Source of the DNA: Bryum argenteum
Taxonomy: Eukaryota > Streptophyta > Bryopsida > Bryales > Bryaceae
Assembly (NCBI GenBank): GCA_037043015.1
Contig: CM073321.1
Location: forward strand, 34,450,101-34,514,100
Reading direction: 5' to 3'
DNA length: 64,000 nucleotides
Shown: piece after piece, positions 1 through 64,000 of the stretch
Layout: the number at the start of each line of letters is the position of its first letter
Position numbering within the stretch: the first letter of the stretch is position 1
Position numbers and translations under genes: made by a program
The notes under the pieces: generated by a model
Database searches by the model: none
What the model was told of the DNA's origin: nothing
The model's input: only the letters and a program-made list of their open reading frames with translations

Positions 1-3000
1 GCACTTGCTAACAATTCTTAATTGAATGTTGATTATTATACACTTCAAATTAATTCTATTATATGCAATATCTCGTTAAAAATTGTACGAGTAAACATAA
101 TTTTTACTAAATTATGTTTTTATTCCTATATACATAATATATTTGATAATTATATATAATTTAATATAATAAATGATATTTATTATATATTATATTATAT
201 ACTATTTATCTATATATGAAAAATATATCTTTCCAATTGTAAATTCATAGAATGTAAATATAATCTTAGTATATTATTTAGAGTATCAAATTGATTCAGC
301 TATAAACAGTATTGATGAAATCAAATATTTCAACTTTAAAATTTAAATGAAATCTTCAAAGTAATCTACGATGAAAAATTTATACAATTTGATAAGTAAA
401 TTTGTAAATCTTGTTAAATACACTTTGGAATATTTAATAAAAGAAGTTTTAATATACATAAAATTTTATATTTAAACTTAATGTCATTGTATACATGCTC
501 ACTATTTTATATGTCATTTAATTCTTTTTAATATAATGCTTATCAAAATAAGATTACTTTTGAATTGTAGTTGTTTAACCTTACAATTGGATGTTGTATT
601 GAAATGTTCAAAATGAATTGCAAATATGGACATCTCATCGTTTGAAATATGCATTTATCAAATACAATCAATACATTCATTGATCTTTAATGTTGAAATT
701 TTATTCTGCAAATTTTTGTAACTTTCAAATTACCTATTAACTATCGTCTCCAAATGCTTTGCAATGTCTTTAAGCATAGTGTATAGTGTAAGAACAATTA
801 TAAGCTTAGATCCTCCAAACACGATGAGTATCTAGGGGTTTGTACGATGTCAAACAAAACAAATGATTGTGCAGTATGCAGAAGAGCTGAATATTTTTTT
901 ATTGAATGAACAGATTTTGTGTTTGAGTTGAACAGTTTTTATTTTTCTATATACACCGTCATGTACATCTGTACAAGTGATTGTAAACATTGCAAGCAGA
1001 GTAAAGCCTAATGTTGGTATTGGTTATGTAGTTCTAATGTACATTAGTATTGCGATTATTCAAAAATATGAGCACTGTGACTGTTAGAAAACAAACAAAA
1101 ACAATCTTTGTTGAGCCATTTACAATTTCTTTCTTTCAGCACATATTTTACGTGATTCACATTATCGAGATTCTCGAATATAAGTATTGAAATTATTATT
1201 ACTCTTGAACAATCTTTGAGAGTGATGAACTTCATCGACGTATTTATGTTTTAAACGTGACTGTTCCTTAATAATTTATTCTACTACATTATAAATATTA
1301 AACGCATACAATAATGTTTTTAAATGAACATGCAATAAGAATAAATGTACAGAAATGATCGTTGTACAATGTAAACAACAATGTGAGCAACAATGTACAC
1401 TAATACATGCTTTCATATTTTTAGAATGTAACCATAGTCATTATCTAGACAACAGGCAATATTTATAGCTTATAATTTAAGAATTTTATCGAAACCCTCT
1501 ATGCAATAACATGTTTTTATAGTTTTAGAGCACCTAATATCATTAACCTATATTAGACATCAAAAAAATTCAAATTTGCACTTTTGCGAACTTTCACTAT
1601 TCTACTTCATTTTATTATATTTAAGAATCTTTTATTCTCAAATTTTGAATTTTAAAATAATATTCAAATTAATAATTCAGTTATTAACTTTTGTTGTCAA
1701 ATACTCTATTTATAGAAGTATCAAAAATTTAAAAATATCATATTTCATAATAATCTATATATAAACTAATATATTCTACCATAACTCTATTCAATATCAG
1801 CTAATTTCAAAAGAACAAGTGTATTACATATGTACTAATAATCTATTCCTAACCTTCTTTCAAATAACCTATTATGAAATAGTGCATTTATTAATGTCAT
1901 ATACCTATATAACATATTTATAAAATACTATCTTTATTGGATTCCCTATTTATTAGTCTTTTGATGTCAATGAAAATATTAATTGAATTTTCAAAGAATC
2001 TATTTATTAACCTACTATTTTCAAATACTATATTCATAACATCATGTATTTATTGGCGTATCAATTCACTAAATTATATATATATTTAGTTATATTAATA
2101 TATTTAGTAAATAGTCTAATCAATAATCCCTTATTTCTATGTATATTCAATAATTTGTTTATTAACAGTTATCTTTCAAAATACTATATTTATAAGATAC
2201 TGTATCTTGTGCTGATCTATTTATTATATGTATATTTATTTATTTATTTATTTACATTAACATATTTATGAAAAGTCTATAAAATATCCACTGATTTACA
2301 AATTAAATGTGTATTAAATAATTTCTTCATTAATACTTATATTATCCAAAGAAATATTCATTAAAGATATTGTTTATTATCGACTAATAGCAAACTAACT
2401 TATTTACTGAAAACTTATATTTATTTTTTATTTTTTTTAAATATAATTTTTTTTTTTTTTTTTTTGACATATAGTATAGGTATTATGATAGTGATCATTT
2501 TGATTTCTAGTTTTAAAAAAAAATCACATCAATGTTTTATTAGCAACTCTTGCTTTTCGATAGTAATTTCATAGATCTTTTCATACTTCACCCCAATTGT
2601 GACTTGAGTACAAGAAGAATATTCTTGTTTTTAAAAACTTAGCGTATGTACTTCTGGTTATATTTATTTAAACTAACAAACTATTATTTGTACTTGTAAA
2701 TACCCTTCATCTGAAAATAGTACATACTTTAGAAGTAGAAGAAATTAATATGTATAAGACAATTCGTGGTACAAATACAGTATATTTTTTTTACTCTGAT
2801 GATCAAAAAATTACACATCAATTACAAAGTGAAGAGCCTCATATAGAATTATTTTTACTCTAAAATGGTTTTTCATGCATTTATACTGTAGGGGATAAAA
2901 ACTAAACATGACAGACTTTTTGTTTACAAAACATAGAGAACAATGTACTCTCTAAATTTTTTGTTTAAAACTAAGAATTTAGAGTACTAAATTTAGTCAC

Positions 3001-3180
3001 AATTTAGTCACAATCTTCCATTAAGAACCTAAACATTTACTTAGTCAAAATTTGGACAAAACTTGGACATAAACATAGTCCAATCGTAATCAAAACTTAG
3101 CCAAAAATTAGTGAAAAAATTAGTAAACATACTTAAAACGTAACAAAATTTTTGACTAATAATCACTAAAGTTAAAAAGT
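1..3180. other. AT-rich non-coding region
   Basis: Very AT-rich DNA with only short, low-complexity open frames. From about 1.56 to 2.46 kb a loose motif resembling tcaaa-tacta-tatttat recurs and looks like an eroded AT-rich tandem repeat. A T-run sits near 2437-2465. Phrases such as aatttagtcac repeat near 2990-3010. I see no gene, RNA gene or clear element end. It may be the left flank of module A. Confidence 0.6.
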
Positions 3181-3292
3181 TTGCCATGCCCATGATCATG
3201 TGCATGGGCATGGTCATGTACATGGCCATGCATGTGTGTATGACCATGTGTATGACCATGCCCATGCACATGATTATGGGCATGTAAAAGTT
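3181..3292. repeat. CATG-rich simple repeat
   Basis: Degenerate tandem array of 6-mers of the form (c/t)catg(g/t/c), for example gcccatgatcatgtgcat. It is nearly self-complementary because CATG is a palindrome. Translation gives a His/Met/Gly-rich string in several frames on both strands, so the open frames here are a by-product of the repeat. It separates the AT-rich left flank from the GC-richer leader of module A. Confidence 0.8.
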
Positions 3293-3299
3293 TTTCGTG

Positions 3300-4880
3300 A
3301 TGGGATCCCCACGTCCCATCACCGCCGCCATTTCAACGCAGTGCCCATCCCCCCACTTACCGGCCATTGCCAGGCGCATTTCCTGCTTTCACTCGTCTTT
3401 CTCCTCCGCGCTGGCACAGTTCGCTTTTGGTGCATTTCTCATTCTCGGAGTTCGCGCTGGTCTTCCGGTTGTTGTCTTTTTGAGCTGGCGACTGTGTTGT
3501 CGTTTTGCGGTTGCTTTTGAGGATCAGGGTTTTGTCGTCTTGCGCTCGAGTTTGTAATTCTTTCGCGCCATTTCGTTTGAGGCGCTCTTGTGTAGTTTAG
3601 AACTTGTTGGAGTTGCGCCGAGGAGGAGGTTGGGGAGGATCTTGCGGAAGAGGCTTACTTCTCGGAGAGCGGCGGAGGAGTGCTTCTGCGAGCGGCGGTG
3701 CTGGAGCGTTGCTTGGCGGCGGTGTTGGAGCGTCTGCAAGCGGCGGTGCTAGAGCTGCTGCAAGCGGCAGTGTTGGAGCTTCTGCGAGCGGCGGTGCTGG
3801 TGCCGTGGCCATCGCCGGTGCGACTACAAGTTCCTCGACATACAGCTAAGGTTCCTTATATTTTTTTCCTGTTAATTAGGGTTTAAAACCACCATTCGTA
3901 GGTCATCTGTGAAGCTCGCTATCGATTGTGCTTCCCCGTGGTATTCTATGCCGCTTCTAGCACTCACGTTAGTCCTGTGGCTGTGAGTTGTGACGACAAT
4001 CGTCTCGGCCGCCCCACATTTCATGTTTAGGGTACCTCACTGCTCACTTGATTGCCACTCTTACACCTGTCCCTTGCCAGGCAAGAGAGACAGAGCTTGT
4101 CGATCGAATGTTGTGTCAGATCTGCTTATAAATGTGTATCTTTGTTGCTAGGGACCGAACTGTTTGTCTTTTTGATCGATCTCCTTATCCAAAACCCGCA
4201 GTTTAAGAGCCCGAATACCCCGCTCTTCTAGAGTCTAAATCTGCAGTATTAGAGTTCATTACTCGCGGTTTTAGAGCTCAAGAATGTGTTTGTCGATCTG
4301 GAACAAAAAGTTGTTTTTGAGTGGAAGGTATCATACTTTTGATGGAGTTGGAAGCGTAAAAGAAGGTCTGGATGTTTTGATGATCGTAAACAAGCGTGGA
4401 GTGAAGGATTTTTGAGTAGTAGTATTGGCATGGGAACAGCGGATTTGCAGCAGCAGCCGAGTTTGAAATACTACAAACCGCAAAGAGATTTTATTTGAAT
4501 TGCTTGTAGTTAATCTTTGTGCATTCGTTTGTCGACAGTGTGGAACTTCTCTAAGCTCATTTTAACCCTGAAGTCTAGCAAGTTTATTCTACTTGAAAAC
4601 TATCTAGGTTTTCGATTTGCTTCTTCACATTCTGTGTATGAAGTCACGCTTGCCCTCTAACGCGAATGCTGAATGAGAAGGTGCAGATACAATTGTGGGA
4701 GATAGACTTGCTGAAGATCGGGTTCAAGATTCAATTGCTGAGAACTTGGAGATAGTCATATTTGACGAAGAATATCAAGGTAAGGTGAGACAAAAGTTTG
4801 TGTAAGAATCAGTCAGCCAGGACTTGTTATGATTTTTTGTATTTTTGTAGTCTCGCTTTCATTGTTGTGCATTGTTCATA
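3300..4880 (+). promoter_or_regulatory. Probable promoter/5' leader of module A
   Basis: Composition changes abruptly to GC-rich, CT-rich DNA resembling a plant 5' untranslated leader. Its position matches the GC-rich leader of module B (48.66-49.22 kb), which also precedes a long palindrome-bearing leader intron. Open frames here are Gly/Ala/Ser-rich translations of a tandem repeat at 3686-3805 and do not look like a conserved protein. No clear TATA box or unique donor site was identified. The assignment rests on position relative to the coding exon at 5980 and on analogy with module B. Confidence 0.4.
3686..3805 (+). repeat. GC-rich tandem repeat, about 30-bp unit
   Basis: Four to five imperfect units built on ctgc(g/a)agcggcggtgctggagc. 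A comparable GCGGYG-type tandem repeat lies in the leader of module B. Confidence 0.7.
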
Positions 4881-5316
4881 TCACTTCCTTTCAAGATTCA
4901 ATGATGATGCTATGGCTTGAAACTCGTACATGTTTGAATTTTACGTAAAGTGCAACATGTTATGTTGGATTGCTTAATATTGTTAAAAGAAAGCCCACGC
5001 TTCCGCTTCGAACAAAGTATTCATTAACCTCTGATTCGAAGAACATATGTATTCACTAAACTCTGAATAATACACCACAAATGCTCACAAGCAAACGTAG
5101 TTCCTCCCAGACCTCCCCAATCCATGACCAATTACATTCTTGTGCAGGTCAAGCCCAAACAAAGTGCATCAGAGAAGTCCATCGCCGAGTATAGAAGAAA
5201 AATGGCAGACATGTGATCATCATCATCAGCAAAAATCCACTAAAACACACTATAGTTCAGCTAGAGCAGAGAAGAAAAAGCCCATAGGAAAATATGCCCC
5301 CTACATAGAAGGGGGT
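4880..5316. other. Unassigned stretch before the P1 array
   Basis: No recognisable gene. A short open frame at 5140-5325 has no conserved features and runs straight into the first palindrome. The stretch is probably part of the leader intron of module A. Confidence 0.4.
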
Positions 5317-5897
5317 GCAGTTTAGCTCAAGTCGAGCTAAATTGTAGTTGAAAAATGCCTCTACAGTTTAGCTCGACTCAAGCTAAACTGTAGTCGGCAC
5401 ATAACTCTACAGTTTAGCTCGACTCAAGCTAAAGTGTAACTGACACAAGCCTCTACAGTTTAGCTGGAGTCGAGCTAAACTGCTGCCCATATTAAGAACA
5501 AACTCCTATTTACGACGCAGTTCAGGGTTTAGGGTACAATGTTTGCATGACCGCATTCACAATGAAATCTACATAACACACTGTAGTTAAGTTAGAGCAA
5601 ACTAGAAACTTCTCTAAGAATAAAACAAAGCCTAAACGGATCCGGCTACAGTTTAGCTCGACTCGAGCTAAACTGTAGAGATGAAGTTAGGTGTGACATA
5701 CAGTTTAGCTCGAGTCGAGCTAAACTGCTGCCCAAGTTACGAGCAGTTCAAGGTTGAAGGTTTAGGCTATATTGAAATGACGTTAGGTCTAAAGTATAGA
5801 TAGCCTGGTAGCTTGAAGCGTGCAGTTTAGCCCGAGTCGATTTAGCCTGCTCATAAACCACTAGGCTGCAGTTTAGCTCGACTCGAGCTAAACCGCA
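5317..5897. repeat. P1 palindrome cluster in leader intron of gene A (8 copies)
   Basis: Eight copies of an odd-length palindrome: half-site CAGTTTAGCTCGA, one central C or G, then its reverse complement, often extended by flanking A/T or CTA/TAG. Approximate copies: 5317-5345, 5362-5392, 5408-5438, 5453-5481, 5646-5678, 5700-5728, 5821-5849 (degenerate), 5867-5897. Mismatches in one arm are often not compensated in the other. The cluster ends about 80 bp before the acceptor of the first recognised coding exon of gene A, so it lies in the leader intron. The spacers are unrelated, so these are dispersed insertions or sites rather than one tandem array. Confidence 0.9.
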
Positions 5898-7469
5898 AGT
5901 AGTACTAGGAAGGATAAACTAAGCTTCATGTATATCCAAACCATTACCATCAACTAACACACTCTCTCTTTACAGTCAGGAGAAGCCAAGAGTTCAGGAG
6001 GCGCTTGAGCACTTCTTCAAACTTAGGCCATCGGATATTGACGAGGACGATGGCGACGACACGAAGCAGTTGGGCTGCTAAGAATTCAAAGACCCATCCA
6101 AGGTTGTATTCTGGTCTGCGAGATGGATTCCATGGACAGCATTCCTCACCCTCGTCGTGACCTACGAAGGAGAGGTCACAGATCCCATGACAATCGACAT
6201 GGACTCTAAGCTCATGGACTTCGACCACGAATCGGAGAAAGAAGTCATTGCTACATGCAGAACCTTCAAGGAGAAAAAGAAGGAGTCTGCTTACAACTAC
6301 ACCATTTTTATAGACATCAAGCAAAGGCGCTTTGACTTGGGGCAGTTAGTGGAGAGTTTAGAGGCGTCCAGTTTCGATGACGTGAAAACAACACAGAAAC
6401 ATGACCTGCTGAATAAAACCTGGAAAACTAAGCAAGGGGGAGATCTCAGAGCAAAGCAGCTCGCAATCAAGCTGCGATCTGTAATTTCGCATCTGACACA
6501 CGCAGACGTTTTGGCGAAGACTATCACCCTCAAAGAAAAAGCTCCACTGGAGGAATCTGGGCTGACTGCGACGGGGAGCGGCGTACAGAGCAGGACCCCC
6601 TCACGCCCGCAACGTGCAACAAGACTTGCGGCTACAGCTACCACTACTTTTGACTCGCCTTCGAAGAAAAGAGAAGCTCCAATGAAGAAGTTGGCCGAGG
6701 CAAAGAAGAAGAAGAGCATGCTCATCTCCAAAGAGGATGCTGTTACGGCTTTGAACGAAGCGATTACTGCCATTCCAAAGAACATTAATACCGTGGAGGA
6801 AATCGACTTCGAGAACGTGAACCTCATCTACCAGAAGTTCTTCACAGACTGTCAGGATGCTTTTGTCTTTCCTAAACCTGACACGAAGATGGAGATCGAC
6901 ATGATAAGGATGATCGAGTCCCCCCTGCAATGGACAATCCGGGCATTCGAGAAGAAGGGCAAGACGGACTTGATGAGTTTCCTCATCAATATGCCTAACA
7001 GATTGCAGAAGCAAATGCTCTGCGTAATGCCGAAGTTAGACTTGAAGCCGAACGGCCTGGAGGATATGCAGGACTGCGACTTCTGGATAATCAATGGCCA
7101 ACACAGTGTTGCCGCCACGAAGCAGATGCTTGAGTCCAAAGTCTCGGAAACTATTCGTAAGGACTTTTGAGTGTGCTCAACTTTCGTAGTTTGGACAAAG
7201 GATGAAGCCAAGCTCCGCAAGATTTCGGCATTTACAACAGAGTGAACCATTTCACTCTGTTTAAGCCGACATGGGCATCGAACATCCTTGCCGCCCGCAC
7301 CGTATGGCAGACCTATGGGCGCCCCCCAAACAGACATGCAGCAGCTGGGGTGGCGGACAAACAAGTGCAAACAAAGCAAATTGCGTCACAATACGCAAAT
7401 TCTGACATAAGTTTTATCTCAAGTTCCATAGCAACTCTACCTTCTTTAATTGTGAACAACTTCCCGTGG

Positions 7470-7497
7470 CTGTTTAGCTCGACTCGAGCTAAAGTGA
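7470..7497. repeat. P1 palindrome in intron 1 of gene A
   Basis: A single copy 48 bp before the intron-1 acceptor (exon 2 starts at 7546). Genes B and C each carry two copies of their own palindrome in the same intron. Confidence 0.85.
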
Positions 7498-8913
7498 TCA
7501 CTCTCTTATACTCCGAAACCTTACACTACTTCTGTGGCATTGCAGAAATTTGTTGAATCTATTCGACAAAGGTTCGCCATCATCGATGTTGCCAAGGCCC
7601 AAGTAGAGGCAAAGAACAAGGTCTTGTCCCTCACGAATGAGCTAAAAATCATCACCTTCCCTGATAATCTCTGGGACCTATGGGCAGATTTAATTGGAAG
7701 TGTCGCCCAGGGGACCCTTATCGACCCCTACTCCTTTAGGATGTTGTGTGACAAAACAGGGTTCAAACCAGACAACGACCAAACCCTATCGAGGGAATTT
7801 TTCAAGAACCTCGGTAACCTTTCAGAGTCGGATCATAGGAAACTCTGTTCACATATGCTAAATAGGTCAGGTCCATCTCGGAAACAGGAATATCCGAAGG
7901 TTATCCTGAAACAAACAGCAACCCTACTTGAAGATTGCTACTCCGTCAAGGAGTACGTTGAACGGTTGAAGCGGAAGGCGACCGTCCAACTTCAGATCCA
8001 CAAGATTTGACCCGCACTCGGGATCTCCAAGAATAACGAGTTCGATGTGGTTGCGTGGAAGAAATTTAAAAAGCATTACCACGTCACTAAGGCTTCGAAG
8101 CGCGCACTCTTGGAATGGGGTATCCCTGATAAATATTACGCGCATCAGAGGCAAACCCAGCACAGGAATAGCAGTTGCGAGGATCTCTCTCCCTGCGCAA
8201 AGAGGTTCTTCGAGGTGTTTCTGGAAAAGCGCGAGAAGTTTATAGGCCCTGTTGGTAGTGTTATATTCCGTTCCTTCCATTGCAAAACACCAGAGAGGCT
8301 TAGAGGTTCTTCGAGGTGTTTCATGGCTGGAGGTTGCACCTGAGATGAACGTTGGAATCATCGACTTCAGACTGGTTCTGGGTAGTGGTAGTATTAGCAC
8401 CTCCGATTCCTCGCCTGACCACCCATTCTTAAAAATAATCATGGCGATCTTATTGTCCCAGAACAAGCCAGCTCTTACAGATGTACCCTCCTGGTTATTT
8501 ATTTGCGGGGATGACAATGATTACGCGCAAGTTGAGGCATTTGCGACAAATCTTGCCTACTTCCCAGGGTCGAACTATAAGCTGATTCCATCATTGTACT
8601 ACCCATCCCCGCACGAACGGATCGCTGGATTGAATGCGAAAGCGAAGCAAGCCTTGGAGCCCGTGCGTCTTCTCTTCATGATTAGGGAAAACGTGAAACT
8701 CGCAGAATGGCCAGAAATTGAGTATCGCGCCCCAAAGCACGCGCTTTACGAGAAGCCGCGGAAGTACAACGAGTCTCGGTATCACATGTACTCGATTGAG
8801 TTGAGGATGGATTTTTATTTGCAGGTCATCCGGCTTTTTTGCTAGGAGCAGGAGAATATTTTTCTCGTCTACGCCGGCGGAAAAGCAGTCTGCGCAAGTG
8901 TGGTAAGCTTCCA

Positions 8914-9060
8914 TACAGTTTAGCTCGAGTCGAGCTAAACTGTCACACTTAGTTTGTAATCGTGGGATTCTCTACAGTTTAGCTCGACTTGAGCTAAACT
9001 CTCATACCTATATAGACATTATGTGCCCCTTACAGTTTAGCTTGACTCAAGCTAAACTGT
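8914..9060. repeat. Three P1 palindromes in intron 2 of gene A
   Basis: Copies at 8914-8943, 8972-9002 and 9031-9060, spaced close to 59 bp. They lie inside the 240-bp intron between donor 8903 and acceptor 9142. Flanks end in TGTCA or TCTCA, suggesting local duplication. Confidence 0.9.
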
Positions 9061-10088
9061 CATTTTTATTTTGCAAACCTGTCTGCTCAAACTTCAGAGC
9101 AAGTTCCTTATTCCTTTTTCTAAGTTGCTGTATTTATTGTAGATGCTGTCCCTCGATGCCTACTCCATATTCGACACTGAAGATAAAGGGGACATCGACC
9201 ACACGTACAACAAAGGGCTTACTCTTGATCCCACTGAGTTCTCCGTGAATGGATATTTTGTCAACAAAGAGGAGTTTCCAGAGGTCGGGGGCATGTTCTT
9301 GAAGGGCAAGCGCAAAGCTGTTGCGTCCTTGGATGCCCTAGACGATGAGGCGGACGTCTCCAACCGGGAGGATTCTGGGTCAAGCGGAAGGCTACATCAC
9401 GGTGAAGGCAACACTTACAGCCTTGGTTCTGGAGGAGATGACTCCGCTCCATTCAAAGAGGAAGACATGAAGTTGGACACGACCCCTCGGACACCGCAAG
9501 AGTCGCGTACTGCTCCTGGGCGAGGAGGCGGCAGGGTGGGTAAAAAGGGGAAACGTAATCCCTTGTCGAAGGACTCACCCTCAAGGTTGAGGAGAGTGCC
9601 AAATTCGCAGCACTCATCGGAAGTTCGAGGAGATGGCACACCGTAGGAAATTGGAAGAGCTCCTTGCGCAGCAGCAAATTGCGCAGAAAGAACGCGATAA
9701 GATGGACCAAGAACGCCATGCCTAGATGATGGAGATGATGCGGATTTTATCTTCCGCCAAGCCATTAACTTCGGTTCAAACAATGGCAATCACTACTGCT
9801 CAGAGTGGTGATGCAAGTGCTACACATGCTGGTCCTACTACTTCGCAACCACTCACGTCCTCGTCGCCTCCAACTACTGAGCCTTCCGCGCCTACACCTT
9901 CCTCTCCTACGCCTAAATTACGATCTGTGGGTGACGCAGAAGAAGAATCTACAGGTCCTCCTTCAACTTAGATTTCGGATCGAGTGTATAGTATTTAAGC
10001 TGTTAATGCCGGAAAACACATATACATGTGAAATTTTGTATCAAACTCGGAATTTTTTTTGTAATTAATACAGGCCTTTACTATTTTG

Positions 10089-10117
10089 CAATTTAGCTTG
10101 ACTCGAGCTAAACTGTT
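10089..10117. repeat. P1 palindrome before FCP1-like gene A2
   Basis: One P1 copy with arm mismatches (caatttagcttga / tcgagctaaactg). It lies about 95 bp upstream of the acceptor at 10208-10209 of the first recognised FCP1-like exon. Confidence 0.8.
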
Positions 10118-10209
10118 GTCCTTTTTCTATCTGCTTCTTGTTGGCTCCCATATTCTATTTCCTCCATCCTATTGTTTCCTGATTCCACGAACTTGTATTG
10201 CGCTGCCAG

Positions 10210-11061
10210 ATGTTAATTTGGATGACAAAGCAATCGATGTTCCAGTCATGGATGATGTCACGCTTGAATGCTATCGCCGTGAGCGGGTTCCATCGGTGGA
10301 GGACAAACTTAAAATCCATGATGTCTCACATACAGAGAATGTTGTTGCTGTCCGTGATGAGATAGATTGCACTGAGCAGTCACTCGGGTCAATGGGTGTC
10401 CAAGTTGACTTAAAAGAGAGCAATTATGATAATCAGGTATATTCAATTCCACACACTCTGCTCTCACCCATGGCCTTGTTGCGATGTATTACATGATTCT
10501 GACCTTAAATTCATCGCACCAGTGACGAAAAATCCCCAGTAATTTTGTCGTGGTGCGCCGTTTTCATTTCAGTTCAACGACGCATCCGTCAATGATCTAA
10601 GTTCTAGAGAAGGCATAGGTCGGGTTCCAAGGAAATCCTTCGGTACTTGGTTAAATGTTCTACTCAACCTCAATGGTATCCCGTGCAATTGCACGCCATT
10701 TTGGGAAGCTAAAGGATACAGAAACCGTGACTTCCGTGTTCACTCGGCCACGTTGCCAACCGAGGTGGGGAAGAGGCTTGTATGGGTGAGGCCCAACTGT
10801 AAGCACTTCCTCTCTCGGGTGGCATTGTTTGCTACCATCACAGTTTGGAGTTCAATGATGAAAACAACCACAGAAGCCATTTGTAATTTTCTCTTCGGTC
10901 CTATAAACCCTATAAGGCCATTACAAATTGTTGGTCAAGAAGACTGTGACATGATTCCCTTGAAATCTAGTGGGAGCCGACCATTGTTCATGAAGGAACC
11001 GGGAACACAGAAGTCTATCTTCCTTAAGACCTTGTCAGCTCATCTCTTCAAGAATGATTAA
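10210..11061 (+). pseudogene. FCP1/NIF-like HAD phosphatase-family protein, paralog A2, truncated
   Basis: Two exons are visible: 10210-10436 (donor GTATAT) and 10573-11061 (acceptor ttcag). The second has the FCP1/NIF-type HAD order: strand WLNVLLNLNGIPC (motif I), TVWSSMMKTTTEAI (motif II), VGQEDCD, and KSIFLKTL (motif III lysine region). FCP1-type phosphatases use D-x-D-x-T/V in motif I, and the first Asp is the phospho-acceptor. Here the motif reads N-L-N, so the nucleophile is gone. The frame stops after LFKND, just before the expected motif IV Asp-Asp that paralog B2 keeps (LLIDDSPEK). It is therefore a C-terminally truncated and probably inactive relic. It sits directly 3' of ParB-like gene A, the order also seen in module B. 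Confidence 0.65.
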
Positions 11062-11198
11062 CTATTTGTAGATCTACTGCAGTACACTCCAATACGTTAG
11101 ACAATTCTTAGACATTTGACTCATATGCTACCTATTGCTCGTATGTATCTTTTAGCTCCTTTACTTATAAGAAATGTTGTTGTTTACCTTTGTTCAAG

Positions 11199-11443
11199 AT
11201 CGTGTTTTGGAGAGTCCAAAACCATGTCTTTCAAAGTCTACGGAACAGGGAGCAATCAAACCTTTGTCAGAAAACCGCCGCCACTCGCTATCTAAGTCAA
11301 GCATTGAGGACCAGCATCGCGAAAGATTGCAACCTCTTCTTGATAGTCCATTGATGCAAGACAATGATTCTAGCTGGACACGTCAGCGTCAAAGAGCATT
11401 CATCCAATCTCGTATTGTCGCTTATGGTGGAACTCCGTACTAG
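11199..11443 (+). CDS. Basic Ser/Arg-rich exon (third gene of module A)
   Basis: Open frame from a possible acceptor (ttcaag) to a TAG stop at 11441-11443. It encodes about 80 residues rich in Ser, Lys, Arg and Gln with SLSKSSIEDQHRERLQ-type sequence. No known domain is recognised. Comparable basic Ser-rich exons follow the FCP1-like gene in module B (57858-58685) and in relic D (about 33054-32570, - strand), so it is probably the third conserved member. It may instead be a 3' exon of the FCP1-like gene. Confidence 0.4.
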
Positions 11444-11720
11444 TTACATCTATTAGCTACAAGAGTAATTATGTACAGATTTGATAGTCATCACTCTTGT
11501 ATGACATATTTTGTGAATCATGATTGTTATTCACAAGCGATTAAATGGAATATTCTTTTATTCCCATCCTCTTTCTATGGTTTGCTCAGAGCGATGTCTC
11601 TATTTGCATATATTCATATCATGTTTGATGCATGATCTAGTACTTTATGCTTAACATTGTACGATATTTTAGATGATTCTCGACTCTTAAATCTCCCAAA
11701 GTCATGCATATTTCCCAATA
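11444..11720. other. Spacer with no recognised feature
   Basis: AT-rich spacer between the third exon of module A and the RING-like fragment. Nothing supportable seen. Confidence 0.4.
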
Positions 11721-12333
11721 GAACGAATTTGGGGTTTTGAAATTGATGAGGCATGTGTAGATTTGTTGCCTATCCAAAATAGATGAGACAAGATTGCACA
11801 GAAGGCCAAAAGTGTTGAACTATTTCTGCAAAGCTTAGAGGCCCAGATACTGGGTTTGCACCCTACGGCCACAACGGAGAACAAAGAGAAGGTGTTGAAT
11901 AAGACCAAAATCTCTATTTTGGTACTCATGAAGCAAGACCACGAGGTGAAGTTGGTAAACTTAAAACGTGATGCTGAACGCAGAGAAGAAGAGCAAGAAC
12001 ATCTTCAAGTGAGCATCGCTCTCAAAAAACGTTAGCCAACAGCATTCGACGACGAGTAGGCCAAACTTTAAAGCGAGAGCCGGACATGTTTAATTTTGCA
12101 GTTGCCTCTTTTATTTGAAACCAAGTGGGACTGTGTTAGATAAATCTTACATACTGATAAATCATTGCAATTTGTGTTACAAGGAGTTTTTATGGTTTGA
12201 TGTTGTCATTGCTTTATGCCAGCACTTATACCACCCTTGGTGTTCTCTCGTAGTATTTAGCAAAGGCAATAAATGTGTCAAGCCAAAGTGTGCTGAACTT
12301 GCTTATCCAAGATGGCAAGAGAGTTTTGGCTAG
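11721..12333 (+). pseudogene. Coiled-coil plus RING-like tail of a MULE/SWIM-type transposase
   Basis: A frame readable from about 11721 (ERIWGFEIDEA), interrupted by a TGA, continues as a Lys/Glu-rich coiled coil (QKAKSVELFLQSLEAQ to a stop near 12033). A second frame at 12115-12333 has a RING/H2-like zinc pattern: C-x2-C (HCNLCYKEF), then CQHLYHPWC (C-x-H-x4-H-x2-C), then C-x4-C (KCVKPKC). Such a RING-like segment follows the SWIM finger in a transposase-derived family I associate with early land plants. The related minus-strand pseudogene at 17.5-14.0 kb lacks this tail. The fragment is therefore either that tail, separated and inverted, or the remnant of another copy. No upstream catalytic part is present on this strand. 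Confidence 0.5.
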
Positions 12334-12955
12334 GGAGCTAAGTGCAAAGAGGTGATGAATGCATAAGAGGCAATTGATACAAAGGGCAGAGCTCCTCTCA
12401 AAGGTAGTAAGTCAAACTTTTGATTTAAGTTTTCATTCGAATGTTTGTTAATTCTTAGCATGTTTGAACCTGTGTACCCAATCTACATTGTAGAACGTGA
12501 AGTTGTGGATTGAGTGTAAATTACGGTTAAGGTTAATTTGTACAATGAGGCGACAGGCTTTGCTCATAGTGGTGAGGGTGTGTAGAATGGGTGAAAGTTT
12601 TTGTATCAACAACCTATATGTCGTATTGTTGGGTGTATAGTAGGTAATAGGTGGAGAGTCTAAGTACAGTGGTGTGCTTCAAACTTGCACATTTATACTT
12701 TCTGGAACTCTGTGAATTCTATTTAGGTACAACTTAGATACTCTTGTAGCCTGTTCTGGTTTTATGGTACAAATTCAAGTACGCTGAACTGCGCAATAAG
12801 TACTGTCATATAATTGGGGATTCGTAAAAGTACTAGTCATATACACTTTTGTATATGGTGTACAAAACTATCTTTGATGTGTATGATAAGAGTACATATA
12901 ATTCTGTTATTATATTTGTATAGTTTAGAAAGTAATATTCACATGTACTAATTAC

Positions 12956-13303
12956 ATGAGATGTTGTTGTGGTGTACACTTGTACTTTTTAGGTTGCCTC
13001 TTAATTCAGTTTATTGTTTGCGGACGGTTATCTGTGTTTCTAAAGTCCAGCTTCAAGGGCATTCAACTTAATATGAATACCTCCAAGCCAATGATACGCA
13101 CTTTCAAAGCTGAGAATTTGGGTGGTAGGGCCAACAGTGACGACTGTAACGCGGTGCCAAACACAAATTCCACAATTGCACAAACTCCCGCGACGCTCTT
13201 GGTCAATCTAAATGTCGAGCTTGCCCTAGAAAACCTAGCAGAGTGTGGTGCAGCAAAACCAATGCCAGCTAGAGTGCCCAAGGCACGTCTCAATGCCCCA
13301 TGA
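12956..13303 (+). CDS. Hypothetical short open frame
   Basis: An open frame of 115 codons ending at 13303. The part from Met at 13072 on is polar, Asn/Ala/Lys-rich (NTSKPMIRTFKAENLGG). No domain is recognised. It could be the C-terminal tail of the RING-like fragment upstream or chance. There is no splice or homology support within the window. Confidence 0.2.
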   Translation: MRCCCGVHLYFLGCLLIQFIVCGRLSVFLKSSFKGIQLNMNTSKPMIRTFKAENLGGRANSDDCNAVPNTNSTIAQTPATLLVNLNVELALENLAECGAAKPMPARVPKARLNAP

Positions 13304-13485
13304 CAAGCGTAACTCACCTTCAAAATCAGAGTACAATTTCTTTGACAAATGGAATGTGGTTGCATACTTTTCTTCCCTTAACGGTATGGATACACTCATC
13401 TAAGGTATGTAGTTCTTTTTAGTGGAAGGTGTAGTGAGAGACACCCCTACAGATTGCTTACGCCCAAGCTGGACGTAGTCAGGGT

Positions 13486-13519
13486 GTGAGCTTAGAGTTT
13501 AGAGCGGTGAGCGGTGAGG
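13486..13519. repeat. Candidate terminal repeat (right end of module A)
   Basis: gtgtgagc, a short spacer, then agagcggtgagcggtgag. Nearly the same string (gtgtgagcggagagcggtgagc) occurs at 63673-63694, at the right edge of module C. A reads rightward and C leftward, so a shared right edge in the same + orientation is what terminal inverted repeats would give. No matching left ends were found. Confidence 0.3.
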
Positions 13520-13960
13520 ACAAAATTTTTTATTTTAGAGCGGTGATTTTGTGTTTTTAGTGAAAAAAAATTATAATTTGTTTCTAATTCATACTTGAGG
13601 AATATTTCTAGGAATATTTGAATATTCTAATATTCTTGACTTATTACCGTGGATTTTGGACCCTAACCCGTGGAATTAGGTGATGTAATTCTGAAATTAT
13701 GCATTCGTTAGTTGCATATAAAGACATTCCTAGATTCAAACGATAAGATTACATGTGCATGATAACTACTTACAAGCATAAAATCTGTTAAATAGGAGCG
13801 GAGATTTTGGAACATGTACAATTATATATATTGATTTTCACTAACTTGTGAAATCATACTACATAAGATAGGAAAGACACAATATTATAGTATAACATAT
13901 AGAGTATGTGTAGGGTGTCCTCTAGTCTCTTGCATGGTCTAGGACGCCACACTCTAGAAT
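13520..13960. other. AT-rich spacer
   Basis: Non-coding. It contains aatatttctaggaatatttgaatattct, a small self-complementary stretch near 13601-13630, and nothing else recognised. Confidence 0.4.
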
Positions 13961-16900
13961 CTATTTCACCTCACTGAAACTGAAGGTAGGCGCGTGGATA
14001 AAAAGGTGGCTATTGGCATCAAAATTACACACCCTAACAAAGATGTAGTAAAGGTGCTTACAGGGTCTATATGGACATCTTTTCCTACCCAACTAAGCAA
14101 TTGTGTCCTTCATCACTAGGCATGTACAATTAGGCAATGCACTTATTGAAAGTTTATAAACTGACCCTGAATCTGACTCCAAGTCGACAATACAACCAAA
14201 ACCAAGCTGCGGTATCATGGTCACCTTGAGTTTGCTGGCTTGCAAAGGCCGAGCCGAATCGACGCCCTTCATCAACTTTAGTGTTGCAGAAGTGACTTGA
14301 CGAAGATTATTGGATTTTCTTGATTTGGGGAAGATGTTTGCATCGTCCGGCACTGGGATGTGTGACAGGTCTCGTGGAGGAACAATGTTATTAAATGTCC
14401 AGTTTATGGGCAAGCGCTCCTTTTATGAGAGTTGGAATCCTGCATTCTCCAACGCCTCGATTTTGCTACGTGTCAGATTTGTCCCTATTTTCACTGGCCA
14501 TACTGAAGGGATAGGTGGACAATCTTGGGTCCAAGAGAATTGCTCAACCCATCTCCGACAATAACCCTTTTCACACCTCTCAATATTGTCTGCACAGAAA
14601 AAGAATTGTTCTTCTACTTTGCGGTTGCGCTGAGGAGGCTGCCATATTCCAGTGTAAGTAGAAGGCGGAGTAGCCTTCCCGTTCTGGACTATGCGTGATT
14701 CACTTTTCTTCTTAGTCACTGCCATATTTGTCCAACAAGCCTTGGAAGATGTCTCCTTAAGTCGAGAAATGTGCCACAACCTCTCTTTAATCTTAGTCTC
14801 TTGAACCGCAGTCACGCGTTGGATACTCGGTCCCAAAGAACTAGATGGTTCGAGCAGGCATTCTTGAACTTCGTCTTCCTCGTAGATAGTACCCAAACTC
14901 ACTACACAAGCTAGGGTAACCCTTCTCCCGATTCGAGGACGTGGGAAGCTCACGGTGTCAGGTCGATGTGTTTTTTCTTCCGCTCCAATTGGAACATTTG
15001 TTTCTTTGCACCAAAGACCTCAGCTCCTTCCAAGTGGGCGTCACGTGTACAGAAAACTTGAGCTTCCGGAAAATTCAGTACTACCTTGTTGATATCTAAT
15101 GAATGTCCTGATCAATGAGCTTTGTGTTGGGCGGTGCAAACAGCTTTGTGACGGGCGGCGCAAAGTTGAATTTCCTCTACGCCATGCAGAAGACTTCTAA
15201 CTTATAAATTGTTTCTTTCAAAAATGTAATTTTAAAAATCAAAATACAGAAACATGATCATTTACCTATATAATGAAAATAATAAAACCAAATCATAAAT
15301 AAGTAATAAAAAGTATAGGTAAGGAAACTCACTAATTCATAAATCCACCCCATCGTCTGTAGCGGAAATGCCAGTAGGCAAGCCAATGGCCTAGGTGTTG
15401 GAGCCCACTTTCGGAAGTGGCGTTCGATGACAACCACCACGCTTTGATGGCCGAGTAACGAGTCTCAGCTTCTTCCATGGTGCTGGCGTCTTTGTACCGC
15501 TTTTAAAGAACCTTGTGTTGATCTTGTAGTTTGTGAACGATCTATTGTTTGGTGTGTTCTTCAAGGGACTGCGTCTAATAGAAGTAACACGTTCGTTGAC
15601 GGCCTTCATGGGGACTGTAGGGTTTCCCGACCCATAAATGATGCGCACAACATTCTAATTGGCTTGAGCATTGTCAACCATAAATCCTTGGAACTCGGGC
15701 TTTGGTACTTCGTGCGTAGCCATAACATGGTTTAGGTTCTTCCAAAATACAAGTTGAGCTTTCTTATCCTCGGATTGGACATTACAACACGCAATAGTTA
15801 GAATGCGTTGGTATCGACAGTCGTACACGTGGCACGCCATCGTGGTCCAGTTTTTGACTTGTTTGACGTGGTCAAACATCATCCAAGCGTAGGAAAGGTT
15901 GCGGCCAGGTTGCATTTGGCGGACAAGGTCAACACCACTAGCAGGGCCCACCTCGGACATCTTGAAAATGAAGACTTTGTCGGGGTCGTCTCCTTGGCGT
16001 GGGAACATGTTTCATTGCACAAAGGCCCAGTTGCTAAGCTCTCTGAGCTTGGTGATCCCATCCAGAACTCCATACTTGTGCAAATATTTGAAAGTGTAGA
16101 CACGGTGCCGTATGGCAGGAGAGTTCAACTCTCTACATTGTTCGAAAACTGGCTCTAACTCTTGGAGAGAAAGCTGCGAGGTTATAGGATCACCTTCATC
16201 GCAGAGTAGGATATTTCCTAAAAGATCTTTGCTAGTTTCCATGACAATTTTGGAAAATGTTCCTTGGGGATTTTGGTCGACATGCTCCTCTAATAACTCA
16301 TCTATCTTCTTTTTTGTGCATCTATACACTGACAGGGTGTTTGTGGGTACCAAGATGAATACAAGCACGCTCCTAATCATCATTCCCAATGACATAGAAG
16401 ATTCTAGCGGAGCACTGAGCAACAGAGACTGGAGGTTCTTTGCAAATCTTACAAACAATGATGGAGGATAATGATTGTACTTCACCAACCGCAAATGAAT
16501 CTTTGGTAATGCCTTCCAACTCCACCTCGTTTACTCTTGCAGTCTGATCCGGTCGTTCCAAGAAATCGCAATATTGATTGTGGCAGTGCAAATGGTCCAC
16601 ACAACTTGAATCGCGAAAGGATAAGCCAAGGGTGTTGCTGATGTTTGTGGTCATTGTTCTCGTCCACACATGGCCATCGCAGCGCTTGTCCATTCCTTCC
16701 ATAGACTTGGCATTTCTATAAACAGATGAGGGGGTAATGGGAGGTAGGATGTATAGAACATCTCTATTGAAAGACGGAGGAGGTGTTGGGGTACAGATAG
16801 TAAGGATGGTTTCAAAGTTGATTTTCTTCAAGATAGTTTTGCTACCTGACATAGAACTGAGTTTTAGAAGAAAAGGTAGAATTTTTTTGGGTTTTCTGGT

Positions 16901-17491
16901 CTGTGACAATATTGTAAAGGGCGAAGGACTTAAATCCAGAGAGGGGATTGAAACTGAACTCGGAGAAGGGAGCTTCGACGCAGGGCGACAGGTTTCAACG
17001 GGTGATGTTTTTTCGTCGCTAGAGGAATCTGACAAATCTATACTAACGCGACGGCCTCGTTTGATTTTGACACGAGCTAGGAACAGAGCTGCATTTGTAA
17101 TAGCATAAGAAGTATGAGGAGCTAAAAGAACAGTACTTGCGTTTATGACGGACTCTGTAATTCCATAGAGGCGGTATTTGCCTGGTCTAGGCTTCCAAAT
17201 ACTTTTGTTGTTATTATGAAGCACATGGGCTTTGAACACGGAGTATTGAACATGAAGAGAAGCTGGGTCGAGGACCTCGGGTTCTAACCATAAAGAAGAC
17301 TCGTCATATCCAAACTGAAGGGCAAGCCATTGGAGAGTGACAAGAGCCACGCCAGCTGGCCCAGGTGGAATGTGTGTAGCAGCGGTCGAAATGCTGGAAT
17401 CAATCTCTATGACGTTCAGAATGGAATCCATTGTGCTTAATGGCAAACGATAGGAGATGTGTTGTGTGAAGGTGAGAGAAAGTGAAACCAT
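13961..17491 (-). pseudogene. MULE-like transposase with SWIM zinc finger, decayed
   Basis: Long minus-strand gene in several frames. The N-terminal part (17491-16373; a second Met lies at 17431) contains a basic/Ser-rich linker (RGRRVSIDLSDSSSDEK), then a CDGHVWT segment and a Cys/His cluster (CVDHLHCHNQYCDF, CKICKEPP). The frame shifts near 16375 and continues to a TGA at 16012-16014. It then reads on in frame through the transposase core (MACHVYDCRYQRILTIAC, FWKNLNHVM, GFMVDNAQAN). There a TAG replaces the expected Trp before NVVRIIYGSGNPTVPM. More disruption follows near 15.6-15.3 kb (HWLAYWHFRYRRWGG is readable). The C-terminal part (about 14990-13961) ends in a SWIM finger: C-x-C (NCTCLVMKD), a TAG at 14093-14095, then CKHLYYIF (C-x-H). 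The order MULE core, then SWIM, is typical of plant Mutator-derived proteins. Confidence 0.75.
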
Positions 17492-17860
17492 ATGTTTGAA
17501 GGAATTTATAATAGAAAGAAGAGGCTACTAAAAGTCCCTATTTAGTAGAATATGACGGTAGCGTTAGTAAGTAATAATTGACTCGTACATGAAGTGTATT
17601 AATTACCTAGTTGGTTTGTTTCATGAAATGAGATCACGTTAGACTTTGGGCAAGATTAAACATGATTGTCGGACCCCGTTTTTTTCGATTTTTGGCCATT
17701 ATGTTCTAATGCGCATTAAGAATAAGTATAGTGTCTAGAATCCGACCTATGTATTTGCTAAGCCGTATACTATAAGGCAATTACGTTTTTACAAATAAAG
17801 GAATTAGTTAAACTCTAGTTTATGTTAAGTAGGACGGATTTGCCAATCCGTACTCTGTCC
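17492..17860. other. Upstream spacer of the MULE-like gene
   Basis: AT-rich spacer, possibly the 5' flank of the minus-strand transposase gene. At 17668 the string tgtcggaccccg resembles the TG start of many plant LTRs, but no second copy was found. Confidence 0.3.
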
Positions 17861-20810
17861 CCGTACGGCTAGGACGTGCTGTCAGAGGACGGATTAGGAG
17901 TTATGATGGTAGGTGAAGGACGGAGTGGCGAAGAATTTAATAATGGCGAGAAATCTAGAAGGCGACTCCGTACGGGGAGGACAATTATGGCGGCGGACCA
18001 TGTCATGATGGTCGGACTTAACTCCGGCCCCCTCGATATAAGGCAACCCGTCCGCCCTTGTCGTCACCTGCCTCCTCGTTTTCTGCGCCCCTTGTCGTCT
18101 TGCGCTCCTGCCCTCCGTCTTTCTGCTTTCCGTCCTTAGCTGCGATCCGGCCCACTGGCCGACCTCAGCCCGGCGACTCTCTATTTCCTTGCGCACTTCT
18201 TTCCGATGGCAGGAACGGCGTCCGCTTCCGCTCAGGAGCAAGAGGAGCTGAAGATTTCCATTAAGCTCGTGTCGCCGTGTATTCCGATCGAGGAGAATGA
18301 GAAGAAGTCCTTGACGGAAGACCTCGAGAGGATGGGGTTAGCCGGCCTGCTGGATACGCCCTGGGGATTGCGCGACGCGGAGATGGTGCGCGAGATCAAG
18401 GTCGGCGCGCCAAACCAGTTCGAGGGGACGGTTAGAGGGAAGCCGGCTTCCTGGACGGCCGAGAAAGATCGAGAGTCATTTACGGCCGACCGTAAACAAC
18501 GGAGTAGGGTTGTGCGGCCGGAAACACAAGTGGGCGAAGAAGGCGTTCCACGGGATCCACACAAGAACAATGGCTACTCGATCGAGGATTGCAGGAATCC
18601 GGGGAGCACGCCGTCATCAAGTTTTTGGCGCCGATTATTCACGGAGAGAAGCCGCACCGGATCACCGTACGGCTGGCCAACACCGTCCTGGGCTCCTTGC
18701 GCGGCGAACGGGAGACGGACTGGGGGATGATCATCCGCGACTTAGTCGCCCGGCTTGCGGAAAACGTAGGTAAAACCCGTCCTAGCCCTATTACTCCTTT
18801 TCTTTACCACCTGTACAAGAAGGAGGAGGTGCTGACGGATGAGGAGGAGTCGAACTATGAGATCGCGCTGTCGTCGCAAAACAACGGCGTGTTCGAGTCA
18901 GAGGAGAGTACGGATAGCAAGGCCGTGTACTCGGAAGAGGAGGAGGACGAGGTCGGATCAGTCGAAGGGGACGTTCCACCCGACGCACCAGAGGAGCCGG
19001 CTCCGGAGGCAACCCCACCGCGGACGCGTCCAGAGGTAATCATCCTTCCGTCCCCGTCCCCTCCCACGAATCCGACCGAGGCCGGAACTCGACCGAGGGG
19101 ACAACCCTCGGGCGGTGGATGAAGGGGAAGTTACGGCCGATTGGGAGAACCCCATGAATCCGAACGACCCCCGACTCCCCCCACCTCTCAGTCCGTCCGC
19201 CAATCACCCGGATCCCATGAGGCGAGCATGGCACCACTTCACGGAAGCCAGGTGCCAGTACTTCCTCTACCAAGGACTGCTGGCGAAGCTATGCCAAGAA
19301 TTTGGAGTGAAGACGTTGCTGGAGGTCAAACAGAAGTGGGACTCCAAACCGGACGAGGAGCAGTTCCGACAGACGGAGAAGCAAGTGACCAAGCTAATCC
19401 TGGAGAATAGGCGTCTTCGCGAGACGGTCGGGAGAAGGAGGAGGAACTCTTGGTCGGAAGGCGGGCCGTAATCACGGCAAACGAGCGGTCGTAAAGCTCG
19501 TGGAAATCTGCGAGGTTCCGGCCGAAGTCTTTGCGAGAGGGCGAACCTGTTCGAGGCCGGAATCACGGAGTCGGAGGTTTTCAAGGTAGAGACATTCAAG
19601 AAATTCCTCTTGGCGGCGAAGACGTACGCCACGAAAGTTGAGAAGAGCAACGCGGAAGTCAAAGTGCTCCTCGACGCCGTCCGGGGAGCGAGATGAAGGA
19701 GGTAGTGATGCCGGCCTTCACTTCTACTCCGGCCAAGACCCGCGGCGGATCTGGACGAGGGACGGATCTTGGGCCCTCGGTCCGACCGACACGAAGGGCA
19801 AGGCGAAGGTGAAGACGGAGTCGGATGCACCCGCCCGCCAGACTCGCCCGGCCAAGAACACGCGCATCGCGAAGAGGAAGCTCACGGCCGAGGAATACGA
19901 GAAGTCTCCCGGGCGTAGAAGCTTCACGACATCGGCCTCGAGCATTCCGAAGAGGAAGAGTTGAAGAGCGGGGACGAGACTAACTCCAGCGAGGACGAGT
20001 ACGTGATCACCGACACGGGCAAGATAGTGAAGGCAGGACGTATCGCAGCGATGCCACTCAAGCGGCCCAAGCACGGAGTTAGTTCGCGAAGAAAGAGGTA
20101 GGACGTCTTAGAGGCCGGCGATCAAAGGGCGGCGAGTTAGGAGGTCGGATTGGTATCCGTCCTAGGCCGATATAGTGTTTTCTTTTTGGGAATGCGTGCC
20201 GCTTTTTGAGGAGTAGGCCTGGTAGGCGGCGCCGCAATCCGATTAGGGATCTAAGTCGTTGACTTAGAAGTACTTATAGGTGGGAGTTTTGTCCACCAAA
20301 GCATTCCTTTGCTTGAGTGTTAATCGAACCTTCTTATGCGCATATTCGGTGTGATCATTTCCCTGTCTCCTTTTCAGTTGAGTGCTTGGAAAGCCGGATC
20401 TACCTTGTGTGTTGTGAGTTGGGAGTTAGGAATCCGGATTCTTTGTTAGATCGTTTCGTGGAGTTGAAGTCGGGTTGGGCGTATTCTTGAGTGCCTTGTG
20501 TCTTGAACTGGTCCAGGTGTGCGGGAGAGGGGAAGCTATTTGTGGTAAACACTTACGGCCGGGAGGGTGCAGGGAGTAGAGTGTGTGAGGCGGATTCCAA
20601 TCCGACCTCGGTATCCTGACTTGGGTTCCTCTGTAGTCTCGGAGGACGGATCAAGCGCGAGACGTGACCGAGAATACGTGTAGACGTCTTCTAGCCGGAT
20701 TTGGAGCTCTTGGAGTCTGTCATTGTAGTAAGGGTGATAGGGTAACGGGGACGGCTGCGTGACCTGCTAGTTCGGACGGATAGGACGGATTAGTTGTGAG
20801 GACGTAATGT
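17860..20810 (+). mobile_element. GC-rich, CGGA-rich element-like segment
   Basis: Sharp rise in GC content with very frequent cggac/cggat and ccg motifs, unlike both flanks. A TATA-like gatataagg lies at about 18035-18045, some 160 bp before the first Met (18206). The segment carries one decayed long coding region (see 18206-19964) and then about 800 bp of non-coding DNA with the same word usage. It resembles a non-autonomous retroelement or foreign insertion. No LTR pair, primer-binding site or reverse transcriptase was found. Confidence 0.4.
18206..19964 (+). pseudogene. Acidic/coiled-coil gag-like protein, frameshifted
   Basis: Frames 18206-18730, 18589-19122, 19115-19471 and a reading near 19550-19695 appear to be pieces of one protein. 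The N-terminus (ELKISIKLVSPCIPIEENEK, then LAGLLDTPWGLRDAE) leads to DWGMIIRDLVARLAENVG and ITPFLYHLYKKEEVLT. After this come a Glu/Asp-rich linker, a Pro-rich linker, a coiled coil (QTEKQVTKLILENRRLRE), a second helical block (TFKKFLLAAKTYATKVEK) and a basic tail (KRKLTAEEYEK). The helical core, acidic and proline linkers and coiled coil suggest a capsid/gag-like or plant-mobile-domain-like ORF. I do not recognise the family with certainty. At least two frameshifts are implied (near 18.55 and 19.43 kb). Confidence 0.4.
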
Positions 20811-21369
20811 GTGCCTTAGTATGTGTGTGTGTGTGTAGAGTCTAAGTGTGGAAGTTTCCGCCACGATAAACATAAGGGAAAGAGTCTTTGTGCATCCCCT
20901 CTTGCAAAGGGATACCCTTGCCCTGCAAGGCAAAAACATAAGTTAGGACTAGAAACGTTTGTGGGTTTGGTTGTTTTAGCACTACTTGTCTTGGTCACTT
21001 CACAGAATCCCTGGAACGATACACGAGTCACCTGAACACGGGTTTTACACCAATAAACGTGTAAGGGAAGATAAAGTGAATACATGGCATCCGACAATGA
21101 TCATTAAATTGTGCGGTCTTTAATTTCGGAAAAGTGACGGCGGCCGTCTTTGTCTGAGTAGGTGGATGTATATTTAAAAATCGGATTAGCATCATCTGTC
21201 GGATACCGTCATATATGGCACTTTGCGAGCCGTCATTGCAGTTGCTATAATTAATGATCAAATAAAGATACTAGGTCTTTCGCATGGTAGTCGAAAGTGT
21301 TTAAATAGATGGAGGACGACAATATTGTCTATTGTGTTTTTGGAGATTCAGGATTTGAGTCCATTCTAG

Positions 21370-22116
21370 TTGTGTGTGATTCTACAACAACCTGAGGTCA
21401 TAGATGCTGTGAGCCACGGATCTGAGAGATCGAATGAGAGTATGCCTAAGAAAAAGAAAAGAAGAAGTGGGACAAGGTTTAGTAATACCGAAGCGCTGAA
21501 GCGAAGCGCTTTGTGTAAGGAGGGAGTTTTTCGGTCTAGTGGAGACGAGCGTGGCCCTACTGATATCGACGGCGACGAGGAAGAGATCGGGCTACATTTT
21601 GGAGGAGTGTGAAAATGCGCTCTATCAATCTTGACACAGTTGTCGAGATTGCATAGATGGGGAGATCTGAAGGATTATCGGAGTAGAAAAACATAGTCAA
21701 AGAGTTAGAGCGTGGAAGACGGACCTCAATATCATGCGAGTCTTTGAGTTATTACATTGGTGGTGATGGTGTTCCGGCGATTCTAAAAGACAGGTTCGTT
21801 AGTAACTCAAAGTTTGGACGTTGGAAAGTGTATACTTTGTGGTAATTGACATATTTGTTTGAAAACTAGGATGATGCAGGTAGGACTTACAAAGATGATG
21901 GGGATGAAAATGTAAGCGTTGGCGATGATGAGAAGCATGGTAAAGATAGCCTCGATGACGAAGAGAGAATAGATCCATTGAAAGATTTCATTGCTTCAGA
22001 AAAAGAAAAGGACAGCAATGATCGAGATTTAGAGGAGGTGGTAACCGATATGTCCTTTTTTTATAGTGTCATGAATGAAACCGGGCCTATCTTAGCCTTT
22101 ACCTCTTTAGTCTAGA
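21370..22116 (+). pseudogene. Unrecognised acidic nuclear-type protein, two possible exons
   Basis: A first open frame (21370-21612) contains the basic string PKKKKRRSGTRF, which looks like a nuclear localisation signal, and an acidic tail. A second open stretch without Met, from about 21871 to a TAG near 22116, begins after a possible acceptor (gaaaactag). It is strongly Asp/Glu/Lys-rich (DDEKHGKDSLDDEERID). Both may be exons of one low-complexity protein. No domain is recognised and the pairing is inference. Confidence 0.25.
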
Positions 22117-22186
22117 CGTTATGTACTGTCATTATCCTATGCAATTGGAAAATTGGATTTATAATTTTTTTAGCTTGAAAAATATG

Positions 22187-22740
22187 TCAATCTATTTTGT
22201 ATATTTTATTATTGTATACAATTTTCCATACTTGTAAAGTTCTTTCTGTACACGTAAATGACATGTTTCTCAGACAATACATAGATGACATGTTACTCAA
22301 ACGATAGGAATATAAATACTTGACTTCTTTCTCAGTTAATGCAATTTCTTTTACGTTTGGTAGCATAGAAACTTTTATTTTTTGTTCCGGTTGGACGAGG
22401 TCCGTAGTCACTGGCTCGGCGGGGCCGGTAAAGCTGGCTCGCCGGGGGCCGGTGAGGCTGACTCGGCATGGCCGTTAAAGCTGGTCGTCAGGGGTTGATA
22501 AGGCGGGCTCGGGGGGCGGTATCGCTGGCTTGCCGACGGCCATCATGAGTGATCAGAGAACGCCGAAACCCTAGCGCCTGCCTCAGAAGCGCAGCATAGT
22601 GCTCCTGCTCGGCATTTTATTTTTGGAGTATAGTTCGATAAAGCACTGACAAAAAAAGATGCCGGTAGAGAATAGAATGGAGAATTCAAATGTTTGTCTT
22701 GTAGTGGAATCTGTGTGAGAAACTATATGTATACTTTCTC
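22187..22740. other. Spacer with short GC-rich repeats
   Basis: Between the acidic exons. From about 22405 to 22545 a roughly 33-bp motif (ggctcg.cgggg.ccggt(g/a)a(g/a)gctgg) is repeated three to four times. No gene seen. Confidence 0.4.
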
Positions 22741-22785
22741 AAATAGTAGTACAAATTGTATGGCGGAGTAGCGATTTCAGAGGAA

Positions 22786-22987
22786 GAAGAAATGGCGTAC
22801 GAAATTGAAGAGGAGGAGGGAGTGCGGAGCGGTGGGGAGAACGTCCAAATGGATCTGCAAAATGTGAGTACTGATTCAACAAAATCTAGCTTCTTTTCCG
22901 ATTTCTACAGAGCTCATTGTTATGCTCCTAGAGAACCACTTAAATCTCGAACGGAGCTTGAGAACTTCTATTCTACAGGTTGTAAGG
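22786..22987 (+). CDS. Acidic exon, unrecognised
   Basis: Within a frame from 22756, a Glu-rich segment (EEEEMAYEIEEEEG) is followed by FFSDFYRAHCYAPREPLKSR and TELENFYSTGCK. A donor-like gtatgc follows immediately at 22988. No known family. It could be an exon of the same gene as the acidic frames at 21.4-22.1 kb. Confidence 0.25.
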
Positions 22988-23236
22988 TATGCTCTTCTGG
23001 AACTTCAATGTTTGTTGTTCTTAGGTAAATTGATCACCATCGAATGTACATTTTGATAGGTCTTTGTCGACGAGCGTGCTACATTTCGGATTTCGGGTAC
23101 TGTTGATTATACTCACCGGTGGACCTTATTGTATCAAAGGGTGATGGCATACCCTGTAGCGAGGTGTCCTCTATGCTGTCCAGAGCTGCCCTGTACGGCT
23201 CCATCGTTGGTTATAATTGCTTTGGTTGCTAGTCCT

Positions 23237-23680
23237 GGGCCGGGTACTTCGGTTTTTTTTTTCATCACTCCCCTCAAAGCTCTTGTGCTCACTGTAATCT
23301 CTTCTGTGAGATCCCTCCTAGTCCTCGTTGCTTCACAAGGCTTCCTCGTGTTGAATGAGGCAAAGACAAGTTCAGTGTGTTGAAGGTCTTTGTGGATTTC
23401 TCCTAGGAGTGACAGACTTGCGTCCACGCAAGGCTGACCTCAGAAGGCCGGGTACTTTGTTTTTTTTTTATCACTCCCCCTCGATTCTCTTGTGTTCACT
23501 ATGATCTCTTCCGTGAGATCCCTGGTAGTCATGGTTGCTTCATAAGGCCTTTTCGAAGGCCTCCTTGTGTTTAATGAGGCGAAGACATTTCAGTATGTTG
23601 AAGGTTTTTGTGGATTTCTTTGGGGAGTAACAGACTTGCGTCGATGCAAGGCTGACCTCAGTGGGCCTGGTACTTTGTTT
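23237..23680. repeat. Tandem repeat of about 210 bp, two full units plus a stub
   Basis: Unit 1 is about 23237-23444 and unit 2 about 23445-23660; a third unit begins at 23661 (gggcctggtactttg) and breaks off near 23680. Each unit starts with a (g/t)gcc(g/t)ggtactt phrase and a T-run and ends with caaggctgacctcag. The Ty3/gypsy integrase frame stops matching its family exactly where the third unit ends. The repeat therefore forms the broken 3' end of that element. Confidence 0.8.
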
Positions 23681-24642
23681 CCGTGGCAACCAGGATGTAT
23701 TTGTATCCTTGTTTGGTGGCTGGTATTATTAGTCCCACAAAATCTAGACCCCACCGCTGAAATGGTCCCAATGGTTCTATGGATTTGAGGGGTACCTTTC
23801 TTTGATGTTGGAAATTAGTCATAGCAACTTGGCAAGCGTGGCAATTTTTCATATATGCAACTACATCCTTGTGTACCGTGGGCCACCAATATTTAGCAGC
23901 AAGTATTTTCTTTATCGTTGTTTTTGGTCCTTGATGTCCGCCTGCTGGGCCTACATGGAGGTTATCAATGATGTGTTGTTGATCCTCCGTGGGGATGTAG
24001 AGTCCGGTCTCGAAAGTGGCCCTCTTTTGATACAGCTTACCGTGGATCACCGTGTATGGCAATGTTGTCCTCACGAAGTTGATTTTGTGCGTGCCTGCTA
24101 TCCCTGTTGGTACCAGGCCTTGAAGTAAGTAGGCTATGATATCCTTTCTCCAATCATTTTGAGTTTCCGTAGTACCAAGGCTGGTGTCTAGTGCGGCAGC
24201 TTGGATATATGGTTCATTAAATGAGTCATCTATGCCTTCCTCGGTGGTGTTGGTATCCCTGGAGAGGTAGTCTGCCACTACGTGCTGCTTTCCTGGTACA
24301 AAGACCACCTCGAAGTCATACTGCATGAGAATCATGATCCCGAGCTACACGTCCGGTAATCAATGAGTCATTTACTAAGTACGATAAACTATGGTGATCA
24401 ACCATGAAGCGAAACATATTTCCTAGCAAGTAATGTCGAAATTTTTTGACTGCGTAGACCATGGCTAGTGCTTCTCTTCCCGTGGTTGGATAATTGCGTT
24501 CAGCCTGGTTCAACAATCTGTTAGCGTAGGCCACCGGCTGATCGTGTTTGTCGTAGATTTTTTGAGCTAACATGACCCCCACGGCGATCTCACTGGCATC
24601 TGTGTGGACGTGGAATGGCTTGGCCCAATTTGGAGCGAGCAA
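23680..24642 (-). pseudogene. RNase H and N-terminal integrase remnant
   Basis: RNase H: FHVHTDASEIAVGVML (first catalytic Asp), then TGREALAMVYAVKKFRHYL (Glu) and MVDHHSL. A frame change near 24320 leads to FVPGKQHVVADYLSRD. Integrase: the HHCC zinc-binding module is readable as LHVGPAGGHQG then CHACQ, with YWWPTVHKDV between. The start of the catalytic core is WGLDFVGLIIPATKQGYKYI, containing the first D of D-D-E. The remaining core is lost at the tandem repeat junction. Confidence 0.8.
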
Positions 24643-24735
24643 AATCGGGGCTTCTAAATAGGTTTGTTTAATTTTGTCCAGGGCGATTTGCGCGGCCGGT
24701 GTCCAATCTCTTGGGTATGAATATCCCGCATGATT

Positions 24736-25641
24736 TCAGGCTGATATCGGGGCAGTTAGATGAGCAAGTTTTTCGATATACATCTTGTTGAATTGCGAAA
24801 TGCCAAGCAACCTTTGGACACCCTTTTGATCCGTGGGTGGAGTCATATCAAGGATGTCTTGAATCTTTGATGGGTCTAGGAGTTTTCTATACTTGCAACC
24901 AATGTATCCCAAGATGACCCCGACAAAATAGAGGAACATGCATTTGTTGGCGTTTAGGCTTACTCTGTTTTCCCTGCAGTCCTGGAAAATCTGTCGTAAC
25001 TCGTCAACATGGTCCTGCATACGGCCGTATACTTTTCCATCATCTAGATATATGCGGAAGAATTTCTTCAAATATGGGCGGAAAATTAATTCCATGACGC
25101 GTTATAATGACATAGGTGCATTTTTAGCCCCAAATGGCATTCTTTCGAATTGATATGGTCCCCATTCCGTAGAAAATGCACTTCTGTTCTTGTCTTGCTC
25201 TGCCATGGCGACTTAGTAGTATCCTGAAAAGCAATCTAGGAACGAGTACATTTTGTGTCAAACTACTTCATCAATGATTTTTTCCATATAAGGCAAGGGA
25301 TAGTGATCCTTTTTAGTTGCGGCATTTAATTTGCAAAAATCTACACAGATTTGTAAGGCGCTATTTTTCTTGGGAATGATAACCATCGGGGACAACCATG
25401 GTGCCGAGTCTACCGGGGATATGAATTTGGCACTAAGCAACTTGTCCAACTCTGTTTTGACTCTGGCAGCGTAGTTTGGGTTCATTCGGTATCTGCGTTG
25501 CTGTATCGCGTGCGCGTTTGGAATTAAGTCGATGGTATGTTCGGCTATAGTCCTCGGTATCCCTTCCAAGTCTTCATGCGTCCACACAAAGATATCTTGG
25601 TATTCCTTGAAAAGAGCTATAGTCGCTTGTTTGATTGCCAA
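24736..25641 (-). pseudogene. Reverse transcriptase remnant
   Basis: The first frame (25641-25258) carries the fingers/palm entry: a conserved YRMNP segment, SAPWLSPMVIIPKKN and the palm aspartate in QICVDFCKLNAATKKDHYPLP. The second frame (25095-24736) has the catalytic box as YLDD (RIYLDDGKVYG) and the thumb region (RLLGISQFNKMYI). The stretch between (25257-25096) is interrupted by stops. F-x-D-D or Y-x-D-D is the universal RT signature, so the identification is secure even though the gene is broken. Confidence 0.85.
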
Positions 25642-26101
25642 TGGTGCGTCGGCGTCAATTTTTTTACATTCTTTGGCTCTTGTGCGGTACCAAGGTTAAC
25701 CAACTCTACCTGTTCTTTCGTTCCATGAGTCCATCCTGTCACCACATGTTGGCTTAAAGCCTTGGTTGCCGGGGTGTTATCAATAGTGACTCCTTTGGAA
25801 ATTTCCGTGGTAAACCTCGGGGGGATGTTAAGCGTCTCTTCCTGGGAGACCACACTGGCCAAGTGAATCTCTGCTAACGGAATTAGATCGGGGTCGGCGT
25901 GGAACACAAGAGCTTCTTGTTCTTAAGTGAGTCCTTTGCCCCATCCCGTGGCGGCTTAACTTCGTATTTCTTGGACTTTTTCTCTGGTGATGCACCTATC
26001 CACGGAAATTATCATGGTTTTTCCATATCTCCGGATTCTTCTCAGGTTTCTTGCCCAGTCATGAATGGCATTCATATTGTGTAACCAAGGTCCTCCTAGA
26101 A

Positions 26102-26350
26102 TCACAGAAAATTACTGCTATCCGGCATGTCTATGACAACAAAAGTTGCCGGTGTCGAGATACCGTGGGTGGTGATGGCAACGGTGACCAATATCTCCAA
26201 TGGAGTTACCGGGGCGTCGTTTGCCATTTTCAAGACAAATTGGGTTGTCGTTGGAGGTGGCAGTCCTAATTGTTGTCGGAGGTGATTGCTGATGACATTG
26301 ACCCCGGAGCCTCCGTCGACCAATACATTGGCCAACTGATGTTGCCCCAA
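26102..26350 (-). pseudogene. Retroviral-type aspartic protease remnant
   Basis: Begins with ANVLVDGGSGVNVISNHL, where V-D-G-G-S stands for the active-site D-(S/T)-G-(A/S). Then come LKMANDAPVTP and ITTHGISTPATFVVIDM. The spacing suits a gypsy protease. The active-site D is kept, but G replaces S/T in the second position. The frame stops at 26102. Confidence 0.65.
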
Positions 26351-26989
26351 TCATACATGTATGACCGCTCCATCTGTGTCTATTGTGGTTGCATTGACTT
26401 CCACGGTAGCCAAGGCCGTGTCCGTGGTTTTGTGAATATTCTGTATATAGGTCTGCAATTCTGGACTTGTTTTTAGTAAGTCAACTAAGGTTATCCGTAC
26501 GTCGGTTTTGTCCAGAACATGTTGTAAGTCTGGAACTGTCTGTGTTTCAAGGTTAGCTTAGATCTCCATTCAAAGGTTATGTAATCTTTCCCAATGCTGC
26601 TCAGCAAAAGGTTTGCGATGCTCCACTACGTGATTATCCATGGTGGCCTTAGACCGTGCGGTCACCGCAGCAGTACTTATAGTTGCCACACTAGTTCCAT
26701 GGACCTGAGTAAGTGTAACTCCCCCCTTTCGATGCATGGGCTTACTTCGGAGTTGCCCGTCGTTGCCTTGTTGTCTGCGGTGTTACATGTATTGGCCCAG
26801 CGTTGTTTCAAAACTGGGCAATGACTTTGCCTATGATGAGGTAAAAACATTCCGAGCAACTGTCGCTCCTTCCAGGTTGGAAAGCATCCACGTTGATTTT
26901 GTCTAGAAACATGGTCGCGGCCGTGGCCCGTGCAAGTCGAGTATCTTAGTCCTTGAAGACGCTTTGGCAAACCAACAACGCCCAGCGTT

Positions 26990-27603
26990 TAATTTGCCAT
27001 AGGTTGTATATAGCGTAGGTGTAGAACGAGTGGCCGTTCGAGATGTCGGAAGTGGCAACAGGGGTGTTTGAGTCTTATAGATGACACTGAATTCCCTGCT
27101 AATATCGTTGGCAGCGGCTAGTATGTCCTGTAATGTTTTGACACGGCGGATGATGATACCTTGCTGTATTCATGGTAACAATCCCTTCTTGAACCATTCG
27201 CAAAGGTAATCCTCCTCGGGTCATTGACTCACTTTCTTTGCTAGTTGCTTAAACCGGTCATAAAATTTATCAACATGTTTGTTTCCTTCTTGCTGGATGT
27301 TTCCTAAAGCCCGTAGTATTTCGGAGCTTGTCTTTAGTTTTCGGAATTTCTGTAAAAACTCCGCTCCATCTCTTCTCATGTTGGCAATAGATGTTTGGCC
27401 TCAAAATCAATGTACCAATTTATGTGATTGCCTTGGAGCGTAGTTCCAAATATATTAAACAAGTTTTCAGTGCGGGTGACTCCGTTGGTCCGTGCTATCA
27501 CTTTGAATCTACGAATATGCCAATCTGGGTCGCCAGAGTCATCAAAGACTGGGTAATGTATTTTTGGTAGTTTGACGAGCCTATCATGTTCCCGGGATGC
27601 CAT
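26990..27603 (-). pseudogene. gag remnant
   Basis: The N-terminal frame contains KLPKIHYPVFDDSGDPDWHI and an IFGTTLQGNHINWYIDF segment. This is the conserved W-x-x-x-F / L-x-G-x-A-x-x-W arrangement of plant retrotransposon capsids (Retrotrans_gag). The frame breaks at 27376 and recognisable capsid-like sequence continues in other frames toward 27.0 kb. Another frame at 27779-27498 is an overlapping shadow. Confidence 0.6.
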
Positions 27604-27939
27604 AGAAGCCCGTGGGATTGATGGGCGGTAGGACAGTTGGTCCTAGGTTGACCACGGGTAGGTTTGGAACGGTTGTCGACGTTCCTATCCCCTGGAGATA
27701 GTGCGAATTTATCAATTTGATCTTGGCGTTGGTGGCGTTGTTTTTTGCCGCCAAATTTGTCATTTGTTGTTTTATCCACTGGAGTAGTTCTCTTGTCGTA
27801 TCTTGGACATCTTGGGGTGTAGCCTCCTAGGGCTCAACGTCCTTTTCTGTCGGTTTCTGTGGAGCCGTGGTGTCTAGTTGCGGTTGTTTTCATTTTCATG
27901 GAATGACTCAACATTCCATCCCCAGCATGGTCGCCCAAA

Positions 27940-28480
27940 TGTTGGCTTGGGTTAACAAGGATGGAATGCTTTATAAGTTCATCCAACAAGGACAACGCAG
28001 TTCCTTAGGGCAGCAAGGATGGATTGAAGACAATTCAGGTCTCGAAAGAAGGGCTTTGGCTGAATTGAGTGCTGTCGTTGAACTTCAGGGAGGAGGAGGA
28101 ATTTGTACTTTCTATCTATAGAGGCGCTAGAAGAATACTAAGGGTAAGACTGGTGCCAATAGGGATTTTGCGATGGGCAAAGAGTGTCAGAGATAATTTG
28201 GAGACTTAGAGTAAACGAATGGTGCCACTACGTAGACGTCTGGACGTTCTAGCTACGGTGACTTAGGTGCCGTGGAGATTCTAGCAAGGACATAGGCTCA
28301 GAGTAATTGTTTGAGGAGTTAGGTTTCTTGGCTATGGCCTTCAAACATGAACAGCAAGCAATCACGGGAAGAGAAGGAGACGTTAGTGGAGAGAGAGAGA
28401 AAGTAGTCAGCTCTTAGCCTTTGCATTCATGCCATGATCAACATACATCAGAGTTTCTGGAACTAAGCACAAAAGAGCAT
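27940..28480 (-). repeat. Putative 5' LTR of the Ty3/gypsy element
   Basis: Immediately beyond the primer-binding-like site, + strand sequence starts TGTTGGCTTGGG, consistent with the TG...CA ends of LTRs. It continues as non-coding DNA. The outer boundary is uncertain because no second LTR exists in the window to compare; 28480 is only an approximate limit. Confidence 0.4.
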
Positions 28481-28818
28481 TTCTATAGTAACTATGCAGA
28501 GTCCCTTCTCCGGTTTTCTAATGCTTATATCCTACGCCGCACCGTAGAGGTCCTGGAAATTGGACGGTGCCCTTGGCGAAGTGCCGTGGTGTCGTGATGT
28601 CCTCGGTCAGAAGCTATCGCCTCCGCCTTGGTCGCCATGGTGCCCTGTTCGGTGGCTATGGCCTCCGACGAGTGTGCCGTGGTTGCTTTGTTGTACTCAA
28701 TGTTCCCGCCTTGGTCGTCGTGGTGACGTCATTCGGGTAACACCTGTTGAGTTGCCCAACTTGAAATTAAATTGGGTCTTGACATTGCTTGATATATTTG
28801 CATGCGAAGTTTCTGCAG

Positions 28819-29160
28819 GTCGCCGCCTGTATTTCGAAGGCGTACCCGAAGTCAGTCGAGGTGGCATCGATTTGATGCTGGTCGAGTATCCAGATGGACT
28901 ACGTGTTCGGGGAGTTTCCGATCGCGAGCACTAGATCCCACGCTGGAATTTGATCAGGAAACCTTCTTGAAGACAATCCCCAAGTTCGCCTACAGGTACC
29001 TCCATGACGACGGGGCAATTGTTATCTTCTATCCGGATTCGTATGTTGTGCGGAAGAAGATCAAGGCTTTCACATCAAACTTTAACCTGAAGATTGCGTT
29101 GGAGTGGGACATACTCAACTCCCTTCTATTATGCAGCCCATTGACCCCCTACACAATTGG
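28819..29160 (+). pseudogene. Methyltransferase-like fragment (motif IV variant EYPDG)
   Basis: Starts after a possible acceptor (tttctgcag at 28810-28818) and ends before a donor-like gtaagatcc near 29160. The frame GGIDLMLVEYPDGLR resembles strand 4 plus motif IV of class I amino-methyltransferases, where D-P-P-(Y/W/F) is usual and E-Y-P-D is the variant here. A frame change follows after DREH. The next part (FLKTIPKFAYRYLHDDGAIV then IFYPDS) looks like the following helix and strand 5 with the typical L-x-x-D-G turn. Then comes LKIALEWDILNSLLLCSP. The SAM-binding N-terminal half is not recognised. The call rests on secondary-structure pattern only; it may be a different Rossmann-type protein. 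Confidence 0.35.
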
Positions 29161-29179
29161 TAAGATCCACATTTAGTTG

Positions 29180-29930
29180 TTATTTTATTTCTGTGGTGTG
29201 AAGGTAACAATCCTAGTACTCAAACTCGAATCAAGAAATGGCCGCGGTTTAGTACTGGGACTCGTACTGAAACTCGCCGGGACTCGACTGTGTGACACCG
29301 CCATTGTGACTCACTCTCGCGCTGGGTGGTGATGGCCGGGTTCCGCGTGGTAGCGTAGGCCACAATTGTTGAGGGCTCTCAAAAGCTGGACTTGAGTGTG
29401 GGCTTGAATGTGATGGTGGCCGTCAAGGTGAACCTTGATCTCTGCTACCACGACATCAGGTTATAATTTGGCCTCGGTGCCACAGGTGTGTTGTGCCCTG
29501 CACAGACGACGACAACTTGTAAGACCGTGACAATGGTGGTGGCCAACTTGGTGTACATGGAACGGAGTGAAGGCAAAGCAGAGGCTGACCGTGGAAGAGT
29601 ATGGAAACATTTCGAGTTCAACAGTGGCCGTTCCAGTTGCCTGTTGCGCCGACATGAATCTCGGGGCATTGGCGGTGCATGCAAGTGGTTGCAAGGATGC
29701 CTTGTCGGGGCATCATGGTGGTTGACTGGTAGCGGCAGCTGCTTAGATGGTGCCGGCGTGCCTTCCGTTGGTGCCCGCGGAACCCCCTCGAAGCCCCGCC
29801 AGACCCTGCTCGAGGCACTAATCACCCCCTTAGAGCTCTGGCATGCCAGCTTAGGGTCATGACTGGTCGTGCCCCAAGCATTTTCGTTGAGTCGCGGTAG
29901 GGGTCCCCGTAGATGACTACGATGCCACTG
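29180..29930. other. GC-rich stretch without a supported gene
   Basis: Open frames on both strands (for example 29488-29862 + and 29825-29445 -) overlap each other and show no conserved pattern. I regard them as chance frames in GC-rich DNA. Confidence 0.4.
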
Positions 29931-29934
29931 GCCA

Positions 29935-30120
29935 CGGTTCCAACATCAGCCTTGGCTGTGACAAGCAATTTTGCGAGCACCCTGTTACCCCTCGCGCGGT
30001 TCCAACATCAGCCTAGGGTGCGGTAAAGCACCTGTGCCTGCACTCCGGTGCTCATCACGCGGTTCCAAATTCAGCCTTGGGTGTGGCAAGGGGCAGTGCT
30101 GGCACTCCGGTGCGCACTCG
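29935..30120. repeat. Tandem repeat, about 62-bp unit, three copies
   Basis: Units begin near 29935, 29997 and 30058 with (gc)ggttccaa(ca/at)tcagcct and continue (t/a)ggg(t/c)g(t/c)gg-aag and gcactccggtgc. Imperfect copies, no coding function seen. Confidence 0.65.
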
Positions 30121-30499
30121 AGTCCCACCGGCCACTGACCAGTCAAATGCAGGGTGTGCCTAGCATTGTCGATCGAGGCTGCTCTGGATATAATTTAGTC
30201 ATCAGTACTAGACACGGAGAGAAGTCCCATGGCCTAACTAAGTATTTTTTGAAACGAAACACATTGGTAACACCATATTATAAACAAGCTTTCTTGTGTC
30301 CAAATACGCCAGGTCCTGTTGCATTCCAACCAGTTTCCAATCATGTTTTCACCGCATTCTATACCCAAACCTACAAAACATTCAGATCGATTGTTTCGTA
30401 CGAGGGCTTACTCAATCATTACCTGTCATATTCATTGCTTAGAGTCGTCAACGTCATTGTCTACAGTCGGTTTACACAATTTTAGCAAATGTTTTTTGT

Positions 30500-31017
30500 C
30501 TATTGTTTCAAAGCTTCATGACCTACTACCATCTGTTCTGTCAAGCACAATATATCTTTTCTGGAATGTCGCCTCCTCTTGGAGACCATATGTTCGGGGA
30601 GGCATACGAAACAAGTTCAACAGATGTCTTCAGACTCTATTGCTTCTTCGACGATGTCGTGACCATAATTACAAATAATGCACGTCGCGCACCAACATAA
30701 TTCGCAGCAACTGCAGTCGATGAGTTTGTCTGTCTTTCCACACCAATAGCACATATCGACATCCATTGCCTAGACAAAACCATGTCAAAATCATAAGCAG
30801 CTCACAATTAACCAAACTTGAACCTCACCACCTTTTTATGTGAACTACAAGACGTACTTACATGCTTCTTAACGTCGATGCTCTTCTCGATCTAATGCTC
30901 CAGAAATGCCACGCGTACCACACACATTACAACGTGGAGTTCCGCATGAAAATCCAAGTCGTCCAAACTTTTCATTTCTTCCCCGCAAGCTATGCATGTC
31001 AGTGTCCTCTCCGCCAT
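30500..31017 (-). pseudogene. ADD-type (ATRX/DNMT3-like) zinc-finger protein, decayed
   Basis: Two exons on the minus strand. Exon 1 (31017-30862) starts MAERTLTCIACGEEMKSLDD with DFHAELHVVMCVVR, resembling the first, GATA-like finger of ADD domains (C-x2-C, H/F spacer, C-x2-C; the last Cys appears as Arg). A TAG after FLEH interrupts it. It ends at a consensus donor GTAAGT at 30861-30856. Exon 2 starts at 30769 after tctag, in the same phase: CYWCGKTDKLIDCSCCELCW then CATCII, the PHD-like finger with C-x2-C, L-I-x-C-x2-C and C-x2-C-I spacing. EDIC, a TGA, then TCFVC follows; in ADD proteins a Trp commonly sits between those cysteines, so TGA is a plausible TGG mutant. The stop is at 30502-30500. 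ADD domains read histone H3 in ATRX and DNMT3. No helicase or methyltransferase domain is attached here. Confidence 0.6.
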
Positions 31018-31189
31018 TGTCAAAATAAGTACCTGCAAGCACAAACTTTCAACAGAGCTTCTAAGTAAACCGGACTGGTACTCACACATCGACAATCGAC
31101 CATCCACTATCACAACAATCTCAACTAGTATTCACATCAACCTCCGACCACCGACTTCAAACAACTACAGTTCTACCATGTTCTAAGTG

Positions 31190-32565
31190 AAGAAGCAATT
31201 ACATTCACTGCGAGTGCGAGTACAAAGGTTCTAAGACCTACATCGACTATCAACCATCCATGACCCAATCCCTACAGCGCTCGCTACAGTTCTAACAGGT
31301 TCTATGTGGAGCAGCAAGTGCGGTTGCGCCTTGATACCAGCAACAAATTTCGACCTACTAAGTACACGAAGAATGCGAAGAAGTCCAATTCAAAAGCAAG
31401 CACAACTAGTAATGCTAGATTACCAACATGAACAACGCAAACCTATGAGTCGCCCAAAACGTGTTGAGTGTAATCGAGAACCGCTCAAAATGATGACAAG
31501 TTTTTGGCCACAACCAGACAGAGAGAGCCGGCACAACCGCACAACAAAACTGAAAGCCGGCACATGCTATTGACCATAGCCTATGGTACGCCAAATGTGC
31601 AAGATTGACATGTCGGAGATGAGCATGGGAACGGTGGCTGTTACCTCCATGCATGCTTTGAGGGTGACTGACAGAAATGAGGTTGACCGCTACCTTACCA
31701 TAGCGTTTATTCTTGATTACCATGAATAATTCCTTATATCGATCCTCACATATCATGCATGCACATCAGATTTATGCCACTATTTTCTAGATTAATCTCC
31801 GAAATAATACTACATCAAATTTCAATTTGATTGAGAAGATGAATGTTTAAACTATTTCAATCTCAACGTTTAAACTATTTCAATTTGCCTGTAAATGCTT
31901 ACATGGAACAAGCGGACTTGTTTTAAGCCCGCAATACAGGCTCCATAACTTGACACCATTTCCACACCACAAAATTCTCAAAAAACTAAGAACTAAGACC
32001 TCAAACGAACATTCTCGAATGAACTAAATATTTGACTTACCTTTGTCCAAATCGCCTCAGCCTTGAACTCCACGTATAGTTCACACATTGCCACTCCTTC
32101 ACCACAACCCACGCCCTCATTGTTAGTGATCATCGTTACATTCTACCAGATTCAACACTAGATACCAAGTGCTAAACACGGTAATACCAATACAACACCA
32201 TATTCATTATTTTCAGAGTATCCCTCAATAATGAGAGTATTGTTGAGTCCCAAAAGTAATGATAAAAGCCAAATAGACCGTTAAAAATGGTATAAAGTAG
32301 ATAAAGATGGATGAATAGATGTATACCATAATGGAATATACATGAATGTATGTTTATTTATAGACATTGTATACACCAATTGACCACGTCAAAGGAAATA
32401 TGCTCATCCAGATATAAATGTGAGCTCTACACACATATGAATGATCTGAATGTACGATGGTAAATACGATATTTCTATACCAATAGAACAATACAATATC
32501 GTGTTGAACGTGGGCTACCCATGAAGAACTACGCCAATTAATGTCTCCTTAACCATCTGAAGACT
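31190..32565. other. Spacer with no supported gene
   Basis: Mixed AT-rich DNA. Short frames at 31304-31573 and 31756-31415 overlap on opposite strands and show no conserved sequence. A short direct repeat (gtttaaactatttcaat) occurs at about 31847-31880. Confidence 0.4.
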
Positions 32566-32569
32566 GTTG

Positions 32570-33054
32570 CTGTATCACAAGTGCGAACGGCTTCGAATTT
32601 TAGCTAGTGCCTTCCACACTTCTGGTCTACGACTGTAGCTTGTGTATGGTGACGAACGCGAACTTGAATTTTCACGTCTTTGAAGCTTCAAAATCCGTTG
32701 CTCCAATGCATCACGAACTGGAGGACAAGTAACTCTGGGCTAAAATCCATCGTGTGATTGAGTCTCGCGGTCACCCTCGTGTAATGGCGGGCGCATCATA
32801 CGGAAAGGCAAACGCAAGGTATCAACAGCGTGTGCAACAGACGGTTTAGGTGGCCCCATTAGTTCTGTCATGCAGTCTCCAAGTTCTGCAGCCGTCTCCA
32901 AAGACTTCAATGGACAAGGCGTAGAGAGAGAATGTGTCGTCGCACCACGAGATATTTTCAGCGACGATGCCATATGAGGTGATACACGAAGAGCCGGGGA
33001 CTCAAAGATGACGGTATGGGCACAAGCGCTGCTGAGATTGACGCCTAAGTCCAT
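32570..33054 (-). pseudogene. Basic Ser/Arg-rich exon (third gene of module D)
   Basis: The frame 33054-32740 (SLSTPCPLKSLETAAELGD) is interrupted by a TAG and continues in the same frame to about 32570. There it becomes basic and coiled-coil-like (RDALEQRILKLQRRENSSSR, then SYSRRPEVWKALAKIRSRS). Position and composition match the third exon of modules A and B. No domain recognised. Confidence 0.4.
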
Positions 33055-33554
33055 GAAAAGAGATTGAGAAATGTAAGTAAATCAAACTATGATTGAAGTT
33101 AAAAACGAGAAAAACTCATAGATGAAGCGCTTCACGTATTACATATACATGCACCGGAAGTGCATCCTCAACTAACTCGAGAATCATCATAAAGCTTTCT
33201 TTGCGGAGCGCCACCTCGACTTGATTCGTCTATCCTGGTACGGTTCTTGGTGAGGGGAAGGAGAACATGCGAGTGTGGTCGCTTATCGCCAAAAGGAGGA
33301 CTATCCACAACACCATCATCGATTGCCATTGTCGAGTAGTCCATAGTTGATTGTGCGATTCTTTCTTGAGTACATTATATGGCCCATTCTACTCTGCGAA
33401 ATTGTGTATTGTTCGTAGTCCAAAATCAAATCGCCAGAAGCGGTATAACGGAAATCAAAAGCATTGTCCGAAACCGAGACGGAATTGGACACCTGGATAC
33501 GAATTCATTTTAGAGGAATCATCAACAAGGATGATATGCAACATGATATAGCCA

Positions 33555-33578
33555 AATCAGCTTGACTCGAGTTAAATC
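33555..33578. repeat. P1/P3-like palindrome in module D
   Basis: Half-sites read aatcagcttga and tcgagttaaat around a central C, intermediate between P1 (tttagctcga) and P3 (ttcaactcga). It lies between the FCP1-like gene and the third exon of D, comparable to a P2 copy at 57770 in module B. Confidence 0.6.
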
Positions 33579-33792
33579 AATGTTGAGAGAACTAGCACCA
33601 TCAAATACTACAATAAAATAAAAGGTCGGACACAAGCCCGCCGAAATGAAATCGGTCAGGGGAAAAATTATTATTGAAATCATTTATTATAATCTACACA
33701 ATATACATGGCAAATTTGAATCATGTTTGGTGAGACCAATCATGGTTAACTAGCCAAATCAAGCACTAGCTTCCTAGAAGCCTCTACGGCGT

Positions 33793-34952
33793 TAATAAGC
33801 TCATCGTATTATGAAGTATCGAGCTCTTCAGAGAGCATTCTACGCCCAATGTTGTCTTCCCTACGGAAAGACAACAAGCCCCTGACCGCGGCTTTGATGT
33901 AGACGTTGAATCCAAGGGAGGAGCTCGTCCACCAAGAATCTGTCAGATACATCATGCTCTGACCACGAGACTGGCAGTACGACATTCTCTGGTTCATTCA
34001 CGCCGTGCTTCTCACGCCTATCGTCAATGATGATCGTGTCATGCTCGTTAAACTTTGAGTTTAGACCATTGAAAAGCATATCCAGTGGTTTGAGGAAGAA
34101 TTCCTTATTAGTCCCCTTCAACTTGAAGTTGGACAATTTATTCCGCGGTCCACGAACCTTGACAACCGCACATGAGCTCTGCCCCCAAACAAGGCACGGG
34201 GATGGCACACCCTGGAACAAGTAGTCACATATGGACTTTGTGGTCGCATGAACCATCGAACTCCATACGGAGACGTATGCAACTTCACTCAACTCACGAA
34301 GAAAATCAAGGCAGAAGGGCCGAACGGAAACAGCTTTGGGACCAACCGGAGCGGGTAAGACAAAGGAATGTGCACTCGCGACCATGTTGTAAACTTGGTC
34401 CTTTGGCATAAATCTCTTCTCCTTGCACACACAAGAGATATCGTTCAAGTCCAGAATGACATTGAGCCACTTCCATGGCACCCTTGAAGGAAAAGAGCGA
34501 GGGATATCCTCTGCGGCTGCAACGACCGGACTGTGTGAATGACTCATCCCCTGTTTAGAAGGGGGGCAGACAAATGTGTAGACAGTTAAGTACTGCACTG
34601 CCACATTTCGAGACTGATCATTGCTATAACACTAAGGAATCCCAAATCCAAACAATGCGATGACAACGAACTGATAAAGAAAGGATTAAATGAAAATGGG
34701 ATTTTGGTATATGAACAGCATACCGACGTCTCTCATTGAGTTTCAGCTGTTTGTGAATCTCGTACAGCGGTAGAGGATAGAAGAGGATGTGAACCTCGAG
34801 CAAGATTGAATCCGGAATGTGACCTTCATTGTAATCATCTTGCGCCGTGTTACTTGCCTCATCATGAAACGGACTCATCGAACTAGTGTCTTCCATAGGG
34901 GGGACCTCATGAGACAAATATACATTCAAAACACTCTGCAAATCGATAGAGC
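33793..34952 (-). pseudogene. FCP1/NIF-like HAD phosphatase-family protein, paralog D2
   Basis: A first exon (34952-34795; acceptor ctacgcag, donor GTTCAC) encodes an acidic segment (HEVPPMEDTSSMS). The main exon starts at 34550 after tctaaacag. It shows motif I WLNVILDLNDISC, where the first Asp (nucleophile) is kept and the second is Asn. It also shows motif II VSVWSSMVHATTKSI, the motif III region NKEFFLKPLDML, and motif IV TIIIDDRREKH with both Asp, followed by LPWIQRLHQSRG. The frame stops at 33861. A neighbouring frame (RGLLSFRREDNIGRRM, to 33809) looks like its continuation, so a frameshift near 33880 is likely. FCP1 enzymes dephosphorylate Ser/Thr of the RNA polymerase II C-terminal domain; the D-x-N motif makes activity here uncertain. 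Confidence 0.65.
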
Positions 34953-35160
34953 CTGCGTAGAAATCAGAGGGAGAAAATGTGTAAGAAAATATGATTGTAT
35001 TCCAAACTTTGCGTTCAAAAATGAGCGTCATATACAAAAAGTATTTACACGATGAACACTAAGTCCAATCTAACAAAACTGTCCTAGGGGAATATATATA
35101 CTAGGCTAACAACAACTCTTGAAGGCTTCTACAGGCTATCTTCCATTAATCAAAGGAGAA

Positions 35161-35184
35161 GTTCACCTCGAGTCGAGTTAAATG
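35161..35184. repeat. P3-like palindrome in module D
   Basis: gttcacctcga, central G, tcgagttaaat. It shares the core ctcga-S-tcgag with P1 and P3. It lies between the ParB-like relic and the FCP1-like gene of module D, matching the P1 copy at 10089 in module A. Confidence 0.65.
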
Positions 35185-35203
35185 AAAGACTAGATCATGG
35201 AGT

Positions 35204-35925
35204 TCAACCTGATTGGATAACGTTCGTATCGAGAGTCTCATCCTGTGTCTCTATCTGCTCTTCCTCATCCACGACCTTCCTTTCTACATCGACTGGGTCC
35301 GAGGGTATGGAGCGACTTGATGGGCCTTGATCCCTACAAACATCTTGATCGACGTTGCCCGCAGGTGCTCGAGCTGCAGTCGACTCAAAAGACATGCCTT
35401 GGAGGGAACGTCGAGGAGATGAATGTCGAGCTGCACCACTGTCGGAAGACTAAGTGGCCCCGTGGGTCAAAAGCAGAGGTTCACTATGACTTGGATCAAG
35501 CGAGAGGAGCGGCTTTGCATTGAGGTGCAAAAGTGCTTGAACTACTACTCGAAGTATTCTTGCGAAGGCCTCAGACATCATTACGCTCCATCGGTGCTCA
35601 TCCTCCACTCTCTGGGTCTGCGTTCCTGGCCCTCTCGAGCAAGCATTGCTTCAACTTTGACCCTTTGTCGCGCCTGCGCCTCCTTCTGTATTCTAACAAG
35701 CCTTTCCATTAGAGCGTCAACGGATAGTGACTCCCTTCTCTTCTTCTGAGGCGATGGCGTGGAAGCCGGAAGAGAGCTATCGGAGAAGCCTTGTTCTTGG
35801 AGATGAGGAAGATGAGAAGATGAGCCTCGTCCATTTTGGGGCGTTATCGGAAGTTGGGATCCGTAGGCCTCAACATCTTGGTTAGAAGGGGATATTAAGT
35901 ATTTTGAGACAATTTGCAATCTCAA
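35204..35925 (-). pseudogene. C-terminal remnant of ParB-like gene (module D)
   Basis: The frame 35925-35581 carries a Ser/Pro-rich stretch (SSLPASTPSPQKKRRESLSV) and a helical block (MERLVRIQKEAQARQRVKV) comparable to the coiled-coil end of gene A (about 9640-9720). A further frame, 35395-35204, is acidic and ends at a stop. No ParB-like or middle exon of D is found to the right, where the DUF7869 gene's 3' end lies instead. D is therefore a relic that keeps only its 3' half. The homology is by composition and position, not by a diagnostic motif. Confidence 0.3.
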
Positions 35926-35929
35926 TTTA

Positions 35930-36470
35930 AATCAGTGGTTAAAAATAGTAACTCTGGTGTCAAGTAAAATGAGACTGAATTGAAAATGAGACTCGAATGA
36001 ACCCATCAAAAGAATGTAAGATGAACCCCCGATACCAAAAATTCTATTAATATATTTGTTGATCATTAATATTCATTATTTTGAGACGGAAAGTATATTG
36101 AGACTATGTCACATCCCATTACTCGGGTCATAGATTGCAAGCTTCAAGGACCAAAAAAGTATTATGCATGATGAATATCATTACTTCAAAGAAAAATATA
36201 TACAAGAAATAATCCGATGAAAGGACATATTAATATCTATAGGGAAATAAAATTATCACAACACTAATGGAAGGAAATAATCCCATGGAAATACATTGAA
36301 ATGGATATACCATCTTACTATAAATAGATAAAGCATGTTAAATAGTAGTGTCATACTACTCTAATTTGCGTTGGCTACATTGCAATGAGAAAGGGTGTAC
36401 CATTGAAACTAATATAATCTAACATAACTATATATTAACATGAACACTACTCATCAAACTCGATAATTGA
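35930..36470. other. Spacer at the 3' end of the DUF7869 gene
   Basis: AT-rich, no gene. It may contain the junction between relic D and the larger P2-bearing element. Confidence 0.4.
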
Positions 36471-36474
36471 GTCC

Positions 36475-39266
36475 TTAATAATTGAAATCAGAGCTCGGTA
36501 TGCACATCTTGGGATTAACTGTTTCAAGACGAAATCTTGGCTTCCAAGCTCCCATGATTGATGTTGTAGCCACCCAAGTTGGATCATAATCCATATCTTT
36601 ACACCAAGAGTTACCTCTTCTTGTATCCCACCCTTCGTAAGTGTTAGGATTGACATGTTTAGAAGATACTGGTTTCCAATACTCAATATGGATTTCTTGA
36701 GGATGCTCTACACTAACATTTGGGTTGCTCAAAGCACGAGCTATCCAAAATTTCTTGGGATCTCCATCAGCCGGACGTAGTACAAGTAGGTATCCCTCAT
36801 AAACATCCCGTCCAACTCTGAATGATGCTTGTGGACGATCTCGTATTTGTCCTACGAACGGAGGATCAACAGCAAATTCCTCGCGCAATTCTCCGTTATC
36901 TTCAAACCGATCCTCTTCACTTGGAGAGTACCTAGAAGTAGGCCAAAATCCATCCCTAAACGTTGATGGAGCAGGGACGGGTAAATCTAAAGCCTCACGA
37001 ACTGCTTTCCAATAGTAAATGAATTGTTCATGATGTCTACGATAGTCGCCTGTTGGATCAGCATCCACCAAAGACTCCCACAAGCTCACAAAACCACTAA
37101 TTCCCTTTCGAATGTCTTCTATATTCTTCATTTCGTTTGGAACTAGTAACGTGGGATCTCCAAGAGGAACCTGAGGTTGACCATTTGGCAAAACTTTCCA
37201 CAACCTAACCCATGCACTATCTTGAGGAAGCCACTCGCTATCCGTACACAGAATTTTGTACTGCATCAAAGGTCAGCCGGAAGCATCTCTAAAAAACCTG
37301 AATTGTTGGGCACTAGTATGCCCAGATGACGCCTCGCCGCCATCACAAAGGTAACCTTTGATGAACGTCTTGAAATCCGGAACTTCCTCAATTAAGTGAG
37401 GAATTACCGGCTTATCCTCTGTGTCCATGAAAGATCTCATGAGAAGGGGAACAGTAGGGTAGCTGTTGGTCTTGAGCTTACTACTCCATCGACCGAAAAG
37501 AGCATCAATATCCTCATGAGTGTGACCCACAATAAGGAAGTTCAAGTAAATCTCTCTAAAAACGCCCTTGTACACGAGCAGTGAAAAGAATGCAAAAACA
37601 AACCGATTCTTATTATCCCCGCAAGCATTATCTAGCTGCATATGTAGCACCGGAGGAAGAGCCTTTCCCGGGACTGGAGCCTCTGGGAGAAGACCAAGCA
37701 AATCCAAGCACATGTCCGCCCCATCCAGAACAGCCTCAGAGAGAGGACTACTTCTACCACCACCAAACAACTGCCTGGAAGAGCACTTCGGAGGAGATTC
37801 CAAATCTCTTAACAGTTGAGCAAATGAGCCGATAGTATGATTAGAATCCGTGGGATATATATCCAGGCCGTAATGTGCGTAACGTACATCTCCGTGTCCA
37901 TGAGCAATCATGCCTGTGATGGAAACCGGCAATTTCATGAAGGAATCGGTCGATTTACTCTTGTGTGAGAATTGCGGAGAGGCTGTCTTGGAATGATCCA
38001 TTTAGTCATGAATAATGCACAAAGACGATTCGGGCCGTGCTTCAGACTCTGAACGGTTACTATAATAGAGTAACCTATGCGCCATCTGAGAAGTATTATG
38101 CCGTTTGAATTTAGCATCATGAAGAGCCCATGCGCGACTGCCTCGAGTACTGGATGCTCGAAGTTGTTTGATTTTGTCACATTCACCACAACGAGCAAAT
38201 GTGTCACCCTTTTGCTTGGAATAGTACTCTTGGAATGATTCTTGCCGGATCCTATTTAGAGCAGAATTTGATATAGGAGGAAGACCGTGCATGACATTGA
38301 TGGCATTCACCTCCGGTAAATTGTCCCTCCAGCGGAAGGAAGAGGGCAAGCATTTGGACACCACCTTCTCGCCCGTATCAATAGTCTTCGTTCGATGCGG
38401 CATGAGATCGGCAGTATTTTCCACAATGGCTTGAAGGGATGCTGTGGCTTGCAATGTCTGGATACAAGGTTTCTTTGAACCACAGTCTCCATGGTCCTCT
38501 GCTTGTTGTCCGTCTTGATAGGCATACCTCCACCGGAAGAATGTGGCACGTGACACGCCCATAATCAGGTACCACGCCACGCAACACACCTCAATACCCT
38601 CCAACATAATCATGTCGTTTCCGTCCGCTGCTTCGTGGACTTGACCATGTACACTAAGGAGACAATGTTTTCTGAAGTAAACATCACCGCGAACATAGAA
38701 CTGGAACCTCAGATCTTTAATTTTGCCTCGAGGATAGGGCTGCACACAGTTCTTTGGACAACAATAAGTTGTTGAAACAAAGTTGATAGACTCCGGTGTA
38801 AGAAAGTACTCCTTCTTAGGTGGTGAATCCTGGAGACGCCTTTGACGTTTGCTCTTGTACTGGCGAAGACCAACTCGTGGTGGCCGACCAAAAACCTTGC
38901 AAGCCGCATTGAAGATGGCGCGTTGGTCGTGGTCATAGAGGCTTGCTCCGTTGAGAAGGACATGCGTGATTGGCCATGCACGCAAAGAGTAGATCCAACC
39001 GAAAGGAACCTCTGCTTCTACTAATGACTCGCTATCTCTTGCACGCGAGACAAAGTCGGATCCAAGAGGCCGACCACCCGGTCTGGGGCGACGCTTGAGT
39101 CAACCGATTGTGAGCGGCTTTTGCAACCGACACCGGCGTCATTCGGAAGAGTGACTCGTTTCGACACCCATGATGAGCGGTTAAAACCCTCGCCTTTGTG
39201 CGAAACCCCTTCGGGGAAGAAGCTGGTGGACGGAAATCGACACCATTGACAACGAAAGTCTCCATC
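36475..39266 (-). pseudogene. DUF7869-type transposase-like protein, two in-frame stops and a frameshift
   Basis: The coding exon begins after the acceptor ttttttgtag (AG at 39268-39267) with ATG at 39265. The first frame (METFVVNGVDFRPP...) changes near 39100 into a frame that extends upstream of 38985. From there one frame runs to 36475, broken only by TAA at 38004-38002 and TGA at 37275-37273. Domain order: Cys-bearing N-terminal region (TTYCCPKNC), an HTH-like stretch (GVSRATFFRWRYAY), MHGLPPISNSALN, FARCGECDKIKQL. Then comes the core with LPVSITGMIAHGHGD, QLDNACGDNKNRF and FLIVGHTHEDIDALFG, the conserved acidic motifs of DUF7869 proteins, which I regard as RNase H-like transposase relatives. 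The C-terminus has a chromo/SH3-like fold (YEGYLLVLRPADGDPKKFWI, then IEYWKP). Its 5' intron is packed with P2 palindromes. The transposase role is inferred. Confidence 0.65.
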
Positions 39267-39448
39267 CTACAAAAAAGAAGAAGATTGAAAAGATAACTTA
39301 GTGCTTGTTTAATAGCATAGAGATGATCAAACATGAAAACCGACGCAAAGCGTTCCGCCCACGGTAATCCGCGGCCCGTGGATAACAAACTATAGATATA
39401 TATTATCCACATAACGGGGATAAAATCGAACCTTAAATGTCGATGTAA

Positions 39449-40273
39449 ATTATCCCGGCCCGGGATAACTTTTTAACCGCCGCGAGAATGACGATTTATC
39501 CCTGGCCGGGATAATATTTTTATAGGCGGAATTTGGTTATCCGGGCCGGGGATAACAGAATCTTTACCGAGAATATTATCCCGGCCGGGGATAATCAATC
39601 TGCGGGCGGTTAAAAGTTATCCCCGGCCCGGGGATAACCATACGAATCGTCTCAGACGATTATCCCCGGGCCGGGGATAATAATTTTTACGGGCAGTTGC
39701 ATGGTTATCCCCGGCCCGGGATAACATTTTGAACCGCCCGTATCACGATTATCCCCGGGGATAATATTCTGTGGGCAGTTGCAAGGTTATCCCGGGGCCG
39801 GGGATAACCAAATTCCCACCCATAAAAATATTATCCCGGGCCCGGGGATAATATTCTGTGCGCGGTTGCAAGGTTATCCCCGGGCCGGGGATAACTAATC
39901 TACCGCCCATAAAAATATTATCCCCGGCCCGGGGATAATATTCTGAGGCACTTGCATGGTTATCCCCGGCCCGGGGATAACATTAATTTCATGGGCAGTA
40001 GAAGTATTATCCCCGGGCCGGGGATAACAGTTTTTGTAGGCGGTTACATAGTTATCCCCGACTGGGGATAACCATGCAACTGCCCGTAAAAATATTATCC
40101 CCGGCCCGGGGATAATATTTCTACTGCCCATGAAATTAATGTTATCCCCGGGTCGTGGATAATGGTTTTTTTGGGTGGATGCATGGTTATCCCCGGGGCT
40201 TGGATAATCATCGGAGCATAGATTCCAGGAATAATCCCCACAGACAGTAGAAGTTATCCCCAGCCTGGGGATA
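39449..40273. repeat. P2 palindrome array in the 5' intron of the DUF7869 gene (about 19 copies)
   Basis: Odd-length palindrome: half-site (A/G)TTATCCCCGG, central C/G, reverse complement. Copies begin near 39449, 39496, 39537, 39575, 39627, 39658, 39705, 39748, 39786, 39829, 39872, 39917, 39958, 40006, 40050, 40097, 40140, 40186 and 40252. Copies alternate between att...aat and gtt...aac ends. Every second copy repeats at about 81-91 bp with conserved spacers (atattctgtg.gcagttgca and accgcccataaaaa), so the real unit is a two-palindrome dimer. The spacer ttaatttcatgggcagtaga (39980s) recurs inverted at about 40115-40137. The array lies just upstream of the acceptor at 39267, so it is intronic or in the leader. 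Confidence 0.9.
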
Positions 40274-40329
40274 ACTTGCATTCTATTAATAGTAAGTGCT
40301 AAAACACTATCACTCATGCCTTGCACTCA

Positions 40330-40760
40330 TTTTTGCGAACGTCGCTCACCTGCGAATTGCAGAATTGGAAAGGATAACAAGGGCTCGCAACTGAAAAAAC
40401 CAAGCACAAAAATTAGTACCGAATACAGAAGTCGAAGAATACATGACGAGCAATAGTCTTAACTTGAATCATTATGAAACTAATTGAACAATACTGACAC
40501 CTCTAAATGCGAAACTACATCAGACGCAATGAGCACCAACTGAAACTCCTTTTACACACACGCAACCTTGAACCTACACACCGGAACGAAATATGAAATG
40601 AAGCGCACCTTGAGAGCACGAACGAGAGAGAGAAGAAAATGAAAGGTCACTTGCGAGACAGAGTATGGAACCCGAGCCCGAACTCAACGGCTACATCGTG
40701 AGAGTATCTTGACGCCCGAAATCGTGCAAAAAGCCGTCAAATTTTGTCGCAATATGGATT
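40330..40760 (-). promoter_or_regulatory. Probable 5' leader/promoter of the DUF7869 gene
   Basis: Read on the minus strand this contains a CT-rich stretch (ttttcttctctctctcg near 40630) and GC-richer DNA, like the leader of module B. No coding frame fits. The location, upstream of a palindrome-bearing leader intron, mirrors 48.66-49.2 kb. No defined TATA box or donor was picked. Confidence 0.35.
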
Positions 40761-41039
40761 TTGTCTTTATTAGGATTCTAAATACGATTCACTTTTTAAA
40801 ACAGAATTTGAAATTACTAGGCGGCAAAGAAATTTCGGCGGGAAATTGATTTTGGAGGGAAACCCATCTCTAATTATCAATTGTTTATTTCTTTCAAACA
40901 ATATTGTCTTATATTTTTCTCTATAAAATTGAACAATTTATACATAACTATGAGAAGTGGAAAAAAAAGTACAAATTTGTATTCATGAATTTAATGAATA
41001 AACTATATGAACTACAAAATTAGAGCAACATATATTATA

Positions 41040-44000
41040 TTTAGTTTAGTATATTATAGTATATTATAGTATATTATATTATATTATATTATAGTATAGT
41101 ATATTATATTATATTATATTATATTATATTATATTATAGTATATTATATTATATTATATTATAGTATATTATAGTATATTATATTATAGTATATTATAGT
41201 ATATTATATTATATTATATTATAGTATATTATATTATATTATATTATATTATATTATATTATATTATATTATATTATATTATATTATATTATATTATATT
41301 ATATTATAGTATATTATATTATATTATATTATATTATATTATATTATATTATATTATATTATAGTATATTATATTATATTATATTATATTATATTATATT
41401 ATATTATATTATATTATATTATATTATATTATATTATATTATATTATATTATATTATATTATAGTATATTATATTATATTATATTATAGTATATTATATT
41501 ATATTATATTATAGTATATTATAGTATATTATATTATATTATATTATATTATATTATATTATATTATATTATATTATATTATATTATATTATATTATATT
41601 ATATTATATTATATTATATTATATTATATTATATTATATTATATTATATTATATTATATTATATTATATTATAGTATATTATATTATATTATATTATATT
41701 ATATTATATTATAGTATATTATATTATATTATATTATAGTATATTATAGTATATTATATTATAGTATATTATAGTATATTATATTATATTATATTATAGT
41801 ATATTATATTATATTATATTATATTATATTATATTATATTATATTATATTATATTATATTATATTATATTATATTATATTATATTATATTATATTATATT
41901 ATATTATATTATATTATATTATATTATATTATATTATATTATAGTATATTATATTATATTATATTATAGTATATTATATTATATTATATTATATTATAGT
42001 ATATTATATTATATTATATTATATTATATTATATTATATTATATTATAGTATATTATATTATATTATATTATAGTATATTATATTATATTATATTATAGT
42101 ATATTATAGTATATTATATTATATTATATTATATTATATTATATTATATTATATTATATTATATTATATTATATTATATTATATTATATTATATTATATT
42201 ATATTATATTATATTATATTATATTATATTATATTATATTATATTATATTATATTATATTATATTATATTATATTATATTATATTATATTATATTATATT
42301 ATATTATATTATATTATATTATATTATATTATATTATATTATATTATATTATATTATATTATATTATATTATATTATATTATATTATATTATATTATATT
42401 ATATTATATTATATTATATTATATTATATTATATTATATTATATTATATTATATTATATTATATTATATTATATTATATTATATTATATTATATTATATT
42501 ATATTATATTATATTATATTATATTATATTATATTATATTATATTATATTATATTATATTATATTATATTATATTATATTATATTATATTATATTATATT
42601 ATATTATATTATATTATATTATATTATATTATATTATATTATATTATATTATATTATATTATATTATATTATATTATATTATATTATATTATATTATATT
42701 ATATTATATTATATTATATTATATTATATTATATTATATTATATTATATTATATTATATTATATTATATTATATTATATTATATTATATTATATTATTAT
42801 ATTATATTATAGTATATTATAGTATATTATATTATAGTATATTATAGTATATTATATTATATTATATTATAGTATATTATATTATATTATATTATAGTAT
42901 ATTATATTATATTATATTATATTATATTATATTATATTATATTATATTATATTATATTATATTATATTATATTATATTATATTATATTATATTATAGTAT
43001 ATTATATTATATTATATTATATTATATTATATTATATTATATTATATTATATTATATTATATTATATTATATTATATTATAGTATATTATATTATATTAT
43101 ATTATAGTATATTATATTATATTATATTATAGTATATTATTATATTATATTATATTATATTATATTATATTATATTATATTATATTATATTATATTATAT
43201 TATATTATATTATATTATATTATATTATATTATATTATATTATATTATATTATATTATATTATATTATATTATATTATATTATATTATATTATATTATAT
43301 TATATTATATTATATTATATTATATTATATTATATTATATTATATTATATTATATTATATTATATTATATTATATTATATTATATTATATTATATTATAT
43401 TATAGTATATTATATTATATTATATTATAGTATATTATAGTATATTATATTATAGTATATTATAGTATATTATATTATATTATATTATAGTATATTATAT
43501 TATATTATATTATATTATATTATATTATATTATATTATATTATATTATATTATATTATATTATATTATATTATATTATATTATATTATATTATATTATAT
43601 TATATTATATTATATTATATTATATTATATTATATTATATTATATTATATTATATTATATTATATTATATTATATTATATTATATTATATTATATTATAT
43701 TATATTATAGTATATTATATTATATTATAGTATATTATATTATATTATATTATAGTATATTATATTATATTATATTATATTATAGTATATTATATTATAG
43801 TATATTATATTATATTATATTATATTATATTATATTATATTATATTATAGTATATTATATTATATTATATTATAGTATATTATATTATATTATATTATAG
43901 TATATTATAGTATATTATATTATATTATATTATATTATATTATATTATATTATATTATATTATATTATATTATATTATATTATATTATATTATATTATAT

Positions 44001-46290
44001 TATATTATATTATATTATATTATAGTATAGTATATTATATTATATTATATTATAGTATATTATATTATATTATATTATATTATATTATATTATATTATAT
44101 TATATTATAGTATATTATATTATATTATATTATATTATAGTATATTATAGTATATTATATTATAGTATATTATAGTATATTATATTATATTATATTATAG
44201 TATATTATATTATATTATATTATAGTATATTATATTATATTATATTATATTATATTATATTATATTATATTATATTATATTATATTATATTATATTATAT
44301 TATATTATATTATATTATATTATATTATATTATATTATATTATATTATAGTATATTATATTATATTATATTATAGTATATTATATTATATTATATTATAG
44401 TATATTATAGTATATTATATTATATTATATTATATTATATTATATTATATTATATTATATTATATTATATTATATTATATTATATTATATTATATTATAT
44501 TATATTATATTATATTATATTATATTATATTATATTATATTTATTATATTATATTATATTATATTATATTATATTATATTATATTATATTATATTATATT
44601 ATATTATATTATATTATATTATATTATATTATATTATAGTATATTATATTATATTATATTATATTATATTATATTATAGTATATTATATTATATTATATT
44701 ATAGTATATTATAGTATATNNNNNNNNNNNNNNNNNNNNNNNNNNNNNNNNNNNNNNNNNNNNNNNNNNNNNNNNNNNNNNNNNNNNNNNNNNNNNNNNN
44801 NNNNNNNNNNNNNNNNNNNAGTATATTATATTATATTATATTATAGTATATTATAGTATATTATATTATAGTATATTATAGTATATTATATTATATTATA
44901 TTATAGTATATTATATTATATTATATTATATTATATTATATTATATTATATTATATTATATTATATTATATTATATTATATTATATTATATTATATTATA
45001 TTATATTATATTATATTATATTATATTATATTATATTATATTATATTATATTATATTATATTATATTATATTATATTATATTATATTATATTATATTATA
45101 TTATATTATATTATATTATAGTATATTATATTATATTATAGTATATTATATTATATTATATTATATTATATTATATTATATTATATTATATTATATTATA
45201 TTATATTATATTATAGTATATTATATTATATTATATTATATTATATTATATTATATTATATTATAGTATATTATATTATATTATATTATAGTATATTATA
45301 TTATATTATATTATAGTATATTATAGTATATTATATTATATTATATTATATTATATTATATTATATTATATTATATTATATTATATTATATTATATTATA
45401 TTATATTATATTATATTATATTATATTATATTATATTATAGTATAGTATATTATATTATATTATATTATAGTATATTATATTATATTATATTATATTATA
45501 TTATATTATATTATATTATATTATATTATATTATATTATATTATATTATATTATATTATATTATATTATATTATATTATATTATATTATATTATAGTATA
45601 TTATATTATATTATATTATATTATATTATATTATATTATATTATATTATATTATATTATATTATATTATATTATATTATATTATATTATATTATATTATA
45701 TTATATTATATTATATTATATTATATTATATTATATTATATTATATTATATTATAGTATATTATATTATATTATATTATAGTATAGTATATTATATTATA
45801 TTATATTATATTATATTATATTATAGTATATTATATTATATTATATTATAGTATATTATATTATATTATATTATATTATAGTATATTATATTATATTATA
45901 TTATAGTATATTATATTATATTATATTATAGTATAGTATATTATATTATATTATATTATAGTATATTATATTATATTATATTATAGTATATTATATTATA
46001 TTATATTATATTATATTATATTATATTATATTATATTATATTATATTATAGTATATTATATTATATTATATTATAGTATATTATATTATATTATATTATA
46101 TTATAGTATATTATATTATATTATATTATAGTATATTATATTATAGTATATTATATTATATTATATTATATTATAGTATATTATATTATATTATATTATA
46201 TTATATTATATTATAGTATATTATATTATATTATATTATATTATAGTATATTATATTATATTATATTATATTATATTATATTATACTTTA
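41040..46290. repeat. ATATT pentanucleotide array with AGTAT variants
   Basis: More than 5 kb of near-perfect 5-bp repeats (attat/ttata). Scattered AGTAT variant units form a barcode. One variant pattern (two AGTAT ten-mers, a gap, two more, then a longer gap) recurs near 41163, 41737, 42812, 43428, 44138 and 44844, so the array has a higher-order structure and grew by block duplication. There are two phase slips (near 42796 and 43140) and one insertion near 44540. The true length is unknown because of the assembly gap inside it. Confidence 0.95.
44720..44819. other. Assembly gap, 100 N
   Basis: Exactly 100 N, a conventional placeholder. The sequence on both sides is the same ATATT array, so the real gap size is not known. 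Confidence 0.98.
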
Positions 46291-47110
46291 TTATACTAAT
46301 TATACGATAGAGTATATTACTATATAATACTATGTGATACGATATTAAACTATATTATCTTGTATAGTTACCATTTGTTAAGTTATGTTATAATTGATTA
46401 TATTGTCCTATATGTTTAAAATTTATGTGAAATAAATAATTATTATTTTGTATTCTATTATACTATATTATACTATATTGTACTATAGTATACTAAAAAA
46501 ACGATACTATACTTTAGTAGAATATATCATACTATTATTTCCTATAGTTTCCAATATTTTCCTATATTATATTCTATTACATTGTTTTATATTGTATTAT
46601 AAAGTTTTTTTAGTACTTTATAAAATATAGAAATTGTTATTTTATATTATATTATATTCTATTATGATATTTTTTCCCATATGGAAATGATTTACATTAT
46701 TTTTGTTATGTAATATTATATGATAATGAGATATTATTTTGTTTTTAAACATATTTATATTATCGTTTCAAATAGTATTATAATAATATATACTATGTTA
46801 TATTATATTTTAGTACATTATATTACGTTATACTATATTATGCAATATTAAATTGTATACCATTATGTTAAGGTATGTTATGTTAGATTATAATTATTAC
46901 ACTATATGATTATAATTATTGTACTATATGATTATCATTTGTCAATTCATATTGCAAGATTTTTAAAGTTATTCCTTTTTTCATTTGGAATCATTTCTAA
47001 TTTGATATTTTGCCCAATCCCCTTTAACTCCGAAATATAAAAAAAGGAAGAAGTTTGGTATATTATAATATATTATACTATAGTTTATTATCTTATATTA
47101 AAGGATATTC
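46291..47110. repeat. Eroded ATATT-derived DNA
   Basis: The same tatta/tatac words continue with many substitutions and interruptions. Frames here (for example 46448-46630) are low complexity and not genes. It reads like an old edge of the array. Confidence 0.7.
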
Positions 47111-47479
47111 AGTAATCCAATGCCTTCCACATTTTTGTTGCAACAGAATCTCCTATACGTCTGAAAGCAAGTTTTTTGCTTTGAGGCATGTTTTTCCGAT
47201 CATATGGTACCACATCTCCTCTTGAGTCTACTCCTCCATGAGCTATGTACCCATGGCCGACGGACTTATAATGACCCCTTTTGGGTATCTTTTGATTGAC
47301 CTCCTCAGACGGAAAGCGCTTTCATAATATATATCCGTATAGACTAATGTGTTTTGATATGCAACCAGATCATTATTCCATATTTCTATATATATAAATG
47401 AATAAAACATGATTCAATGATAAAGTGCTTGATTTAATATTTTATCATTTATTATTTTATTACCATCTAATAATAATAA

Positions 47480-48130
47480 AGCAATAGATGTTGTTGGTAT
47501 AAGATGATTGTCTCCATAAACTTCTTGCCATGCATTTTCAAATTTGATATTCTCCCAATATGGTGTTTTTTTTACTTTTTATCATTGAATGCTTGTGTAG
47601 CTAATAACAATTCTCATGTCGTTTTTATATCAAATTTCTTGAGAATAAATAATTCAAGATATCCTTTTGCATCAATGCACATTGAAGTATCTTGTTTAAA
47701 AGCGGCATCTTCTTTTTGTTTTCTTCACTCCTTTTTGTAAAAAGATTTGTAATCGATCAAAAGTATCATGAAAATCTTGTAAAGAAGTTATTTCAATATC
47801 TTTAGTGATCGATGTATCTAAGATATATTTTGTGTGCTTTTGAAATCAACGCTCAACAAATTTTCACATATGGGACAATGTGATGTCTTTTCAAGGCAAG
47901 TACCACAAATTTTGTGGCAATAATGAACATAATATTGTTGTTTTGCAAGAATAGGCAATTCTACTCTAGATGTCGGGTCCATAAATATTTTATGGAAATA
48001 CTTAGACTCTAAAGTTTTTTTGCATGAAAGAACATACAAACAATATAACAGTTTTTGACTTGTTGTAGAGCTTTACAACCTCTCTTTTAGAATCATATAT
48101 TAACTCTAAAACATTTTGCGATTCTATGAA
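47480..48130 (-). pseudogene. RING-like fragment, heavily decayed
   Basis: The frame 48039-47818 ends with HYCHKICGTCLEKTSHCPICE. Its H-x2-C, C-x2-C and C-x2-C spacing suits the second half of a RING finger. Further minus-strand coding-like sequence (DIEITSLQDFHDTFDRLQIF, then a shifted frame LELFILKKFDIKTT) continues to about 47.5 kb with several stops and shifts. No full domain or start is identifiable. It may be an old remnant of a SWIM/RING transposase or a ubiquitin ligase. Confidence 0.35.
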
Positions 48131-48295
48131 GTTAAGGGCAGTACTTGTGCAATTCTTATTTTTTTTGCCTCATGTACTACAACCTCATCAATCTTTACAA
48201 TAAAGTGGATAATTATAGACTAATGGAATATAAGGCAATAAAGTTTAACGCACAAAATATCTATATATCTTATAATAAATATAATATACTAATAG

Positions 48296-48334
48296 ATGGG
48301 CCCCAATCGAATGCGCTTGGGGGCCCCATAATTA
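48296..48334. repeat. GC-rich inverted repeat in AT-rich DNA
   Basis: gggccccaa, a 10-bp loop (tcgaatgcgc), then ttgggggcccc. An isolated hairpin-capable sequence unlike P1-P3. Confidence 0.7.
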
Positions 48335-48353
48335 GCTATTCTAAAATTTTATA

Positions 48354-48476
48354 AAAATCATATTATCCCGCCTTCTATCTATTTTATATCTATTTTTTCA
48401 AAGTTAATTAGCTAAAAATCATATTATTTTATCCCGCCTTCTATCTATTATATATCTATTTTCAAAGTTAGCTGCA
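48354..48476 (+). repeat. Direct repeat, about 60 bp, two copies
   Basis: aaaaatcatatta...tcccgccttctatctatt...tatctattt...caaagtta occurs at about 48354-48404 and 48414-48471. It lies just before the leader of module B. Confidence 0.8.
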
Positions 48477-48659
48477 TGTAAAAAATCCAAAATCCATCAT
48501 ATAGATCCGTTGCTCGTATGATTTTTTTATTGCTCCATCATGTTTATAATGTAATTATTAGCTAATCCAAGATTTAAAATTATTTTTCTCCCTTCTTTAC
48601 TATTTTCCCTCCATTTTTCAAAATAATTATTTTTCCTAACCTCTTTACTTCGACTATTC

Positions 48660-49215
48660 TATTCTAAACTAATTTGGGAAAAATAGCTCCGATTTTGCAA
48701 AGAAAGCCGGCTCTTTCCGACTCATTCGAACTCCTCACTCCGCGTTTCACTCTCCTTGCGATTCTTTCCTCCAGCTTTTTCCAGCAGCTTCGCCTATTCA
48801 CCGTGCCGCAGCGTCTGTGTTCCAACAGCGCTTGTTGCGCCAACTTTAGGTTTTCATTTTGTTTCATTTCTGAGCGTGCATTTGGAGCTCGTAGCGCTGC
48901 CTTCTCGCTTTTCGTGATTGTTGTGGACCTCGTAGCGTTGCCTTCTCGCTTTTCGTGATTGTCGTGTGTTGTTCAAAGACCTGAGCGTAGCGTAGCATGC
49001 GGTGAGTTGCGCGTAGCATGCGGTGAGCTGAGCGTAGCATGCGGTGAGTTGCAGATCAGTCGCGGTGAGTTGCGAGTCTGTTGCGGAGCTTATTTTTGCG
49101 GAGCTGCGTTTTTTTTCCCGATTTTCTTCTGTTGCGGAGCTGCTCAAGGGTTCTGCTGGGCGGGGATCTGAACGGTGCTGCAATCCGCCTGTGTGTGGTC
49201 GTTACAGCAGAAAAG
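48660..49215 (+). promoter_or_regulatory. Probable 5' leader exon of ParB-like gene B
   Basis: GC- and CT-rich leader-like DNA after AT-rich sequence, ending in aaaag followed by a consensus donor gtgaga at 49216. The intron it opens would run to the acceptor at 50838-50839. Two internal repeats: a roughly 37-bp unit (tcgtagcg(c/t)tgccttctcgc...gattg) at 48889-48925 and 48929-48965, and three copies of a roughly 20-bp unit (gcgtagcatgcggtgag) at 48985-49053. Open frames here are short and overlapping on both strands, so I treat the segment as untranslated. Confidence 0.45.
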
Positions 49216-50839
49216 GTGAGATAAGACCTGCATTTTTGTGGGTTTTTGCTGAAATTTTGTGAGCTTAAAATCCAGCTTTTATGTTTTGCTCTGCATTTGA
49301 TGCGTTTAGTTAGCTTTTTTAAATTTCAACTTCTGAATTGCACTTGGCTTCAGAGTCGTAGCTCCTTGCAGCATCTTTATCTGTTCTGCATTCAGGTTTA
49401 GTAGGGTTCAGCTGAACTCATCACACTGATGCTTGGAATTACGTTAATGAATTCCGTTTTGGAATTGCGTTTTGGAATTGTGTTTGGAATTGTGTTTGGA
49501 ATTGTGTTTTGGAACCCTGTTTTGAATTTCTACTTGGAATTGCAGTCTATAACTATACTCAGCATCAATTGGGATTTACTTCGCTATCGCACATCCAGCC
49601 TTCATTAAGCAATTTTTTGAGGTGAGCTCCAAATTCTAATTGATTTGCTTGGACTGCTTAACTCATTTCCATTCATTGAAATTGCTGTTGAATTCTAAAA
49701 TCTACGTCGTATGTAGATATTAGAGTCGTTTCACAAGATTCTCCAATGCCGATACGTGTTATCACATCTCGGCCTCCCAATGTTATCCCCGGGCCGCGGA
49801 TAAATCCTGCGAAAGCCGGGTTATTGTCTTATGTACAAAGGAATTATCCCCGGCCCGGGGATAATACTGTCACCTGCCATGTCCTTTTTACCAAAAAAAG
49901 AACCAAATTAGCCCCGGGCCGGGGATAATTCCTACCACACTCCCTAATTTAGTTGAAAAAAGAGAACAATTATCCCCGGCCTGAGGATAATATTGTCACC
50001 TTCCAAGTCCTATTTAACAAAAAAAGAACAGATTATCCCCGGGCCGGGGATAGTTCCTACGAAACTCTCTAATTTAGTAATAAATCGAGAAGAATTATCC
50101 CCGGCCCGGGGATAATATTGTCGCGTGCCATGTACTTATCAGTTATCACAGAACCCATTATCCCCGGGCCGGGGATAATTGTTCTCGTAATGTTTCTTAA
50201 TTACAGATATTATTAGGAATTATCCCCGGGCCGGGGATAATATTGTGACCTTCCATGTCCTATTCAATAGAAAAAGAACCAATTATCCCCGGGCCGGGGA
50301 TAATTCCTACAATAATCACTATTTTAGTAAAAAAGCCAGAACAATTATCCACGGCCCGGGGATAATATTGTCATATGCCATGTCATATCATCATATAATG
50401 ACTGCAGATTATCCCCGGCCCGGGGATAACTTCTCATGTACGCACTAAAGCTAGCAATTCACCCATAGATTATCCCCGGCCCGGGAATAATTGTGTGACT
50501 TGCCGTATTATAACATAATAAAGAAAAGAATTATCCCCGGGCTGGGGATAAAACTGCAGACTCTTCTTAGGTATATTGAGTAGACAAGTGCCAGGATACA
50601 ATGATATAAAAAACAATGAAAAACATACACCACGATAATGTAACTGTTATCCCCGGCCCGGGGATAATTTTGCCTTTGCCTATAAGTTCTCAAAAAAAAC
50701 AGCAGATTATCCCTGCATCGGGGATAATTCCACAGCTCAGTCGTAGAAATTAGTTAGACTAGAAAATCATTATCCACGCCTCGAGGATAACTAAATTATT
50801 TTGGCATTAGTACTGATGAGTTGCTATTGACAATTGCAG
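49216..50839 (+). other. Leader intron of gene B
   Basis: Bounded by donor gtgaga and acceptor caattgcag. The first part (49.2-49.75 kb) contains repeated ggaattg(c/t)gttt words near 49450-49540. The second part is the P2 array. Confidence 0.55.
49781..50789. repeat. P2 palindrome array in leader intron of gene B (about 16 copies)
   Basis: Copies begin near 49781, 49842, 49908, 49970, 50031, 50094, 50157, 50218, 50281, 50343, 50407, 50469, 50529, 50646, 50704 and 50767, a spacing of about 62 bp with one longer step. Two spacer types alternate (attgtcacctgccatgtcc- and tcctac-actc-aattta-type), so the underlying unit is a dimer of about 125 bp. Spacers differ from those of the 39.4-40.3 kb array although the palindrome is the same. 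The last copy ends about 50 bp before the splice acceptor. Confidence 0.92.
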
Positions 50840-52272
50840 ACCAAACGATGGCTCTCAGCGACACAAATCCCCTCGAGTACACCTTAAACAAGGTCCAGCA
50901 CCCATTTGGGTTCAACCCATTCATGAGCGATAACGATGATGAAAGCCTTGATCTCTGGCTCTTCAAGGAGGTGGTCGCCAGCTGGTCATTGAAGATCGTC
51001 AAGAACCATGTTCTGGTCATGACCAAGTTGGTCTTGACGGACCCTTTCCTTCCCTTGCACCAGAATCTAAGAGTGACAGCATTCGAAGCACACAGGCAGA
51101 AGTACATGCTGCTCAGGTGTGTCCTTCTACAGGTGGACGAGGACAGGGAACCTTACCACTTCGGAATTGTGGTAGAGGTGGGTGCAAACTGTGGAGCCCA
51201 GTTCGACCCGTTCGGCTTTCTTCTGGAACTGCGCAAGACTCGGCATGGCTTTCTGAAGTTCTGGGAGGACAACATGAAGAGCTGGGAGAACATCAACCAG
51301 GAAGATACAGTTCGTAAGCTTTTGACCATGCTGTCAAGACTGTCACAGACGCATGAGGGATCAAGCAGTAGAGCTGCGAAGAAAAAGAAGGCACCTGCGT
51401 CCTCTGCACTTGTCGTGCATTCAGAGGCTTCAGCCCCGGTCTCAAGTGGTCCTTTGCCGGCTCCCCCGCGTGTGCCTGCAAAGAGGCTGATGAATGATGC
51501 TATTGTAGCGGGCGGAGCCGCCCCCAAGAAGAAGAGACAGCGTACCGCTCCCGCTACAACAATAAGTCAAGGATCGGCATTGACTTCTACCGTCGAAGTG
51601 CCCGCCCGTCAGAAGAAGGATTCTTCCAAACCTTCGGCTGAAGTCGCAGACTATGTGAGGTTTGCTTCTGAGCAGACATGCTTCAACGCCAGTTTCAAGG
51701 ACTCTTTCCTGTTCAAGAAAGAACAGAAGCTGGTGCCCATTTCGCAGCTTGTGAGAGGAAAGCACACGTGGGTAGTGCGAAGTCTTGAACGGGACATCGT
51801 GGATAATACCAAGAAATTCCTCTCAATGATGGGCGATGGCGACCGGAGGCAAACAATTATCATCACCCCCATCGACGCCAATGGAGATCTGCTTCCTAGG
51901 CGACCTACAACATGGGAGGAAATCAAGGATGGAAGATTTGCTATCATTGATGGCCAGCACTCCGTAGAAGCCTCGAGGGAGCTTCAGAACGAGTCATTAA
52001 CAGAGGAAAGAAAGAAAGAACTTCTATCGTGGTATGCATACATTCTATACGAGACCGACCCGAAGCTCCTCACTTTGATTTCGGCATTCTACAACACCAC
52101 CAATCCTCTGAAGCACGCCCAGCCGACGTGGGGCAACCAGATAAGACCTGGAAGGTCTATTTGGATCGAGTGTGGCCGGCCAGCCGCAAGCGTGAACGAG
52201 AACGCGACACGCAATAACGACTCAGTGTACAGTCCCACCAATTTCAAGGTAAGACTCTACATAGTCCCCAAA

Positions 52273-52372
52273 GATTATCCCCGGACCGGGGATAATTCCC
52301 AGTCTGTTGCAGTCTCATCTCTATCGCCATTAGCAACAATACTGGAACTGTTATCCCCGCCCCGGGGATAAC
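52273..52372. repeat. Two P2 palindromes in intron 1 of gene B
   Basis: Copies at about 52273-52296 and 52350-52372 inside the 208-bp intron between donor 52249 and acceptor 52456. Genes A (P1) and C (P3) carry their own palindrome in this intron. Confidence 0.92.
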
Positions 52373-53868
52373 TTGGCTCTAGCGCTTAGACATGCTCTTT
52401 GTTAGATACTTGAACTGCTCTCATCGCATCTAACACTTCATTTTAATGTCTCTCAGAAATTCACGGATCTGCTCAACATCCGGTTCAGAAACATCGACCC
52501 CACCAAGGCAGGGAAGTCGATTCTGACTACATCGGACCTCAAGCACGAGATCCAGATCATTACGTTTCCGGACACCATGTACGATAAGTTCGTGGAGTTC
52601 CTAGAACTCCATTCCCTTGGAAATCTTATCAATCCCGACACAGGTGATGCTTATCGCATGAACCCAGCTTACTTCTTGAAAAAACAGCATCATGTGAGCC
52701 AGGAGTTCTTCAGGAAGTTCGGAAATCTTTCCGATGACGACATCGACAGGGTCATCACCTTCCTAGTCCACGTTGAAACCGCGAAAGGAGCGATGAAGTA
52801 TCCCAGATTGTCCTTTCACAAGACAAAATACTTCCATCGCTTGAGCCACGTATGTGGTGATTGGATAATTCGACAGAAGTGCAAGGCAATCGTATACCAA
52901 GAGTTCCAGGCGGTCAGACCATCTCTTCCTTTCTTCCTTCCCAACGGTGGAGGCGTTTGCCCAGAGAAATGGAAGAAATGGAAGTCGAGGAAGGGCTTCT
53001 CAACGGCGTCGTGGAACATGCTGCTCAGCCACCCTGAGGCAAAATTCTACTCGACCCGACTGCAGAATCAAAGGAAGTGCAAGACGGCCGGGGAGATGAA
53101 GTCCATGTTTCCCAACGCAGAAGACTTTTTCAAGAACTTCTTGCGGGAAAAGACCAAGCATCGGGAGTCCACCATGGGATTCTATCTTTGAACCTTTGAC
53201 TCGAAGGCCATGAATATCAGTGGCCAATGGTCAACTTTGGCGCCTGCAGGAACAGTTTCTCTTGGGCTGTTTGACTTGCGAGACACTGCCTTCTCACTGT
53301 GCAAGACTTCCGATTCTGCAAAGGAGTTCTTCAAGGCCTTGGTAGCAAAGTTCGCGGTGATCTCAAATCCGGCTTACACAGACCCTACTGTATGGGTATG
53401 GATCGTGAACGGCGCCATCACGAAGAAGCTGGAAACGCTAAAGGCGATGATTATGGTGAGCCACTCGAACTACACAATGAGCACGTCGAAGTATCTGAAG
53501 TCTACATCTGAGAGGATCTTCAACGCCACAGCCCTAGAGAAAGCTACGAACGACGTGTTCATCGTCTTCTTGTTCAAGAAGACAACAGAAGGGCAAGCCT
53601 TCGTCGGCACCAACCCCGTGGAATTCAAAGCCGCTAATGTGCCTTATTACATAGATAGTGGGCACTACAACGAATCCAAGTGGTCTGCTAAGTACTCGGA
53701 GCTGCGGATGGAGTTCTACATTGGACTCATCCGCCAGTACTGCAAGAAGGGTGAATCAACCCTCGGAATCTTTTCCGGCTCAAAATTCATGGTCGCCTCC
53801 TTGGTAAGCTCGTCATCTCTTCTCATGGATTGAAATCCTGATTATCTTTCTGATGTCAATTTGTATCG

Positions 53869-53892
53869 GTTATCCTCGGGCCGGGGATAACT
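53869..53892. repeat. P2 palindrome in intron 2 of gene B
   Basis: One copy with a single arm mismatch (ttatcctcggg), inside the 134-bp intron 53804-53937. Confidence 0.9.
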
Positions 53893-55335
53893 TTTGCATG
53901 TCCAATGTGACTGATCCTTTCATCTCATCTCATGCAGATCCTGAGACATGCCTTTTATGGCTTAGTTGACAGGCACTACTACGCGGGTTACCTGCTCTCT
54001 GCGGGTAAAAGGGAGAGGGTTGACTTTAGGGACTTTCTCCACGATGACTGTCCCTACGACACGAAGAAGAACTCATCTTCTGATGATATGGGCGACCTCA
54101 GCCTCGTAACAAGGGCTTCATTTGAGGGAAGCCAACCATCATCTTCTGCAGCTGAGCCGCAGTCCGACCTGGGAGCTGAAAGTACGCGATCGCCTCAAAC
54201 TCAGGCCCCAGATACTACTTCAAACGACTCGGAGGAGAAGAAAAGTGATGAGCCTTCCACCGACTCCGACGGTGACGATTCCGACGACTCGGACTATCGT
54301 TCGGGTTATCAGGCGCGGGGATAGGAGGTCATGCTATCTCCGCAAGCAACGCCAACAACACCATCACCCCAGGCAACGCCGGATGCACCATCAGCGGAGC
54401 CATCTCCAACAGCACTATCAGCTGGGGCATCGCCAACAGCACCATCACCAGAGGCAATGGAGACATCTCCTCCTAGGTCCACTCCGATGGGTGATGAGCA
54501 CCAGGCGCAGGGGCCAGATGCCGAGACCCGTCGCCCTGGTAAGGAGTCCATGCCAGAGATCCCGTCGAGGCTCGTCGCGACAACGACAATGCCTGTGCAA
54601 TCATCTGCGGATGTTGTCGTGGGATCATTTGGCAACCCCGAGTCCCCGAGGCCATTGAAACGTCGGCTCGATCTCGCAGCTGAGACCACGACTCCAAGTC
54701 AGCCATTGGATGGGGCATCTTGCGCCATGCCCGCTTCCACTGTTGCACCTGCGGTGGACACAACCCCGCAGAGTAAAGTCGTTAACAGACGTGGGAGGCC
54801 GATCTTTGCATACGTGGCGCCCACTCACGTGTACATCGATCTGAGTGACGAGGAAGGCACCGATTCATCAGATGAATTCTACGTGATCGATGTCCCAGCT
54901 CCCGAAGGCGAAACCATCGAGCTCCCATCGTCGACACCTTCGAGCTCCCGTCGTCGAAACCGGCCACTTGATGAGGCCGAGCTGGCTGCTCTTGCTGCTG
55001 ACACGGAGGTAAAGAAAGAGAAGGTTGTGTGCAACCCCTCTACTGACCCAATGGCGAATGCAGCAGGAGTGGCGCCTCCTCCAGGTGCCCCGGGTGTGAA
55101 GGTTGAAGAGCACTACGGGGAGTATAGGAGGAGGTTAGCGGAGGAGGCGAGACTGGCAGAAGCGAAGGCCAAAAAGGAAGCTGAGGACGCAAGAAAGCTC
55201 GCAGAGGCCAACGTCGTCTATGAATGGGTGAGAAGTGGCACGCCAATGCCGGACTACGTTGCTGCAATAATTGCAGGCGAGCATCCGGATCTTCCAACTA
55301 CCTCGGACGCCCCTGGTTTCGAGCCTGGTGCGCAT

Positions 55336-55850
55336 TATCCCCGGGCCAGGGATAACTCTGCCACCACCACAACTGCTGTACCTAGCAGCGAGGGGGGCCC
55401 TTACCCCTGCCCTCGGGCACTGCTTCTCTAGATTATCCCCGGCCCGGGGATAATACTGCCACCACCACAGCTGCTGTACATTGTAGCGAGGTGGATTCTT
55501 TGACGCTGCCCTCGGGCACTGCCTCTCCAGATTATCCCCGGGCCGGGGATAATCTCGCAGAGATCGGCTCCGACTCCCAGTGTCAGCCATCTGCCCCTCA
55601 GAAAGATCCTGAGCTTGTCGCTACTCGTTCTCTCGCTGATGCCGACCAGCGCGATGTCGTTGCTGCCTCTCAGGCATCTGCCGATCAGCTCGATAAGTCA
55701 GGAAATTATCCCCGGCCCGGGGATAATCCAGACTCTTCTGTTGAAGTGTCGCCTCCCGACGGCCAACCTGCTCTAGCTCCTGACTCAGGTCTAGAGCTCT
55801 CGCAGTACGACCAGTTGGTTAATTATGCCCGGCCCGGGGATAATGATGAG
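55336..55850. repeat. Five P2 palindromes inside coding exon 3 of gene B
   Basis: Copies at about 55336, 55432, 55530, 55704 and 55822. The first three lie in a roughly 97-bp tandem duplication (dattatcccc...gccaccaccac-gctgctgta...ctcgggcactgc). In the reading frame each palindrome translates as (N/D/H)-Y-P-R-(P/A)-(G/R)-D-N or a close variant (NYARPGDN). Surrounding sequence is acidic and Pro/Ala-rich with coding character, so these copies are probably exonic. A single-base indel in the G-run near 55396 shifts the first unit. Confidence 0.8.
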
Positions 55851-56351
55851 CCTACAGGCGAAGTGGAGGACACCGTGGGTGCTCCAGGTGCTATCGAGGC
55901 GAGCGCAGAGGTCATACCTGATCCAACTGCAGCTCCGGCGTCCGAGGAGCAAGAGATCGCAACCACTCCGCCAAGGACCCAGGTCGATGCCGATGACCAG
56001 CAGTTGGTGAACTATTCTTCGAGCCCGACGGTCGCTGCTCAACCGCAAGAGCCACATGATAACGTAAGTTCTTTGACCCTCCCTCCCACGACTGCAATAA
56101 GTCGTCATCGTCACAACCGTCATTATTTTGTTTGTCTTGGTCTGGACCTAAACCGATTCGCTTGCCTAAACTTCGCTTATTCGTCTATTTTCTCCTGCAG
56201 GAGATCGACGACCCTTACTCGTTATGATATTTCTGGAGTTGTCAACGTTTGCTGTGGCGCGTCATGTATTCTAGATTTTTGGTAGTATTAGTTCACAGCG
56301 TAGTGTTTCGGTCAAAGTTGACAAACACATCCCTTGTACATGGTTGATGTA

Positions 56352-56357
56352 AATAAA
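56352..56357 (+). terminator. Candidate polyadenylation signal of gene B
   Basis: AATAAA, 125 bp after the stop codon at 56225-56227, in AT-rich DNA. It supports 56227 as the true end of the first gene. Confidence 0.5.
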
Positions 56358-56602
56358 TTTATTTTTGATATCAATGCTTTTGCCTTCAAGTTGGAGTGAG
56401 ATTTGATTTTCCTCAATGTCTTTCTCAGTTCACCTCTGTGGGATTCATTCTGCGCCCACGGGCCGTGAGATTGCTTCAGAATCCGATCGATCTGGCCCCA
56501 ATGCCATGGATGCAATGCATGCCGTCATTGTGGATTTGCTCAGATCGCAGTGTCTCTGCTTTCAATCAGGTATCCTCAACATTATCGTTTCCTTTGATGC
56601 CA

Positions 56603-57451
56603 GGTAGAATTGATTTCCCAATTTGAGTGTGTCCCGCGCCCGAGGTCTGCACTCGGGCAGACGGCGCCGCCTCAATGGTTGAATGTCGTCCTCGACATCA
56701 ACGGGATCCTTTGTCAGTGTGTGCATCTGCCTTCGCTCGGGAGGAATTCTCCCATGTGCTCTCCTGGGGACCGGCTCTACGTGCCGGACATCCCAGCGAA
56801 GGTGCCTCCAAAGGCGGTCTTCTGCCTCCAAAGGCGGTCTTCTGCCGCCCGGGAGTGAGGGAATTCTTGGAGACCATGTCCGCCCATGTTGCGAGGGTTG
56901 TGATATGGAGTTCGATGAAGAAGTCCACTGTTGAGGCCGTCATCGACTACCTCTTCAGTGGACTTCCTAAGCCTTTTGAGATCCTCGGACAAGAGTCTTG
57001 TGGATTGGTTGAGGTTAACAGAGGTGTCTATTTGTCGTACCCAACCAATGCTCAAAAGAGGATATTTTTGAAAACGTTGTCCTCTGCGGTGTTCCCGCTT
57101 AGTAACGGTGCTGTTGTGTTTGGGTTGGATAACACTCTCCTCATTGACGACAGTCCTGAGAAGAGTATTTGCAACCACACTGGAAATGCCATTTTCCTCC
57201 AGCCTTGGACAAAAGCTAGCCGAGAGGACAATACTCTGTCCGCCGTTCTTACTCCATGGCTACTCGCTCTTCTCGCCAATTGCAGGCCTGGGAATCTTCG
57301 GTCCTATGTAGACAATCATAGGATTGGTATTCCGCCTATCAATAAGTATAGCAATTTAGGTCGGTTTATTTTAGATGGTATGGCGCAGTCGCATAGGAAC
57401 TTAGGGCGTACTTACGAAACTCCTTCATTTCCTAAGTCATTGTCTAGATGA
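56603..57451 (+). pseudogene. FCP1/NIF-like HAD phosphatase-family protein, paralog B2
   Basis: The exon probably starts after gatgccag (AG 56601-56602) with VELISQFECVPRP. An upstream exon (about 56429-56570, acceptor tctttctcag) is likely, but its frame is unresolved. Motif I is WLNVVLDINGILC (nucleophile Asp kept, second Asp replaced by Asn). Motif II is VVIWSSMKKSTVEAVIDYLF, the motif III region KRIFLKTL, and motif IV LLIDDSPEK with both Asp. This is the most complete FCP1-like copy in the window. A 20-bp tandem duplication, gcctccaaaggcggtcttct at 56804-56823 and 56824-56843, shifts the frame between motifs I and II. FCP1/NIF proteins are usually nuclear CTD phosphatases. The stop is at 57449-57451, and AATAAA at 57537-57542 follows. 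Confidence 0.7.
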
Positions 57452-57536
57452 CGGTTAGTGCGCTCTGTATTCCTTTTTGAGGACCTAGTAGATAAATATG
57501 TAAATGGGTTGCTATTGTATAAATAAGGTTGGATTA

Positions 57537-57542
57537 AATAAA
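57537..57542 (+). terminator. Candidate polyadenylation signal of gene B2
   Basis: AATAAA about 85 bp after the FCP1-like stop codon. It suggests that the following exon belongs to a separate transcription unit. Confidence 0.45.
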
Positions 57543-57689
57543 GAAGCCGATTATTTTATCATCTTTTATGTACCACATCGCAATGTCATCAATTTCTATT
57601 ACGTTTGTGGATGCTTGTTCACTTAGGATTGATGCTGATGATTGTTTCTGCTGTATGAGTATTTCTTTGTTGTTAGTTATGACGTCATT

Positions 57690-57793
57690 TTTGCCCGGCC
57701 CGGGGATAATGTTTGGAAGTATCAGCTTCAATGCATTCATGAACATGACATCAGTTCTCCCCGGCTTTAGTTATCCCCGCTTCGTGGATAACG
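57690..57793. repeat. Two P2 palindromes before the third gene of module B
   Basis: A copy near 57690-57712 with a damaged left arm (tttgcccggcccggggataat) and one at about 57770-57792 (gttatccccgcttcgtggataac). Both lie upstream of the acceptor at 57856-57857, probably in an intron. Confidence 0.8.
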
Positions 57794-57857
57794 CTTCCAT
57801 GTTTCTTACGTCCATCTTTCCTGACCGACTCCTTGCATTTCTGGCTTTGTTCTACAG

Positions 57858-58685
57858 GTCAAGGCGCCTTCCACCCTCGATGAGTCCAGTGAAGATGATG
57901 ATGTCTCTAACCAGACCTCCGTCCTGGAATGTTCTGTTTCACTCTCTGCAAGTGTTGGCGCCTCTCTCGCGTCGAGGCATTTTGATATGTTCACGGCTAC
58001 GGACGCTGCATCCACAACAATGGATTTTACAAGAGATAGTGTTGATGACAATGTTGTTGACAGCCCGCCGAGTCGTGGTCCTATTCGGACTCCGGTTTGC
58101 TCTCCGTCTCCTCTGAAGCGACTTCGTACATCGCCATCGCGGAGGCGCTCTATGTCGCCTGATGCCCTTAATTCGAGAACACCTCAAAGGCAGCTTTACT
58201 CTAGCGTGGGTGCTATGGACGTTCCTTTGCGAGATTCTATTGTTCCTCCTTCCACCATCAATGTGGGTGGGACGTCGAATACATCACAACCCGCGATCCA
58301 AGTCAATAATTACAACAGTAGCAGGGCAACAAGATCCCTCGGCGGTGCCCCGCGACAACTGCGTTCAAAGGCAGATTTCTTGCCTCTTGCGAAGCCACTA
58401 GCATCGCGCCCCCCACCATCAAGGCGAGCTCCTTGCACACCCCGGCCGTATCCTGCGCGTGGGGAATCGGCAGCTCCTTCATCCTCTCGTCCTTCGCGTT
58501 CTCTTGACTCCCTTCGTAGGCGTGATGGGGAATGTTTTGACACGTGGTTTGCCCGTCGGAGTGAGACTTTGGGTACAAATTGCCTGCCAAACTCTTGTGG
58601 CAATGATCTTATTTGCGCGCTTATGAAGCAGCACGAGGCCGAAGCCAAGCTGAATGGCTCTAAGTCTAAAGAGGCACAGCCTTAA
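57858..58685 (+). CDS. Basic Ser/Arg/Pro-rich protein exon (third gene of module B)
   Basis: One uninterrupted frame of 275 codons after the acceptor tctacag, ending TAA at 58683-58685. It is acidic at first (STLDESSEDDDVSNQ), then has an SR/SP-rich basic stretch (SPSPLKRLRTSPSRRRSMSP), then Arg/Pro/Ser-rich sequence and a helical C-terminus (NDLICALMKQHEAEAKLNG). No domain recognised. The composition suggests a nuclear, nucleic-acid-binding or disordered protein. It is the only coding exon of module B with no visible lesion. Equivalent basic exons follow the FCP1-like gene in modules A and D. Confidence 0.5.
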   Translation, partial: VKAPSTLDESSEDDDVSNQTSVLECSVSLSASVGASLASRHFDMFTATDAASTTMDFTRDSVDDNVVDSPPSRGPIRTPVCSPSPLKRLRTSPSRRRSMSPDALNSRTPQRQLYSSVGAMDVPLRDSIVPPSTINVGGTSNTSQPAIQVNNYNSSRATRSLGGAPRQLRSKADFLPLAKPLASRPPPSRRAPCTPRPYPARGESAAPSSSRPSRSLDSLRRRDGECFDTWFARRSETLGTNCLPNSCGNDLICALMKQHEAEAKLNGSKSKEAQP

Positions 58686-58689
58686 TGTT

Positions 58690-59380
58690 CCTCCTTTCTG
58701 TTCTTCCTCCTCCAATCTGATATCCTTTATCAGCGGAATATATTCAACATAGTGTTTCGGATCTTGGTGGAACCTAGTACATTTAAGATATCACCACTTA
58801 GGTAGTTGTGCTTATTGAGGATTTTCCCCTTCCTTGACCATGCATTTATAGCTCTGATGTGATTAGTATATTCCTCGTATATTCCTCGTATATTCTACAA
58901 ACATTCTTCTAATTACTCTTTCTTTAGTATTATGAAAGGCACAAAATTTAATGCCTCTACATTTATTCTCTTATTTCATTCTTTCACGATATACCAATGT
59001 CAAAATATAGTGTATACTTGTACAATTGTACGTATTCTTCATACTTCAATACAGCCTTTACCATGTCTTCCAACTATGATCTCACTTGAATCAATTTTGT
59101 CTTCTCATGGGAATTAATGTGAACATGGTTCCTATTTGATTCTTTACTATGTATTGTTCAATGTCTATTTTTAGAAATATTAAGTTGTCGAATCGATGAC
59201 TAATTACTTCTATTTATACTACGATCTCGTTTTCAAGCCTTTTGCTTTATGATTGAACCCTTCAAATCGTTCTTTTTGCTTAGCATGTGAATTTAAATTT
59301 CTTCATTTGAAATATTTCAACAACTTTTTCCTTAGCCCCCTTGCGTGTGTGTTTTTCAACATCTCAATATGTCCATTTTG
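58690..59380. other. Spacer between convergent modules B and C
   Basis: AT-rich DNA with no gene. A short tandem (tattcctcg, twice) lies at 58870-58888. It must contain the right end of module B and the left (3') end of module C, but no boundary repeat was recognised. No FCP1-like or third gene follows C here. Confidence 0.5.
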
Positions 59381-59730
59381 TCTCAAAATAACGAATATCC
59401 CCTTTTAGGATCGTCATTGTCGTCACTTGACCTGATTACTATCGGTCTTGGGTCATTCACGTCAAGTTGTAACTCTACTGCCCTGCCTTTCCTCTTTGCC
59501 TTCCCCTTCTTGGCCTTCATGGGGGGTGGTGGTGGTTCCAGTCTCTCCCTGGATCCGGAAGCCTCAACGATCGGGTACCCACCTTCGCAATCTCGACGAT
59601 CCAAGTTGAAGACCTCCATTGAAAATTTGAGGACTTCTTCGTGCTCGTCGCTAGAGCTGATCGTGTAATTCATCAGAGAACACATCTGCGAGTTGACACA
59701 GCAAGAGATGAACCCGTCAATCATTTGTAC

Positions 59731-60066
59731 GTTTAACTCGAATCGAGTTGAAACAGAGCTCGCGTGTGAAAGCACTACTGTACCACTCTATTGTGCGCAT
59801 TCAACTCGAGTCGATTTGAATACCAAATATGAACTCTAAGCGCCTTCAAACAATACATTCAACTCGAGTCGATTTAAATATAAGAACGCATGTAAGAGCA
59901 TGGTTTCGAAAGCGGACTTAATAATCTATTCAACTCAGGTCGAGTTGGATTGAATCTAAGTTTGTGTGAAATGATCCTTGACACTTTGAAGTGTGCACTG
60001 TTAAATACAACGAACTTAGAAAGCAACGAGTCATGACAAACTATTTAACTTGAACCGAGTTGAAAT
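59731..60066. repeat. Five P3 palindromes in intron 2 of gene C
   Basis: Copies at 59731-59754, 59799-59822, 59857-59879, 59928-59950 and 60043-60066. Half-site (A)TTCAACTCGA, central G/A, reverse complement; several have mismatches in one arm. They are spaced 55-115 bp apart, between exons 60085 and 59685. Confidence 0.9.
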
Positions 60067-61483
60067 ATATAGGACGTCCTTATCCAGGCCGCACAAAGAG
60101 AGCTTCCCGCCTCCAAAAACACTAAGGATCGCATCCCCTTCCTTGCAAAAAGAGATTAAGCGACTTTAGGTAGAACTCACACCTCAATTCCGTATTATAG
60201 ATACGGTACTCGAGTTCGTTGTATCCCCCGCAGATGTTGAACTGTGGAGTGTCGGGGGCCGGGAAGAACTTCGGGAGGTTTAAAATCTTCAATTTCTACG
60301 ATTTACGAAACAAGAAGAGGATCCGGACATGATCCTTGGCCTTCTTGGTTGACAAGGTTTGATCCTTGAGTCGCTCATATGGAGCCGGAATATATTCCGC
60401 ATACTCTATCTTGTAGTTCTTTCCGAACTCGCAATTATCGAGGTGTTTCTTAATCTTCGCCTGAGCATCCCTACTTCCGCAGATCCAAACCCAAACGGGG
60501 ATTTCAGTAACCATCGGGTCCGTGATAGACTTTAGGACTTGGAAGACGTTGTAAAAGTACGAGCTTGATGACGAGCTCGATGAAGCTGATACCTCCTGTG
60601 CTCCGGGGAGATTACGGAAGTCCATTATTCCGACCTTGATTCAATTCGAAGATAATTCGTTCCAAGAGTCACGATGCCATTCCCCCAGCACATCGTCCTC
60701 CAAGTTGTAGGTCCTGAAGTTTGTCTCGCCCCTTGGAACCTGAAACTTCCCCTTGTTGGCGAGAAAGACTCTGAAGAACTCTGCTACATACAGCGAGAGT
60801 TGCTCTACGGGCTTGTTCTTGTTGCTGGAGAATTTTGCCAGCGCAAAGAAGGACTCCCCGAGATTCATAATCAGAACGTTCAGTGTAGCTGGCGCTATCT
60901 TGAAATCGGTCTTGAATTTCTTCCAGCTCTCCTTCCTGAAGTCCCCACTTGTGCTGAACAGCATTAAGTCAGGGCGCATGTTGTGAATCACGCGCTTCAC
61001 GATGGTCTTCCTCTTGCAGCGCTCCAGCGAGTCGTAAGAGCTGTAGCAATCTACAATCACACCCTTCATCTGCTTCAATATGACTTTGGGGGTATGTGTA
61101 TGACCGTTTTGGATTCGGTTTGTTCAGCATATGGTCGGCTAATCGCTTGAGCTCGGGGTAGCTTGTGTTGCCGATCCATTTGAAGAACTCCCTAGAGATG
61201 TTTCCATGCTCAAGCTTCCACTTCCCCAACTCCTTCATCTTCCTTCCTGTGTGAGGGTCGATGAGCTGCCCTTGGGATGCGGCTGAGATAAGCTCAAGCC
61301 AGACCTCGTAGACATAATTAGGAGCACAGATGATCTTAAACTCATTCTAGATGTTGAGCTTTTCTCTGGCCGCTTTTCTTGCGGTCACTGCTTTCTGGGC
61401 GCCCTTCACGTCAATGAGAGCAAATCTAAGCTTGACAGCTTCCATGAACTTCTGTATCAACCGAGTACAATATTGAGTTAGAT

Positions 61484-61584
61484 ATTTAACTCGAGTCGAG
61501 TTGAAATGGGTTACAACTGGAATGGAATCGAAATAGTTCATCGTTAGTATTGTAGGACACTATTCAACTCAAATCGAGTTGAAT
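61484..61584. repeat. Two P3 palindromes in intron 1 of gene C
   Basis: Copies at 61484-61507 and 61562-61584, inside the intron 61598-61452. Confidence 0.92.
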
Positions 61585-63086
61585 GGAGTTGCACATACGT
61601 TGAATGCGTCCTTTCTTTGGTTTCTTGCCCTTCGAGGCCTTTCGTGTGACGGTCCTCCCGACCTGTAGCCTCCTTTGGATTCTCCCGTCTACCGAGGCTT
61701 TCCCACAGCTTCCTTGCCTTGATGATGTTTGTCACCCATGTTGGATTTGTATTCATGAAGTGGTTGACCATGTTGTAGAACGCGGAGATTCTCCGAATGA
61801 TGGACTTATCTTCATTCCATACTACGAAGGAGTCCCAGGCCTTAAAAGCGTCCCTGATCTTCACATCTACATCAAGCTTGTTTTGCAACTGTTTGGAGGC
61901 CTCGACACAGTGTTGTCCATTGACCATGTAGAACTCCCCGTCCCGTATCTACTCCCAAGATTGGGGTTTTACGAGCTTATTCTTCGAGAAGACGCAGAGG
62001 GTGTTCTTCTTTTCCTTATCGCTCATCTCAATAAGGAAATGCATTGTGTGCCTTACTTTTTCCTGTTCGAGGTTCCGGATGTTCAGTTCCGTGGGGGGGG
62101 GGGTAAAGAGACGCTCGATTGGAATCTCGTGAATGACATCTGAGCCAAAGATGTAAGAGTCTTGGCAAAGAGTCCAGTAGTTCTTGAAGGCATTCGTGGA
62201 CTCTTTGTAATCGACAGCTTTCTCTACACTGTCGATTGGGACGTCTATCAAGGCCGACACTAAGCTCGCCTGATCAATCTCCGCGGGATTGGCCAGGGTC
62301 GACTTCTTCGTCGTGACTGATTTGATCTTCTTTGGTGTCGGCCCCCGCTCTGTTTGGGGCGGATTTCCCTTGCGCCTCTTTGATCCCGTCGTCTCAGGAG
62401 TCTGATATAGGATCGACTCGTGGCTGCCGCTGTGCATGCTTACTTCGTGCGTCAGACAAAGGGGCTGCATTTGCATCTTCTTGCGTTGCAGCTTTGCCTT
62501 AAAGTTCACCATGGCAGTGACCAGTGATCGGAGACAAGGGGCGAGAATACTTGGGGGCTGCTTGTTACCAAGATCGATTGTGAATCAAAACTCGCGAATG
62601 TGTTGCTCGACATTCTTCGCCAAGGGTTCGTACTGAGAATGTCTTATACTCTTGACATGAGCCCAAATGTCGAAATCGATCTTCATCGTGTCGATCATGT
62701 TAGTGAACCTGTAGTCCTGGTCCAGAGCCGTGTCTTGAGTAGGGTCGTCGACGATGCACGTCACGCAGATTCAGTGCGTGTTGTGGACGACGACATCGAT
62801 GATGTTCTCTTCCAAATTGACGGGAAGGTTGCACTCTGCTCCCCTGTACTTGGTGACGACAGCCAACTTGTCTGTGTGCGGTGTGAGGAGCATACTCCAC
62901 CATTCGACATCCGTAGGCTCTGTGTGCACCCACATGTCGCCAAATATTTCTGGGTATGCGACTTTGCTGGCGCTGTCAGGAACATAGGGCTTGAAGAATG
63001 CTGAGAGCCTCTCCTTCGGATTGGTTTCTCCTGATGAGACACATGGGCAAAATGAGTATTAATCCATACATATTGCAAGGATTAGT

Positions 63087-63657
63087 ATTCAACTCGAGTC
63101 GAGTTGAAATAGCATTCTAACCGTCTTTGTTAGATTACAAATATCGTTAGCAACTGTCCAGGGAAGTTTAATTCAACTCGATTCGAGTTGAAATAGCATT
63201 CTAACCGTCTCTGTTGGATTACAAATATCGATAGCAAGGAAGTTGGATTCAACTCAGTTGGAGTTGAATGTATCCTTTGAGGAGTTTTGTAATCTCCACA
63301 TACAGTGCTTAAATACTTTCAACTCGAGTCGAGTTGAATTAATCTTGAAGATAAATCTTCTTCATTTCAATTGGAATTGAGTTGATTGTATAGACCCATG
63401 TTCCCTGTCTAATTTAGGCAGAGGATTGTGTTGTACTTCAGTTGAGTTTGTCATGTCATTTTTCAGCCCTATGGATACCCTGTTTGCATTTAGTAATTTC
63501 TATGCTTAACTAATTCAACTCGAGTCGAGTTGAATATTATGGTGCTTCTTCAACTGCTTGAATTTATGTACAGAACCTTTCTATTCCAACTCAAGTCGAG
63601 TTGGATTGTTTTTTTACTTTCACATGCGCTACCGTTATTCAACTGGAATTGAGTTGG
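63087..63657. repeat. P3 palindrome cluster in leader intron of gene C (8 copies)
   Basis: Copies at 63087-63110, 63171-63193, 63247-63269, 63317-63340, 63364-63384, 63512-63535, 63583-63606 and 63636-63657, about 50-130 bp apart. The first two spacers are a roughly 80-bp tandem duplication (agcattctaaccgtct-tgtt). The cluster begins about 50 bp upstream (in gene direction) of the exon-1 acceptor at 63031, the same arrangement as P1 in A and P2 in B. Confidence 0.92.
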
Positions 63658-63672
63658 GGAATGCACGGGTGT

Positions 63673-63694
63673 GAGCGGAGAGCGGTGAGCCTAA
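63673..63694. repeat. Candidate terminal repeat (right/5' end of module C)
   Basis: gtgtgagcggagagcggtga followed by gc, matching 13486-13519 at the right edge of module A. It lies just beyond the last P3 copy, where an element end would be expected. Confidence 0.3.
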
Positions 63695-64000
63695 ATTTTT
63701 GGCACAATCTGATGAATTTTTTTTACCAAAGGTTAAGACCCTCTTACCACTGAATGGGTTTTATTAAAATGTTCAAATGTTTATTTATAGGGTATTAAAT
63801 ACCCAAAATCCGTGGTAGATGGTCCTGCTCCCTTGTGTATTGAAATAGGGTCTTAGTTCACCACTTCTAATATAATAAATATTATTAAGTGAATATAACA
63901 ATTTCTATGTATTTAGGGTTGACGTCATCATTTGTGACTTGGTTTAGTTAGATCGATTTTGATTTTAGGGTGTAATAAAGACAAATTTTGATACAAGGTG
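63695..64000. other. AT-rich right flank
   Basis: No gene or palindrome. It contains ccaaaatccgtggta near 63813, whose reverse complement resembles accgtggattttgg near 13648. The match is short and may be chance. Confidence 0.4.

Follow-up and report, generated by a model that had tools for sequence, protein, structure and literature searches.

The closest known system to the one considered here is a gene of Sola1-1_Ec32, a 21.5-kb DNA transposon of Ectocarpus, which, according to the available text of its report, lies on the strand opposite the transposase and encodes a protein of 1,104 aa with ParB-like and N4C/N6A DNA methyltransferase domains (PMC12477816). The authors of that report suggest that proteins of this sort might bind to the transposon that carries them and modify it epigenetically, and they cite ParB-methyltransferase cases from green and red algae (PMC12477816). 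Sola1 is also listed for Physcomitrella (PMC9033089), and this kind of system is thus already known. Bacterial fusions of a ParB domain with an adenine methylase, such as Bce_0392 of Bacillus cereus, appear in the accessible part of another report (PMC5512222). In the VANDAL elements of Arabidopsis, as far as the portion available to us describes them, short tandem-repeat motifs associated with the VANC proteins are lineage-specific and occur both in introns of the element's genes and upstream of VANA, which encodes the transposase (PMC5735166). The VirB-virS system, as presented in the sections at hand, comprises a ParB-type protein that acts at a distance from parS-like palindromic sites and relieves silencing (PMC10770331). 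By analogy with these partial accounts, a ParB-type anti-silencer would have a bacterial precedent in VirB and a layout that matches that of VANC.

The present locus was analysed as a single stretch of 64,000 nucleotides of Bryum argenteum (C1:34450101-34514100, hereafter the window), and searches covered a genome of 258.8 Mb in 25 contigs. The window contains three genes, A, B, and C, each associated with a palindrome of its own. They are accessory genes that belong to giant DNA transposons, and in-frame stops or frameshifts in all three mark them as decayed copies. The intron positions that the first-pass annotation regarded as common to the three genes are consistent with the protein alignments, and GT-AG borders can be read in introns 1 and 2 of gene B.

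The palindromes are 21-bp sites composed of two 10-bp arms that flank one base, in keeping with the odd length and single centre originally reported, and are designated P1 (TTTAGCTCGA-S-TCGAGCTAAA), P2 (TTATCCCCGG-S-CCGGGGATAA), and P3 (TTCAACTCGA-S-TCGAGTTGAA). With up to 5 mismatches, the earlier copy numbers were reproduced exactly. Gene A (5321-10112, plus strand) has eight P1 copies in its leader (5321-5872), one in intron 1 (7473), and three in intron 2 (8919-9036), and gene C (59732-63658, minus strand) has eight P3 copies in its leader (63088-63638), two in intron 1 (61485-61563), and five in intron 2 (59732-60044). For gene B, on the plus strand, the P2 counts are 16 in the leader array (49783-50790, mostly about 62 bp apart), two in intron 1 (at 52275 and 52351), and one in intron 2 (at 53870). 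In 34.9 kb of the window, with microsatellite-rich parts excluded, perfect 10-bp arms were found at 29 centres vs none in each of five first-order Markov sequences; when up to 2 mismatches were permitted, 237 centres, unsorted as to kind, compared with 9-23 in the Markov sequences. Within the window, C and G occupy the central position in similar numbers (8/6 for P1, 19/16 for P2), which is compatible with two-fold symmetry of the site. A location in introns (with the leader as a putative one), as first proposed, fits the copies above, but it is too narrow a description: about 18 further P2 sites (up to 6 mismatches), mostly 40-47 bp apart, lie at 39365-40274, upstream of a minus-strand DUF7869 gene, and five more lie downstream of gene B inside coding frames (55335-55843), where they are translated as YPRPGDN and variants. 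Two additional P2 sites are located at 57689 and 57771, and one P1 site at 10092, downstream of gene A. The spacing within arrays is regular, at about 44-46, 53, and 62 bp.

Gene B resides in a 23,519-bp element of the P2 family (element B, 35886-59404) with inverted termini and the 4-bp target-site duplication (TSD) TTAG. Its two ends, AAGGGGATATTAAGTATTTTGAGAC and, in inverted orientation, AAGGGGATATTCGTTATTTTGAGAC, are related to one another and are common to two further copies, k956 and k5386. Element B carries the DUF7869 gene, a candidate transposase, at 36475-39099 on the minus strand (PF25273, E 6.3e-43), in the form of three ORFs with two in-frame stops between them; its N-terminal part matched HTH_23 at E 0.022, below the cut-off. 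On the plus strand follow gene B exon 1 (50848-52248), encoding the N-terminal part and a ParB-like DGQHS domain, intron 1 (52249-52456), exon 2 (52457-53803), encoding helical and amino-methyltransferase-like parts and interrupted by an in-frame TGA at 53189-53191, intron 2 (53804-53937), and exon 3 (53938-54321). Beyond these lie a Ser/Pro-rich coding region of two overlapping ORFs (54325-56285), with P2 sites at 55335, 55433, 55532, 55706, and 55823, and a NIF/FCP1-like phosphatase gene (56627-57451; PF03031, E 2.2e-12). Element B is inserted in element C, of the P3 family, whose left end is near 32195 and which runs through 64000, its other end being past the window; a NIF-like gene of element C is found at 33861-34631 on the minus strand. 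Joining the flanks of element B gives a sequence that matches three P3 elements continuously over the junction, at 81-83%, which indicates that B jumped into the element bearing gene C. Two P3 copies terminate in ACACCATATTCATTATTTTGAGAG, which is related to the P2 ends, and a similar end is present near 32195. Downstream of gene A there is a NIF-like gene fragment (10543-11061, plus strand; tblastn E 3e-13 vs the copy in B).

Ten blocks of the same genome, selected from palindrome positions (20 pieces), were compared with the window proteins by tblastn, and all ten carry genes of this element. The palindromes are dispersed genome-wide and yet, in all blocks fetched, associated with element genes rather than scattered without them, as the original proposal of an association had demanded. 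The order of NIF-like phosphatase, the gene with the GQH motif, palindrome array, and then a divergent second array with the DUF7869 gene is shared by the window, the P2 copy k956, and the P3 copies k8158, k8478, k8570, and k10036, and the Ser-rich gene was found by tblastn in the fetched blocks of P2 copies. Block k3823 keeps the gene order with a weak NIF match (25%) and a Ser-rich match that is out of place, and k5386 has DUF7869, Ser-rich, and NIF genes with no GQH match. DUF7869 is located elsewhere in the P1 block k205, and none was found by tblastn within the fetched stretches of the P1 blocks k2998 and k3210. Sola1 transposons make 4-bp TSDs, and the TSDs seen here are of that length, TTAG being computed for the window element and ATAT and ACAT being read by eye at the other two copies. 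Such duplications are also reported for Sola2 (PMC3627910). A Pfam scan of the element proteins found DUF7869 and no MULE family, the transposase type of VANDAL elements. These giant DNA transposons are probably Sola1-like, with the DUF7869 gene as the candidate for the transposase.

The ParB-like domain predicted by the first-pass annotation is supported at the level of sequence profiles, and what falls away is a formal family assignment. In hhalign comparisons, the region around (I/V)DGQH(R) in exon 1 matched a set of eight phage and plasmid ParB-like proteins, a target chosen because of earlier leads, with a probability of 92.8 and P 4e-7, compared with 0.075 for the best of 60 column-shuffled decoys and 0.46 for the reversed control. 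The top family was PHROG 1033, annotated as ParB-like, at E 0.048 and in two of 15 members, the next families standing at 0.054 and 0.056. A search of the whole genome for PF02195, in which one candidate was scored, returned no match at E 0.001, and the family was absent from Pfam scans of the members of alignments A1 and A5; its absence lowers the label and not the resemblance. A structure search with the predicted model of the domain listed no match, the model, from a shallow alignment, being too poor for a fold test.

For the exon-2 part, all 50 structural matches listed for a model of the k10036 copy, likewise from a shallow alignment, are amino-methyltransferases, and the predicted fold is Rossmann-like with the beta-class order of elements seen in N6A/N4C DNA methyltransferases. 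At the position equated with the catalytic motif, 41 of the 44 rows of alignment A3 that are ungapped there have D-F/L-R, and (D/N/S)PP(Y/F/W) occurs nowhere in the 73 relatives, many of them partial, three of which have the looser EPPL, EPPH, or SPPL. The protein therefore seems to consist of a ParB-like domain and a beta-class amino-methyltransferase-like fold that lacks the catalytic motif, and the methyltransferase appears, from these residues, to be inactive. Sequence searches of the PDB returned nothing significant, a deep exon-2 profile ranking PRMT7 first at E 0.37. Several Pfam candidates that were below the cut-off, isolated, or unsupported were dropped, namely Pao peptidase (E 0.064), DUF3785 (E 0.0032), DUF5041 (E 0.0052), Tugs (E 0.00036, two of 45 members) and, from the same scan as Tugs, N6_N4_Mtase (E 0.082, one of 45 members). 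The methyltransferase-like C-terminal half and the giant-transposon context were absent from the first-pass annotation.

Across the whole genome, with up to 2 mismatches, P1 is present in 10,664 copies per strand, P2 in 1,782, and P3 in 2,179, and the reversed, uncomplemented control palindromes are present in none. Genes of the same type were sought with the codon pattern (I/V)(D/N)GQH followed by a small residue and V, which occurs 122 times on one strand and 127 times on the other, compared with 0 in the control and about 3 expected by chance from a hand estimate. For 11 further genes, a 601-base window was taken where the leader is predicted to lie, as judged from motif position only, and nine of these contain a palindrome array or decayed traces. 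P1 was found in four (L036, L038, L041, and L044), decayed or variant P2 in three (L039, L046, and, by eye only, L045), and a new palindrome, P4 (TATCGTCGNNNCGACGATA; 821 per strand when 1 mismatch is allowed), in two (L037 and L042). The leader windows of both DGQHT genes, L040 and L043, share a 30-bp direct repeat, and L046 carries TTATCCTCGG-T-CCGAGGATAA, in which both arms have changed together. By eye, and allowing variants, a core CGRSYCG with two CpGs is common to the four palindromes, and the outer arms differ.

The association of palindromes with gene classes, the latter defined by codon signatures around the motif, was counted for P2, P3, and P4, to the exclusion of P1, over all 54 GQH places listed up to 12.22 Mb on contig C1, an absence meaning that no listed site is near. 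Among these matches, all 11 GQHC genes have an exact P3 site no more than 5 kb away, and none of the 43 others does. Within the same distance, among the matches listed to 9.55 Mb, P2 accompanies six of 10 DGQHS genes and none of 32 others, and P4, among those listed to 7.59 Mb, two of three genes with the GGG..CAT signature and none of 32 others. A private palindrome for each gene class, as initially proposed, thus holds throughout for P3 and mostly for P2, with no off-class case among the matches listed.

Relatives of the protein were also sought in other sources. With the spliced B protein itself as query there were none among 8000 candidates scored, whereas an exon-1 profile found seven (8000 candidates scored) and an exon-2 profile found 73; the latter include A0A2K1ISM0 of Physcomitrium patens, 43% identical across 65% of the query. 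No relative was found in prokaryote genomes, nor, with one query, in viral contigs. Forty-four exon-2 relatives have a tail of at least 8 residues past the exon (by a rough rule, which leaves residues of the exon in some tails), and palindrome-derived peptides occur in eight of these tails exactly, in 12 with up to 1 mismatch, and in 24 with up to 2, shuffled tails giving means of 0, 0.1, and 3.2 and maxima of 0, 1, and 6. Relative P0076, which has 45% identity with exon 1 of gene B, continues after the exon with IYPRPGDNF, a translation of P2. On a protein tree of 17 rows, labelled with three classes by palindromes in the DNA or by exact peptides, the classes require two changes, and no smaller number is possible; shuffling gave a mean of 7.1, and none of 200 shuffles was as low. 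The tree is weakened by its long branches, by gappy rows, and by near-copies. P3 and P2 each occupy one side of a branch, and P1 does not. The private palindromes are tied to the protein lineage.

Set beside Sola1-1_Ec32 by description, the P2 element and, as far as can be said without exact ends, the P3 copies are alike in encoding a ParB-like and methyltransferase-like protein divergent from an assumed DUF7869 transposase within about 20 kb. They differ in that the present copies are without the DPPY catalytic motif, whereas the Ectocarpus protein has an N4C/N6A methyltransferase domain, in that palindromes are not mentioned in the main text of that report as available, and in lineage (PMC12477816). 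With VANDAL elements they share an element-encoded protein and repeated, lineage-specific motifs in introns and upstream of the transposase gene; however, in the portion of that report at hand, the VANC21 motif is 9 bp, in one orientation, and motifs have changed between related species, whereas the present sites are slower-changing 21-bp palindromes beside DUF7869 (PMC5735166). ParB-parS and VirB are similar in having a ParB-type protein (here ParB-like) and parS-like palindromic sites, but are bacterial and act as CTP-dependent clamps, and the accessible sections mention no methyltransferase-like domain (PMC10770331). ParB-methylase fusions are prokaryotic, and palindrome arrays are likewise not mentioned in the part available (PMC5512222). 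The first-pass annotation considered a self-recognising eukaryotic ParB-like protein to be undescribed. ParB-methyltransferase proteins of transposons are in print (PMC12477816), so the claim survives for the cognate palindromes, of which the literature searched, partly available in full, makes no mention for such proteins. What seems new is that a private code of palindromes exists and follows the protein lineage, in elements with an apparently inactive methyltransferase.

The best reading of these observations is a self-recognising regulator or anti-silencer, with VANC-like action on putative parS-like sites, and the per-lineage tags suggest that an element recognises and controls itself and no others. 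We infer that the protein binds the palindromes, dimerises, and counteracts silencing. The transposons would express a divergent gene pair, the candidate DUF7869 transposase and the ParB-like/pseudo-methyltransferase protein. The latter would bind as a dimer to the palindromes at both upstream regions, in its own introns, and in part of the downstream coding region, thereby marking the regulatory DNA of the element and keeping it open against host silencing and/or autoregulating it, and its action would be limited to elements with the same palindrome class. We regard such a pair, with the second protein binding its own palindrome class to mark, open, or autoregulate its own element, as the probable state of affairs. 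A more specific, parS-like code, in which the ParB-like and dead-methyltransferase dimer reads the CGRSYCG core together with a lineage-specific arm, so that at least four mutually orthogonal pairs in this one genome open or mark only their own elements, is put forward tentatively, at somewhat less than even chances. If true, this would connect the ParB-methyltransferase proteins of eukaryotic transposons with their DNA targets, a connection without precedent in the literature searched. Self-recognition of the VANC kind would then have arisen by a second route, and a moss with good genetics would be available for tests of several natural pairs of protein and palindrome that may be orthogonal.

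Other explanations start from the same arrays. CACTA elements possess subterminal repeats that serve as transposase binding sites, and the palindromes could by that model be bound by the DUF7869 transposase while the ParB-like protein does something else. The DUF7869 gene does adjoin a palindrome array in seven of the ten blocks (k956, k3823, k5386, k8158, k8478, k8570, and k10036), and its protein also differs between P2 and P3 copies, at about 32-68% identity by piece. Yet the arrays are internal, by two promoter regions, in the introns of the ParB-like gene, and in coding DNA, not at the termini, and P2 and P3 elements have related termini but different palindromes; together with the separate position of the gene in k205 and the failure to find it in the fetched stretches of k2998 and k3210, this makes the transposase unlikely as the reader of the sites. 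A host transcription or chromatin factor whose sites were recruited to promoters, the private classes reflecting only common descent, would account for arrays at both divergent upstream regions and for classes that cluster on the tree as descent alone predicts. That account is quite improbable, since differing outer arms around a common core (as judged by eye) would need several host factors, and sites are also found in introns and coding sequence.

Self-recognition by the ParB-like protein is also preferred to the last two accounts, both of which we consider very unlikely. If the gene models hold, the intron and coding sites are transcribed, and the repeats might act as hairpins in leader or intron RNA, through structure, small RNAs, or splicing; the arms, however, meet at a single base, which would leave no loop unless pairs open. 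Finally, the palindromes might be a selfish internal satellite, functionless repeats expanding in non-coding transposon DNA, as the regular array spacing, which points to tandem amplification, would suggest. Such a satellite would hardly be expected to keep a private class by lineage, or the same locations (both upstream regions and introns 1 and 2) in divergent copies, or to place copies in coding frames, where the P2 spacings of the Ser/Pro-rich region are all multiples of 3 in copy k956 and in three of four cases in the window copy.

The terminal motif of the giant DNA transposon element B is ATATTCATTATTTTGAGACGG, a second, internal copy of which lies at window position 36069. An internal copy is also carried by two other genome blocks that share the ends of element B, close to the same end in k5386 and, in slightly altered form, near the same end in k956. 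The 41-47 kb stretch of the window, parts of which align with other copies of the element as well, contains ORFs at 42075-42847 and 45317-45781. Short microsatellite runs of the TATTA type occur here between the two divergent upstream regions of element B, and a 100-base N gap lies at 44720-44819.

All three GQH genes are adjoined by a NIF/FCP1-like phosphatase gene or fragment, located at 10543-11061 beside gene A, 56627-57451 beside gene B, and 33861-34631 beside gene C. In both DGQHT-motif genes read (L040 and L043, taken at the predicted leader position), a 30-bp direct repeat, approximately TGCCTGCTAAACGCACATCTTTTAGGTAGC, is found where the palindrome would stand. By eye, a minus-strand ORF at 23658-24344 resembles the RNase H/integrase region of retroelements.
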